Source: Amphibalanus amphitrite (taxonomy: Eukaryota > Arthropoda > Thecostraca > Balanomorpha > Balanidae). Taken from it: DNA of 64,000 nucleotides. The stretch lies in the NCBI RefSeq assembly GCF_019059575.1, contig NW_024882029.1, positions 186,001 to 250,000 of the forward strand. The letters run 5' to 3'. The position numbers were made by a program, and so were the translations under genes. The notes under the pieces were generated by a model, which had not been told where the DNA came from, made no database searches, and worked only from the letters and a program-made list of their open reading frames with translations. Positions 1 to 64,000 of the stretch are shown here, piece by piece (position 1 is the first letter of the stretch; every line of letters begins with the position of its first letter).

Positions 1-1902
1 GACATTGGAGAGGAAAAACAAGAATGCGTCGATATTTCAGAACGATGCGCCGAGCTTAGTTGCGAAAATGAAACAGTATGTGGCTTGAATTTGAATGAAA
101 TCCCACAATGTTTTCCCAGTAATGTCACAGAGCTTCAGACTTGCGAATCAGAACAGGACAGACTGAATGAGCCCTGCCCTTACGGCACCAGTGTCCAAGG
201 CTTTGGACAAGGATGCACCTTCTGCAAAGTCGATGAGCCAGATGAGATGAGAGTCTGTTTTTTGGACCCCAGTGAGCTCATGATCGAGTGTGTAGACATA
301 TCTAAGGAATGTGAGCTTCTGGATTGCGAATTGCCAGGTATGTGCGTGTTAAACTTAAACAAAACACCAGAATGTCTGCGGAACTCTTCCGATTTGTACG
401 AGAACTGCGATACGGAAGAATTCAGACTTGCCCAGCCGTGTCCAATTGACTTCTCAATTGTGGGATTCGGGGAGATATGCACATACTGCAGTAGTAGCTC
501 AGATGGTCCCGAACCGACTGCCCCCACTAGTGTCAGCCCGTCAGTCATAATCCCAACAACGATGGCGCCCTTATCGGCACGCAGCTCCCCTTCTTTCACC
601 TGTTATATCGGGGTGTACCAAGGCAAGCTCACTTTTCCATGCAAGGACTTCAGCGCAACGTGCCGAAGGTGCTCGAGGAGGGGCAAGATCTGTGTTCGGA
701 ACATGTATCAAGAGATGAAATGTGTGACCAAGCAGGACCTGGAGCAGTATCATGCCGTGTGTGGTTCCCGGCGGAAGCGCGAGTTCCGCAGATGTCCCGA
801 CGATTTTGAGCCAGCGGGCTACAGTGCCGGCTGCACATATTGCTGGCAGCTCTCGCCGAAACGCGTTTGTCGAGTCACGGACGGTCAGGCCAGGTGTTCT
901 CCTCTGCCGCGGTGGTGTCAGAACTGTCCCGACAGCACCACCTGCGTCCTGGACACTGATGGCAGGGCGTGGTGCGCCACCTTCCAGATTCTATCTCACT
1001 ACAGCAGCAGCCCCAAAACGGAGCAGGTGCGGCTACTGGTACCCTGCCCGCCGGGCCAGGTGGCAGAGGCGTTCGGAGCCGGTCGCAACTACTGCCGACC
1101 GCGGGTTGGACCACGCGCCTGCCTGGTCTCACGCCACGGCGGCCGCTGCCAAGACATTGGACGCCTGTGTCAACGGCAGGGATGTGGCCGCACACAGACC
1201 TGCGTGGTTGGTACTGACGAGAAGGTGCGCTGTGTGGACCCGAATGTCCTGCAGATGCTGTACAGGAAGAACTGTGGCTCGGAGTTGCAGGGCCTCCTGC
1301 GGCCGTGCGCCGATGGCGGCGCTGTCGAGGCTTTCGGTCAGCGATGCACCTATTGTCGGCCTCGCCCCACTCGTCCAGCGGTAGCGAAAAAACGAGCATG
1401 TTTTCCAAACCGGGCAGGACCAATGTGTGTCGATATTTCAGTAGCATGCATGCGAATGGGCTGCAGTGCGATATCCAAAGGCACCTCGAAACTGTGTGTA
1501 CGGGATAGCAATACAGCCAACGTCAAGTGTGTGGACCCTCGGGTGCTGCGGCAGCACAAGAAACACTGCGGCAGCGAGCTGGAGCGGCTGACATCACCGT
1601 GTCCCAGGGGCAGCGTACCGGCCCTCTTCGGAGCCGGCTGCAACTACTGCAGCGTCTGTATCGCCATCATCAACGGCCAGTGTGTGACTGTTGACATGAT
1701 AGAGAAGGGCTGCGGGCGAATTCATTGTCGCAGAGGAACCCAGTGCGTCCTGCAGCGCTTCAGCGGCACATTCTCGTGCAAGTCGATGGCGCGGCGGATC
1801 CCCGCTTGTGGCACGCCGAGCGAGAGAAAGGACAAGCCCTGCACCCGGAGATTCTCCTTCAAAGCACCACTGGCGTTCGGTGTGAACTGCAACTACTGCT
1901 GA
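1..1902 (+). CDS. Secreted-type tandem cysteine-rich repeat protein, 3' end (partial)
   Basis: The frame is open from base 1 to the TGA at 1900-1902, so this is the 3' part of a gene that starts left of the window. An internal TTG at 85 is not a real start. The product is a chain of about seven modules of 75-85 residues: roughly 1-231 (partial), 253-489, 601-843, 862-1095, 1111-1356, 1396-1650 and 1657-1902. A full module has ten cysteines and shares C-V-D-I near its start, P-C-P in the middle and F-G-x-x-C-x-Y-C at its end; the last module ends at the stop. A Ser/Thr/Pro-rich linker (about 490-600) separates modules 2 and 3 and could be O-glycosylated. Module 4 reads FGAGRNYC, with Arg where the others have Cys. 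The cysteine pattern suggests a disulfide-bonded extracellular protein, but no signal peptide is in view. I do not recognise the family. No intron is visible. Confidence 0.75.
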   Translation, partial: DIGEEKQECVDISERCAELSCENETVCGLNLNEIPQCFPSNVTELQTCESEQDRLNEPCPYGTSVQGFGQGCTFCKVDEPDEMRVCFLDPSELMIECVDISKECELLDCELPGMCVLNLNKTPECLRNSSDLYENCDTEEFRLAQPCPIDFSIVGFGEICTYCSSSSDGPEPTAPTSVSPSVIIPTTMAPLSARSSPSFTCYIGVYQGKLTFPCKDFSATCRRCSRRGKICVRNMYQEMKCVTKQDLEQYHAVCGSRRKREFRRCPDDFEPAGYSAGCTYCWQLSPKRVCRVTDGQARCSPLPRWCQNCPDSTTCVLDTDGRAWCATFQILSHYSSSPKTEQVRLLVPCPPGQVAEAFGAGRNYCRPRVGPRACLVSRHGGRCQDIGRLCQRQGCGRTQTCVVGTDEKVRCVDPNVLQMLYRKNCGSELQGLLRPCADGGAVEAFGQRCTYCRPRPTRPAVAKKRACFPNRAGPMCVDISVACMRMGCSAISKGTSKLCVRDSNTANVKCVDPRVLRQHKKHCGSELERLTSPCPRGSVPALFGAGCNYCSVCIAIINGQCVTVDMIEKGCGRIHCRRGTQCVLQRFSGTFSCKSMARRIPACGTPSERKDKPCTRRFSFKAPLAFGVNCNYC

Positions 1903-2022
1903 AAGGCTCATGGTGTTGGTATCTCTTTCTATAGAATCATAGATATCGCTATGGTTGAAATGAGTTGGTTATGTGTAAACTGAGCAGTTTGGGGTGTGGT
2001 ATGTCTCAGCCTACAACTGTCT

Positions 2023-2028
2023 AATAAA
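2023..2028 (+). terminator. AATAAA polyadenylation signal of the cysteine-rich gene
   Basis: A canonical AATAAA lies about 120 bases after the stop of the cysteine-rich gene. It fits a short 3' UTR that would end before the MITE at 2167. Confidence 0.5.
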
Positions 2029-2166
2029 TCCGAAGTAATAACAAAAAGGCATGTTTCACGAACACGAACCAATACTTATTTATACAGAGGAACAAATGTA
2101 GAAAGTAGCTGTTTTTATTTCATTAGTTCATTCCAACTAGCAAAAAATGTGTTGCCGATTTATCAC

Positions 2167-2671
2167 TTAAAGGGACTATCCCACCTTCTAAAATGTTGTT
2201 AAAACCAGTTAAATTGTGCCCGACTTTATAGATTGGATGACCAGGAACACGGTTCTGGCATTTATTTTTCATTAAACATCTTAGGCTTCCCATATTCCAA
2301 ACACAAACTTTCAAATATGTGACGTCACAGCCCAAAATTACCTCCTTCCCCAGGCCACATTACTGTCATAAAGCTGATTCTTTTTACTCTGTAGGCACCA
2401 CAACAAAGTTCAGACCAAGTTTAAAGCGATTTTTCAACGAACAAACCCATTTAAATCAGAATGACTAAACGAGGTGACGTCACACTAACGGTCGCTCCAT
2501 GTTGAAGATAGGGCCTTGCACAAGGCCCATTTTCAAATGAAGGGAACGAATTTCTTCAACACCAAGAGGCCGCGGGGGTTGCAACCTAGATAGATAGTGG
2601 TTTCTGAACCTCGCCGCAAACTTGGCTATCTCAACTCAAACCCCATGTTAAAGGTGGGATAGTCCCTTTAA
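2167..2671. mobile_element. TTAA-flanked MITE, family B, copy 1
   Basis: TTAA occurs at both ends (2167-2170 and 2668-2671). The terminal inverted repeats start TTAAAGGGACTATCCCACC and match each other over about 20 bases. No coding capacity is seen. The last 60 bases match those of the copy at 12530-13015 (shared run GGCTATCTCAACTCAAA). TTAA target use fits the piggyBac superfamily, but the termini differ from those of the E0-E8 family. Confidence 0.8.
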
Positions 2672-4996
2672 ACGCTTGATTGCACCTCATGGTGGGACGC
2701 AAAGACATAAACAAATTTGTCTTTGCATCTATAGGGTGTCCTGAAAAATTGTTGACAAGCTCCAACCGCGTGCTTTTTCGTCAATACTTCTGAATCAGCC
2801 TGAAATTCAACGTCGACACTTTACATAGGCAATGGTGACAGCCGTCCTCAAGCAGAGTAGTTGTTCTCAAATGCATTCGACCCTTCACGAGCTCACAAAA
2901 AGCGTTTACCTCTGGCCATTGCATGGGTCACACATGAGAATGGAGGTCGCAAAATCAGGTGAGTTGCGAAACTCTTCGTTCCAGGAGTAGGGGAGAGTGG
3001 GCAAAGCGGCCACCCTAATGCTTCGCACGATGACGACGCTTGATTTTTAAACTTAACTAGATTCTGGCCATACCAATGTGATCCATATTAAAGGGATTAC
3101 CAGGGTGTGATAAATTGAAAGGAATCGGTATAAATTGTATATGGTTGAGTTCCCCGGAAATTTCTGAGCCTAGCAATATAGGTAAAATGCACACCCGTGC
3201 CCTACTTTGCGAGTAAATGCCGTTTCCAAATCGGCTCATTTTCGCGAAACACGACTGATTTGGCTCATCCCTGTATTGTAAGCAACGAGAAGCCTTGCAA
3301 AATTCTGCCGGGCTGCATATATCGATCTGGATTTCGGAAATTGGTATTTGAGTGAGGTGTTCTTAAAAAGGATTGAAAAGAAAATTGGAAAATTCAAGAT
3401 TTGTCATAAAAAGGTTGAAGAATATCAGCAAGGATTTTTTAATGATTCATATACCTATCATTATTGACAGGTCGCTATGAGCCAAATCAAGATAATAATA
3501 TTTGATTATTGATGCTGTTTATTTGCAGGATTTTCAACTAAATTTTAGGCCAGGCCCTTCTTTCTTGAAAAACTGTGAAATACAACCTACCCCAGTTGTA
3601 TATACAGCAGGATGCCGGCAAGCCTGGTGAGCTGCAAGCAGGTACAACAGCAGCAACGGCGACGAAGAGCACCCCTCGGCAACAGCAACCACAGCGATGA
3701 CATGATCTATGGCATTCATTTACTCGAACTTGTCCATGCAAGTTACGACAGCAGGCTCGCGTACTACGGAAAGTAACTGAAAATGCAGTGGCAAAACTAT
3801 TTAAGACTGTCAATAGAGCTCACTAGCAAAGGCTACTCAGTTTCAAAAATAGTGGGTCGATCGGTCATCGTAAAATAAATAGAAAGCATCGCTCAAATTT
3901 TTTGATATCTGTTAAGCAGCGATTTTAGGAAAATAACACGAAAATGGTCCTGCTAAGGACAATTGGTCCGAAAATCTGTTGAATTATAAAACATTTGACC
4001 TTTGAAGTTCACAAAGGCAGATCTGAGAATCGCTAGTTCTGCCGGACAAAAAAAAAACATCCGACAAAACCGCATGATGGGACAGGTTTCGGCCGTTAAA
4101 AAAAAAGCTTTCCTGAGGTCGGCGATACATTCTGCTACGACATGATGCAAAAAATTACCTCTGGCGCTTTCCGTTCGGTCAGGAACGAGGTCAGGAGATT
4201 GAAAGTAAGTAGCCATTTATTAGCCTCCGTCAACTGACGGAGCGACTGAAATCGGTATGGGCAAATATATTTGAAGCTACAACAAAGGGTTTGGTTAACA
4301 ACATTCCAAATTAGTTGTCAAACCATGTCACATACCTAAGCATCAGGTACACCAAACGAACCATATATTTATGTGTAGTGTACGCATAAGCGTCAAAACC
4401 TAAGATTTTTGGCTGGTTCTCATGCGCTTCATGGCATGGGAGATGTGTCAATAGGCTTACGGGACACCCTGAGGTGTCTTATATGTATGAGGATTGAGGA
4501 TTGCGAGATAGAAATATCTATGTACTGTAGACACAGACGCAATGACGAATAACCCGGTCCCACGGGTCCCACTACTAAAAAGGCACAATTCTGACCTTTT
4601 AAAAAATCAGGTTTCAAACGCTTAACTTAATCCACAACGTAAACTTTCTTGTAATTACAGCCTCGGCCTAGGTGTAGTAGATAAGCTCACTTTATATGGA
4701 AAGTGAATCCGTTATATGATTCCGGGGAGACATAAAGAAAATGAGAGAATTAAGATATGCAAATAACATGAATATGGCACAGGCAAGCACTTTGTTTACA
4801 GCGCTTTAAAATGTATCCTGCCAGATAAAGTCGGCCATTTTTCTTTAACTTAGGAAAAATCATCAAATCAATTAAAACATTATGTTCATGATGTCATATA
4901 CCCGTAAGGAGCATGATACAAAACAAGGGTTTGGCGATATGCTGTACCTATACCTACTCTAAATTATGATCGGTGAAGTTCTTTAGATGTTTCTTC
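2672..4996. other. Non-coding stretch, no gene recognised
   Basis: AT-rich sequence with only short, unconvincing open frames. A CAG-rich patch at 3600-3700 shows no gene hallmark. GGGTGTCC-type motifs at about 2732 and, inverted, at about 4459-4472 may be ends of old transposons. I looked here for the missing final KChIP exon on the minus strand and did not find it. Confidence 0.5.
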
Positions 4997-5998
4997 TAAA
5001 ATCGCGCACGGACGGGCAGGGGTGGATATCCGCTCCTCTCTGGGGGGTTTTCATGAATAGTGAAAAACGCCGCGTGCAGCCCCGAGAAATTTGACATGGC
5101 TATTTCTTCATTAATTTCACACATTTGTGTGCAAGTTATGACCTCCTACCTTGAAAGTTCAGGTCATCAGGTCACTTTGAATGACCAAACCTCAAATCAC
5201 TTCTTTTGCAACTTTGTCACCGTGGGCCACAGTATGTAGGGGACATAGCCCTAGCCCTATGAATGTTGCAGGATGTATGAAAAAGGCCATAGGTATAAAC
5301 TGTTTTTATTCAAAAGGGCTCTGGCTCCATGTTTTCCGAAGAAGCACGTGTTTTAACCACCAAAACATATACGGCCTTGACCAAAACGGGCAAAAACTGA
5401 ACTTGAGAAAATCGAACGTCGGCTAATTTCAACATGTGATTTATTCCCGACAATATTCATTGGCACGTTTTGAAGCTAGACGTTAGAACAGTGGTGATGT
5501 CATGCCGTCAAACTTGCATTGAAATGTAACGTATAACTATATCATAGACAGAACCGCTTACGCGATTTAACTCGGTAACATTGAAAACGAAGTTTCCCTC
5601 AAATTCGTTGACACTGTGTCATCGTTTGAGGTCACACGACGTGAGGTCAACTTTTTACCTTGACCTTACGAGTCAACACATAATTGTTCTATGCGGATTG
5701 ACGAGCGGATCACGACGGTGTCATTAGTTCATTCCTATAGCATGATTACTTCAAAAGTTATGATCGAAAACTCTCTTAATCTCTAGCGCCGCTATTTTGA
5801 CTATTTTGACCCCTGTGAAGTCGCTTTTGACCTCACCTGAAAATGTCATTTGAAATCATTGTAGCCCTTGTCCTTCTGTATCCAATGTCTTTTACCGCTT
5901 GTCGCTAGCTTGCCCCTTCTCGAGATCTAAGGGGGGCGGTTATCCGCCATTCCCCGTCGGTGCGAAGTTGGCGCGGAGGCCGTTAGTGCGCGAGTTAA
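4997..5998. mobile_element. E0: decayed member of the asymmetric TTAA element family
   Basis: The right end carries TTAA (5995-5998) and the long-end layout: an outer motif, a spacer and a second copy ending in ACGGGG. Just inside is a G-run/C-run hairpin with GCGGTTATCCGC (about 5933-5955). The left end at about 4997 is eroded (TAAA instead of TTAA) but keeps GCGCACGGACGGGCAGGGG and a matching GGATATCC hairpin. The right half is clearly homologous to the right half of E2, including GCGCCGC(T/C)ATTTTGACT and TTTACCGCTTGTCGCTA. Several AGGTCA/TGACCT half-sites are present. Confidence 0.65.
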
Positions 5999-7811
5999 TA
6001 CAGTTGCTTTGAGTTCGTATTTGCTATCTTCTTTTATGGGTCGAAACAAAGCAATAAGGAATGAAAACTTTATTTCACTCAATCCGCACGTATAATAGGT
6101 GTTTTTCATCTTGCACTGATTAAACAAGTTTTGCTCGTCTCTTCACCTTTCACGACGCTTCTAAATGCGTGAACTGCGCACACGCACACACACACAGTGC
6201 ATATGCTATCGTAATTTGGAAGTTTTTGGAGGTATTGCACTTGTTACCTTCGCTGCACAGTGGAGTCACAGCGCAAAAAAGTGTGTTTACTCTTCCAGTT
6301 TTGTACCGAAGCAGTTATCCTTCAACACGGGATTGTTGAGCAATTTGCTGTTAGGCCTTAAATTACGCGAGCTAATGATGTTGGCGGCTGTATGCGTCCC
6401 CAAATAAACATCTGTCGGTGTGCGCTAGCACCGACACGGTGTTTGGCAGGTCTCACGGAGCGCACTTGCACCAAACACCACGGCCGACTCGGCGCCAGCC
6501 GTTACTGGAAACGAGTCAGTTCCGGTCTGTGCTTGAGTTCGACATCGATCGGCATCTTTGAGGCAGTCTCCGTGCGACATCATCTATAGCGATGTTTTGG
6601 CTGTGGTTGCTAAGAGTCATCGAGGATGTGGGCGAGATCTATCGAGATTCTATCGTTTGCCTACAGGGGTTATATAATATGAGTTTAAGCAGAATCGCCA
6701 AAGTCCCAGAATATGTCATCAAGTAAAAGGGTAAGATCTAAGAAAAATTATATTTCATGTTTGCAGGAAATGTCCGTCATAGCGAAATGGCTACTACATA
6801 AACTAGACTGCTTGCGTTCGTTTTGGCTAAAACGTTGCTGTTGACTGAGCCTGCTAGTATGTATATCAATAACGGTGGCTCCCTCGGCAGTATCCTCAGT
6901 ATTTATTGAAATGCTCATGACACATGCCTCTCGGTCTGGTGCGTTCGGTTTCAATTTTCCATCCGCCGGCTGAAGCCGAATTGGAGCCGTTTCTGAGAAA
7001 CGGCCCGAGTCCGGGCAGGATCGCGCTCGTTTGGAGGCGGCGTTGTCACCACAACTTGCCATCGAACGTGTCGCCTTATTGCAGTCCGGTATCTGAGCGC
7101 CGCATTGGCGTCGGACGCCGGCGCCGGCCAGGCCCGACCATGGCGTCGGGCCTGAGTGGTATCCGATGGGTGTCGTGCTCGCCGCGCGACTGTCGACCGG
7201 TGCGCCGCCGCGCCGCGCGCTGCCAACGGGAGCCGGGTGGCGGCGTGTCACCGCCAGCTGAGAGAACCGCTGCCAACCGATCGACGAGCTGTGCCCCCGG
7301 CCAGCATCGGCGCCGATGAAGAGGGCCGAGGGATGACGGACCCCTCTAGATGAGCGCGCAGTTCTCTATAAGGCTGTTAAATCTCCTTTGAGTAGAGTGA
7401 ATATAGACAACCGTTATCGTTTTCAGCCTGTGGTGGATGTTTTCCCCAACCTTGCTTCCAATCGGCTTGACTAATAAATCACGCCAAATGGAATGAGTAG
7501 AGCTTCTATCGATAGGCACCAATGTCCATAAATCTCAATTTCTTGGGACAAACAAAGCATCCTAGGGGCTCGTCGGTCTTGGCTAAGGCAGAATTACTTA
7601 AGTGCAGTCTTTTTGTCCCGTATCCAGATTGCGACATCGACAAAACGTTGAAGGGTCTCAGAATTGTTGAGCATGATGAAGGGTCATCAGTGATGAAGCG
7701 ATGGGCGTTGGACAACATATTGCCACCATGTCACATTCCAATGCTATTGGAAAATGTTTATGCTTTCCTTCATCGATTGAGTGCATTTGTCATCATCACA
7801 AGCCCAGGTAT
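5999..7811. other. Non-coding stretch with GC-rich island (about 6900-7350)
   Basis: AT-rich flanks surround a GC- and CpG-rich block at about 6900-7350. Open frames exist on both strands (up to 167 codons on the minus strand, 6748-7251), but they look like products of high GC content: both strands are open and no domain or splice context is recognised. It might be a regulatory island; no gene is supported. Confidence 0.45.
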
Positions 7812-8113
7812 TATTGGTGCCAATCTGAATTTCTTTTCTTGGAATTCCAATTTTTGTCCAATTCCAATTTGGAATTTGGACGGAATTCTTAACATTTTTG
7901 GAAATTAATCGGAACACAAGGCCTTTAAAATTAAAAATTTTAAAACGGAGGCCTTTAAAACGCTTTTAAACACTTTTATAATTTACGCAAAAAATTCAAA
8001 AATCGCTAAAAATTGGAATAGTCCCCGCTTTGGACAAAATTGGAAATTTACTTGGCAATTTCTTGGAATTGGATCGGAATTGGAATTGAAATTTCATGAA
8101 ATTGGCACCACTA
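7812..8113. mobile_element. hAT-type MITE, 302 bp, 8-bp target duplication
   Basis: The 8-bp direct repeat CCAGGTAT flanks the element (7804-7811 and 8114-8121). The ends are inverted repeats: TATTGGTGCCAAT on the left and, reverse-complemented, TAGTGGTGCCAAT on the right. The interior is AT-rich with several AATTCCAATTT-like words and has no coding capacity. An 8-bp duplication is typical of the hAT superfamily. Confidence 0.75.
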
Positions 8114-8398
8114 CCAGGTATGTTGAAAAGGTATCAGCTTTTAGCTTAAAGCATGGCATCACTTCCATAACAAAAGGAAACGGAAAAAAAATAAAGAGAT
8201 GATGGTATGGTGACGGCGAGGAATCTTCCAGCAAATAATGTTAGATAGGTAGATCAGACACCTCTCAAAATAAAAAGTTAATTGTTACTTTTACAGCTTT
8301 TTGATTATGATGATAGATACGCAGTTCATCGTGACCTATCATAAACTATCTGGATCTGAGGTTTTCAAAGGATCAAAACTTTGCTAAACGGGTTCCCA

Positions 8399-8452
8399 CT
8401 CTCTCCTCTCTTCCCCCCTCTCTCTCACTCTCTCTCACTCTCTCTCACTCTC

Positions 8453-8530
<78 letters not shown>

Positions 8531-8540
8531 TATCACTCCC
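8399..8540. repeat. (CT)n microsatellite
   Basis: A long CT tract with a few interruptions, about 60 bases beyond the donor end of the 8606-8818 KChIP exon. On the minus strand it is a GA tract within the intron. Confidence 0.95.
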
Positions 8541-8605
8541 TCTACCCTCCCACCTTGTCAGTCTACAGCAGCGAGTGATTTGACTATAGTGTGTTAACAA
8601 CTCAC

Positions 8606-8818
8606 ATGGAAGATGGTGTCCACATGACTTCTGGCCGCGTTCGGGTCGATGCGCGGCACCACCTGGCGCCCCAGCATGTCGTAGATGGCGGTGACCACCA
8701 GCTGCATCTCGTGCTTGGTGATGAGCCCGTCGCCGTCCAGGTCGTACAGGTCAAACACCCAGCGCACCTTCTCGTCGGTGGTGCCGCGCGACACCCGCGA
8801 CAGCGCGTGAAGAAAGTC
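8606..8818 (-). CDS. KCNIP: KChIP exon with EF-hand 3
   Basis: A 213-base exon, in frame at both ends (71 codons). The acceptor is ...GGCGGCAG/GACTTT and the donor CCAT/GTGAGT. It encodes DFLHALSRVSRGTTDEKVRW, then EF-hand 3 with a fully canonical loop D-L-D-G-D-G-L-I-T-K-H-E, and ends at ARSHVDTIFH. If the donor were not used, translation would stop four codons later (V-S-C-stop), giving a form without EF-hand 4. Confidence 0.92.
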
Positions 8819-11800
8819 CTGCCGCCGGCAGGGTGGAGGGGATCGTCAGCTTTGCAACGGTTAGTTACACAGGGGCGGTCAGTTACAAGGGGCCGTCAGT
8901 AACACAGGGGTCGTCAGTTACACAGGGGCCGTCAATTACACTGAGGGGCCGTCAGTTACACAGGGGCCTTCAGTTGCACAGGGTCCGTCAGTTACACAGG
9001 GGCCGTCAGTTACACAGGGGCCGTCAGTTACACAGGGTCCGTCAGTTACACAGGGTGTCAGCTACTCAGGGACTGTTAGCTACACAGGGGCCGTCTCGGT
9101 TACACAGGGACTGTTAGCTACACAGGGGCCGTCAGTAACACAGGGCGTCAGCGCAGGGCCGTCAGTTACACACGGTCCGTCAGTTACACAGGGGCCGTCA
9201 GTTACACAGGGACTGTGTAAGTGACCATAGAGGGACTGTTAGCTACACAGGGACTGCTAGCTACACAGGGGCCGTCAGTTACACAGGGCGTCAGCACAGG
9301 GCCGTCAGTTACACAGGGGCTGTTAGCTACACAGGGGCCGTCAGTTACACAGGGACTGTTAGTTAAGCTACACAGGGGCCGTCAGTTACACAGGGGCCGT
9401 CAGTTACACAGGGTCCGTCAGTTACACAGGGTGTCAGCTACTCAGGGACTGTTAGCTACACAGGGGCCGTCTCGGTTACACAGGGACTGTTAGCTACACA
9501 GGGGCCGTCAGTAACACAGGGCGTCAGCGCAGGGCCGTCAGTTACACACGGTCCGTCAGTTACACAGGGGCCGTCAGTTACACAGGGACTGTGTAAGTGA
9601 CCATAGAGGGACTGTTAGCTACACAGGGACTGCTAGCTACACAGGGGCCGTCAGTTACACAGGGCGTCAGCACAGGGCCGTCAGTTACACAGGGCCCGGG
9701 GCCGTCAGTTACACAGGGGCTGTTAGCTACACAGGGGCCGTCAGTTACACAGGGACTGTTAGTTAAGCTACACAGGGGCCGTCAGTTACACAGGGGCTGT
9801 TAGCTACACAGGGGCCGTCAGTTACACAGGATCCGTCAGTTACACAGGGGCCGTCAGTTACACAGGGGCCGTCAGTTACACAGGAACTGTTAGCTACACA
9901 GGGGCCGTCAGTTACACAGGGGTCGTCAGTTACACAGGGGCCGTCAGTTACACAGGGGTCGTCAGTTACACAGGGCCGTCAGTTACACAGGGACCGTCGG
10001 TTACACAGGGGCTGTTAGCTACATAGGGGCCGTCAGTTACACAGGGCCGTCAGTTACCCGAAAGAGATGCAGTGCTTAAGAGTCTACTCATGTGGTAACT
10101 CACATCTGTTCAAGCACTTAATAGACATGAACATTATACATAATCGAATCTTGTGGATGAAGCTTTCTCAGTTTCAGTTTCAGTTGTTTCAGCTCAAGCT
10201 TTCTCTGTAGTTTCAGTTGAAATAATTGAACAAAACTACGACGATACAGCTTATGTGATATGTCATTCGATGAGAGCAACAGTGAAACACAACAGTTTTG
10301 CGGCCCTGTAATTGTTGAAATACTGGCAGCGAAGTGATATTATGCCCCGAGATATTGCTGGCGGTTTCAATTTGGCCATTGATTTATGGTCACTGCCGGG
10401 CCGGGCGCTCTTTCCTCCTGTCGCCTGTTACAGCTCATAAACATCACATCAGCTTGGTATTTATTACAGCGATCCCCATGGTAAGATTTAGAAATCCCGT
10501 CGATGGTCGACCAATCCCGTTAAAAGTGATCTCTTATGGGTGGCCATTGACACTTTGTGTCGGAGCATCGACCCACTGTGTCATCATAAATCAGCGGCGG
10601 AGAAGCATGACGTCATCGTTGCCGGAAGTGCAGTGGCTCTTGGTGGTGAAAAAAAGAGATGAAAAAGGAGAAATTATGAAACATTACTGCCGGCGAAACT
10701 CGTCGTTTTCCCACTAGTTAGCTCTTAGGTCTTAAGAAAGTCTCGAAACCTAATCGGTGATATAGCAAAAAGCATGTGACCATCAGAATATACAGTGCAT
10801 ATTTTCTGTTGGCTTTCAACTTACCTCGAAGTTGATTTGTCCACACTGATTGGGCCTCAGCGTGTTGAACACGTAGTGAGCGTACTGGTTGGCATCTGCG
10901 GGCAAAACCAGTGCAAGCGTTGTCTTCTAAAATGCTTAGCTGCTGCTGACTGCATTGGCCTAGACGTAGACGCTTCAACCAAGGAATGCCATCGTCTCTT
11001 CAACCACATTCAATGTAGGTACCGACAAATATCAGAAGTAAGCCTTAGTTACATACATACATATGTCCCATTGAAATGCGCTAGCTTCGTTCGAGAGATT
11101 AAATTAGAATCCTCATAGATACAGTCACTATTCGTTTTCCACATGACATGCTAAACAAGGTTGATATGCATACATTGGTGGAAGATATTTTTTCTGATAA
11201 AATATGCTGAAATAAACTGTCGAGTTACGCTTCATACTCTTCATACTCATACTCGCTCAACATCGACACATCACGGCTCTCAATGGGCGTCCGTTAGGGA
11301 CCTGTAAACTGGAATGGCGCTCTCCGCCGTCTCCGTTCCTCATTAACCCGCGCCCCACTGGGGGGGGGGGGCTATTTATAGCCCCCCCCTCCCGTTTTTC
11401 TGCAATAACTTCCAAACCGCTTGACGTATCGACGCCAAACTTTCAGTACCTTAGGCTGCATCAATTTGACACCTTGTGTCAAAATTTGAACTTCGTACCT
11501 ACTATAGGTCGGCCGGAAATGACGTCAGAGTGACGTCATGTTCGGCCGATTTCGACGCAAAACATTGAACCACAGCAATCGCTCCCAAGAGCTCAGTTTT
11601 TAAGCTAGATCCAATTTCTTTGCATGAGAGGACTCAGAATAGACTGCGCTATCAAACTGCCGTCTCGGATTTTCGAAATTTTGAAAATTTTGAAAATTTT
11701 ATATAATAATATCCAAAATTTATATTTTTACATTTTTTTTCAAAAAGTTTTTGACTTTTCAAAAAAACGGGAATATATGTGATAGAACGCATTATTATGA

Positions 11801-14800
11801 CTAGCTCTAGCAAGTTTTAGCTAAATATCTTCAAAAATGGCCAAGTTTTACGCATTATTGCAAAAAATTCACAATTATTAATTTTTCAAATCAATTTTTC
11901 AGCACGTATTTGACATCGTACGCCAATATAAATAGCACCATCGTGTTCCTGAGCTCAAACTGCATCCAATAGACACCTTTTTTTTTGAAAAATTTCAACT
12001 TCAAAATTTGACCTTTTTTGACCTGAAAGTGACCTAACATAAGCTAAATTCGACACAAAATGACCTCGAATAACACAGACGACATCAAATTCGAAATCTC
12101 TGACCTAAATGGACCATGAAACATGTGTCACGTGACCGACGCATTATATAATATTTTCGTGACCTGTGATGACCTGACCTTGACCTGAAAATGAAAGTAC
12201 AAGTTTGGTACCCTCAGGGTAACTAGAGCATCTGTTCCCGAGTGTGTGATCCAAAAATGAGCCTGATCTGACTTGTAAGACGGCGGCCAGAGCCCAAAAA
12301 GTGATCAAGCCAAAATGCTAATAATTTTTACTTTGACCTTGACCTGTGACGTCATCGGTGACCTCGAGGTCAATGAAATTAGGTTCCGCTCGACAGTTTT
12401 TCCGGGGCTATCAGACGCCGTTTGAATTTTGACGATCGGCCCAGTAGTTTCGGAGTTAGGAGGGGGGGCTATGAATAGCCCCCCCCCCCCAGTAGGGCGT
12501 GTTATACGCAGACCCCAGTGGGGCGCGGGTTAAAGGGACCCTCCCACCTTCAAAAAAGTTTATGAATTGGCATGAAAGTGATGTCGCTCGGTTCAGAAAG
12601 AGCGAAAACGAATATCTACCAAATTTCACCGAAAAATATTCACCGGTTTTCAAGATATTAGACTTTTACTTTTGTTTACTTTTTTGGGATCTCCGCTGTT
12701 TCTAGCGACTTTATTTTAGAAGTGCGGCGTTTGCGGCAGATGTTGCGCGCAAATAGCATATACCACCGCGTGCTACAAAACGTTTTAGTCAAACATTTAA
12801 AAATCGTTAGATATTTGCGCTGACGTCACACATTCAGAGGGGTATTCCTAAGCATTAGCCCCTCTGAATCAAAATGCTGCAATTTTGAAATTCAATATTT
12901 CCGATTTAAGGCATTGCTCGATGTTGTGAGTGCCGAAACCGGTAATTGTGAGCCAGGGACCCCATTTTGGCTATCTCAACTCAAATCTAATGTTAAGGTG
13001 GGAGGGTCCCTTTAAGCGACTCGTAGCGCAGACGATGTGCCCGTCCGCTCCTAAGGAGGTCGGCTGTGGGGCCGCGCGCCGCGCGCCCGGCGCGGCGGCC
13101 GATAACGCCCGTCCGCCGGGGACGGCAGTCAACTGCAGCGGCTCGACCCGCTCCGGCGTCACCGGAAGCACTCCGTCAATGGCCTCCGGCCGACGACTCC
13201 CTTTATCGCCGCTCTGTGCCGTGCCCGCGCCGAAAAATGTCACGCTCCGAGGCCTCCAACAATGGTGGGCAGCTGAAATGTGTTGATCCAGCCCGCGCAT
13301 TGTTTGAACCTCTATTCTCTGCATAACGTCTCCGAGTTCCTGTTATGTTCGTTTGAATTTGATATTTGTTCTAACCATTAAAAAATAAAACAACTCCTTT
13401 TAGCATTAAAAGAAAAACTACAAAAAACGTTGTGGTGATTGTGCTGAAAATCATAGTCTTGTTTTGCTTCCTTATATATGCATTAAGGCGCCGAAAGATC
13501 TCCTCAGTCAGTCCCAGAGTTATGCTTGTGAGGTAGTCTGCTGAAGCGTGCCCATCCCATGTGCTTTCTATTCCACTGTCTTCTTCCTTGCTCAATATTT
13601 TACCAAATATCATTTTTTAGATTGCATCTCTGGCTACTCACCGCCTTGGGGGAAGTACTGAGAGAAGATGAGCTTGAACGCGGCTTCGTCAACGAGTCCC
13701 GACGGACACTCCTGAAAAAAGAATAGTTTAGTCGATATATCGCACGTACTGACAATGCAGGCATGTGTCGAAATGATGCATAAACTGATTATCTCGTCAT
13801 AGCTCAACGAAGTTGTTTAGTGATACCGCTAAATTGGTCGACGTTATTTCGTCAAATCATCAATACATAGACCGTAGTAATCACATGGTAAGCGCACATG
13901 GTCAATCACATGGTATTTCGTCAAATCATCAATACATAGACCGTAGTAATCACATGGTAAGCGCGTTTTAATGAATTGCACGTCAAAGTGAAATGAAATA
14001 TGCATGACGGTTTCAGAGTTTGCAACACAGAAGATAATTGCAATAAATATTACAATTTTAGTACAGAGATTGTCATGAAGCCCAAATATTTACTCATGTT
14101 TCAAACAAGGATGCTCGCTGGTTTGTAAAGATTGCATCAGTTCCCATCGTGAGAAGGCGTGCATTACAGCGAACCTCTGGTATCTAACTATAAGTTAAAA
14201 GTAACTCACATGAGTGTAAGATTGGTCAGTTCGATAGAGTGTTCGGTAGTGCAGTTACCGTTTCCACATATTCGTATTCATATCAACAATCTTGCCTAAC
14301 AATAGGTCTGAGCTGCGCCGAGCGCGTTCGAGGGACTCTGACCATATACCGATGCGAACATTATTGTTGGATTCGCATGGGCTATACGATCATAAAGAAT
14401 GATTGTGAACGTTCAGTATGACTACGACCCAATAAAAGGTCATGAGGGTGCAGTTAGTCAGTTGTTTGTTGGCATCAACGATAATGGTATGCGCCGATAC
14501 AGGGAGAATATACACACAGAAAAATATTAACACCGTTAGCGGTGTAATTGCACAGTACATATCTGAGCACTTGAGGAAAGTTAATTTAGTCCCTTCCCCG
14601 CTTGAATTACTCGCGCTTCTAAATGAACACCAGGAAGAAGGTAATAGAACACTGTTAGGAGGGTTGGGTGTTTTGCTACATGTAGTAAAACACCCAACCC
14701 TCCTAACAGTGTTCTATTACCTTCTTCCTGGTGTTCATTTAGAAGCGCGAGTAATTCAAGCGGGGAAGGGACTAAATTAACTTTCCTCAAGTGCTCAGAT

Positions 14801-17800
14801 ATGTACTGTGCAATTACACCGCTAACGGTGTCAATATTTTTCTGTGTGTAGAACAGCAATCTAGGCAGTTGCTTACCTGACTTACTGCACTGCCACCTTT
14901 TTATTGGCTGCCTTGCTGTATATGAAACCATTGGTAGTTCTGGTGACATGTTAGAGAACCAACAAGCAGGAATTGGTATTTAAAACATTATTATTTGTTG
15001 TCATGCAAGAGGACGTTCGCCACCTTTATTCGCTATGGTAAAAACCATAAAAAAATGTATGAGCCCATGACCCAATAGGTGAGAATCATTCTATGGGCAT
15101 GTGATGTTTCGCTGTATAGCTACCATTTGTTGTAAAGGTCACCAGCATGCAGCTACAGCGGAATATGAATATAAGACGCTTGGGACCGATCGTGCCCTTC
15201 CGTTAGCGAGCAGACTTATGGCGGTGTGTTTTGCTTTCAGCGGCTTCGCCTTGTGTATATGTTTTTCCCTTGAGCCTTGTCTTCTGTTTTGTTGATTCTG
15301 TTTTACTGCTTTCTCTTCTTTTAGAGCTGCTCTCAGCTTATAGTAGGGGAACGTTATTCTGATCGTAAAAACAAGAGCAAATAAAATAATCAAATGCAGG
15401 CCTGGAGTGAACAACCAAGGATTCAAAACAACTCGGTGATTTCAAAACTGCATGTAGCACTTAACCCTATTCCTGGCGGGGGGGGCCTCAGGAGCCCCCC
15501 CCCTGAGGTTTTTTGGTTATTTCTCCCAAACGCGTTGAGCTAGGAAGCTCAAATTTTCTGACTTTTCCTAAAAGGCTTCTACGCAACATGTCTGAAAATT
15601 TTGAGTTGATCTGACCTCAGGTCAGGTCACCAGAGGCGGTTTGGTGACCCTACCTCAGAAAAGTTTGCAATCACGCCAGAGCTAGAGTTTTTGACCGATC
15701 AATTTCTTCTCTTCAGGCTTTAGTTAGGGTGCCAGTATGTACAATTTGTATATCTCGGAATTTTGATATCGGTGACCTAAGGTCAGGTCAGTTTCGCGAC
15801 CTCCCCATTATAAGTCAATGGGGGAAAAATCAACTCCCTGTTTTTACCACTAAAACGGGTCGGAATGGCCCCATATACCATACATGACTTCATATACGAT
15901 CAACCTTCACTACCTTGAGGTCTGTTTTGCTGTTGGGCAGCTGTGAGGTCATGTGACGTCATCAAAGGTCACCAAAGGTTTTTGGCCAATAACTCCGTAC
16001 ATGAACAAGATACAGACGCGTGGATGGTCTCATTGTGTTCAGCTCGTCAAGACGCATCGAATGACATGATGACCTCGAGGTCACGTGACCTGAGGTCAAC
16101 CTTTGACCTTGACCTTTCGAGGTCAACATATATATCATTCGATGCGGATTGACGAGAGGATCACGATGATGCCCTTAGTTTGTTCCTATCTTGACTAATT
16201 TGAAAGTTATTCGAGAAAAACTCTCTCCATATCTAGCGCCGCCATTTTGACTTTTTCGACCCCTGTGACGTCATCTTTGACCTGACCTGAAAATGACCTT
16301 TGTAAAAATTGTAGACCTTGTCCATGCGTATCCGATGCCGTTTACCGCTTGTCGCTATCTTGCTTCGTTCTCGAGATCTCAGGGGGGGGGCCGAATCGGC
16401 CCCCCCCCCCCAGTTTCTTGTCCCGGCGGAGCCCGCCAGGAATAGGGTTAAAGTGCAATGGCTCTATGTCAATCATAATGCTGAATGCAAATATATAAAA
16501 TATGGCACTTAACGAAGTAAATTTAGCAAATAACACCCTATGGTCATTTGATGATGTTATCAGGAAACCAGCACGTAACGATATGCATTCATCGCAGTTA
16601 ATCTGCGATTTGCGTGTCGCATAATCCGCGGCAGCTTTGTAGCGTTTTCGCTGTGCGGTATATGTGCGGTCTTTTCAGCACCGACTCGCGGCCGACTGCT
16701 CCATTTATCAATACGGCGTCGCGGTCTGCCGACCACATTCGGTCTACGTGGCCGCCAACCATACGCCCCCCGCCGCCTTTCAATGGGGAGCGGCACTAAG
16801 CTGCCAGCGTGATTCTAACGGAACAGCGAACGGACTTGTAATTGCCTCAGCAGCTGTTACTTGTGGAACTCGTTCAAATAATGTGGCGCTGAGGAAGGCT
16901 TGACACTTATTAAATGTTGAAGCTAGGTTGCTATTGCACGAGGCTATACTGGGACTCTTGTTCAATGCTGTTTACGTTGTACTTACACCGTAGGTAAATA
17001 CAGTATGCAATTACATAACGCTTCAACCGTCACCTAACACTGTTCAAACTTAACATAACTAGAGCGTAATAGGTATTTTGAAATATTGTAGAACCACAAG
17101 GCTGTCAATTTACCTGCATGATTGAATGCATAAAATTAAGTTAAACATAGACCTCTGTTATCTGTACACCTGGCGGTGCACAGACCTCTGGTGTCTATAA
17201 CTTTAACCAAAAGCGTAGACAAAATAGACTGGTGGTGCTGTTAGGGCTTATAGCCAAAGTGCACATTAGTCTGCAACTTTTCTGCGTTGAATTCCCAGTA
17301 GGCATGCTGTGCCTGGGCTCAGTGCTGTGTGCCTATAGGCTGTGCGGCGAAGTTCAGCTCTTGTGTGTCTGGTCTGAGTGACTGACACTGTGTGGCTGGA
17401 CAGTGGGCTGAGTGGCTGGGCTTTGCTATGATAAGCGGTCTTAGTCGCTTGCCAGCCGCTCGACGTCATCTATTTGCTATTCTGTCAGCATTCAGTTCAA
17501 TTTAGAAAGCGGAAAGCCTCTAAAAGAATAAGTATGGGAGAACGTCAACGGTGATCTTGGCTCACGCTTTGCAAGAGCAAAAACATTCAGTCTTTGTCGT
17601 TTCCGCGAAATTCGCTCAGAGCTGTCAGAAAAAGAATGTAACAGGAAAACGATTATATCCAAGGGCCCGTCACAAAAAAGGTTGCCCACACTCCAGCAAG
17701 ATAATCGTATGATAAACATACTTCTTACAGGCAATTTTGTTGGCCTGTTTTTACAGAATGACCTGGCATTTGGTTTATTTGTAAAAGAATAAAACAATAA

Positions 17801-19101
17801 ATCCATTTGATAAACTTTGGGAGTGAGTTGGGACCCAAAATTATGAAACAAAGCAAAGCTCGTTAAAATGGTCATGTCATTAATGGATAAGACTGGTGTT
17901 AGCAACCATTCATGACGAGCGAACAGGAGCCCAATGCTTCCAGTTCGAATAAAAACGCGACGCTGCTCTCATCTCCTGCGGCTGTCCGGCCAGTAGGACT
18001 CGGTGATTGGACTGTATGCCCATGTTATCCAGGCTTGTGCCAGCTTCTGGGCGCGTCATCTTGTGCTGAGTGAAAAATGGCGCATTACATGGTGCTTCAA
18101 AAACGATGCTTCTATGTTATAAGGCTACAGCAGTGCTCTATGAGAACGTCTAATGAAAGTTGTAAGGACAAAATGAAACATACGGACAAAAGCTCGGGAC
18201 GAATAAGTTTGGGTGCGCATTCTAATGAAACAAAGAAACGTATGTTTTAGGTTAAAATCCCTGCACTCTGTGTTTATCATGGCACAATACACTTATTTCC
18301 ATATTTTCCATAATGCCTCGTTCTTAAATTTCCCGGCAAAACCAATTAAACGCGTTTCAATGCTAAGAAGTTAGCATGTTAGTTAGAACTCAGTTCTGCT
18401 GGTCATCGGAAACATGGGGCGCCACCGCGGCCACTCGCTGAAATGCTAAAGTAAGTGAGGAGCTGTTGTAATGACACTCTCATGTGCTCTGCAGCGTTGA
18501 CAATGCTACGTTTCAACACAAATGTTGAGGGTCGAAGCTGCCCTGTTGAAATGTTCTGTCAAGGTCTGCCAATTGAAAGTAAACAAATCCCTGGGCGGGC
18601 AGAATGTGGGTGTATGATTGTATGTCGGATGCCATAAAAAGCAACGTGTAATTTGTATCCCTATTCAGTCATGAATCCGAGCGCGTAAACACGCAAGCAT
18701 AATCAATCAAGACACCTATTCAGGCAGTGTTTGCGTGTTGGCAATGACCAAATAGACGTATATAAGTACATATGTTTACGGTTGCATCTACTGATGGTAT
18801 TTAGCATATCGCTTGCCCAAAAGCTTGCACGGGCCAGCTCGATGTTGCGTTGTGATACCATTTTACTGAGAGTGAGATGGAGTGACCATGCGAGGCTACT
18901 TCTGCTGTTAGTTGAACTGCTCAGAGCCACTTACAAACCTAGCTGTTACGTCAGGAACACGGATGGTTGGCCTTACCTGTTTGAAACCTCTGTACATGAA
19001 CTGTATCTCCTTCCTCGTGAAGCGTGAGCTGCGTGTGAGTTTGTCGAGCTCCTCGGGTCGGTAGCGGGCAGTGTAGAGTCGCAGCTGGTCCATATCGGGA
19101 G
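8606..19101 (-). CDS. KCNIP: Kv-channel-interacting protein (KChIP-like), four internal exons
   Basis: Four minus-strand exons (19101-18977, 13711-13642, 10895-10825, 8818-8606) join in one frame at GT-AG sites and encode about 160 residues. KChIPs are calcium-binding auxiliary subunits of Kv4 potassium channels and belong to the neuronal calcium sensor superfamily. Recognition rests on RPEELDKL, RKEIQFMYRGFK, ECPSGLVDEAAFK, FFPQGDA-like YFPQGDA, INFEDFLHALS, RGTTDEKVRW and the EF-hand loop DLDGDGLITKHE, in the order found in KChIPs. EF-hand 1 is the usual degenerate type. EF-hand 2 also looks unable to bind calcium, with R, N and C at loop positions 1, 3 and 5. The variable N-terminal exon and the EF-hand 4 exon were not found. 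The last may lie left of the window, in which case the plus-strand cysteine-rich gene's 3' end lies inside a KChIP intron. Transposons fill the introns. Confidence 0.9.
8845..10058. repeat. Minisatellite, about 18-bp unit, with a 376-bp higher-order duplication
   Basis: Tandem copies of GTCAGTTACACAGGGGCC and close variants (GTTAGCTACACAGGGACT) run for about 1.2 kb. A block of roughly 376 bp is duplicated: the junction word ACCATAGAGGGACTGTTAGC occurs at about 9222 and again at about 9598. The array lies in a KChIP intron and begins about 27 bases upstream of the acceptor of the next exon. Open frames through it (repeated SVTQGP) are a product of the repeat. Confidence 0.95.
10059..10824. other. 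KChIP intron segment, nothing recognised
   Basis: Intron sequence between the minisatellite and the next KChIP exon. A 127-codon plus-strand frame (10334-10717) has no recognisable domain, and TGACGTCA occurs once near 10610. I see no gene. Confidence 0.5.
10825..10895 (-). CDS. KCNIP: KChIP exon with degenerate EF-hand 2
   Basis: A 71-base exon. The acceptor is TTTTGCCCGCAG/ATGCC and the donor TTCGAG/GTAAGT. The first two bases complete the Asp of PQGDA from the previous exon. It encodes ANQYAHYVFNTLRPNQCGQ then INFE. The usual EF-hand 2 ligands (Asp at loop positions 1, 3 and 5) are replaced by Arg, Asn and Cys, so calcium binding here is doubtful. Confidence 0.92.
10896..11342. other. KChIP intron segment, nothing recognised
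   Basis: Plain intron sequence up to the TTAA of E1. No gene, repeat array or clear motif. Confidence 0.5.
11343..12533. mobile_element. E1: asymmetric TTAA element (short end left, long end right)
   Basis: TTAA lies at 11343-11346 and 12530-12533. The left short end reads CCCGCGCCCCACTGGGG directly into a G-run. The right long end (reverse strand) has the same motif, a 13-base spacer and then CGCCCTACTGGGG. A G-run, CTATTTATAG and C-run form a hairpin near the left end; the right end has the equivalent CTATGAATAG. The interior has no coding capacity but about 13 TGACCT/AGGTCA half-sites, mostly in one orientation, and several TGACGTCA. The CCC...GGG ends and TTAA target fit the piggyBac superfamily. 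Confidence 0.85.
12530..13015. mobile_element. TTAA-flanked MITE, family B, copy 2
   Basis: Its terminal inverted repeats are TTAAAGGGACCCTCCCACC and the complement at 12993-13015. It is the same family as 2167-2671. Its left TTAA (12530-12533) is also the right TTAA of E1, so two different elements abut at one target site. Confidence 0.8.
13016..13290. other. GC-rich island in KChIP intron
   Basis: Strongly CpG-rich block (core about 13065-13200) just outside the MITE. Open frames occur on both strands without a recognisable domain or splice context. It may be regulatory; no gene is supported. Confidence 0.4.
13291..13641. other. KChIP intron segment, nothing recognised
   Basis: AT-rich intron sequence between the GC island and the KChIP exon. 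No gene or repeat is seen. Confidence 0.5.
13642..13711 (-). CDS. KCNIP: KChIP exon with degenerate EF-hand 1
   Basis: A 70-base exon. The acceptor is CTTTTTTCAG/GAGTGT and the donor CAAGGCG/GTGAGT. It encodes ECPSGLVDEAAFK, LIFSQYFPQG and the first base of the following Asp. The Cys-Pro pair in the EF-hand 1 loop is characteristic of neuronal calcium sensor proteins and makes that loop non-functional. Confidence 0.92.
13712..14510. repeat. KChIP intron with a 51-bp direct repeat
   Basis: A 51-base segment beginning TATTTCGTCAAATCATCAAT is repeated at 13845-13895 and 13914-13964, apparently identical. The rest of the stretch holds nothing recognisable. Confidence 0.8.
14511..14850. repeat. 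340-bp near-perfect palindrome (170-bp arms)
   Basis: The sequence from 14511 to 14680 is the reverse complement of 14681-14850 except for two mismatched pairs (in AATATTAACACC/AATATTGACACC and beside the centre in TTTTGCTAC/TTTTACTAC). There is no spacer loop. Each arm is open in one frame (it contains QYISEHLRKVNL), which explains two similar short frames on opposite strands. It lies in a KChIP intron. It could be a foldback element or a long hairpin RNA source; no target duplication is obvious. Confidence 0.9.
14851..15460. other. KChIP intron segment, nothing recognised
   Basis: Intron sequence between the palindrome and E2. No gene, repeat or clear regulatory motif. Confidence 0.5.
15461..16451. 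mobile_element. E2: asymmetric TTAA element (short end left, long end right)
   Basis: TTAA is at 15461-15464 and 16448-16451. Terminal repeats read CCCTATTCCTGGCGGG at both ends. The right end is the long type, with extra sequence and a second CTGGGG before the C-run hairpin. G-run/C-run hairpins occur at about 15477-15505 and 16382-16412. I count about 18 AGGTCA/TGACCT half-sites plus TGACGTCA copies. No coding capacity. Homologous to E0 in its right half and to E4 at the long end. Confidence 0.85.
16078..16091. promoter_or_regulatory. Palindromic nuclear-receptor half-sites enclosing an E-box
   Basis: AGGTCACGTGACCT is a perfect 14-base palindrome inside E2. Two inverted AGGTCA half-sites are separated by two bases and overlap the E-box CACGTG. 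Further half-sites follow within 45 bases. Whether anything binds is inference. Confidence 0.35.
16452..18976. other. KChIP intron with small GC-rich island (about 16570-16800)
   Basis: A CpG-rich block near 16570-16800 is open on both strands but shows no domain. The remainder is AT-rich, with a 137-codon minus frame at 17492-17905 that I do not recognise. No supported gene. Confidence 0.45.
18977..19101 (-). CDS. KCNIP: KChIP exon, start of the conserved core
   Basis: A 125-base exon. The acceptor is CCTCGTCATTGCAG/CTCCC and the donor AAACAG/GTAAGG. It encodes (A/P)PDMDQLRLYTARYRPEEL, DKLTRSSRFTRKEIQFMYRG and FKQ, matching the KChIP segment before EF-hand 1. It needs one base from an upstream exon to complete the first codon, so the start codon lies further right on the minus strand and was not identified with confidence. 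Confidence 0.9.
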
Positions 19102-19936
19102 CTGCAATGACGAGGAAGGGGAGTTCGGGTCACCAAAAAGTAAACAATCGTACTTTTCGGAGGATTTCAGACAGTGTGGTTGATTATCTCCATTTGGCGT
19201 CTTTTTCAGGGCCATTGAAAAATATAAGCAGGACAATACTGGATACGAGGTTAAAGATCGAACAAAAAAATGTTTTGACGTTAACAAAAAATATGCTGAA
19301 ATAAGACCATTCAGTATTAAACACCACAAATTGGCGGATACATCACACAACACTAGGGTGGGGATGTTCTCAAACCACACCGACACAGCCCCACAAACAA
19401 GGATAGCACGGTATAGCCGTTTATGGTTTCCACACAACGTGGTATTACTGTCTAGCGACAAACGATCAACAGGCAAACGATGCAGTTTCTAAGGAGCCAG
19501 ATCTTATTAAACCCCTGTAAATTGTCAGCTGTGTAGGAAGTAATTCGATGCTATTTTCGAATTGGCTCCTATTGACCAAGACTGCGGTCGTGGTTAGCGC
19601 GCTGCTCCGCGCTGCGAGCTCACAGCCGCTCGGTGGGACGGCGATAAGCTCGTGCGGCAGAGCGGCCGGGACCGGCGGCGACCGAAATCGATATCGCTTT
19701 GCAGTTCCCGGACACCCCGTTCCGGAATTAAAGCTCCCACACAACTCGCCAATTGCCTATAACGCATCACAATAGGTGCCGAAGAATGCGGCGTACGAGC
19801 TGATGGTTCCCTTTGAGCGATAACAACGGCTGGGAGCGTAACTTCCACTAACAGCTCCAACTCTTCTAAAAACTTATCACTCAACAGTCGTTCGGACGAC
19901 TAGCGTTTTAACCTATCATAAGGCGTCCATGCAACT
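19102..19936. other. Upstream KChIP intron or 5' region, nothing firm
   Basis: Includes a short GC-rich patch at about 19590-19700 (open on both strands, no domain). No KChIP 5' exon could be supported here. Confidence 0.45.
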
Positions 19937-20974
19937 TTAACCCTCGCCGGACCTATTGGTTTTCTACATACGCGCCGGCCGAGGGGGGGGGGGCGGGTAC
20001 GACCCCCCCTCGCCGTTTCGCCCCTGGTGGAGCTAGCGCGTCGCGGAAAAAAAACGAGCGTGTGCGCCGTTACGAGACGCAGAGATTGGTACCCGATTTT
20101 AAGGTCCTAGGTCAACCGGTGACCTCTGAGGTCAGGTCAAGTGCCCCAGGGTACGGTTCAGTTTTTGGTGAATAACTTCGCAAAAAACGGCCGCAGAGCC
20201 GCGATTTTGGCAGCATCGTGTTCGCCTCGCTCAGGCGCGTCGAATGATATACTTTTTGTTCGGGTCAGGTCAACTTGGGGTGTTGACCTCAGGTCAAGGT
20301 CAGGTCAGCACCCCCAGGTCACGAAGTTGGTCGAAAGAGGTCATGTCGCATATCATTCGATTCGGCAGGTCTTCCTGAGTCCATTGGTGGCTTTCTCGAC
20401 TCGCTAGCTCAATTCGATCGGGAGGTATTGACGAAAAACTAATATGACCTTGATGACGTCATAAATGACGTCACGGAAGGTCAACATTGCAAAAGTGACG
20501 CATCTAACCTTGCAAGGAGTGCATCAAATCACGATTCTGTGTGCTTGAGATAGTTGGAGATCGTTCCCGGCGCCAGAATAGCAGTTTTCATTTTTCCCAT
20601 AGACTTATAATGGTGAGGTCACGAAAATGACCTGACCTCATATGACCTTTAGGAAAAATCCGAGATATAGAAGTTGTGAGACTCATAATGGATACTAGAT
20701 CCTGCAAGTTTCATTTCCCTGTGACATCTCCTCTGGCAGTGAGGGCGTTGCGAAGTTGCGACATCTGAAGACCGTGCAGAGGTTCACTTATGACGTCATA
20801 GGTCAGTGACCTGACCTGACCCAAAAATGCGGTTGGTGTCAAAAGATGCGGCTTGGATCAACGGTCAGGTATGCCAAGTTTCAGCTCTCTATCGCCAGCG
20901 TGTTCGGAGCTATCGCGAAAAAACCCTATGGGGGGGGCGGCACCCGCCCCCCCCCCTCGGCCGGCGAGGGTTAA
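19937..20974. mobile_element. E3: asymmetric TTAA element (long end left, short end right)
   Basis: TTAA at 19937-19940 and 20971-20974. Both ends carry CCCTCGCCGG. The left long end adds a spacer and a second CGCGCCGGCCGAGGGG; the right short end runs straight into the C-run. G/C-run hairpins with GGGTACG-type arms (left) and GGCACCC-type arms (right) sit inside the ends. AGGTCA-ACCGG-TGACCT occurs at 20109-20125, with many further half-sites and TGACGTCA copies. A diverged internal fragment of this element recurs at 44684-45200. Confidence 0.85.
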
Positions 20975-22095
20975 ATTACTCCTTTTTCTACTCCTTTTTA
21001 CGCCCTTTTTTGCATGCGATTGGGTATAGATCAATTAAAATATAATTGTTGGAAGCTGTCAAATGCCAGGAAAGCAGGCGACTAACGATTAAAATTGTTA
21101 ACCATTGTCACGTAAGCAGAATGTAAAAGCAAATATTTTGAATAGTAATGGTCTCGTCGTACAAATAAAATAATTTCATTCAAGAACTGAGTGCTGGCAT
21201 GTTATTTTTGCGTATGGTAGGGATATGGCTCTTGCTGTTATCTTTTTGATCGCACGACGCACGAAATGAAATGAGAACCCCTGGAAATTGTCGGAAATTA
21301 CTTCCCATTCACTGCAAATTTACAACTTTAATAGCATTGGGCAACACTTTGCATGCACATCAAGAATGAAATAGAGGAGCATACTACTACACCACTCGGT
21401 TGAAGCTACACCACTCGGGCGTATATAGCGGCACCGACTACCAGAGGTGAGTGCGAGCTTCCAATGTGCAGTACAAACCTCTACCAGACTCACCAAATGC
21501 ATTCCGAGCACCTCTCCCCGTTCAATAACATGCTGTCTACAGTATCCCCTTATTTGTCTCATTTGTTAGTTACTTGGTATGCTGTGACCTGTGTACATAG
21601 GCTGAATTCTCAATCCGTTTTAGGTCTAGCTATTTTTGCGTGTTTCTATCGATGATTTTATTTCTAATGATGCTGCCAAGACCTTCCATATCTTGAACGT
21701 CGTTCAGCTAACGGCGTCTTGTCACAAACTTATGCCACAATCAAATTCACAAACCACACTTGGCTAGCAGTTTCAGCCGGCGACAAGAATAGGCGCTCAA
21801 AGTTTGCGGCGCCACGCACCCGCGTCAGCCGCTAAATTGTCTGAACGTTTGCTGGATCGATCTCATCTATGAGTCTAGTGTTTGCTCTCCAAGGAAAGAA
21901 TAAGTCCAATGGAGTGCCTCTTGAATGTGTAATTGACAAAGCTGCGCCGTGCTAGTGTTTGAAATTCTTTTACAGTCTCCCTTTGAAAGAAGTTGAAACT
22001 TTTTCTGAAAGTTGTGTAACCACACACAAGGGAGGAGGTTCAGGGATCTTGCGGCTGTTCGAGTACCCATTCACTGCTTAAGGCATACCCTATGC
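20975..22095. other. Non-coding stretch, nothing recognised
   Basis: AT-rich sequence between E3 and E4. No gene, repeat array or strong motif. Confidence 0.5.
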
Positions 22096-23293
22096 TTAAC
22101 CCGCGCCCCGTTGGGCTCTGCCGAGCAACGCGCCCGGTTGGGGGGGGGGCCATTTTGGCCCCCCCCCTAAGATCTCGAGAACCACGCAACATAGCGACAA
22201 GCGGTAAACGGCGCTGGATAGCCCCAACGGGGAACTACCTTGTGACCCAATTTTATTGACCTAGGTCAAACCGATGACGTAACAGGTCAGGTCAAAGGTC
22301 CAATTTTCACCGTTTACAGGCACTTCAAGAAATGCGTTGTAAAATCGAGTAAAATGCATTTCATTGAAAATCATCGATGGGGAAATGTTCTTCAAACACA
22401 TATTTTGCTATTTGAGGTCACTGATACCAGGTCAGGTCACAGAGGTCAGGTCACGGGGGGGTCACAATATGAAAGTGTCGTGTGATACAGGTTTTATGGT
22501 CCATTTTACATGACAAATGCGATTATATGGGTCAGGCAGCCTTTGGGGCCAGCTTAGATCACGTTTTGGTCAAGGTCAGGTCAAGGTCAGGTCAAGGTCA
22601 GGTCAAGGTCAGGTCAAATTAGGTCAAATTTCAAAGTTAATATTTTTGCATAAAATGGGTATCGAATCGATGCAGCTCGTCACGGGGAGTTCAATGATCG
22701 TCTTTGTTTTGCCGTACATGGTCTAGAATTGCTAAAAATTGAGTTCAAAAATTTGACGTCATCATTTTTGAACAGTTTTTTCGCTATAACTTGGCCAAAA
22801 AACGAGATATCGATCTGAAATTTGGTATGTATATAGAAGAGCGCTGGGACTATCACATATATTCCGGTTTTTTTCGAAATTCGGAAAAATTTTGGATTTT
22901 TTAAAAGTTTTTTTCTAAAAAAATCAATTTTTTGAATTTTTTTTGGTCAAAAACCAAAAATTTTGAAAATCCGAGATAGCAGTTTTGTAGCGCCGCTTTT
23001 TGTCTACTAGACCATATAAAGAACTTTGAAATTGCTTGATAACTGTAGATTTGGTGAGCGTTTCAAGATTGCATGTTTTTTGGTCATTTTTGCTGGAACA
23101 TGACCTCAGTTTGACCTCAATAACTCCTGACCTAAGGTGACCTAAGACTTGAAATTTGGTGTGAAGGTGTCAAATTGATGCCCGGGAAGGTACTGAAAAT
23201 TTGGCGGCGCTGCGCGCCGCCGTTTTCTTGCTATTCAGGAAAAACCACAGGGGGGGGGGGCCAAAATGGCCCCCCCAACGGGGCGAGGGTTAA
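22096..23293. mobile_element. E4: asymmetric TTAA element (long end left, short end right)
   Basis: TTAA at 22096-22099 and 23290-23293. The left long end has CCCGCGCCCCGTTGGG, a spacer and CGCGCCCGGTTGGGG; the right short end has CCCCAACGGGGCGAGGG. Hairpins have GGCCATTTTGGCC (left) and GGCCAAAATGGCC (right) between G- and C-runs. A tandem AAGGTCAGGTC array lies at 22567-22626. GGCGGCGCTGCGCGCCGCC near 23205 forms a strong stem and is shared with E6. Confidence 0.85.
22567..22626 (+). promoter_or_regulatory. Tandem nuclear-receptor half-site array in E4
   Basis: An 11-base unit AAGGTCAGGTC is repeated about four times, followed by two AGGTCAAAT-type sites. Each unit carries TCAAGGTCA, the extended half-site known for monomer-binding receptors of the FTZ-F1/NR5A and ERR type, plus an overlapping AGGTCA. 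Function is inference. Confidence 0.35.
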
Positions 23294-24577
23294 AAAGTTC
23301 GCAAGTCACATAGTGCTCCTCATTACAGTGGATACCTACGAGTATCTTTCGAGCACTTCTCAAAGTGTTTCGATGATAGCGCGTGCAACAACCGCGTGTG
23401 GATAGCAGACAGAAAAGCACGTACCGTACATCTATGCATTTAACCATATAGACCTCTGAGGTCTATGATAACTTAAGAGGACATCAACGAAATCAATCGA
23501 TTTGTTTCTCGAAAAAGCAGCCCCAATATTTTCCACAAGTAACCGTCTTACGCTTACACTCGCAAAACAGTAATATGTAGTTAGGTGGGGGTGGTGGGAG
23601 AGCGCACTTTTTAGCACGCTTGAATGATAACGTTCATAACGTGTGTATTGTGCATGTTTGATTATGTCATAGAAACAAGGTATTTAAAGCTAGAATAACT
23701 ATACTTAGATAATAAATGAGCCAAGAGCTAATAACCATATGAAAACAGCGGATGCCCCCGGCTGAAGGCCTTAGCAAACGTTATTGTCATATAGGATAAG
23801 CCAAGGTTCAATGAAACATGTTCATATTCTCACCCTTTCTCTACAGATGTTGCTTCGTACATGTTACCTGTTCCTCGCTATATCGTGTGTTATATGAAAT
23901 TAATAATCCTGTTCAGCGTACTTAAAAGGCACTAATTTACAAATTTACGACAAGTGATTTTTTCTACCACAACAATGACAACGATGGCGGCTTTAAATCC
24001 AGAGGGAATGACAGTAATATCATACATCAACCACAGGAACAGTTGTGACCTCGAGAGCGCCCTTCGACACATTCGAGGTTGGCCGCCGACGGGAGTCGTT
24101 TTCTCAGCACACCGTCCCGCCGCCAGCGAACCTGTCCTATCGTATAGCGGCACTGACCGGAGCTCGGGTCTGATCGGCGGCGGGGTTTTATCGCTCCCAC
24201 AGGCCGCGTCAGCAAGTCTGTCCCCCTCTCTCACTCGGGTCAGAACTGATACGAGTCGCCCCGGGAGACGTCGGTCTCACTAAAACTGGCGGCAAGAGGC
24301 TGAGCTGACAATGGAGGCGTGGAAAGATTTCGAGCGTACTCCTTGGACAATGGACAGTCGAAAAATTTCGAATTTCTTTGCGAAAGGTGATCACATATCG
24401 ATCTGTGTGTGTGTGTGATATTTTTCCTGAAGCATGCAAAGTTTAGGAGACAGATCGTGACTTATGACGCTGAAGTGGCTGATAAATTCATTTTCTCTGC
24501 AGTCTAGACTGGCATACTCGCGTAATGCTTTAATTTATAATGCTTCAATTCACATTCACATATCATTCAATTATCTA
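23294..24577. other. Non-coding stretch with GC-rich island (about 24050-24290)
   Basis: A GC-rich block open on both strands with no recognisable domain, inside otherwise AT-rich sequence. No supported gene. Confidence 0.45.
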
Positions 24578-25530
24578 TTAACCCTAGAACGCCTAGGGGG
24601 GGGGGGTTGTATCAACCCCCCCCCTGAGGTTTTTTCGAAGTGCACGCAAAACGGCTTGTCGTAGCGGGCTGAAATTTTCAATACCCTATGGGGCAACCTT
24701 TGCGCAACTTTTTCCGAAAAAAAATTGATCGGGTCATGTCAGGTCACGGAGTTATGACGTCATAAGAGGTACAGCCTCCGGCCGGATTTTCACAAACTGA
24801 GTGCCAACGCCCGAGGTTTCCTGCCGGTGGTACGGACATCGGTTGATGGATCGTGATGAAACTTCCCATGCATGTTGGGGCAAGTATTGGCTATCATATG
24901 GTATAAGAAATTTGACCGGGTCAGGTCAGGTCACGGAGCTATGACGTCACAAGAGGAACAGCGTCCGGTACTATTTTTGAAAAGCGCCCGAACCACTATT
25001 TTGCTAATTCTTGTCACCTCAATGGGAATATGCAGCAATATTAGCTTCTATAGGGAGCAAATGGACCTCCCAAATCCAAAAATACAATCAGATTTCAAAA
25101 ATTTAAATTTTGATTTTTCGAATTTCTGCCGCCGACTGTGACCTTGCCGACTTCCGGCGCTCCCAACGCGCCATTTTTAGAGCTAGGGAAACGAAATACA
25201 TACCAAACGATAGAGAATTGATCAAGGAACACGATAGTGAAGGTTTCAAGTCGATATCTCCCACCGTTTTGCCGCAATCGCCGCCGAAAGTTGAAAAAAG
25301 TCTATTTTTCCGAAAATTTGACCTTTGACCGGTCAAAAGTAGGTCAAATGTTGACCTAGGACCAAAAAATATACCACCAATCGCGAGATCTCGTTGAGAG
25401 CAATCCGTTGGTTTTTTCCGCTAAGCTCTACGACCTTCCGTTTCGAAACGCCAGGGGGGGGGGGTCGTAACAACCCCCCCCCCCCTGGTCGTTCGTGTTA
25501 TGAGAAATGGCCTGGTCGTGCGAGGGTTAA
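24578..25530. mobile_element. E5: asymmetric TTAA element (short end left, long end right)
   Basis: TTAA at 24578-24581 and 25527-25530. The left short end is CCCTAGAACGCCTAGGGG into a G-run. The right long end has CCCTCGCACGACCAGG (reverse strand), a spacer and CGAACGACCAGGGGG. Hairpins carry TTGTATCAA (left) and TCGTAACAA (right). The ends match less well than in other members. Several GGTCAGGTCA half-sites and one TGACGTCA are present. Confidence 0.8.
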
Positions 25531-25863
25531 CATATCAATAGCACATTGCACCAATAGAAATGCGTTGCGACTGAGCATATACAAGGGAATCATATGATAT
25601 CCGCGGCGGCCAAGTTATTACTAAATTCCCATTCCTCGCAGGTTCAGAAATGACCTTCTTTGGTGGATATTATTGTTTGTAGCTCTTCCACGGAATAACT
25701 TGATATCCAGGCTTATTCAGAACATCGGTATTAACATCGGTACTGAAGAAAATATGGCGGCATGTCAATCTGGTGATGCTTCGTGACAGGTTTTTGGGCA
25801 CTGGTCGGATCGAGATCCGCAAACTGTCGCATCTCGCCGGGCGGTGCAGTAGTGTCCATACCT

Positions 25864-25880
25864 CCCGCTAGGTGGCAGCA
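25864..25880 (+). promoter_or_regulatory. CTCF-type motif
   Basis: CCCGCTAGGTGGCAGCA contains an exact fit to the core consensus CCRCYAGRKGGCRSY. CTCF is an insulator and chromatin-looping zinc-finger protein conserved in bilaterians. The site lies between KChIP and srGAP, outside any recognised transposon. Occupancy is inference. Confidence 0.45.
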
Positions 25881-25881
25881 C

Positions 25882-25953
25882 TCGTAGCGCCTGTGGTTAT
25901 ACTGTACCGCACGGCACCTGTAGCGCCTGCAGTTATACTGTGCCGCATGACAC
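25882..25953. repeat. 36-bp tandem repeat, two copies
   Basis: Two adjacent 36-base units (25882-25917 and 25918-25953) share TAGCGCCTG and TTATACTGT, with a few substitutions. They begin right after the CTCF-type motif. Confidence 0.75.
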
Positions 25954-28839
25954 GCGCCGCGCCCGCGGTTGCTTTGCCGATGCCTGCAGTTACTGAGCCG
26001 TGCGGGAAACGCATTGGGCGGGTCGGGAGCTGAAGCAGAACGAAAACTTTATGATTCCGTGCCTGTTTCCGAGTGGTAGGTCAGCTCTTGTCTCCGTGAA
26101 TAATAACGAGCGATGAATACCAGACTCAGTAAGCCTATAAAACTGTACAGTGATGTTGAGTATGGATTGCGAAAACTTGTCCGAGTTTTGAGCCCATATT
26201 TTATCTGAACATATATTCACTTAGTGTTGTGTCTGGTCATTCGTTTATGCTCTCGGCATGTATTTCTTTTTCCCGCCTGACATTAATTTTTTCATATATC
26301 AAGTACTTACCTAATTGCCGTCATTCGCCCCAATTCCACAACATAGCATGAGCTGAAATTATATAAACTTCTATAAAGTGCTAACACTGTTATACCTACA
26401 TGAGCCATTTAGTTAGCAGTATGCGTCATAATAATACGAGTAACTAAAAGGTGCGGAGGGAATTATCATCCCCGATGCTTTCGCCAATGGGCGTTGGGCG
26501 AATATTATGCATTCCCGATAACAGTTTGTAACATCTCTTTCGCCGCTGGACACATGAATGGTAAATTCAGGTGCTGGAAGGCGTGTGGACACTGGGGCGT
26601 TTTCTGGCCTCTGGCATGGATGTCATGTAGTGGTAAGAATTGGTAATAAAACGGTGATACACTGATGGTTTGATGGCATGATGAGCGATGACAATTAAGT
26701 GCGTATTCGATAGGGATAGAAGCATTGTATTTAGATGAATGATAAAAAAGGGTTAGGGAAGGTTGGGGCAAGACATCCGTATACCGAGGGATGCTGATAT
26801 ACAGAGACCTATGATTGGGAGAATTAGAAGGAACACATGTGTGAAGGAGACAGAAGTGTACAGATAACGAGTATGTAATAATGTAATAATCGTATATGTA
26901 CGATTGCGTATCAATTACTAACGTATTAATTGACCGCTATGCATAACGTGACGCATTTTATCTGATCTGCCACATGGTGAAATAAACAAAAGACAGCTGA
27001 TAAAAGCAGTCGCGCTATTGCAACTTGCGGATATTATGTTTTTATCTATTGCTTTCATGCTAGACCTTCAGTAATCTAACCAATGGTACTACAAGCTAAA
27101 GAAGAAAAAATGAAAATAGGACATCGTTGTTTTTTGCACCGGTCTAGTTCTAGTACTCAACGAGCTAGTGAGTCATTTGTCTGAAAACTTTGTCACCACT
27201 GACTCATTCAAATATTTATGCCATTTATGTAGTTTATTTATGTTAGTGTGTTGGTGTGCTCATTTGTAGTGTGAACATGAGTTTATTTTACCTGGCCCAA
27301 ACATGTCTAAAGTAATTTCACAATTACTTTGACGAGCTTTCGAAACGACAGCCTCGGCTGCTCCTAACTTGATCGAGGAAAACATTCGCTCGGCAGGGCT
27401 TGTAGCACTAAAAATCCCAGAGGTACGCGAGCCAAAGAAAATGTTCGGTGTTTTACAGACGTTCCCTTCCCAGAGCTCAAGTTTCCGTTTCCGGCTATTC
27501 AGACAATGGACGGTGGTCGCCAGACGCCCTTCCAGCGGATGTTCGAATACTCCAGACAATGGCAGGAGTTTTCTACGCACACAGACAGAGCTTCTGGCTT
27601 TGTTTTGTTTTGTTGTGCTAGGTTCTTTCGGTCTGTTAAGACCATCTCAGGACTACAGAGTGAGAGAACGAGAAGAAGACATTGGGTTGAGTCCACCACT
27701 GGCCCGTGTGTCGCAGCGGCTGGGACGATCACCGATCACGCTAGAAGGGTAATGAAGTCCCCCAGCCGATCACACCGCCACCCTGGAGGTGTACGGGTAC
27801 ACTGTTCTTCATTAGAGCTTCCTCCTGCAGTTGTCTGCTGGGTTGGCCGTCAGCCCGGAACACCAGCTCCCTGAGTCGCGACACGACACGACAGGAGACA
27901 TGACGTCAGTGGATCACATCGCTTCATGACCTGATGGCCAATGGAGCCTGGTAAATGACTGGATGGTGTAATGCTCCGGTCCGGACATCCGACACGTGTG
28001 TGTATGTAATTGCCTCTGATGGAGCTCGATGCCTAGGTATAGTGAGGGTAATAGAAAATGTCTTATATTTGGACGCAATGGTAGAATATCTAATGATGTT
28101 TCTGACATTATCCTAGCGATATAAATCTACATAGGTACCCAAACCCATTGTCATTGATATCTCTAAAAAGGAGTTACTTTCGAGAACGACAGCATTTTAA
28201 AGCTTATTTATTTTGAACTATATCAAACTGCCTGCAGCATTGCGTGTACGGTAGTACATACCATAGATAGAAACATAGAGTACCATAGTACCACAGATGA
28301 GAGTAGAAGTAGGTACCAAGGACTAGAGCTTTGCTGCAGCTCCACGCTGCTTGACGACATATGTAGATCTTGTGCCTGTGTTAATTTGACGGTTTGTTCA
28401 CTAATGACTTACATATGCTCAACGAACTAATATGAAAACTTATGAATCAATCAGAACATGTCTCCATATTCTGAGGATCGATCGGCTTCCACGAGGTAGC
28501 ACTTTGCTTAAGTGATGTGACATTACAGAAATGGTGCACCTGGACAACATTGAAGGCCACGCTTTTTGTCTGATTACTTCCGGCGGAAAGAATCTCTTCC
28601 CCCTCCTCCACTCGGTACGGACAGATTAGATAAAGTGGATGTAGAAAAAACATCGGGGACGTCTGAGATGCATCAGGGACTTCCTGAAAACACTACGGAC
28701 ATTCCTCGAAAATCAGGAACATCACACGGATAGCATGGACATACATAGGGCAATGGGGGCAGTGCGGACATTTCGCGACACGGAAGACATCCTGGTGACA
28801 GAGAGAACATTTACAGAAGACACAGAGACACGGATTCCT
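25954..28839. other. Non-coding stretch, no gene supported
   Basis: AT-rich sequence with short frames only. A minus-strand frame at 27260-27580 ends at a CCAG/GTAAAA site whose phase would fit the KChIP exon at 19101, but its sequence is not KChIP-like and it is not called. Confidence 0.4.
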
Positions 28840-29400
28840 ACCGGCGACGGCAGGAGGGCCGCCGGTCAGCCGCTGACGCAGCCAGGCGATCGGACCCGTC
28901 TTGGACGCCGTGGTGGCCCGCTCAGGTCAGCCGCGAGCGGTCAGCCCGGCTTGGCGCGGAGTGACGGGTCGGCCTGCTGAGCTGGTCTGGTGACTGATGT
29001 GATGATCACCTGTCTGATCGGACCGTGCAACGGTCTGTCCGACTGACTGACAGTCTGGGATGGATGTTTGACTGTCTGACGGGAGTACCCAACCGTCCGG
29101 TCCACAACCAAGAGCCACGGATCCAGTCAGTACTAAACGAGCACTAGCTCATGACTCCATCAGACCTCACGATACTCCACACTGGCTCCAGCGCTGCGGC
29201 CCTTCCGCCCGCCGTCACCGCCGCCGACGACCGCCGCACTGCCGTCGCCGCCGACACCGCTCCGTGTCGGCGAAGGAGAGGCGACGTTAGCGACGCAGGT
29301 CGGCGCCGACGACACCGACACCGGAGCGTCGGTCCCGGCCGGTGCGGGGCTGGAGCTGGGCCCGGACGGAGCTGGAGGAGCTGGAGCTGGGCTTAACACG
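28840..29400. other. GC-rich island beside GA tract
   Basis: A CpG-rich block with Gln/Ala/Pro/Arg-rich open frames on both strands and no recognised domain, followed within 110 bases by a GA microsatellite. The arrangement resembles a regulatory island, but coding use (for example an alternative 5' exon) cannot be excluded. Confidence 0.35.
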
Positions 29401-29501
29401 CAGCTGCTGTACGTGGAACTGGGGCTGAACTCTAGATAGAGCTGCAGAAGCTGGGGCTGGGCCTGGTTTGGAAGCAGGTGGATGGGCTAATTAGTCTGTG
29501 G

Positions 29502-29512
29502 GGGAGAGAGAG

Positions 29513-29553
<41 letters not shown>

Positions 29554-29598
29554 AGGGAGGGAGAGAGAGATAGAGAGAAAAAGAAAGAGAGAGAGAAG
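29502..29598. repeat. (GA)n microsatellite
   Basis: Interrupted GA tract. Open frames across it (Glu-Arg or Ser-Leu polymers) are artefacts of the repeat. Confidence 0.9.
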
Positions 29599-29878
29599 TG
29601 AAGGAGCAAGGGTTTGGACTGGACGGGAGTTGAAAAAAAAACTTGAGCTTCTGATGTTAGACATGAAGTTGAATAGGTTAGACATGAAGAAGAAGTTAGA
29701 CATGAAGTTACCTAATGCTAGGTAACGAAGCTAAAAAGCTAGAACGGATATGGAATTAGCAGGGTTGTAGCCTCAGCCCTCAAGAGCTAAGGTAAAGCTT
29801 GAACAAAGCCAAAGCTAGTGTTATAATATTTTTACTTTATCATTTTCACGTGCATGAAATGTAAATGATATTGTTTTC

Positions 29879-31136
<1,258 letters not shown>

Positions 31137-32325
31137 TTAACCCGCGCGGGGCTGGGGTCTCCAGCCGAACGCGCGGGGCTGGGGGGGGTGAATTTTACCC
31201 CCCCCCCCCTGTTATCTCCCGAACTAATGATCCGATTTGGAAAATTCAAACGCCAATCGAAAGCTCCCATCACAAACAACTAAATACATGTACTTAATTT
31301 AAAGTTTGAGGTCAAGGTCAAGGTCAGGTCAAGGGTACAAATTGCAAGTTTCTACAGTATCGGCCTTGCACCGTAGTTGCCGAAGAATGGAGTCATGGAC
31401 TGAGACTGATCGCCCAAAACGTGTTCTTAGGCTACCAAGACAATATTCGTTGCATACAATATCATTCAGAGGTCAAGGTCAAGGTCAGGTCAGGTCAGGT
31501 CAGGTCACCAAAAACAAAATATAGAAAAGGGCATGTGCGACACATGTTTTATGGGTCATTTTACTCTAGAATTCAATAGGCACACTCAATAAGTGATATG
31601 GACCACCTCTGGATGAATTTCAGGATTAGGTCAGGTTAAGGTCAGGTCAAGTGAGGTCAAATTTTGAAGTTGGTTGATAAGGCCTAAAAAGGTGTCTATC
31701 TGATGCAGTTTTTCACGGCGAATCGAATGATGCTATTTTTGTTTCCGTACGAGGTCTAGAACTTCTAAAAAAGTCATTTTTTCAAAAAAAAAATGGTGTG
31801 TCGTGACGTCATAAAACTTTGAATAACTCCCACATTTTTGAACCGATTCTTCTAAAATTTGGTATGTAGGTGCACATAGACCACTTCTCTGACATATATT
31901 CCGGTTTTTTCGATAGACTCAAAATTTTGGATTTTATAATCATTTTCCCAAAAAAGTCAGTTTTTTGAAGAAAAAAAAAATTAGGCCAAAATCCAAACTT
32001 TTCAAAAAACCGAGATAGCCATTTGATAGACAAAATCAAATTACGTATAACCTTATTTGTTACGTCTTGATTCCTTTAAAAATGAAGATGTTAGCGGCGT
32101 TTGAACTTTTGCCGTTTTTGAGGCGAAAATGGCGAACATGACGTCACTAAAACGTCAATTTCTCAAAAATTTTCAGACGGATTTCGCTCCAAATTTCAGG
32201 AAACGTGTCAAATTGATGTAAGAAAAGGTACTGAAAGTTTGGCGGCGCTGCGCGCCGCCGTTTTTTAGATATCGCAAAAATTCGCGAGGGGGTTAAAATT
32301 TACCCCCCAGCCCCGCGCGGGTTAA
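31137..32325. mobile_element. E6: asymmetric TTAA element (long end left, short end right)
   Basis: TTAA at 31137-31140 and 32322-32325. Both ends carry CCCGCGCGGGGCTGGGG; the left long end has a second copy after a 12-base spacer. Hairpins have TGAATTTTA (left) and TTAAAATTTA (right). Half-site arrays lie at about 31307-31331 and 31471-31508. The interior is an inverted homologue of E8 over almost its whole length. No coding capacity. Confidence 0.88.
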
Positions 32326-32408
32326 GCTTCGTTCAGACTGAAGGAGTTGCTACACCCGTTCAGTCCTGAGTTTCCGTACATAGAGGAAAACGACGGCAAT
32401 AGGGAGAT

Positions 32409-32410
<2 letters not shown>

Positions 32411-32471
<61 letters not shown>

Positions 32472-32486
32472 GAGAGGGAGAAAGAG
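32411..32486. repeat. (GA)n microsatellite
   Basis: GA tract of about 75 bases with one GGG interruption, starting shortly after E6. Confidence 0.92.
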
Positions 32487-36002
<3,516 letters not shown>

Positions 36003-36249
36003 GTAACCCGCGCCCGGCTGGGGGTCCTGGATTTCCACGCCCTGCTGGGGGGTGTTTGAACACACCCCCCCTTGTAACTCGGCTCCTGGGCCACGTAGTG
36101 ATACGCGGAAATTTTCACAACATGTGTAGAATTGATGTATGATAAGGTGTACCAAAAACGGCGGCGCTCCGCGTCGCCGTTTTTGAGATATTCGCGAAAA
36201 ACCACAAGGGGGGTGTTCAAATACCCCCCCCCAGCAGGGCGCGGGTTAA
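36003..36249. mobile_element. E7: internally deleted asymmetric TTAA element (about 247 bp)
   Basis: The left long end is CCCGCGCCCGGCTGGGG, a spacer and CGCCCTGCTGGGG; the right short end is CCCCAGCAGGGCGCGGG then TTAA (36246-36249). The left flank is GTAA rather than TTAA. Hairpins carry TGTTTGAACA (left) and TGTTCAAATA (right). It keeps the short-end interior (ATACATCAATT-type word and a GGCGGCGC stem) but lacks the half-site arrays, so it looks like a deletion derivative. Confidence 0.8.
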
Positions 36250-37436
36250 CCCGCGCCCCGCCGCGCTGGGGGGGGCAGAATCTGCCCCCCCCCTTCCCGT
36301 TTTTCGCCAATAACTTCTAAACGCGTTACGCCAGCGACGTCAAACTTTCAGTACCTTATCATACATCAATTTGACACGTTGCCTGAAAATTTGAGCGAAA
36401 TCCGTTGGAAAATTTGTGAGAAATTGACGTTTTAGTGACGTCATGTTCGCCATTTTCGCCTCGAAAACGGCAAAATTTCAAACGCCGCTAACATCCTCAA
36501 TTTTAAAGGAATCAAGACGTAACAAAAAAGGTTATACGTGATTCTTCTTTGTCTGTCAAATGGTTATCTCGGTTTTTTTGAAAATTTTGGATTTTGGTCC
36601 AATATTTTTTTTTTTCAAAAAAACTGATTTTTTTGGGAAAATGATTATAAAATCCAAAATTTTGAGTGTATCGAAAAAAACGGAATATATGTCAGAGAAG
36701 TGGTCTATGTGCACCTACATACCAATTTTTAGACGAATCGGTTCAAAAATGTGGGAGTTATTCAAAATTGTATGACCTCGCGACACACAATTTTTTTTAA
36801 AAAAAGGTTTTTTGGAAGTTCTAGACCTCGTACGGAAACAAAAATAGCACAATTCGATTCGCCGTGAAAAACTGCATCAGATAGATACCTTTATAGGCCT
36901 TAACAACCGACTTCAAAATTTGACCTCACTTGACTTGACCTTGACCTGACCTCGACCTGAAATTCATCCAGAGGTGGTCCATATCACTTATTTAGTGTGC
37001 CTATTGAATTCTATGCGTAAAATGACCCATAAAACATGTGTCGCACATGCCCTTTTCTATATTTTGTTTTTGGTGACCTGACCTGACCTGACCTGACCTT
37101 GACCTTGACCTTTGAATGACATTGTATGCAACGAATATTGTCTTGGTAGTCTAAGAACACGTTTTGGGCAATCAGGTTCAGTCCATTCTTCGGCAACTAC
37201 GGTGCAAGGCCGATACTGTAGAAACTTGCATTTTGTACCCTTGACCTGACCTTGACCTGACCTCTGACCTACTTCAGCAAAAAATGTGGGCTCTTCAGAT
37301 CCGCCTTGTTGAGAGCTTTCGATTGCCGTTTTCCCCGTCTTTCTACGACAATGGGTTCGGAAGTTAGACAGGGGGCAGAATTTGTCCCCCCCAGCAGGGC
37401 GCGTATGGCTGAATAGCCCAGCTGGGCGCGGGTTAA
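36246..37436. mobile_element. E8: asymmetric TTAA element (short end left, long end right)
   Basis: TTAA at 36246-36249 (shared with E7) and 37433-37436. The left short end is CCCGCGCCCCGCCGCGCTGGGG. The right long end (reverse strand) is CCCGCGCCCAGCTGGG, a spacer and CGCGCCCTGCTGGGG. Hairpins carry CAGAATCTG (left) and CAGAATTTG (right). About 17 TGACCT half-sites run head to tail in the right half (for example 37074-37112). The interior is the inverted counterpart of E6. Confidence 0.88.
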
Positions 37437-39874
37437 TTTAGAAGTCTTTGGGCATAGTAACTAGCTTGGGCATGTCATGAGTAATTAGCGGCATTATCAA
37501 TGCTGAGGATGAGCTTTTTAAATGCATAGTGCAGTTCTCGATTTGTTGCGACGCTTTGAGAAAAAAGCTCCGAATGAAACCAATCTGATGGGAGCTCCGA
37601 GTGTATCTCGAGTCTCGACTGAGGTGGAGCTCGAGTGCCAGGTGGGAGGGGAGAGAAGAGAGAGAGAGGCCGGGGTGTGTTCCGCCGAGCGCGCGGTGAT
37701 CGGCAGGCTGTTTCGCCGCTGTCGGAGAGCGAGAGGGAGGGAGAGGGAGAGAGGAGAGAGTGATGATGTCGACGACAGAGCCGCCCATAAACACCAGTGT
37801 TTACCGGGCCGGTCGGCCGGATCAAACGGCCCGCACGATCGAATCGACCGGCATTGCTGAAACCTGGCCCGTCGGCGCCGGGTGCCGGCGGGCGCTGAGG
37901 CCGGCCCGAGACAAAGGGCCAGGACGTGGGCTACTTTTTATAAAGGGCATCGTGTGAAGCTCGTTACGAGCATACGCTCATATGTTCATGATTTAATACA
38001 CGCTGGTCCATGACCAAAATCTAAACGGTATGTCATTACTCGGACTGTGCCAATAACTGCATATTTGTCCTCGCATGTGAATGTATGCGTCGACAATCAT
38101 GGGGTAATTTACAGCAATATGTCTTGTATTACTGTAAGTGCATGCACTGATGCCAGAGAGTTCACCGATTCATCCATGCCGATAACGTTACGGGAGTAAT
38201 CTATGCACGGACACTGCTTATTTGGCGAATCACGGAAGGTTTTGTTCTGCACTTATCCTGAGATTATTCCTCTGTTATTCTTATTCTTATGAAAATATAC
38301 ATAGGTGACTGCGGTATTCTGCTGACTTATCAGTAGCATGGCCAGCCTACGTTAGCCAGCACGCCCATGTGTGTACGATAGCGCTCAATCTCGCTAAAGG
38401 CTCTTATAAACCCACTTAAACGAAAGTTAATGGATGTCATGAAACACAGCCATTAATGCCTTCATAAACAATAAATATTTCGTGCAAGCATTGTACGCGG
38501 TAGCCCATTCCAAAATGAATAGGTAATCATCATTTCACATTTTTACTTCGGGAGTTTTCTTCCTCATAAATCTCATTCTATCGGCAGATTGCTACTATAT
38601 TCCTCAATTACCGAGGTCGGTATCGTTGTGAGCTGAGCTATATGGACTATCTATATATCTGTCTGATGTCAGAGCGATCAGAAGACAGCCTAATACTATT
38701 CAGCATCTCATCATGAGTGACATACCAGGGGATATAGCGACGCGCATGCATCTCGACGTTCATGTAACAACAGGTATCCAGGCACTACCGGATGTAGGAA
38801 TTACATTGCTTATTTTTTATATCTATTTTTTCGTGCTGTTATTGCTGACATGCATGTTTGTCTATCGATGACGTATTGCTCACCAGCCTACAAAGCCTAA
38901 TTCAAGGACGTTTCATTTACTCAATAAGACAGCAACTAGCGCTGCATCAAAGGCGCTGCGATGGACTGGTCGCTATCGGAGTGCTGACGTTTTTATCGAC
39001 AATTCAAAGTCTATATTCGTATCTCCCCGTAGTCCGATAGCCTGGACGAAGCCTAACTGTCCAGGCTGACAGTGACACCTTGTTATATCGTCTCGGACCT
39101 TTGAGCTATACTTGTAGCTGAGGGACGCCACTCGGTCATGCTCGCCAAACTTGACCTCCACCGACGTGACCGATTGGATTATTGGTGTCTGAAGGCGTCC
39201 ATCGTTGGTCGCCGTGCCGTTCGTACCGGAGCTCCGCTGGTGCTCTGTAGTGACAAGTGGTGCTCTTGTCAGTGCTTCAGTGGGGTTTTGGTAATGTTCT
39301 GTTAGTGCTCCATTAGTGCACCGGTAGTCCTTTAGTCATGCTTGTGTGTTGCTCCAGTGACCAGTGGTGCTTCAATGCTGAGGACATCCACTCTTGGCTC
39401 CACGGAAGTACGGAGCTGGTCGGAGGACGACCGGCTGACCGGGCTGACCTTTCTGACCGTCCGAGAGCGGGGCCAGTCTGTAAAGGTGAGCGCACTCGTG
39501 GGCGCTGCCTTAGAGTGGTTGCATTAGGAGCCTGCGCCCGAGCTAGTCGATCAGATGGAGTGGACCGAGAGTCCACCTGTCCGCGGCTAAATCGCCATGG
39601 CAACGCGCCCACAGGCAAAAGGCTACGACCACCCACTGACAGATCGCTACAACTCTCCACTGGTCATTCTCCACAGGAGCATGCCGTTAGAAGGAGCCCT
39701 GTATACATGTTGATATGTTACATATGCACTTATTTCAGTTTCCCTTTGGTTCACCCATTGGTTTAGAGTTTAATTAAAATCAAACTGAATGATATGCCTG
39801 AAGATGTCAGGTTATGCATTTAGATCAAATGTAGACGTCCAATCTTTCTAGGCGAATTCGCATTGATTGGTAAA
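37437..39874. other. Non-coding stretch with GA-rich/GC-rich island (about 37620-37920)
   Basis: GA-rich segments at about 37655-37670 and 37729-37760 sit inside a CpG-rich block. A second GC-rich patch is at about 39400-39660, preceded by degenerate AGTGCT repeats (39240-39380). Open frames show no domains. Confidence 0.4.
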
Positions 39875-41167
39875 CATAGACCCGGGAACAGGGGGGGCAG
39901 CGGGGGCACTTGCCCCCCCAACTTGGGAGCCGAGGGGGCGGCGCCCCCTCAACATTGAGGCAGCGAGAAAAGATCTTTCCTCCCTTTTCCGGACTTCTTT
40001 CCTTCTTGTTTCTTTTATGCATCTAAACATCAACACACGGCATTTTCCTTGCCATTTGAATGGTTTCTGCTGATACAATGTCGATTTGACAACATCTGCT
40101 ATTGTCATCCCGCTTTGATTTGGGCCTGACCTTGGCCATAAGTTTGGCAGGCCAGATTTTATACTGTACCAGCTTGAGTCAGCTTTGAGAAATACATAAC
40201 GTACAACGGTGGTAAAATCGTTGCTATAGGTATAACACAGTTTACCCGCTCCGGGTGAGATGGAGGGGTGTGGGGTAATAAGTGCACTGACGTGGCGCCC
40301 TCGGAGGGCCGGCATGGGATTAAAGCTCAGCGACACTAAGGACTTGTGTAGTTGTGTGGTGCCTTCGGTTATCGGCAGCACCCTCAGAATCACCGGCGTA
40401 GGGCCCTCAGAGCCGCCGGCAAGAGGCCTTTAGAGGCACTGGTGTGGGGCCGCCATGCAGGTGCCGGTGTGGGCGCTTAGAGGTGCTAGTGTGATTCTCT
40501 CAGAGGCGCCGATGAAGGTCCTTACAGGCGTTGCTGTGGATCCTCATAGACGCTGGTGTGGAGCCGTTACAGACGGGTGTGGGGCCTTTAGAGCTGCTGA
40601 CGCGAACTCTCTACAAGCCGGCAGGGGTCTCAGTGACCGGCAAGAGGACCTTACGCCGGCAGAAGAAGTCCTGTGGGGTCCTTAGAGACCGGGCCTCATA
40701 GGCGCCGACGGGGCCCCCACAGTTGCCGTTATGGGGCCCGCAGAAAAATAAGTGTGGGACCATCACAGGCGGGAAATGCCCCTAGAACTGGCCCCTCATA
40801 GGCCGGTAAGACCTCTCAGAGGCCAGTAACGGGCTTTTGGAGATCACCGAGGTGTCCTTAAAAGCCGCAAAAGGCCCTCAGACGCCGGCGTGGGGCCCTT
40901 ATGGAGATCTTAGTGTGGCTATTTAGGGCCCATGAGGTGCTCTGACGAGCCCCATGGGGCCCTTCTGAGTAGAAATATGGCCATCGTTAACTCTCAGCGG
41001 TCAAATGGCGCCGCAGGGCCCCTCGGACCCGAGGGTCCCTTTGAACCCGATGGGGGGGGGGGGGGTACGTGTCCCCTTAGACTCCTAGCTACGCCACTGT
41101 TTCATATGCATCATGTCAGGCATTTTAGGCTCGCCCCCCCAACTTGAAAATCGTTCCCGGGCCCCTG
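39875..41167. mobile_element. hAT-like non-autonomous element with internal minisatellite
   Basis: The 8-bp direct repeat TTGGTAAA flanks the element (39867-39874 and 41168-41175). The ends are imperfect inverted repeats aligned on CCCGGGAAC (left CATAGACCCGGGAAC; right, reverse strand, CAGGGGCCCGGGAAC), followed by C/G-runs and CAACTTG. The interior from about 40380 to 41050 is a degenerate minisatellite. A second hAT-type terminus, CAGTGGCGTAGCTAGG on the reverse strand, ends at about 41099, so two elements may be nested. No transposase frame. Confidence 0.65.
40380..41050. repeat. Degenerate GC-rich minisatellite
   Basis: Irregular copies of a unit of roughly 26-30 bases around GAGGCGCCGGTGTGGGGCCC fill this stretch. 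Spacing and sequence vary, so it is old or degenerate. Confidence 0.6.
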
Positions 41168-41175
41168 TTGGTAAA

Positions 41176-42429
41176 CATGCAGACGGACCAGATTTTCACC
41201 ACCGTTGGCCAGTTTCCACTATAAGCGCGAATCATAGAGCTGATTACGGTTCTTACTGCGCTATATGCAGTGCTGTTGTAACGCACTAGGGAAATATTAT
41301 ATCCTCCCTGAGTGGAACTTCCCACTTTCATCCCCATTTATTAGCTCCAGCTGATGCTGCAGGCTTATTCCTGATGAATGATTCAAATCACCGGCTGCAG
41401 CGGCCGCCTAGCTTGGGATAAAAGCGCGACGCAATAAATTAGATCAGCATCGCCTTGCCTCACACAATTCAGTGGAAACGACGCGAGCAGTTGTGAATCA
41501 CGATTGTGCAAAACGAACCACTAAGCAGTAACTTTTAACAAACTGTACGATACTGGTTGCTCGTGTGTTTGTTCTGACTTCAAATCGCAACGAACTCTTT
41601 TGTTATTTTAAAAAGAAGACTTTTGGTTTCCAAGTAAGGAAAGTGGTGCTTCTTATCTCCAAGGTTGTAACTATGTAAGTCTGTGGATTCTGAAATATAC
41701 CCACATGCTTTAACGTTTCCAGTTCCACTGATTGTTGATTTTAATTAATGGGCGTTCGTAATGGACGTTTGACTAAGGTACACATTCCACGTTGATTGTT
41801 TTGTTATTTCCCTTGTATGCTATGATTTGTATGTAGGTACCTATCATCACGTCTGTAATCTCTATTTTATAGCCATGAAGAATTGCATAAACATGTAGGT
41901 ACTCGTGCCGTTATGTTGTTAAAAGACTAAAAGAAACCTGAACAGTGAGCCCCATACCGGACCGCTTAGAGGCAAAGGCTTTCATAGCTCCAGTGTCCAG
42001 TCTAATGTCCAGCAGTTGATTGGACAAAAGTCGCATTTTCCTAACTTGCTTCTTCTTGACCCGTTTGTAACTATAAATTGTTCTGAAGAAGCATGCGATC
42101 TGCAAAAGCTTTTCAGCGCGAAATACTCACCTAAGGGCAACGCCACTGATATTTCAGACTGCGCCGATGCTCCCTATGGCACCATCACTCCAAGGTATAT
42201 CATACGACGCACATTTCCTGGCCGGCTGCAGGCGGATGGTCGGGCGGTGGGAAACGTCACGAAAGCGCTGTCTTGGGAGCGGGCGCGGGGATGAGAAATT
42301 CCCCCTCCGGTAGCGGCTGCGGTGGTGGTTTCAAAGCTCTTGATCCGCTCCACCTACCCACAGTCGGGAGTAGGACGCTCATCTGGATGTGTTTGTACAA
42401 GCATCTTTATACTTTATCCTTCACCCTGG
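41176..42429. other. Non-coding stretch, nothing firm
   Basis: Contains a perfect splice-donor-like site on the minus strand (CTTAG/GTGAGT at about 42130). The sequence upstream of it has stops in all frames within about 75 bases and no convincing acceptor, so no exon is called. Confidence 0.4.
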
Positions 42430-42620
42430 TGACGTTTAGGTAGGGCGGGGGACGCTTTCTTTTTACGTTTTTTTTTTTTTCGGTGGGGAAAACCGCGGAG
42501 GCCGCGAAAGCTGGCGTAGCTTATTATACATCAATTTGCATCACGTGTCAAAATTTTGACCCGTCACCAAATATCAAGTCAAGAAACCATGCCTCTCAAA
42601 TCCGATATTGTCATTCATGA
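42430..42620. mobile_element. Fragment related to the hAT element at 46567-48618
   Basis: Shares GCCGCGAAAGC..GCGTAGCTTATTATACATCAATTTGCATC-type words (split runs) with 46690-46745, and the following CCATGCCTCTCAAA with ATGCCTCTTAAA near 46810. No clear termini were seen, so the copy is partial. Confidence 0.45.
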
Positions 42621-43559
42621 AGCTTACCTTTAATAAATTTAAAACTCAGTGTAGGTATACCTCCATGCAATACTTACAGGTATTGCAATTTGCATGATAG
42701 CATTATAATGGCATGATATTATAATAGCATGATAGCATACCTATACAGGTATTGCATGATACATTACGCGGTGGTGAGCACATGGCGCGTGCTCAAAAAG
42801 TGCAAATTCGCGTCATAGTCTTAACATGCATAAAACGGCTTGCAAAATCGGGCGAAAATGGCTAAATTTGCCCGAGATAGGTCCCGCTCCCGTGCAGTAT
42901 CTCGGTAACCGTGAGCCCAATCGGCACGGGGAACACAGTATCGTGTATGAGAATCGAACGGGCTATCGAATGGTGTGCGGTGCAGGGATGGCACGCGCCA
43001 CATGCACCCGTGGGGGCACTTATGCTTGAAAAATTAACGTTTTAGACGGATTTTGGACTTAGGGTTATTTTCGGGTGACTGTCAGACGGAGCGAGTTCAA
43101 ACAACGCCTGTTGGCAAGATAAATGCACCGCTCTCATGGAAAAATTGTGAAAAGCTAATTGATTAAAAAACGAGGTGGAACAAGTCGCTGGAGAAAATGG
43201 TATTTGTTCATGACTTACTTAATTACACGGGTTTTGCTACATAACCAGGTACGTTTGACAATTGAAAATGGCATAGTTGGAAAGAGCATTCAATTTTGTC
43301 CAAGATCCAATCATCGCTTTTGCATGACCAGCAACAATATTCTTATAAAAGTATATGTTTCAAACCTCTACATAGTAATTCATCGATGGCGTTCATTTGT
43401 CAATAACCTACGTCAACCTATGTTATAAAATACACTTGGCATGTTCTATAGCAGAACGCATGGTTATCAGACACGAGCACCTCAATGCGATGGATATTTT
43501 TCCCAAACCAAAATGCTTAGCCGTCAAAAAGATATCGACCGAAATGGATATACGCGTTG
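42621..43559. other. Non-coding stretch, nothing recognised
   Basis: AT-rich sequence with repeated GCATGATA words around 42690-42760. No gene. Confidence 0.5.
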
Positions 43560-43875
43560 CGGTGCAAGCAGGTCACCCTAGCAGGCCCCATTCACCCGGG
43601 GGCCCGGGCCCTATCCACGCGGGGCCCGGGCCACGCCCACCTGGGTTCCGGGCCCCGTCCACCCGGGGCTCCGGGGCCCGTCCGTCCACCAGGGGGCCCG
43701 GGCCCCATCCACCCGGAGGTCCGGGCCCCGTTCACCCGGAGCCCGGGGCCCGTACTCCCGGGGCTCAGGCCCGTTCTCCCGGGGCCCGGACGGCGGATCC
43801 ATCCACCGGGGGGCCCCATCAACCCGGGCCCCGGGCCCCGTCCACCTGGGGCCCCAGGCCGACCCCTCACCCGTG
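43560..43875. repeat. GC-rich minisatellite
   Basis: Tandem degenerate copies of a unit of about 27 bases around CGGGCCCCGTCCACCCGGGG. Long Gly/Pro/Arg frames on both strands are products of the repeat and not collagen. Confidence 0.85.
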
Positions 43876-43919
43876 GTGTCCCAGTAGGCATTTCCCGAAG
43901 CAGGCTCGTCCGATTTAGG

Positions 43920-43920
<1 letters not shown>

Positions 43921-44006
<86 letters not shown>
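43921..44006. repeat. (CT)n microsatellite
   Basis: About 85 bases of nearly pure CT. Confidence 0.95.
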
Positions 44007-44007
<1 letters not shown>

Positions 44008-44039
44008 AGCGGGCCCCTGACAGAAATTTCAGGGGGATC

Positions 44040-44074
44040 AGCTGACCCTCTGACCCCCCCTGGCTGCGCCACTG
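44040..44074. mobile_element. Right terminus of a hAT-like element
   Basis: The reverse strand reads CAGTGGCGCAGCCAGGGGGG, a widespread hAT-type terminus. A matching left end with an 8-bp duplication was not found, so the element's extent is unknown. The CT tract and minisatellite to the left may belong to it. Confidence 0.5.
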
Positions 44075-44205
44075 TCGCTGATAATGAAAAATAATTGATT
44101 TTTATGAAGCCGTTTACCAAGGCTATGTAAAGTCCTTATGATGGTAGAAAATGACCTTATGCTCATGATACAATGAAATGATATTAAAATACCTAAGTCC
44201 AAAAA

Positions 44206-44301
44206 GTATTATGATATATTTCGATTTGCGTCGTCTTCAGAATGTACATTTTCGGAAATGTACATTCTGAAGACGACGCAAGTCGAAATATATCATAATA
44301 C
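44206..44301. repeat. 96-bp palindrome
   Basis: TATTATGATATATTTCG...CGAAATATATCATAATA with a stem of about 48 base pairs and nearly no loop (one mismatch, GATTTGCG/GACTTGCG). Confidence 0.85.
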
Positions 44302-44683
44302 CACAGGGGAGCAATGCCGCTTCAACCCTATTGGCCGTAGTGTCTAACGGTGGCGGCCATATTGCGCAGACCAGGAACCGGCTGCCGCCTGTGTTGAGGA
44401 ATAGGGAATTCGGGACCTCGATTTACGTTTGCGGCCGCCGCATCCGTTACGTTCAAGGTACGTAGATACGGAACCCGGCATCTTACGCAGAATTGAATGG
44501 GGAACACGATCGCATCTTCAGAATTCCTCAAATTCACTCGCCGGACCTACATTTGCCCCGGCCGAAGGGGTTGATTGAACCCACCTCGCTAATGCGCCGC
44601 TAATTAAACTATAATTAAGCGGTAAAGTGGTCGTATGCGGCAAAGTATAATGCAGAATGACTGGTAGGAACCCGCTGTAAAGG

Positions 44684-45200
44684 TCTCAGGTCAACCGGTG
44701 ACCTCTGAGGTCAGGTCAAGTGATCTAAGGCACGGGTTCGGTTTTTGGTTAATAACTTCGCCAAAAATGGCCGTAGAGCCGCGATTTTGGCACCATCGTG
44801 TTCAGCTAGCTCAGGCGCATCGAGTGATATACTTTTTGTTCGGGTCAGGTCAACTTAGGGTGTTGACCTCAGGTCAAGGTCAGGTCAGCACCCCCAGGTC
44901 ACGAAGTTGGTCGAAAGAGGTCATGTCGCATATCATTCGATTCGGCAGGTCTTCCTGAGTCCATTGGTGGCTTTCCCGACTCGCTAGCTCAATTTGATCG
45001 GGAGTTATTGAAGAAAAATTGTGACACTTGTGACGTCACAAATGACGTCACGCAAGGGCAACAATGCAAATATGAAGCATAGAACCTTGCAAGGAGTGCA
45101 TGAAATCATGATTCTATATGCTTGAGATAGTTTCAGATCATTCTCGGCGCAAATATAGCAATTTTCATATTTCCCCATTGACGTATAAGGGTTTAACGTA
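44684..45200. mobile_element. Truncated copy of E3 interior
   Basis: Aligns in the same order with about 20104-20625 of E3: AGGTCAACCGGTGACCT, TTAATAACTTCG-type word, ATATACTTTTTGTTCGGGTC, AGCACCCCCAGGTCACGAAG and TGACGTCA pairs are shared. TTAA and terminal repeats are missing. It retains the full set of nuclear-receptor half-sites. Confidence 0.8.
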
Positions 45201-45477
45201 TTAGTTCCTTGTATCTGAGGATTTTTTAGGATTCCATCTTGTTCTCCACTCAATTCTGCGTAAGATGCCGGGTTCCGTGTCCACATAGCTTGAACGTAAC
45301 GCATGCAGCGACCGCAAACGTAAATCGAGGTCCCGAATTCCCTATTCCCCAACACAGGCGGCGGCCGCTTCCTGGTCTGCGCAACATGGCGGCACCGTTG
45401 GACACCATCTGGCGGCCGATGCGCATTCCACATTATAGAGTTCAGTGCATAATACTTTCTGGACTTATTTTAATATC

Positions 45478-45767
45478 ATAAGAGATATTAACCTTACTCT
45501 CATATTAGCCAAAAGATATAAAATTTCAAAAAGACAAAATACAGTTTCGGGAGCTTTCGGCTTTGCGCCTTTATCAACCGTTATGTATTATCAACCGTTA
45601 TGTATTATTATGTATTATTAAAGCCGATATTAGCGCCTTTATCAACCGTTATGCAAATTGATAAAGGTTGATAAAGGCGCAAAGCCGAAAGCTCCCGAAA
45701 CTGTATTTTGTCTTTTTGAAATTTTATATCTTTTGGCTAATATGAGAGTAAGGTTAATATCTCTTAT
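45478..45767. repeat. Palindrome with 102-bp arms
   Basis: The arms 45478-45579 and 45666-45767 are inverted copies; the 86-base centre contains short GTTATGTATTA repeats. Flanked by the direct repeat TTATTTTAATATCAT. Confidence 0.85.
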
Positions 45768-46009
45768 TATATTCATAATGTCTCTCAAAACTGTGCTAAA
45801 AACCATTCAAGATTATTTTAATATCATTTCATTGTATCATGAGCATAAGGTCATTTTCTACCATCATACCTAATATTCATAATTATGCTCAAACTGGCCA
45901 TAGCTCTGAGCTCACCTCCAGCTATGTAAAGTTTACCAAATTATTCGTTTAGCCCGTTTAGCTTGGACTCAGCGACGTGTTTTCTCGGTAGATGGCAGTA
46001 GTAGTAGAC

Positions 46010-49000
46010 GCCTAAAGCTATGGGGACTAATACTTTGGCAGACCAAAACCGGGGTTTCTACACCAAATCTGTGATTGCTATCTCACCAAATATCGGTATG
46101 TCTTGCACCAAATAAATTACAGGTTATTTGAACCAAAACCAGAATTTCTGCACCAATCTAGTCTTTTCTACTAAATTCTGGAAGGTTGCCAGGTATTTAC
46201 GTTTATGTGTGGATATCTGCACCAAAAAGCGTAACAATGCACCAAATGTAATTTCGCCGCACTAATTGATTAAATGATTAGGTAATACACGTCTTTGCAT
46301 ATGAGTTCGGCAGAGCCGCCATCCCGCATCACCTTCTTGCCCAGAGTTCATCATGTTAAGACAGAGCAGCTCGTTGATCAACCAGATCAATCCAGATAGT
46401 CTTCCAGGCAATGCCTTGGCCTCGATGCTTTTTGGCACTTGGCTGCACTCTGCCATCCTGATCCTGACCACTACTACTAACGCGAAACTGAGCGGGAGTG
46501 GTCTCGGATTGAAACTCGCTCAAGGAGTCATCCGATTCCTCCATTGCTGGCTTACCTCTACAAGACCAGGGGCGTCGCCACGGATTTTTGAGTGGGGGGG
46601 TCGGGTTTCCGGTCTTCGTCTTGATGGGTAGGGGTGTTTTTAGCCACACTCCCGGTTTTTTCGTGTGCCCGGAGAAAAACCTCGGCGCGCAGCGCCGCGA
46701 AAGCAGCGGTAGGTATATCTTATTGTATATCAATTTTGCATCGTGCATAAAATTCAAGCAGAGGTCACCTGAGGTCAGGTCACAATGTCATGTCAAGTTC
46801 AGTTTTAATGCCTCTTAAAACTGCAATCTTGTCATTCCTATAGATTATCTCCTGACTCCTATAAGTCTGAAATTTGGTGTAATGAATGGGATTATAAGTG
46901 CCAACAGTTCATGAATCTGGGATTTTACATCTGAGAAGCGAAGTCAGGTCAAATAGGTATGTGACCTCACCAATCATGATAAGATATGGGAAAAAGCACG
47001 ATGCCCTCTGCTTTGAAAGAATATGCTAAAAACGCTAGATACTTTTGTAGCCATGGCACCTTGTTCATTTTAGAGATAAGGTGCAGCTAATGACCAGTGG
47101 TGACTGAAATGGTCAGTCATTAGGTCATCAAAGGTCTCTAACACATTTTCGACAACAACTTTTGATGGAGACGTTGTAGAGCGATGACAGCACCTGGAGT
47201 GTGTTCAGCTCAGTAACACGATCGATCCATATGCAGCAGGTTCTTTTCCGGTCAGGTCATGACCTTTACCTGATGTCAAGTTTTCTATTCAAGTTTTTAA
47301 GTTCAAATTGTAAGCCATGCGAAGTGTTTCGACGAAACAAAAACGATGGTGATAACATGAATATCATACACATTCACTGAATCATAGGTTGTTACAGAAC
47401 AAAGGTTTCGGCAAAATCCGTCCGTTTAGTTGTTTGGACTCTATGGTACACAAGCCATAGACCCGAAGTCATATCTGAGGCGAAGTTGGCGAAAGAGCTT
47501 TAAAAAGCTATCGAATACGCTTTCTGTGTTGCTGTAGCTCTTATTCGTATTTTGCGGGTCGCTAAGGTAAAACGTTTACCAACGTATGTAACGCATAAGG
47601 CATGCTTTCGGCCCCTGATCGAGGTAGAGTTTCGCGGAAGAGCGAAAATGCTGCCCGTGATGAGAGAAAGCCGATGATGCCCAATTTCAAGGTCTTGGCC
47701 GGGTCATCTTAGGTCAACGCCCAAAAGTAGGAAAAATCTGGCCGCCTGCTAGAACTTAGTGAGCCGTAGCTGTTATCGGGGTCCCGAGTACGAGTTCGAT
47801 GTTAGTCTTGAACAAAGATGATGACTCCATGCATTTTGGGTAGATCGGGTCGGGTCAGGTCAGGTCGACCAGCAGGCTTCCTGCCGGCCATCTAGAGTGG
47901 GTGACTGACAACCACCCGATAGCTTCGTAACATGTTACATAACCATCATTTATCAAAACTACTTCAAACGGTTCAAACGGGCGCTAAACTCGAAATCAGC
48001 CCCAAAAACCACACTTGTAAGTGGAAGCAAATAAAACTCAAAAAAGTTGACCAAGGTCATCCATATTCGAATCAGGGCCAATTTTTTTAGAATAGGTGTA
48101 AAATTCATTAACTCGAGGTCACTGGAAGTTTCGTTGCAATATACTCCTTTTTGCGCGTCTTATTAGGAAAGCCCCAGAGGGATCCACCATCTGACCCCCT
48201 TTTCCCCTATGCAGGCAGGTCCGAGGGTAGCAGGGCTGAGGCTAGCCAGGTACAAGTTACTGATACGTCACCCGACGAATCGACTGCAACCATTATTTTG
48301 ACAATCAGACGAACGCTTGGGTCAGTTTTGACGCGCTCGCTCATTTGAGGGATAAAAAGGGACTAAAATCATATTGTCATGCTGATGTTCTAGCCCACAG
48401 CTTATTGACCTATAAGCAATAGGGACTAGGGAGCTCTTGAAGCGATTCTGAATCTGACGTTGTATTTGTTGATGTTGCTGACGCCAACTTCCCTGACATA
48501 ATAGCTAAAAAAAGCGTATTCAGCATCGCCAAAAGTGGGGGGGGGGGGGTCGACCCCCCCGGTTCTGACGAGTGGGGGGGTCGCGACCCCCCCGACCCCC
48601 CCGTCGGCGACGCCCCTGTACAAGACAACTGCAAAGCTAGAGTCTGTAGGAGAATTGATTTGATTATACACGGGTTCGCACTATTCCCCGAATTTCGAAA
48701 AAGTCCGCACTGGGAGACACAGCTCAACGAACGACGCGACACTCAACGACCAAATTGGACCGAAGCAACCGAGGACGCTACCGAGCGGCCGAGCCGAGGA
48801 CGCTCCATTTCGAAGCGTCGCGGCACGCCGAGTCGCTGCCAGCGCTGCCAAAAATTCTACTGAAATTATACCATTTGATCCAGTAGATAAAACATTCCTA
48901 CTAAAATTGGTGCATTCTTGCATGTATTTGGTGTAAGGAATTCACTTTTTGGTAAATTTGTGCTTCATTTGGTAGGGTTTTCCCTAAAAATGGTCGAGTT

Positions 49001-49174
49001 GCCTGAAAATTCCTATTTTGGTGATAAATGTTCCTTATTTTGGTAAAACAAGTTCCTGGTTTGGTGCGAACTTACCAACATTGGTTTAAGATGTCACATT
49101 TGATGAATATTTACAAGATTTGGTGCATTTTTACACTTTTTGGATCTGACAAAAAATGGAAGCCTAAAGCTATG
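46010..49174. mobile_element. MULE-like element with array-type inverted ends (interrupted by a hAT element)
   Basis: A 13-base direct repeat GCCTAAAGCTATG lies at 46010-46022 and 49162-49174. Inside each, for about 240-280 bases, degenerate copies of CACCAAAT (left) and ATTTGGTG (right) recur every 20-40 bases, forming long, loose inverted repeats. Between them, minus-strand frames at 46356-46560 (containing KKHRGQGIAWKTIW) look like a remnant of coding sequence but are unassigned. A hAT element interrupts it at 46567-48618. Confidence 0.5.
46567..48618. mobile_element. hAT-like non-autonomous element, 2052 bp
   Basis: The 8-bp duplication TACAAGAC is exact on both sides (46559-46566 and 48619-48626). 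The terminal inverted repeats are CAGGGGCGTCGCC and GGCGACGCCCCTG, followed by GGGGGGG/CCCCCCC runs. No transposase frame. The interior has about a dozen AGGTCA/TGACCT half-sites (for example 46762-46790 and 47249-47280), like the TTAA elements, although its ends belong to another superfamily. Confidence 0.88.
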
Positions 49175-50186
49175 CTGCACCGCACTGCTCGGGCTCGAAA
49201 CTGCTGTGCGTGGGCGGCGCCGGGCTGCGCTCCGATGAGGGCCCGGTTCACACCGGGTCACTAACAAAGGATGACGAGATTGCGAAAATCGTATTCGTCC
49301 GTATGTATGGTAGAAAACCGCCTAGCTTGTGTGTGACGGTAAGGTATGCATGGTTTTCGGTCGTGCCGGTGCAGGAATTGATTACCAACTTTAATAGAGA
49401 ACACGTAACAAATGTCAATTTGAGTGTTGAATCCATTGACGGATTAAAAAATCTGTTTGAGATCATCCAAGTACCTATCCATTTTAAGCGCATTGGAGTT
49501 GAAAAGCTAACGTAACTGCACCGGTGATCTTGGCAGCTATTGAAAACTGAAAAGCCTAAGGAAAGAGTAGCACCTCTTTAGTTTTATGGAATGGTTGATC
49601 TACAACTTTGAGAAATTTGCATTGTATGCTTTACACTGAACTGTCGTTGATATGAAACCAGGAATAATATGAAAGTCAATGCCAAAGCAAGCTGCTACGC
49701 AATTTAGGCCGTGGGTGAAAAAGCCTAATCTTGGCGAAAAGTGAAAAATCTGAAATGCCTGCTGCCATTTCGAGCACATATGAAACAGGCTTTTCGCAAC
49801 CTTGTTTGAGAGTCGCAGTCGCGCCAGTTTTGCAGTTAGGCTTAATTAAAGCTTATTTTCTTCAATTAATTTCAATTGCCCGTGGCCAGACGGGCCGGTC
49901 TGTGGTAGGATACAGTGTTACGTTACGTGGAACTGGCAGATTGATAAAATTGTGTTAATCTTCCTTGCTTGAAACGACCTTGGATGATTGGCATGAGAGA
50001 AAGGATTTCAATTTACCTCGAAAATCAGACATTCACATTGGATGCCGGAAGGTGCCCTAGGCTAAGGTTTGGGTTGAAGGATTTTCCAGTCATCAGTCAA
50101 ATTAACAGTATAAGAGGGTTCTTACTCCGTATTACTCCAGGGCCAGGCGGCCCTTTTTCACCGGTGATAGCAGCACGCTGCTTTTA

Positions 50187-50259
50187 CACGTGTCAAATTG
50201 GGTTTCCATGGAAACATCAACAGGCCCATTGCTCCAACACTACCACAAGTATGACGTCA
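50187..50259 (+). promoter_or_regulatory. Candidate promoter cluster: E-box, X-box, CRE
   Basis: Within 73 bases lie the E-box CACGTG (50187-50192), the palindromic RFX-type X-box GTTTCCATGGAAAC (50202-50215) and the CRE TGACGTCA (50252-50259). They are about 2.1 kb upstream of the first srGAP coding exon and outside recognised transposons. A promoter for a non-coding first exon of srGAP is plausible but unproven. Confidence 0.35.
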
Positions 50260-51444
50260 GCTCGCGCAATTTGATAGCAGCGTGGTAGCAGCGTCCCGTG
50301 AAACACCGCCCTGGAGTTCTATAGCCTTGGGCCAGGCTGAGTCATATGATTTGTAGTTCTGAGTGTTGTTCGGCATTGGCAGATCCGGAAAACTGGTTTG
50401 AGATGTTAACTACAAGGAGCCCACTTCTCAAAAACTACTGCCCAGCTTAAGCCAACGTAAGGAAATCAGATTTTGATTCTCTATACTGTACAGCTAGAAA
50501 AAAATTCTGGTAAAAATGTGGAGCTTTCTTTGTTAGAAATAGATTGTATATTTTGGGTAGGAACTGTGGGATGGGCATGGATGCAAAATGACCCCAGTAG
50601 TTGGCATGCAGTAAAGCTCTAATAAACAAACAGACAGTGTAGCCAAATTGGTGATGTTGCGGGGAAAGTCACCCCCAATGAAAAGTATAATGACATCCTC
50701 AGAAATTTTAAAGTTACATCATCACAACGTTTTTGTTGTGAAAGCATACCTACTACCTAGTGAAGGAATAAAGACTTAAAATGTTCCAATGTACGATTCA
50801 CACCGTCATACTCGTACTGTCGCGCTTGCAATGTTTTTTCATCTTTGATGAGGATGACAATATCTGATTTTTTTTACTTTCCACCAGAGCTTGACGTCAG
50901 GTATAGTTTTTCCACATAACTTGTAAAAACTGCATCTAAGATGACACTGAAGACGAGTTTTTTGAAAAAAGTGACATCCTCATACGACTTTTTTATACAT
51001 CCTCCCCCTAACGCTAAACCAATTTGGCCACACTGCAAACAGATGTGGAGGGGCAAATGTTTAAACTGCTCCCCCTTGGAACTTAAACTTCCAGTATTTA
51101 CTTGGTAGTTTTTACCCAAAGAATGGATGTGAATTTAAAAGATTTTACTTCCAGAGACCTGTGAAGCTGGACCATGATGGCTCAGTTTAGAGGCTAGGGA
51201 TGAACAACAGCAAATGAGTTGTCACACTCACTTTCACATTTCAGTAGAGTACCTATCTCTCGATTGTTTTTTGAAATGCTCAAGTCTCTGTTGAAGCCAG
51301 AAGATTTATTTTCGTCATACTAGTAAACTGATTGGCAGTCTTTGTTCTGTGCTGTTAAATGGTGAGTACCTACCAACTTAGTACCTGCATACTTATACCA
51401 ATAAGCAGTCTTTTCTCCATCCCCTAAACCCAGCCTTCAACCAC

Positions 51445-51490
51445 CTGTACAACAGTCTGGCTGGCATATGCCAGCCAGACTGTTGTACAG
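51445..51490. repeat. 46-bp perfect palindrome
   Basis: CTGTACAACAGTCTGGCTGG reads into its exact reverse complement around the centre CATATG, with no loop. Confidence 0.9.
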
Positions 51491-52305
51491 AAGCTTGCAT
51501 AGTTAACTCCCTAGCCTAGCATTTACAAAATAATGCTTGTAAAAAGTTAATGAATTCCTGGATGAAAAGCGGTGATCCAGCCAGCAAGTTACCTATCAAA
51601 ATTAAGGGGAATGGGCATTGACTAGACCCAAGATTACTGGATCCCTTATGTATGTAATATGTATGGTAGATGGCCTGACAGCCTTGATTTAGTGCCTAAT
51701 GCCTATGCAACCTCTATTTCTTAGGGGAAAAAAGGAATGATTTGATGTCCCTAGTCTAGTCCCACTAGAATAAGTATTTTAGTGTCATATATCAGTATCA
51801 ATTAGTTCTATGAAGTTGTATGAGGCAGGTGGACATTTTTTCCTTTCAGCAATGTGGAATTCTTAACCTTACAAAATACAGCTATTGTTCACACAGTGCA
51901 CAACACACTACACAGCAGCTCCAGCACACTATTTGCTACCTGCTATGATGCACATTAACAAATAATGTATGCACTTCTTCAACTATTGTGAAGATCTTTG
52001 GATGCTTTATTTTCTGCTCTCTTCATTAATTTTTGCCCTAAATTTTACATCTAACACCCTGGGGCCATTAAGGTGTGCAACTCTTGCATGTAGGTGGTAA
52101 TGTGTAATGGGTACATGGTTATGACACTGCAATATACTGCAGAGGCTCTACCAGTCACCAATGCTGTGGTATATGCTAGATATATTGTCCCTGGCAATGG
52201 TGACAATTCTGAATGTCTAGAACATTTGTTCCTATTCAGAAGTGATGTGTCTTGCCAACAAAGGAATGCAAATGTTTTGTTGATGACCTGTGCACCTTTT
52301 CTCAG

Positions 52306-52370
52306 GTCAAACATGTCTTCAGAAAAGAGATCATCCAAGAAGGAATCTGGCTTTGAAGGCATCATAAAAG
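52306..52370 (+). CDS. srgap: srGAP first coding exon
   Basis: The acceptor is CACCTTTTCTCAG/GTCAAAC, then ATG at 52313, and the donor ATAAAAG/GTATGT. Encodes MSSEKRSSKKESGFEGIIK plus one base. That base and the first two of the next exon make Asp, giving EGIIKDLKQQLAEQLRCL, which matches the start of srGAP F-BAR domains. The frame is also open upstream of the acceptor, so an unspliced start cannot be excluded. Confidence 0.75.
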
Positions 52371-55300
52371 GTATGTGCTCTCACCTGACCTGACCGAACG
52401 TCAGGTGACCCATGTAAAAACAGATGTATTGTCATAGGAACTGAAGAGTTTGCTTCCCTCTGAAAGCCCTATTTCCCTCCATAAAAGGAACCCGGATGCT
52501 GAGAGCATTGCAAAATCTCAACACTTTTGTACAGGGAATAGGCCGGTGGGGCCCATGAATGATAATTGACATTGATGTCATATCTCGATTATCGACCCTG
52601 AAAATGAGGCTGGTACCAAAAGATTCAGTTTGCACTTGGAATGATGGTTTGATAGGATGTATTTTGGTTCCCCATCTCTTGTGTGTCCCGATCGCTCACC
52701 AAAAACTGGTTAAGAACTGACGCTACTGCATTCGGTAGTTGGTCGAGGAGTTTACAATGAAGCTCGGATAATTATTGCTCCTTGAAAAGGTGTTTGCGCG
52801 CATGTGCTTGCCGCGGGCGTGTCTGAGAGCGTAACAAATTTCTGAACGCAGACATCGATTTGTGCCTGGAATTTGCTGGTAAAATGGAGATCAAAGTCGA
52901 ATTTTTGTTGGGTGGGTAATGCTTGGCAGCTCCAGAGCGTGTCTCACCAGCCTCAGTCGTGATGCTTATGTAGACCATACATGCTCTGCTGCACTGTCCG
53001 GCTGGCCTGTTGGCCTTACATGCCCTGCTGACGTGTCGCGCTGGCCTGTCGGCAGACCTGAAGCAGCAGCTGGCGGAGCAGTTGCGCTGCCTGGACAGTC
53101 GGGCTGACACGCAGGCTGCCGTCCTCTTGGAGCTGCAGGTACGCTGGAATGAATAAGACACGGACAATAATGGGTTTTGGTTAGCGTCATGGAATGTAGT
53201 TAGACGGTTAGGGCGCTCATACACCGTCCTAACTGTCGTGTTGTTGACAAGCCACAGATTATCCTCCCGTGCTACCTACCGTCCCCGCCTCTCAGCTCGA
53301 CAGGAGTTATCGACCGTCCCGTTGGCTTTGTTGGACAGGAGTTTTACCGGCGGCGCGCCGACGTGGAGCAGGACTACAGCCGCGGCCTGGACAAGCTGCA
53401 CCGCTCGCTGACACAGCGCCACAAGGAGCTGAAGACCAAGCGGGAGCAGGCGTCGCTGCTGTCCTCCCACGGCTGCTGGCAGCAGCTGCAGCAGCAGACG
53501 CAGCTGGAGGCGCGGCAGCGCGCCACCCTGGCCGACATTTACGGCACGGTGCTGCCGCAGAAACTGGCCCGGCTCGGCGACGACCTGCAGCGCGCACACA
53601 GACGGGTACGTGAGAGGGTTCGGGGGGACGCCGGGTGGCCGGTGGGAGGGGAGGGGACGTCCTGTGCTGGAATGGGCAGCTGATGTTGTATCGTGCGATA
53701 TGCTTGCGGCTCGTTCCACGGCCTAACGGTCGGCTGGACTACTGGCTGCATCTAAACGGCCAAGGCTTCTAGCTCTGTTGGTAGAGCATCGGACACCTGG
53801 TGGTTCGTGTATCGAGTTCGGGTTCCGAGTCGCTCCGGTGCTCGATATATGAGACTCCTGACATGAGACTGACACGATACTCCTGGCGATGGTCTGCGGT
53901 TGGTGGGAGCAGTCGCAGCCAGTTACAGTCGGATAAGGGCAACGATCCTGTCCGCTTTTGATTGGCACGCTAAAGTTTGTTTTTTCTCGATCACCGGAAT
54001 TTCCTGGTCGGATGGCTGTAGGGTTCGGTGCTCGAGCAACAAGCTCAGGCATAGCGTCGGCTTCGACCCTGTCAATCCGCCCATTCAAACATTCGAACCA
54101 AATTTATTTAAAAATTAAAAATATTATCGAGGCATGGATTTACCGCCTGGCCAGCCGGTGCTGGGATGGCTGTACCCCGCAGGGCTATCAGACAGTGTTT
54201 GGATGGCCGTGTCTTGCGGTCGGCCGGCCCCGGGTGCAGAGTAATCCCGTCCCAGGGTATGCTGCTGTATAACGGGGCCCGTACTGGGGTGTGTCGAATC
54301 ATGTTAGGATTGTCGATCGCGCCGTGCGGCTCGCCTGTTAGGTTCCAGGAACGGTGAGTGCTGTAACTTCTCGTGATCGTCTCTGTGTCGTGCTGTAGTG
54401 CTTGTTTACATTGCGCGGTAAGGCTCTGTGTATCGCTGATTGCGGCTGTTCCTCATCGCCAGTGCCGTCAGATATGCACCGAATCACATGAGGAGATACT
54501 GAAGCTCATCAATGAGCTGCAGGAGTCGACCAAGACGTACAACACGTACTACGCCCTGTTCAGCGCGGCCGAGGCCAAGCTGCAGTACGTGGTCAACCAG
54601 AAGGCCAAGCTGGAGGTGAACCTGCCGGAGGACAAGCTGGACAAGTCGCGGAAGTTCCGACTTGTCGAGAAGGAGATCGTCAAGGTGGGCGGAATGGTGA
54701 CGCGATTGTAACGACATCGTGTGTGGTTATATAAGGCACATATTTTGAAAAAAAACTCGAACCCAGCTAGTATTTCAAGTTTTTTTTTTCGACTGCATCG
54801 AGCTCTTCAAATTATTCCAGCTTTATTCGGCGTTCGGTGAAAGCTGCTGCTTTAAAAAGCTAGACATGTTGAAAAACATGATAAAAGGAAGTTATTTCCA
54901 CTGCCCATTGAGCTGGGTATTTATCGAGTGTCTGACTACCCAGTAACCCTCATCACACACCGCACTCCATAGCTCGATTAGCAGTCACTAACCCCGCCCT
55001 CGTCTCCACCACCCAGCGGCGGAACAAGTACCAGGACACTCGCCTCCAGGCGCTGCGCGCGCGCAACGACTTCCTCCTCTGCCTGGAGGCGGCCAACGCC
55101 ACCATGCAGCGCTTCTTCGTGGAGGACCTACCGGACACGCTGGACTGTGCCGACGCCGGGGTGCACGCCACGCTGGGCCGCGCGCTACTCATGGCCTGTG
55201 ACGCTCAGGAGGGTGTACTGGCCGGCGAGCGACAGGCCGTGGACGACCTGCGGCGCGCGGTGTCCCAGCTGGACGCGCGGCTCGACAGACAGAGGTTCAT

Positions 55301-58300
55301 GGAGGCCAACAACGCGCCGTTCATGCTGCCAAAGAAGTTTGAGTTCATCCCGTACAAGGGCGATATTGTGAGTGATGGGGAAGGCAGGTGATGGGCCGGG
55401 GAGGGTGGGACTGGGCTGACTGCTGAGGATAAAAGGTTGTGCGGGAAAGAGGTTACTTGGGGCAGTAGATATTTTAACGCCTATTGCTTTTCGTTATCGA
55501 TATCCTTGCCAACAATGCAATAAGCTTACTATTTTTCTTTTTGCATTGTTTGGATGTTGCAATACGACGTGTAGCTGACAACGTGGGCGAGTTTTTACTT
55601 GGGCGCCGATGACCACTGTAGTCTGGGCGCCCAAAAACCCCAATTCATCATCATCATCACCACCATCATCATCGAGTTTTTTTTCTGTCTCGGACCTGAT
55701 TGCTAGCTGCCGGCCGCCAGCCTTCCCCCTTCATTCTTCCCTGCTCACTCCGCTTTCCGCGGTCAGATGTCTCGCTACGATGTGGACCCGGCGATCCTGG
55801 AGGAGACCCGATCGCGGTACGACGCGCTCTGCGGCCGCATCGAGACGCTGAAGACGGCGACGGCCGAGCAGTGGAAGACGATGGAGACGGCCGAGCGCAG
55901 TCTGCTGGCGATGGCTGCCACGGCCGAGCTGGACTGTCGGGCGCAGTTCGCGGCCGGCCGTGACCCGCCGCCCCGGCCCACCGAGACGGCGCTGGCCAAA
56001 CAGAGGGGCGACCAGCTGGAGACGGCGCAGTTCTACGTTACGGTACGGCGGGGCGAACGGGGGGGGGGGGGGAGGGAGTTCTACGCTGCGGTATGGCTGA
56101 GGAAGGGATGAAGGGGTCGATGTCCCGCTCCTGACTGAGGTTTCTTTGTTACAATACAGCTGCATAACCTGTGGGGAAGTTATGTCTCGGAAGGGCTGGG
56201 CGGACGTAGAAGTTTTGTGCCATGGTTAGGGCGGACGGAGGCCTTGTTCGCAGCTTCTTTGGCAGGATATTTCTCTTTGGATTAATTAGTGCTGCTAAAC
56301 AAACCCCTCGTGCCATTCTATTCAGTGCATCTCAGTTTCTAAAGCGCCTGTGTCCGTCCGTCGGGTCCCCGCAGAAGTTTGCCGAGCTGGTGTCCGACTC
56401 TCGGCTGCTGGCCAGACTGCAGGTGAAGCGCGAACTTCTCCGCTCCGGTCTATCCGAGCACGCGCCGGAGCTGGAGCGGCCGGCCCGGCCCGTGTGTGCC
56501 CCCCGGCCGCGTCGACCGCGACTGGGCCGACCGCCCACCGACGGCCAGCCGAGACTGTTCGGCGGCAGTCTGGAGGAGTATGTGGAGCTCAGCGGACAGG
56601 AGATTCCGCTCATAGTGCGCTCCTGTGTGCGTGTCATCAACCTGTACGGGCTGCACCACCAGGGCATCTTCCGCGTCTCCGGGTCACAGGTAGGAGGTGG
56701 CGATGGCGATAGGTGAATGAGTTTATCCGAGAGACAGAGTCTGGCGTTTTATTGTTATGAATGATTGTTTCACAATAGCTCAAACTGGTATTAGTATATT
56801 CATTCGCCTGGTTTATGGTAAAATGTGGATATTCGAGCAGCTGCGTTCAATGCTCACGGCTTTTTTATTCACTATCGATTGATTGTTTCCACGTTCCTAT
56901 CCCGGTTGTCTTCTAGGTGGAGATAAACAGTTTCCGCGACAGTTTCGAGCGCGGCGAGGACCCGCTGGCCGATGTGTCTGACGCTTCTGACATCAACTCT
57001 GCGGCCGGAGTGCTCAAACTGTACCTCAGGGAGCTCCGGGAGCCCATCTTCCCCACGCCCTACTTCGACCAGTTTATGGAGATCGCACGTGAGTCGAAAT
57101 CTAGGAATGCAAACTGTTGCAATGAAGTGCAGCGCTGTGGTATGCTGAATTTCTAGGCTTGGTGGATTATCACTTAAAGTGCCTCAACAGCTTATTTCTG
57201 CGCTGTGCTGTCATCGGACTGACTAGCTGGCTCGATCTTAATTAGGCTATGTCCTGCACAGCACTGTCGTATACTCGGTATGCATAAGTTTCGGTACTTC
57301 TCACAGACATTGAATGGGAAACGGGCCAGCGTTCTGATGGGGTTGTTCCAAGATTACTTTCCTATTAGGGTTGTTCGCCATCCTGGCCATGTACTACCTT
57401 GTAGCCCTGTCTGACAATATGCAGTTTTATTTGGCAGTCCGATCAGCTGCCATTTGCCAATTCTGTCATCCTCCCTGACCAGCTGTGCCTGTGTCATGTT
57501 CCAGAGCTGTCTGACCCGGAGGAGCGGACGGCCCGGCTCCGCGAGGTCATCTCCACCCTGCCACACTCGGTGCAGCTGGTGATGCGCTACCTGTTCGCCT
57601 TCCTCAGCCAGTAAGTGGTCCGACTTCATACGATGCCCGAATCTGCCAGTGGGTGGCCCTCCCAACACCAAACTCTCGAGACTACCGGACGGGCTGAGTC
57701 AATTACTAATTCATTGCCATCGAATGTCCCGATTCTAATTTTCCATGCGTTGGAGCTCTCCTAAGGGACCGATTGTGCATCAGCTATAAGCATGCTCATG
57801 TTGATCGTTCTTGCTCATGATCTTGTCCTCGCCATTACTACAATGCCTTATTTTCGTCCTTGCTGTTTTTCCTGAACTACACGCAGTACATGTTTCATTG
57901 GCACGGTTTCTCTAGCCTGCTCTGTTACTTTCGCCCATATCTCCGCCCGCAGTCTGTCCGAATTCAGCGACGAAAACATGATGGAGCCCTACAACTTAGC
58001 CATCTGCTTCGGGCCCACGCTGCTGCCGATCCCCGAGAGTAAGGATCAGGTGCAGTACCAGAACCTGGTGAACGAGCTGATGAAGCACATCATCCTCTGC
58101 CACGAGGAGATCTTCCCTCACGACGGCGGACCGGTGTACGAGAAGTACATCAGTCGGCAGAACCACCAGACGGAGGAGATTGGCGAGGCGCCCTCAGAGG
58201 TGTCCGGGGGAGCCGGGGACGGCGGCGACGGCGAGCCGGACGCCCAGTCGGAGGACGGTGAGAGAGCACGCGGCGCGGGCCGGAGGAGGCTGTTGTTATT

Positions 58301-61300
58301 GTTGTTGCTGTGTTTTTCCTCCTTCAGCTGCGATCTGATCGAAGCCGGGTGTAGTCAGGCAGGCTCTTGATAGGCGGTTTGGGGACCGGGCTTGGACTAG
58401 GACGCACGGTAAATATGCCTGACCCGTGACTGGCATACGAAAAGAGTGGTTTGTGTTTTGCCCGCAGATCGTTATGATATGCACTGTGCAGGACATTTCC
58501 TCTTGTAGTGGTGTGATATTTTTTCATGCCGATATGCTTTTGTTCTAATATTTCATATTTGTATAAACGATTCTGGTTTGGTTTATGGTGTGATATAGAG
58601 CTTTGTCTTTGATTTTGTTTTTGTTTTCATTTTATTTTGTTTATGTTTTTTGTTTTCTTTCAGATGTTGTTCTCAGGGCAACGGAAAAAGATCTTAGCAT
58701 GCGCATTTTCGGAAGTGAGTATATGTTTGTCGTGTGTACAGTGAAGCACGCAAGTACCAAACAACAAATCACTTTTTCGCACTCGTCGCTCCGTGGGATA
58801 ATGTACACATTATTATTATTATCATGTTTGTTTTATCTTGCGTTTTGATATAGGGCACCAATCGTAGAGCTTTTCGTATGCATCGTTTTTTTCCTTTAAT
58901 TGAATTACGGCTTACCAGCCCCTCAAGACCACAACTGACGCGTCCCTCTCTTCCCCTCCCTCAGAGTGTGAGCAGTTGGAGGCGGTGGCTCAGTACGACT
59001 TCACGGCCCGCTCGGTGCGCGAGCTTAGCTTCCGCTGCGGAGACGTACTCACTCTGTACCGTCAGGTGTCCCCCGACTGGTGGAAAGGGCACTTCCGCGG
59101 CCGAGACGGACTCGTGCCCGATAAATACATCATGCTGAAAATCAGGTCAGTGTACGGCCGGTGACAGGATGTGAAGTGGTGCTAGGTGTGGGATTGGATG
59201 CCACTCGAAATTTTATTGATAGGTCGGTCATAATTTGTGTATGGGTGCTGACTCGTTATATGGCCTGCTGCGTGATAATTGTGCCAATATTGAAATGAGT
59301 GACTTTTGATATTCATCTTTTTCTTCGCTATCCTCTCCCCAGTCCCCGGTGCGAGCGACTTTAGCGAGCGTCATTTGAGCGAACGTCATTTGAGCGAACC
59401 ATTTTCAGCGACTGGCAACTTAGCGAATATCAAATTAAGCAATTATCAAATATAGCGATTATCAATTTAAGCGAAAGCTATGTTTTAACGACATCTTTTT
59501 CGTCGACTACAGTTTGAGCGACTGTCATTTCAGCGAAACACTTCATCGTCCCGTATTTTTGCTTTTTTCTTTTGCGAGCGTTCGCACAACGAATGTTTCC
59601 GGAACTTTTCATGTTTATCCGGAACTGGATGGCGGATGTCACGTTCAAAGTTCAGACATTAAGCTCCAAACTCAAAAATTCCAGCGGCTCGATTTCACCC
59701 TCCCCCCCACTTGCTGTTTGTCAATAATGATGACCAAACGTTCGTTCAGAGATTCATATTGCTTTTGCTGTTTTTCGCGAAATTCCCCCGCTTGAATTTG
59801 AATCAGTTCCCATGTTGTAAAATTTGTTCTTGCCCGAAGCAACGTACCTACGAATTTCCAGATATTTGGGTGATGTCCTTGAAACATAGACTGGATCCCC
59901 CCTGCCATCCCTCGAGTTTATTATTGGTCCTTGGCATTCCTTCCATCGTCCTATCTCTCACGTTCCACATTTCCAGATCAAAGTTGCAGAATGGGGCCAG
60001 ATAATTTTGGTTTCCAAGCTTAAAAGCAAATTTTTAATTTACCGCGCGCAGCTAAGCTTGAAGCATGACACATACCAAGCGGGTATTCCAAGGGTAAGGA
60101 TTACCGAAAAGTAGCAAATGATTGACTTCCGTCGCGTTCGGTTTCGCTGTAACTGTGTTCGCTCAATTGGTACCCCATTGACCTCCATATATTCGCTCAA
60201 TCTGGTTTCGCTGATTCTGGTCCTCGCTTAAGTTGATAATCGCTATGATTGAATTCGCCGACCTGACAATCGCTGAAAAAGTCAATCGCTTAAATTGATA
60301 ATCGCTGAAAAGACTTCGCACAAATGTCGTTCGCTGAAATGACGCTCGCTCAGGTGTCGCAGAACCCCCAGTCCCCATATCTCTTCTCATCCCGTCTCTC
60401 CCTGTTTCTCTCACACACTCTTTCTCCTGTCCAATCTTCCCTTTCCCTTACCCTCCTTCCCCTCTCCGAACTAACTGCACCACTCTTTTAACCGCTGTGT
60501 GTACGCTTTGCCTTGTTCCATCGGCAGGGACGAGGAGCGCACCAGTCTGCTGGAGCCCAGTCCCGGTCACCGTGTCACCGTCACTGTGGTCACCGGACCG
60601 GCACCGGCCTCGTCCACATCCACCCTGTCCACACGGTCGACCGCGTCAGTGGGGTCCGACTCGGCCCCGTCCACCAGCGAGCCGGCCGTCCACGAGCAGC
60701 AGCTGTACGACCAGCAGGATCGCCAGCAGCAGCTTCAGCAGCAGGAGAGAGCAGCGCCGCCCGAGGTACCGCCCGCACCCCCGTAGTCTGCTCTGCCTGC
60801 TCTGCCGAGATTCCCCTATTGGAGTGATGCAGAGCACTCTGCCGCCCCTCTGCTCGAGATCCCCCTTCGGTGGAGTGGTTTCAAGTGCTTCACCACCGCT
60901 CGCAGACTGCATGTGCATGGTGTAGCTGTAGTAAGAGATTTAGCTGTGCCTGCTCGGTGGGTGCGACGAGTAGCATGAAGTGGGCGGAGGGGACTGGGAT
61001 GAGCCGCGCACCCCACAGGTAGCTGATAGTGCTGTGAACGGGCATGCGGGGCGGACTGGTTTCGGCATGGCGGTGTTGAGCGGATAGGGTGGCTTGCGAG
61101 GACCGGAGAGGCAGCGCCAAGCGCTGTAGGAGGCGTCAGTTCACTAGCAGTCAGACTGCATACTAGCCATTCTGGGACCATTTAGTCGCGGTTGTGGAGC
61201 TTATATTATGGGACCATATAGTCGTGGCTGACGTACACAGGGTCTTGCGAGCTGCTTTTTATTATCAGCATCACAATTGTTTGATGCTCTAAAATACGTA

Positions 61301-64000
61301 TTTACGAGGTGTGAAGTGGAATATTCAGGTTTTCAACGGCTTATTGGTTGTTAAGAGTGTCAATAATTGCTATGTTCAACACAGCGTTAAACACGTTTGA
61401 GCTTAATTCGATTCAATCAGACGGAGAGTGCATCATTTTATCGAATAGCATGTGTGGCATTCACATTTCACACTAAGAACACGGCCTCTAGATTGGTATG
61501 CAATTTTTCTGTTCCTCATATTGACATGTTCTGTCAACATTGATATTTCATACAATGCTGCAACCTGTGATGTCATATTGCTAGGCTTGCCTTTGCCTTT
61601 TAGCTTGGTTTTGGCAGTTAACTGTGCAATCTTCGGTGCAAGTAGGCATCTGTTCGATTTATATCGAGACAATTTTTAGCTTAATGATTGGGTGCAATAC
61701 TGGAAAGACAGGGTATGCATGAGCCATTTTTTATTTTGCATTTTGTTCGCGAGCATACAGATGTTTTGGATTGGGTCGCATAGATCGATCTATATGACAC
61801 TGCCTGTGGTTTTATTTTGCTGTAATCGTTTCTTAGCATGCTTATGACGTGGCGCTTCATATTTTATAACGTTTTATTATTTTTGCACTGTTTAATCGTA
61901 CATAACCTCCATAAGGTGTACCGGATGTGCTGCCTGCTTACCCTAAGGCTGTGAATGACGTATGGTTTCCTGGTCGCGGATATGTGGGCTATTGGTGTGG
62001 CAGATTCGCTGTGTTACCCTACGCCGTAGCAATTAGTAGCCTGCCGCGTGCGTGGGTCTCCGGTCTTAGCCTCTCTTATATTGAATTGGGTCGGAAGCAG
62101 GTGGTTCATGTATCGTGCTGCTGTAAACGAACGGGGATTCGCAACATTGCTGCTCCATATTGTCATGATTTATTCAGTCGGGAAACAAATAGATATTCAC
62201 ACCGAAAGGTCGCATTGTGTGTAACGGATAATCCAAATGGACTATGGTGCAGGGTTATTTACGGGACATCATTAACGTTACTCTCACGCTGTTTGTGGTT
62301 ACGAAACACCGACTGTTTTATCGTTTATGTTATGGTCTTCCCCGGCTTATAAATGGGTGAACGTCATGCAATCCCAACACCTAACCCAGAGTGACTGCCG
62401 TTCGCACGGAGAGGTGCATGAAAACTGCTGCCATCTTGAGAAAGGGACAAATCCCTAGCTACTGACTTTTCGCAACTGCTCATCTGACCCGACATGTATG
62501 AACGACTAAAAATGTGACTTGCCAAAAGTGGTAACAGAAAACTTTCGGTTAAAATTAACTGGCAAAAACATTTGCATTATGCCAATGCTGGACTTTGACT
62601 AATTCATCGTTGTCTTGCTTGTTTCTTGATAAACGGGCTATATCTAGACGGCTGCTTAACCACACTGGCCATCTCACGATGTTTTGTTTGCGAACAGTTA
62701 CGAGCAGGAATTCATGAACTGAAAAATAAAACAAAAACAAGAATGCTTTACAAGTTTAATCATTGTCAGTCACAGTCTTTCGAAACTACTTTTCAACATC
62801 AAGGCATGTAGAGTTTTATGACCGTGTAATATGTACCCACTAAAGCTTTCAACGACGTCGTGTGGCCCTTCTCTATAATTTGTAAACTTTTTACCGTTCT
62901 CTTCCAAACCGAGGATACATTGCCAGTCTCGAGTGGCTAAGATTGTACTTGGTTTGCCAATTGATTCTGTTTCTCCTCAATGGAATTGGCCTAAATAAAA
63001 AACGATATAAGGTGAATCGGTGATGACAAACCAGACTAACTGAGATAATGGGTCGTGATTTGTCATAGCATGTATTCGTCGGTCTGCCTTCTCTTTTAAG
63101 ATTTAAACTGCTCCCCCTGCTGAACGTCTCTTCCTGTCCTGCCCTTTCTACCTAACCCCACCTCCCACTAATGCCACCATGACTGTCCCTCCGGTCCACT
63201 GTCCGTCTCGTTCGGTCTGTGTTGCCTGCGCTCGGTGGCGGCACTAACACTCGACTGGGACCTGCAGAGACCGGAGTCGGCTGGCGGCGGCGGCGGCTGG
63301 GTGCCCGACCGGTGCGCCACCCTGCCGCGCGGCGGGCGGCCCACACCGGCCCCGCGCGCTTCCTCACTCTCCACACTGCACCAGCCGACGGCAGGCGTCA
63401 CCACGGTCCGTGTGAGCGTCCCCGATGACCGCGAGGAGGCAGACTCGGAGACGGAGCGGCTGGAGCGCGCCATCAGAGAGATGGCCATGGTGTCGGAGCG
63501 GCTCCGGGCCGGTCAGCTGTCTCCTGAGGATGAGCCGGGAGAGGAGAGCGACCCGCCGCCTCCTGCGCCGGCCAGTGCGCGCGCGGCACCGCGCCGACCG
63601 CCGGTGGCCGCTGTAAGACAGGAGCCGGAGTGTTCCCCGCCGACCAGCGGCAGCGTGCTGTCTCGGCGAGCGCTGTGGGAGACGCGCGCGGCGGCCGCCG
63701 CCGAGCCGGCCGGCCGGCTGGCGCTGAAACACACGCCGGATCTGGTGCTGGACCTGCCGGCGGAGTGGCACCGGCTGCAGCGCACCTCGAGCGGCTCGTC
63801 GGAGGAGGGCGCCGCCCCCGCCCCCGCCCCCGCTCCCGCCCCCGCCGCGGCCCCGTCCACTGCTGCCGAGACGTTCGCCCGTCAGGACCAGTGCACGGTT
63901 CGCCGCGGCGGCCGGCCGGTACCGGTGCGGCCCGGCCCCGTTGTGCGTCCCCTGCTGGGCGGAGCTGGCAGTGACGCGGCCGCTGCTCGGCCCGTGGTGG
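52313..64000 (+). CDS. srgap: SLIT-ROBO Rho GTPase-activating protein (srGAP), 3' end beyond window
   Basis: Twelve constitutive exons and one optional exon join in frame: 52313-52370, 53056-53138, 53339-53605, 54463-54684, 55017-55367, 55767-56042, 56375-56689, 56917-57088, 57505-57610, 57953-58257, (58664-58714), 58965-59145, 60528-60765 and 63268 to the edge, giving at least about 1,100 residues. Domain order is that of srGAPs (RhoGAP93B in flies, srgp-1 in worms): F-BAR (about residues 20-420), RhoGAP (about 480-690) and SH3 (about 722-775). The RhoGAP domain has the arginine finger in GIFRVSG (codon 56672-56674), VLKLYLRELREP and MMEPYNLAICFGPT. srGAPs bend membranes through the F-BAR domain and switch off Rac/Cdc42 downstream of Robo receptors. 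The tail is Pro/Ala/Arg-rich but keeps TPDLVLDLP, resembling the vertebrate C-terminus. The MSSEK start is inferred from exon phase. Confidence 0.93.
52371..53055. other. srGAP intron 1, nothing recognised
   Basis: Plain intron sequence. Short frames on both strands near 52900-53200 are shadows. Confidence 0.6.
53056..53138 (+). CDS. srgap: srGAP exon 2, F-BAR
   Basis: Acceptor TGTCGGCAG/ACCTG, donor GAGCTGCAG/GTACGC. Encodes LKQQLAEQLRCLDSRADTQA and VLLELQ, the first F-BAR helix. Confidence 0.9.
53339..53605 (+). CDS. srgap: srGAP exon 3, F-BAR
   Basis: Acceptor TTGTTGGACAG/GAGTTT, donor AGACGG/GTACGT, 89 codons. Begins EFYRRRADVEQDYSRGLDKL, the hallmark RRKAEIE-type helix of F-BAR proteins, and contains ATLADIYGTVLPQKLARL. 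Confidence 0.93.
53606..54462. other. srGAP intron with tRNA-like segment
   Basis: Holds the tRNA-like sequence at about 53764-53840. The rest is unremarkable; frames here have no domains. Confidence 0.5.
53764..53840 (+). repeat. tRNA-like segment, possible SINE head
   Basis: AGCTCTGTTGGTAGAGC folds as a tRNA D-arm and contains an A-box (TAGCTCTGTTGG, 53770-53781). A B-box-like GAGTTCGGGTTCC follows at 53814-53826. The anticodon arm is not regular, so a functional tRNA is unlikely. A related word, GGTGGTTCATGTATCG, recurs at about 62100 in a later srGAP intron, as expected for a degenerate SINE. Confidence 0.4.
54463..54684 (+). CDS. srgap: srGAP exon 4, F-BAR
   Basis: Acceptor TCATCGCCAG/TGCCGT, donor GTCAAG/GTGGGC, 74 codons. 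Contains EEILKLINELQESTKTYNTY and SAAEAKLQYVVNQKAKLE, matching the LLKVTNEL/YHAESISAESKL region of srGAPs. Confidence 0.93.
54685..55016. other. srGAP intron, nothing recognised
   Basis: Plain intron sequence. Confidence 0.6.
55017..55367 (+). CDS. srgap: srGAP exon 5, F-BAR
   Basis: Acceptor CACCACCCAG/CGGCGG, donor GATATT/GTGAGT, 117 codons. Contains ARNDFLLCLEAANATMQRFF, DLPDTLDCADAGVHATLGRA and FEFIPYKGD, matching ARNDYLLNLAATNA, DLIDCCDLGFHASL and FEFQPHMGD of vertebrate srGAPs. Confidence 0.95.
55368..55766. other. srGAP intron with short (TCA)n tract
   Basis: A short TCATCATCACCACCATCATC tract lies at about 55645-55675. Nothing else is recognised. Confidence 0.6.
55767..56042 (+). 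CDS. srgap: srGAP exon 6, end of F-BAR
   Basis: Acceptor TTTCCGCGGTCAG/ATGTCT, donor GTTACG/GTACGG, 92 codons. Coiled-coil-like (RSRYDALCGRIETLKTATAE), ending KQRGDQLETAQFYVT, which corresponds to the ANQQETEMFYFTKF region. It starts with an in-frame ATG, but the reading continues from the previous exon. Confidence 0.92.
56043..56374. other. srGAP intron, nothing recognised
   Basis: Starts with a G-run at 56060-56072; otherwise plain. Confidence 0.6.
56375..56689 (+). CDS. srgap: srGAP exon 7, linker and start of RhoGAP
   Basis: Acceptor TCCCCGCAG/AAGTTT, donor TCACAG/GTAGGA, 105 codons. After a basic Pro/Arg linker comes LFGGSLEEYVELSGQEIPLI and NLYGLHHQGIFRVSGSQ, which includes the catalytic arginine finger (GIFR). 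Confidence 0.95.
56917..57088 (+). CDS. srgap: srGAP exon 8, RhoGAP
   Basis: Acceptor GTTGTCTTCTAG/GTGGAG, donor GCAC/GTGAGT. Encodes VEINSFRDSFERGEDPLADV and NSAAGVLKLYLRELREPIFP, a conserved RhoGAP core. Confidence 0.95.
57089..57504. other. srGAP intron, nothing recognised
   Basis: Plain intron sequence. Confidence 0.6.
57505..57610 (+). CDS. srgap: srGAP exon 9, RhoGAP
   Basis: Acceptor CATGTTCCAG/AGCTGT, donor CAGCCA/GTAAGT. Encodes LSDPEERTARLREVISTLPH and QLVMRYLFAFLS, then two bases of the next codon (His). Confidence 0.93.
57611..57952. other. srGAP intron, nothing recognised
   Basis: Plain intron sequence. Confidence 0.6.
57953..58257 (+). CDS. srgap: srGAP exon 10, end of RhoGAP
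   Basis: Acceptor CCGCCCGCAG/TCTGTC, donor GAGGACG/GTGAGA. Encodes HLSEFSDENMMEPYNLAICF then GPTLLPIPES and GPVYEKYISRQ, followed by a Gly/Asp/Glu-rich linker. It ends with one base of a split codon. Confidence 0.95.
58258..58663. other. srGAP intron, T-rich before next acceptor
   Basis: Ends in a very long T-rich stretch (58600-58660) that precedes the optional exon. Confidence 0.6.
58664..58714 (+). CDS. srgap: Candidate 51-nt cassette exon of srGAP
   Basis: A 51-base segment after a strong acceptor (TTTTCTTTCAG/ATGTTG) and before a donor (TCGGAA/GTGAGT). Included, it encodes DVVLRATEKDLSMRIFGK. Skipped, the preceding G joins AG of the SH3 exon as Glu. Both readings stay in frame. It would add 17 residues just before the SH3 domain. 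Confidence 0.55.
58965..59145 (+). CDS. srgap: srGAP SH3 exon
   Basis: Acceptor CTCCCTCAG/AGTGTG, donor AATCAG/GTCAGT. Encodes LEAVAQYDFTARSVRELSFR, then SPDWWKGHFRGRDGLVPDKY, with the SH3 signatures ALYDF-like AQYDF, the WW pair and G-L-V-P-x-x-Y. Confidence 0.95.
59348..60366. mobile_element. MULE-like element with AGCGA-array ends, in srGAP intron
   Basis: Flanked by direct repeats of CCCAGTCCCC (within 59337-59347 and 60366-60376). Both ends, for about 150-200 bases, are degenerate arrays of AGCGANNGTCATTT-type units in inverted orientation (left AGCGAGCGTCATTTGAGCGA, right in reverse GAGCGAGCGTCATTTCAGCG). A minus-strand transposase relic lies inside. Target duplications of 9-10 bases are typical of Mutator-like elements. 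Confidence 0.75.
59672..59960 (-). pseudogene. MULE transposase C-terminal relic
   Basis: On the minus strand, one frame reads PRTNNKLEGW and a second, shifted by one base at a G-run, continues QSMFQGHHPNIWKFVGTL and then KQQKQYESLNERL. The order T-N-N-x-L-E-G-W ... H-P-N-I-W-K-F followed by a Lys/Tyr-rich tail is the familiar C-terminal end of Mutator-like (FLYWCH-associated) transposases. The frameshift and the lack of the catalytic region make it non-functional. Confidence 0.65.
60528..60765 (+). CDS. srgap: srGAP exon after SH3, low-complexity
   Basis: Acceptor TTCCATCGGCAG/GGACGA, donor CCCGAG/GTACCG. The first base completes Arg of the SH3 exon. Encodes DEERTSLLEPSPGHRVTVTV, a Ser/Thr-rich run and QQDRQQQLQQQERAAPPE. 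Reading through the donor would stop after VPPAPP. Confidence 0.85.
60766..63267. other. srGAP intron, 2.5 kb
   Basis: AT-rich intron without recognised genes. A degenerate relative of the tRNA-like segment lies at about 62040-62115. Short frames have no domains. Confidence 0.5.
63268..64000 (+). CDS. srgap: srGAP C-terminal exon (partial, runs off window)
   Basis: Acceptor GGGACCTGCAG/AGACCG in phase 0 after GAG. Open to the last base. Encodes a Gly/Pro-rich start, TTVRVSVPDDREEADSETER, LERAIREMAMVSERL (helical, like the EDIEKTMSTALHEL helix of vertebrate srGAPs) and KHTPDLVLDLPAEWHRLQ (like KQAPDVVLDTLEPL), then an Ala-Pro repeat near 63810-63850. The stop codon lies beyond the window. Confidence 0.88.

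Follow-up and report, generated by a model that had tools for sequence, protein, structure and literature searches.

The 64,000-nt stretch of the Amphibalanus amphitrite genome analysed here (the window; positions 186,001 to 250,000 of contig NW_024882029.1) raises the question of how a transposon keeps its two ends alike when neighbouring elements of the same build carry different ones. A reading of the sequence alone had reported nine TTAA elements at 4997-37436 that each pair a short end with a long one, and all nine (E0-E8) are present there. We consider it likely that they are non-autonomous piggyBac transposons of several families, with ends kept matched by a filter that the cognate transposase would impose.

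Elements of the window

The nine elements are MITE-like (247-1198 bp, non-coding, of high copy number and uniform length), and no ORF of at least 150 aa was found inside them. Seven of the nine have TTAA on both sides; in E0 and E7 the TTAA of one side is altered by a single base. Eight have CCC...GGG termini at both ends, E0 having them at neither. E0 (4997..5998, + strand) is degenerate, with TAAA in place of the left TTAA and a right third akin to E2 (77.6% over 361). E1 (11343..12533, +) has a short left and a long right end, the motif ACTGGGG and the cores CTATTTATAG and CTATTCATAG. Both ends of E2 (15461..16451, +) carry the motif CCTGGCGGG, with the unequal cores CCTCAGGAG and CCGATTCGG. 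The long end is on the left and the short end on the right in E3 (19937..20974, -), while E4 (22096..23293, -) has the motif GTTGGG and the core CCATTTTGG at either end. E5 (24578..25530, +) is taken up below with its transposase-bearing relative. E6 (31137..32325, -) has GCGGGGCTGGGG in all three motif positions and has its interior, not its ends, in common with the E8 family. E7 (36003..36249, -) is a 247-bp element with GTAA in place of the left TTAA. E8 (36246..37436, +) has a short left and a long right end and the family motif GCTGGG(G); the window copy is old and has extra bases in its own short end.

The short end runs in the order TTAA, CCC, motif and a palindrome made of a G-run, a core and a C-run. 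In the long end the same motif comes first, and a spacer and a further, partial motif separate it from the palindrome. The surplus over the short end is usually 26-28 bp in these families: 26 bp in E1 (17/20 copies) and E2 (10/11), 27 bp in E4 (17/21), E6 (19/20) and E8 (18/21), and, in single copies, 28 bp in E3 and 27 bp in E5, E7 and the relative of E5 on contig C527. With E0 left out, the window copies off their family length are those of E2 (23 bp) and E8 (22 bp).

E7 and E8 stand back to back and have the TTAA at 36246-36249 in common. Two E5-type short ends adjoin in the same way on one TTAA at L149 (C527), as do an E5-type and an E4-type long end at L136 (C1173). From these shared-TTAA cases, piggyBac-type insertion next to existing ends may be favoured. 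The interiors of E4, E6 and E8 contain tandem AGGTCA-like units (e.g. 22568-22617), which presumably resemble nuclear-receptor half-sites.

Elsewhere in the window, inverted arms of 184 nt (88%) at 44353-45393 surround a degenerate E3-like stretch (44667-45192, 88.7% to E3). A TTAA-flanked inverted repeat at 45488-45757, with ends identical over the first 80 nt (TTAACCTTACTC...), is of a non-G-run type. At 14511-14850 two 170-nt arms (99%) adjoin directly in a near-perfect palindrome, and a tandem array of about 66 copies of an 18-nt repeat lies at 8863-10057. The cysteine-rich open frame at 85-1902 (605 aa, with repeated CTYC-like segments) had no Pfam match at E up to 0.001.

The end plan and its transposase

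In piggyBac the terminal motif (bp 7-16) is contacted by the dimerisation/DNA-binding domain, and the cysteine-rich domain binds the palindrome as a dimer. The published ends of Trichoplusia ni piggyBac are LE35 (left, 35 bp) and RE63 (right, 63 bp), a difference of 28 bp; both include a palindrome of 19 bp, and RE63 has in addition an insertion of 17 bp and a sequence duplication (PMC7351741). According to the same account, the native transposase requires an asymmetric end pair in cells, and a hyperactive form is less strict. The likeness to the window elements covers the TTAA target, the short and long end, the long-end spacer with its duplicated motif and the palindromic internal repeat. 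As far as the plan is set out in PMC7351741, the end design of the window elements is therefore not new. A new end architecture was considered and is ruled out by LE35/RE63, and the earlier remark that no described family has such an end duplication fails on piggyBac itself. Two differences from T. ni piggyBac were seen: the arms of the palindromes here consist of G-runs and C-runs that vary in length, and a single genome contains several end types side by side. In piggyBat of Myotis lucifugus, one end likewise repeats a motif ahead of an imperfect palindrome to which a CRD dimer binds, but the left end has three motif-palindrome repeats and the right end is described in the parts consulted of PMC11707139 as having no such palindrome.

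Kolobok is another TTAA superfamily; the affinity to piggyBac, which had been suggested from the sequence, is confirmed by a transposase-bearing piggyBac with E5 ends in the genome, so that the E5 family gives no need to invoke a Kolobok-type transposase. We searched 807.6 Mb and obtained 116 matches to PF13843 (from 232 first-look candidates), the flanks of 41 of which were partly read. Within these flanks, E5-type short and long ends lie 3971-3977 bp apart on C44, C527 and C1173. The 3971-bp element on C527 (G000:C527:290214-294184) has E5-type ends and an uninterrupted 646-aa frame that matches PF13843 (2.2e-69) and the T. ni piggyBac protein in PDB (6x67/6x68, 2e-78), to which it is related. 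Its three catalytic aspartates align with those of piggyBac, and a C-terminal cysteine-rich region is present, so that a transposase of this type is found inside an E5-ended element. A copy on C171 is 98% identical to this transposase with its frame open; the frame on C1173 has one stop, and that on C44 is split across two matches. Positions 1-391 and 637-953 of E5 align with the ends of the C527 element at 90% and 92%, and most of the C527 middle is absent from E5. Judged by this alignment, E5 is an internal-deletion derivative of the C527 piggyBac.

A more distant transposase on C387 (29% identical over 94-532) is flanked by two ends of the same plan, with TTAA changed at one of them, and belongs to no window family. 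In the partial flanks of the 41/116 matches, no transposase was attached to ends of E1, E2, E4, E6 or E8; a piggyBac transposase with the same ends, which the sequence-only reading had proposed to look for, was thus found for E5 alone. The 30 loci L009-L038 are transposase elements with other ends (e.g. TTAACCCATTAGTGCCC) or with none in reach, and at C257 no ends were found in 1.8 kb. We read the G-run ends present at L022, L023, L028, L029 and L031 as belonging to neighbouring or host elements, a reading checked at L028 only. At L028, a piggyBac of another end type is nested inside an E4-like element.

Matching of the two ends

The observation that the terminal motif differs between elements and agrees within them holds up in numbers. 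The mean edit distance of the outer 16-nt motif is 1.89 for an element's own pair vs 5.67 for other pairings, and 2/362880 permutations, the true one included, are as good. Matching extends to the palindrome cores, beyond the terminal motif that had been noticed: with cores picked by eye, the mean distance is 2.89 vs 6.64, and the true pairing alone among 362880 permutations reaches it. Permutation of motifs or cores alone cannot tell co-variation from shared ancestry; the comparison of E6 and E8 below does.

Exceptions to the matching occur. E5 and E0 had been singled out as matching less well; the outer motifs of E5 are indeed unequal at 4/16 positions, and E0 is degenerate. The transposase-bearing C527 relative has the same two unequal motifs as E5. 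The palindrome cores of the E2 family are unequal between the ends in 11/11 copies, the ends of E4 are one base apart (T/G) as read from its family sample, and the short-end motif of E3 equals the inner, not the outer, long-end motif. Given the unequal motifs of E5 and C527 and the unequal cores of E2, perfect matching is therefore not required.

These exceptions bear on gene conversion within an element, by which one end would be copied onto the other. Such conversion should erase the unequal cores of E2 and the unequal motifs of E5 and C527, and both persist. The match also stops at the palindrome, and the two ends have different subterminal sequences. N28 speaks for conversion: in this one copy, all three motifs differ from those of E4 by parallel point changes, and the flanks are almost the same. 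On balance we regard end-to-end conversion as quite improbable. Of the two causes named earlier, transposase specificity or end-to-end conversion, the first is the better supported, by inference, and the second is not needed.

End types in genome copies

Six samples were drawn from five families (E1, E2, E4, E6 and E8, window copies included; E0, E3, E5 and E7 lay outside the sampling), and 116 of the 117 readable copies have both ends of one family type. A copy was counted as matched when both ends were of the family's type, with tolerance for single substitutions, altered TTAAs and the loss of a palindrome in a few copies (L058, L118); L056, whose long end lies beyond the stretch, and L117, which has lost the outer motif of its long end, were set aside before the count. 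The E8 sample comprised 28 loci, 27 of them readable at both ends and 26 of these matched. All copies were matched in the samples of E6 (21/21), E1 (21/21), E4 (20/20, one copy set aside) and E2 (11/11, by motif, the cores being unequal). These samples were chosen by whole-element score and are biased against mismatched copies. The remaining sample was chosen with an E8 interior as query, and it was matched in 17/17 copies, covering 17 of the 40 listed matches. Many genome copies with mismatched ends had been named as the observation that would speak against matching, and one such copy was found.

An exact 20-mer from the E2 end occurs at 2117 forward and 2118 reverse places in the genome and at 0 in a reversed control. 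Of the 100 places that head the list, 88 make up 44 inward-facing pairs with spans of 733-1022 bp; the other 12 stand alone.

Eighteen partial E8 matches appeared to have other long ends. This was wrong for 16/18, which we take as alignments broken at variable runs; L053 is truly different, and in L056 the end was not reached.

Interiors and ends of E6 and E8

Between the E6 and E8 families, differences fall at 23/897 interior sites (gaps not counted), so that 97% of the interior is in common, and at 29/102 short-end and 64/175 long-end sites (93/277; Fisher p 1.3e-42, with the interior total entered as 890 and the discordance counting as a single event). The comparison used 20 E6 and 21 E8 copies, the window E8 included; L053 was left out, as were L045, L050, L051, L052, L056 and L057, whose ends the script did not locate. 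In their short ends, E6 and E8 resemble each other no more than other pairs of families do. In their long ends they are slightly closer than other pairs, in the subterminal part (79/121, 65%, vs 50-63%) and in the terminal part (53/69, 77%, vs 65-74%).

Plain subfamily ancestry would have ends and interior inherited together, with the co-variation reflecting descent. It agrees with the uniform end types within families and with the interior tree, where the E6 copies fall into a single group. Against it, the E6 and E8 families have 97% of the interior in common, with ends in or near the range between distinct families.

In 7/8 within-family comparisons (long runs collapsed), the ends are less variable than the interior, the lone exception being the E4 long end (5.0% vs 3.8% in the interior). 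This low variation also tells against descent alone and rejects hypermutable ends, and the earlier phrase that subfamilies diverge fast does not stand as a fast rate of the ends. Because E6 and E8 share an interior yet differ at both ends, and the ends are not hypermutable, interior ancestry does not suffice to explain matched ends, and we regard plain descent as very improbable. Unlike end sets across families with a common interior point to tract exchange, which is therefore likelier than fast mutation since the ends vary less than the interior within families.

The E8 interiors are paraphyletic to the E6 group, with midpoint rooting and also with E1 and E4 copies as outgroup. Support for this nesting is weak (0.58-0.70) and polarity is mixed at the few fixed sites; the direction of the interior transfer between E6 and E8 is therefore uncertain, which slightly lowers the probability of the interior passage suggested in the Discussion.

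The sole mismatched copy of the 117, L053, combines an E8 short end with an E6 long end. Among sites above the frequency thresholds, it is E8-type at the 8 interior sites without family overlap (columns 123-949) and E6-type from column 969 onward. At six sites it has an E6-like base that also occurs in 5-7 of 21 E8 copies, and at two sites a base of neither E6 nor E8. With L053 as query, no second copy of this combination was found among the 40 scored of 4697 candidates. We read this as the filter: mismatched chimeras such as L053 arise but fail to multiply.

L053 also bears on the possibility that the ends, not the interior, were replaced, one after the other, in two exchanges that would pass through a chimera of its kind. 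Exactly one end is exchanged in L053, and the weakly supported nesting of E6 interiors in E8 interiors fits this course. It needs two events, however, by way of a combination that had no second copy among those scored, and the switch in L053 falls inside the interior, more than 100 columns from the long-end module. We consider such end replacement rather unlikely. Replacement of the interior is preferred because one event keeps the ends matched, an argument from parsimony only.

Discussion

The matching of ends is probably explained as follows. A transposase has to synapse one short and one long end, and mainly copies with both ends fitting one transposase would multiply. The inferred filter would hold the ends matched inside a family, and families with different transposases would differ. 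Conversion or gap repair may have carried a shared interior into a different end set. Replacement of the middle would keep the ends matched in one event, and a single crossover, as in L053, would unmatch them. N28 compared with E4 is a second mode of change, seen in one copy, and is not explained by interior replacement.

Coral CMITEs are a close precedent for a common interior with unlike ends. They are TTAA MITEs of the piggyBac kind whose TIRs differ between families around a common internal region, and some stand in tandem (PMC2872659). Across families, conservation is higher in the CMITE interiors than in the TIRs, and the cause was left open in that 2010 report. Unlike the elements here, they are about 100 bp long with TIRs of 13-14 bp, and a long/short asymmetry is not described in the consulted parts of PMC2872659. 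Chimeric copies of different subfamilies are also known from Galileo in Drosophila mojavensis (12/170), where the portions consulted ascribe them to exchange among copies; Galileo differs in belonging to the P-element superfamily and in its long TIRs (PMC3573991). In the open-access literature, as judged by titles and the openings of abstracts, we recognised no description of piggyBac MITE families exchanging their interiors, which is not proof of absence.

Tentatively, we suggest that non-coding piggyBac interiors might pass between end sets of different transposases, swapping the mobilising enzyme in one step, with single-crossover chimeras dying out. Such passage would also explain the coral CMITEs. 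The window ties several families of one genome to an end plan known from one insect piggyBac. Across these families the extra length is almost fixed and the motif varies freely, and such a set reveals where agreement between the ends is required. The puzzle of 2010, MITE families with a common interior and unlike ends, becomes directly testable with the E6/E8 pair and L053.
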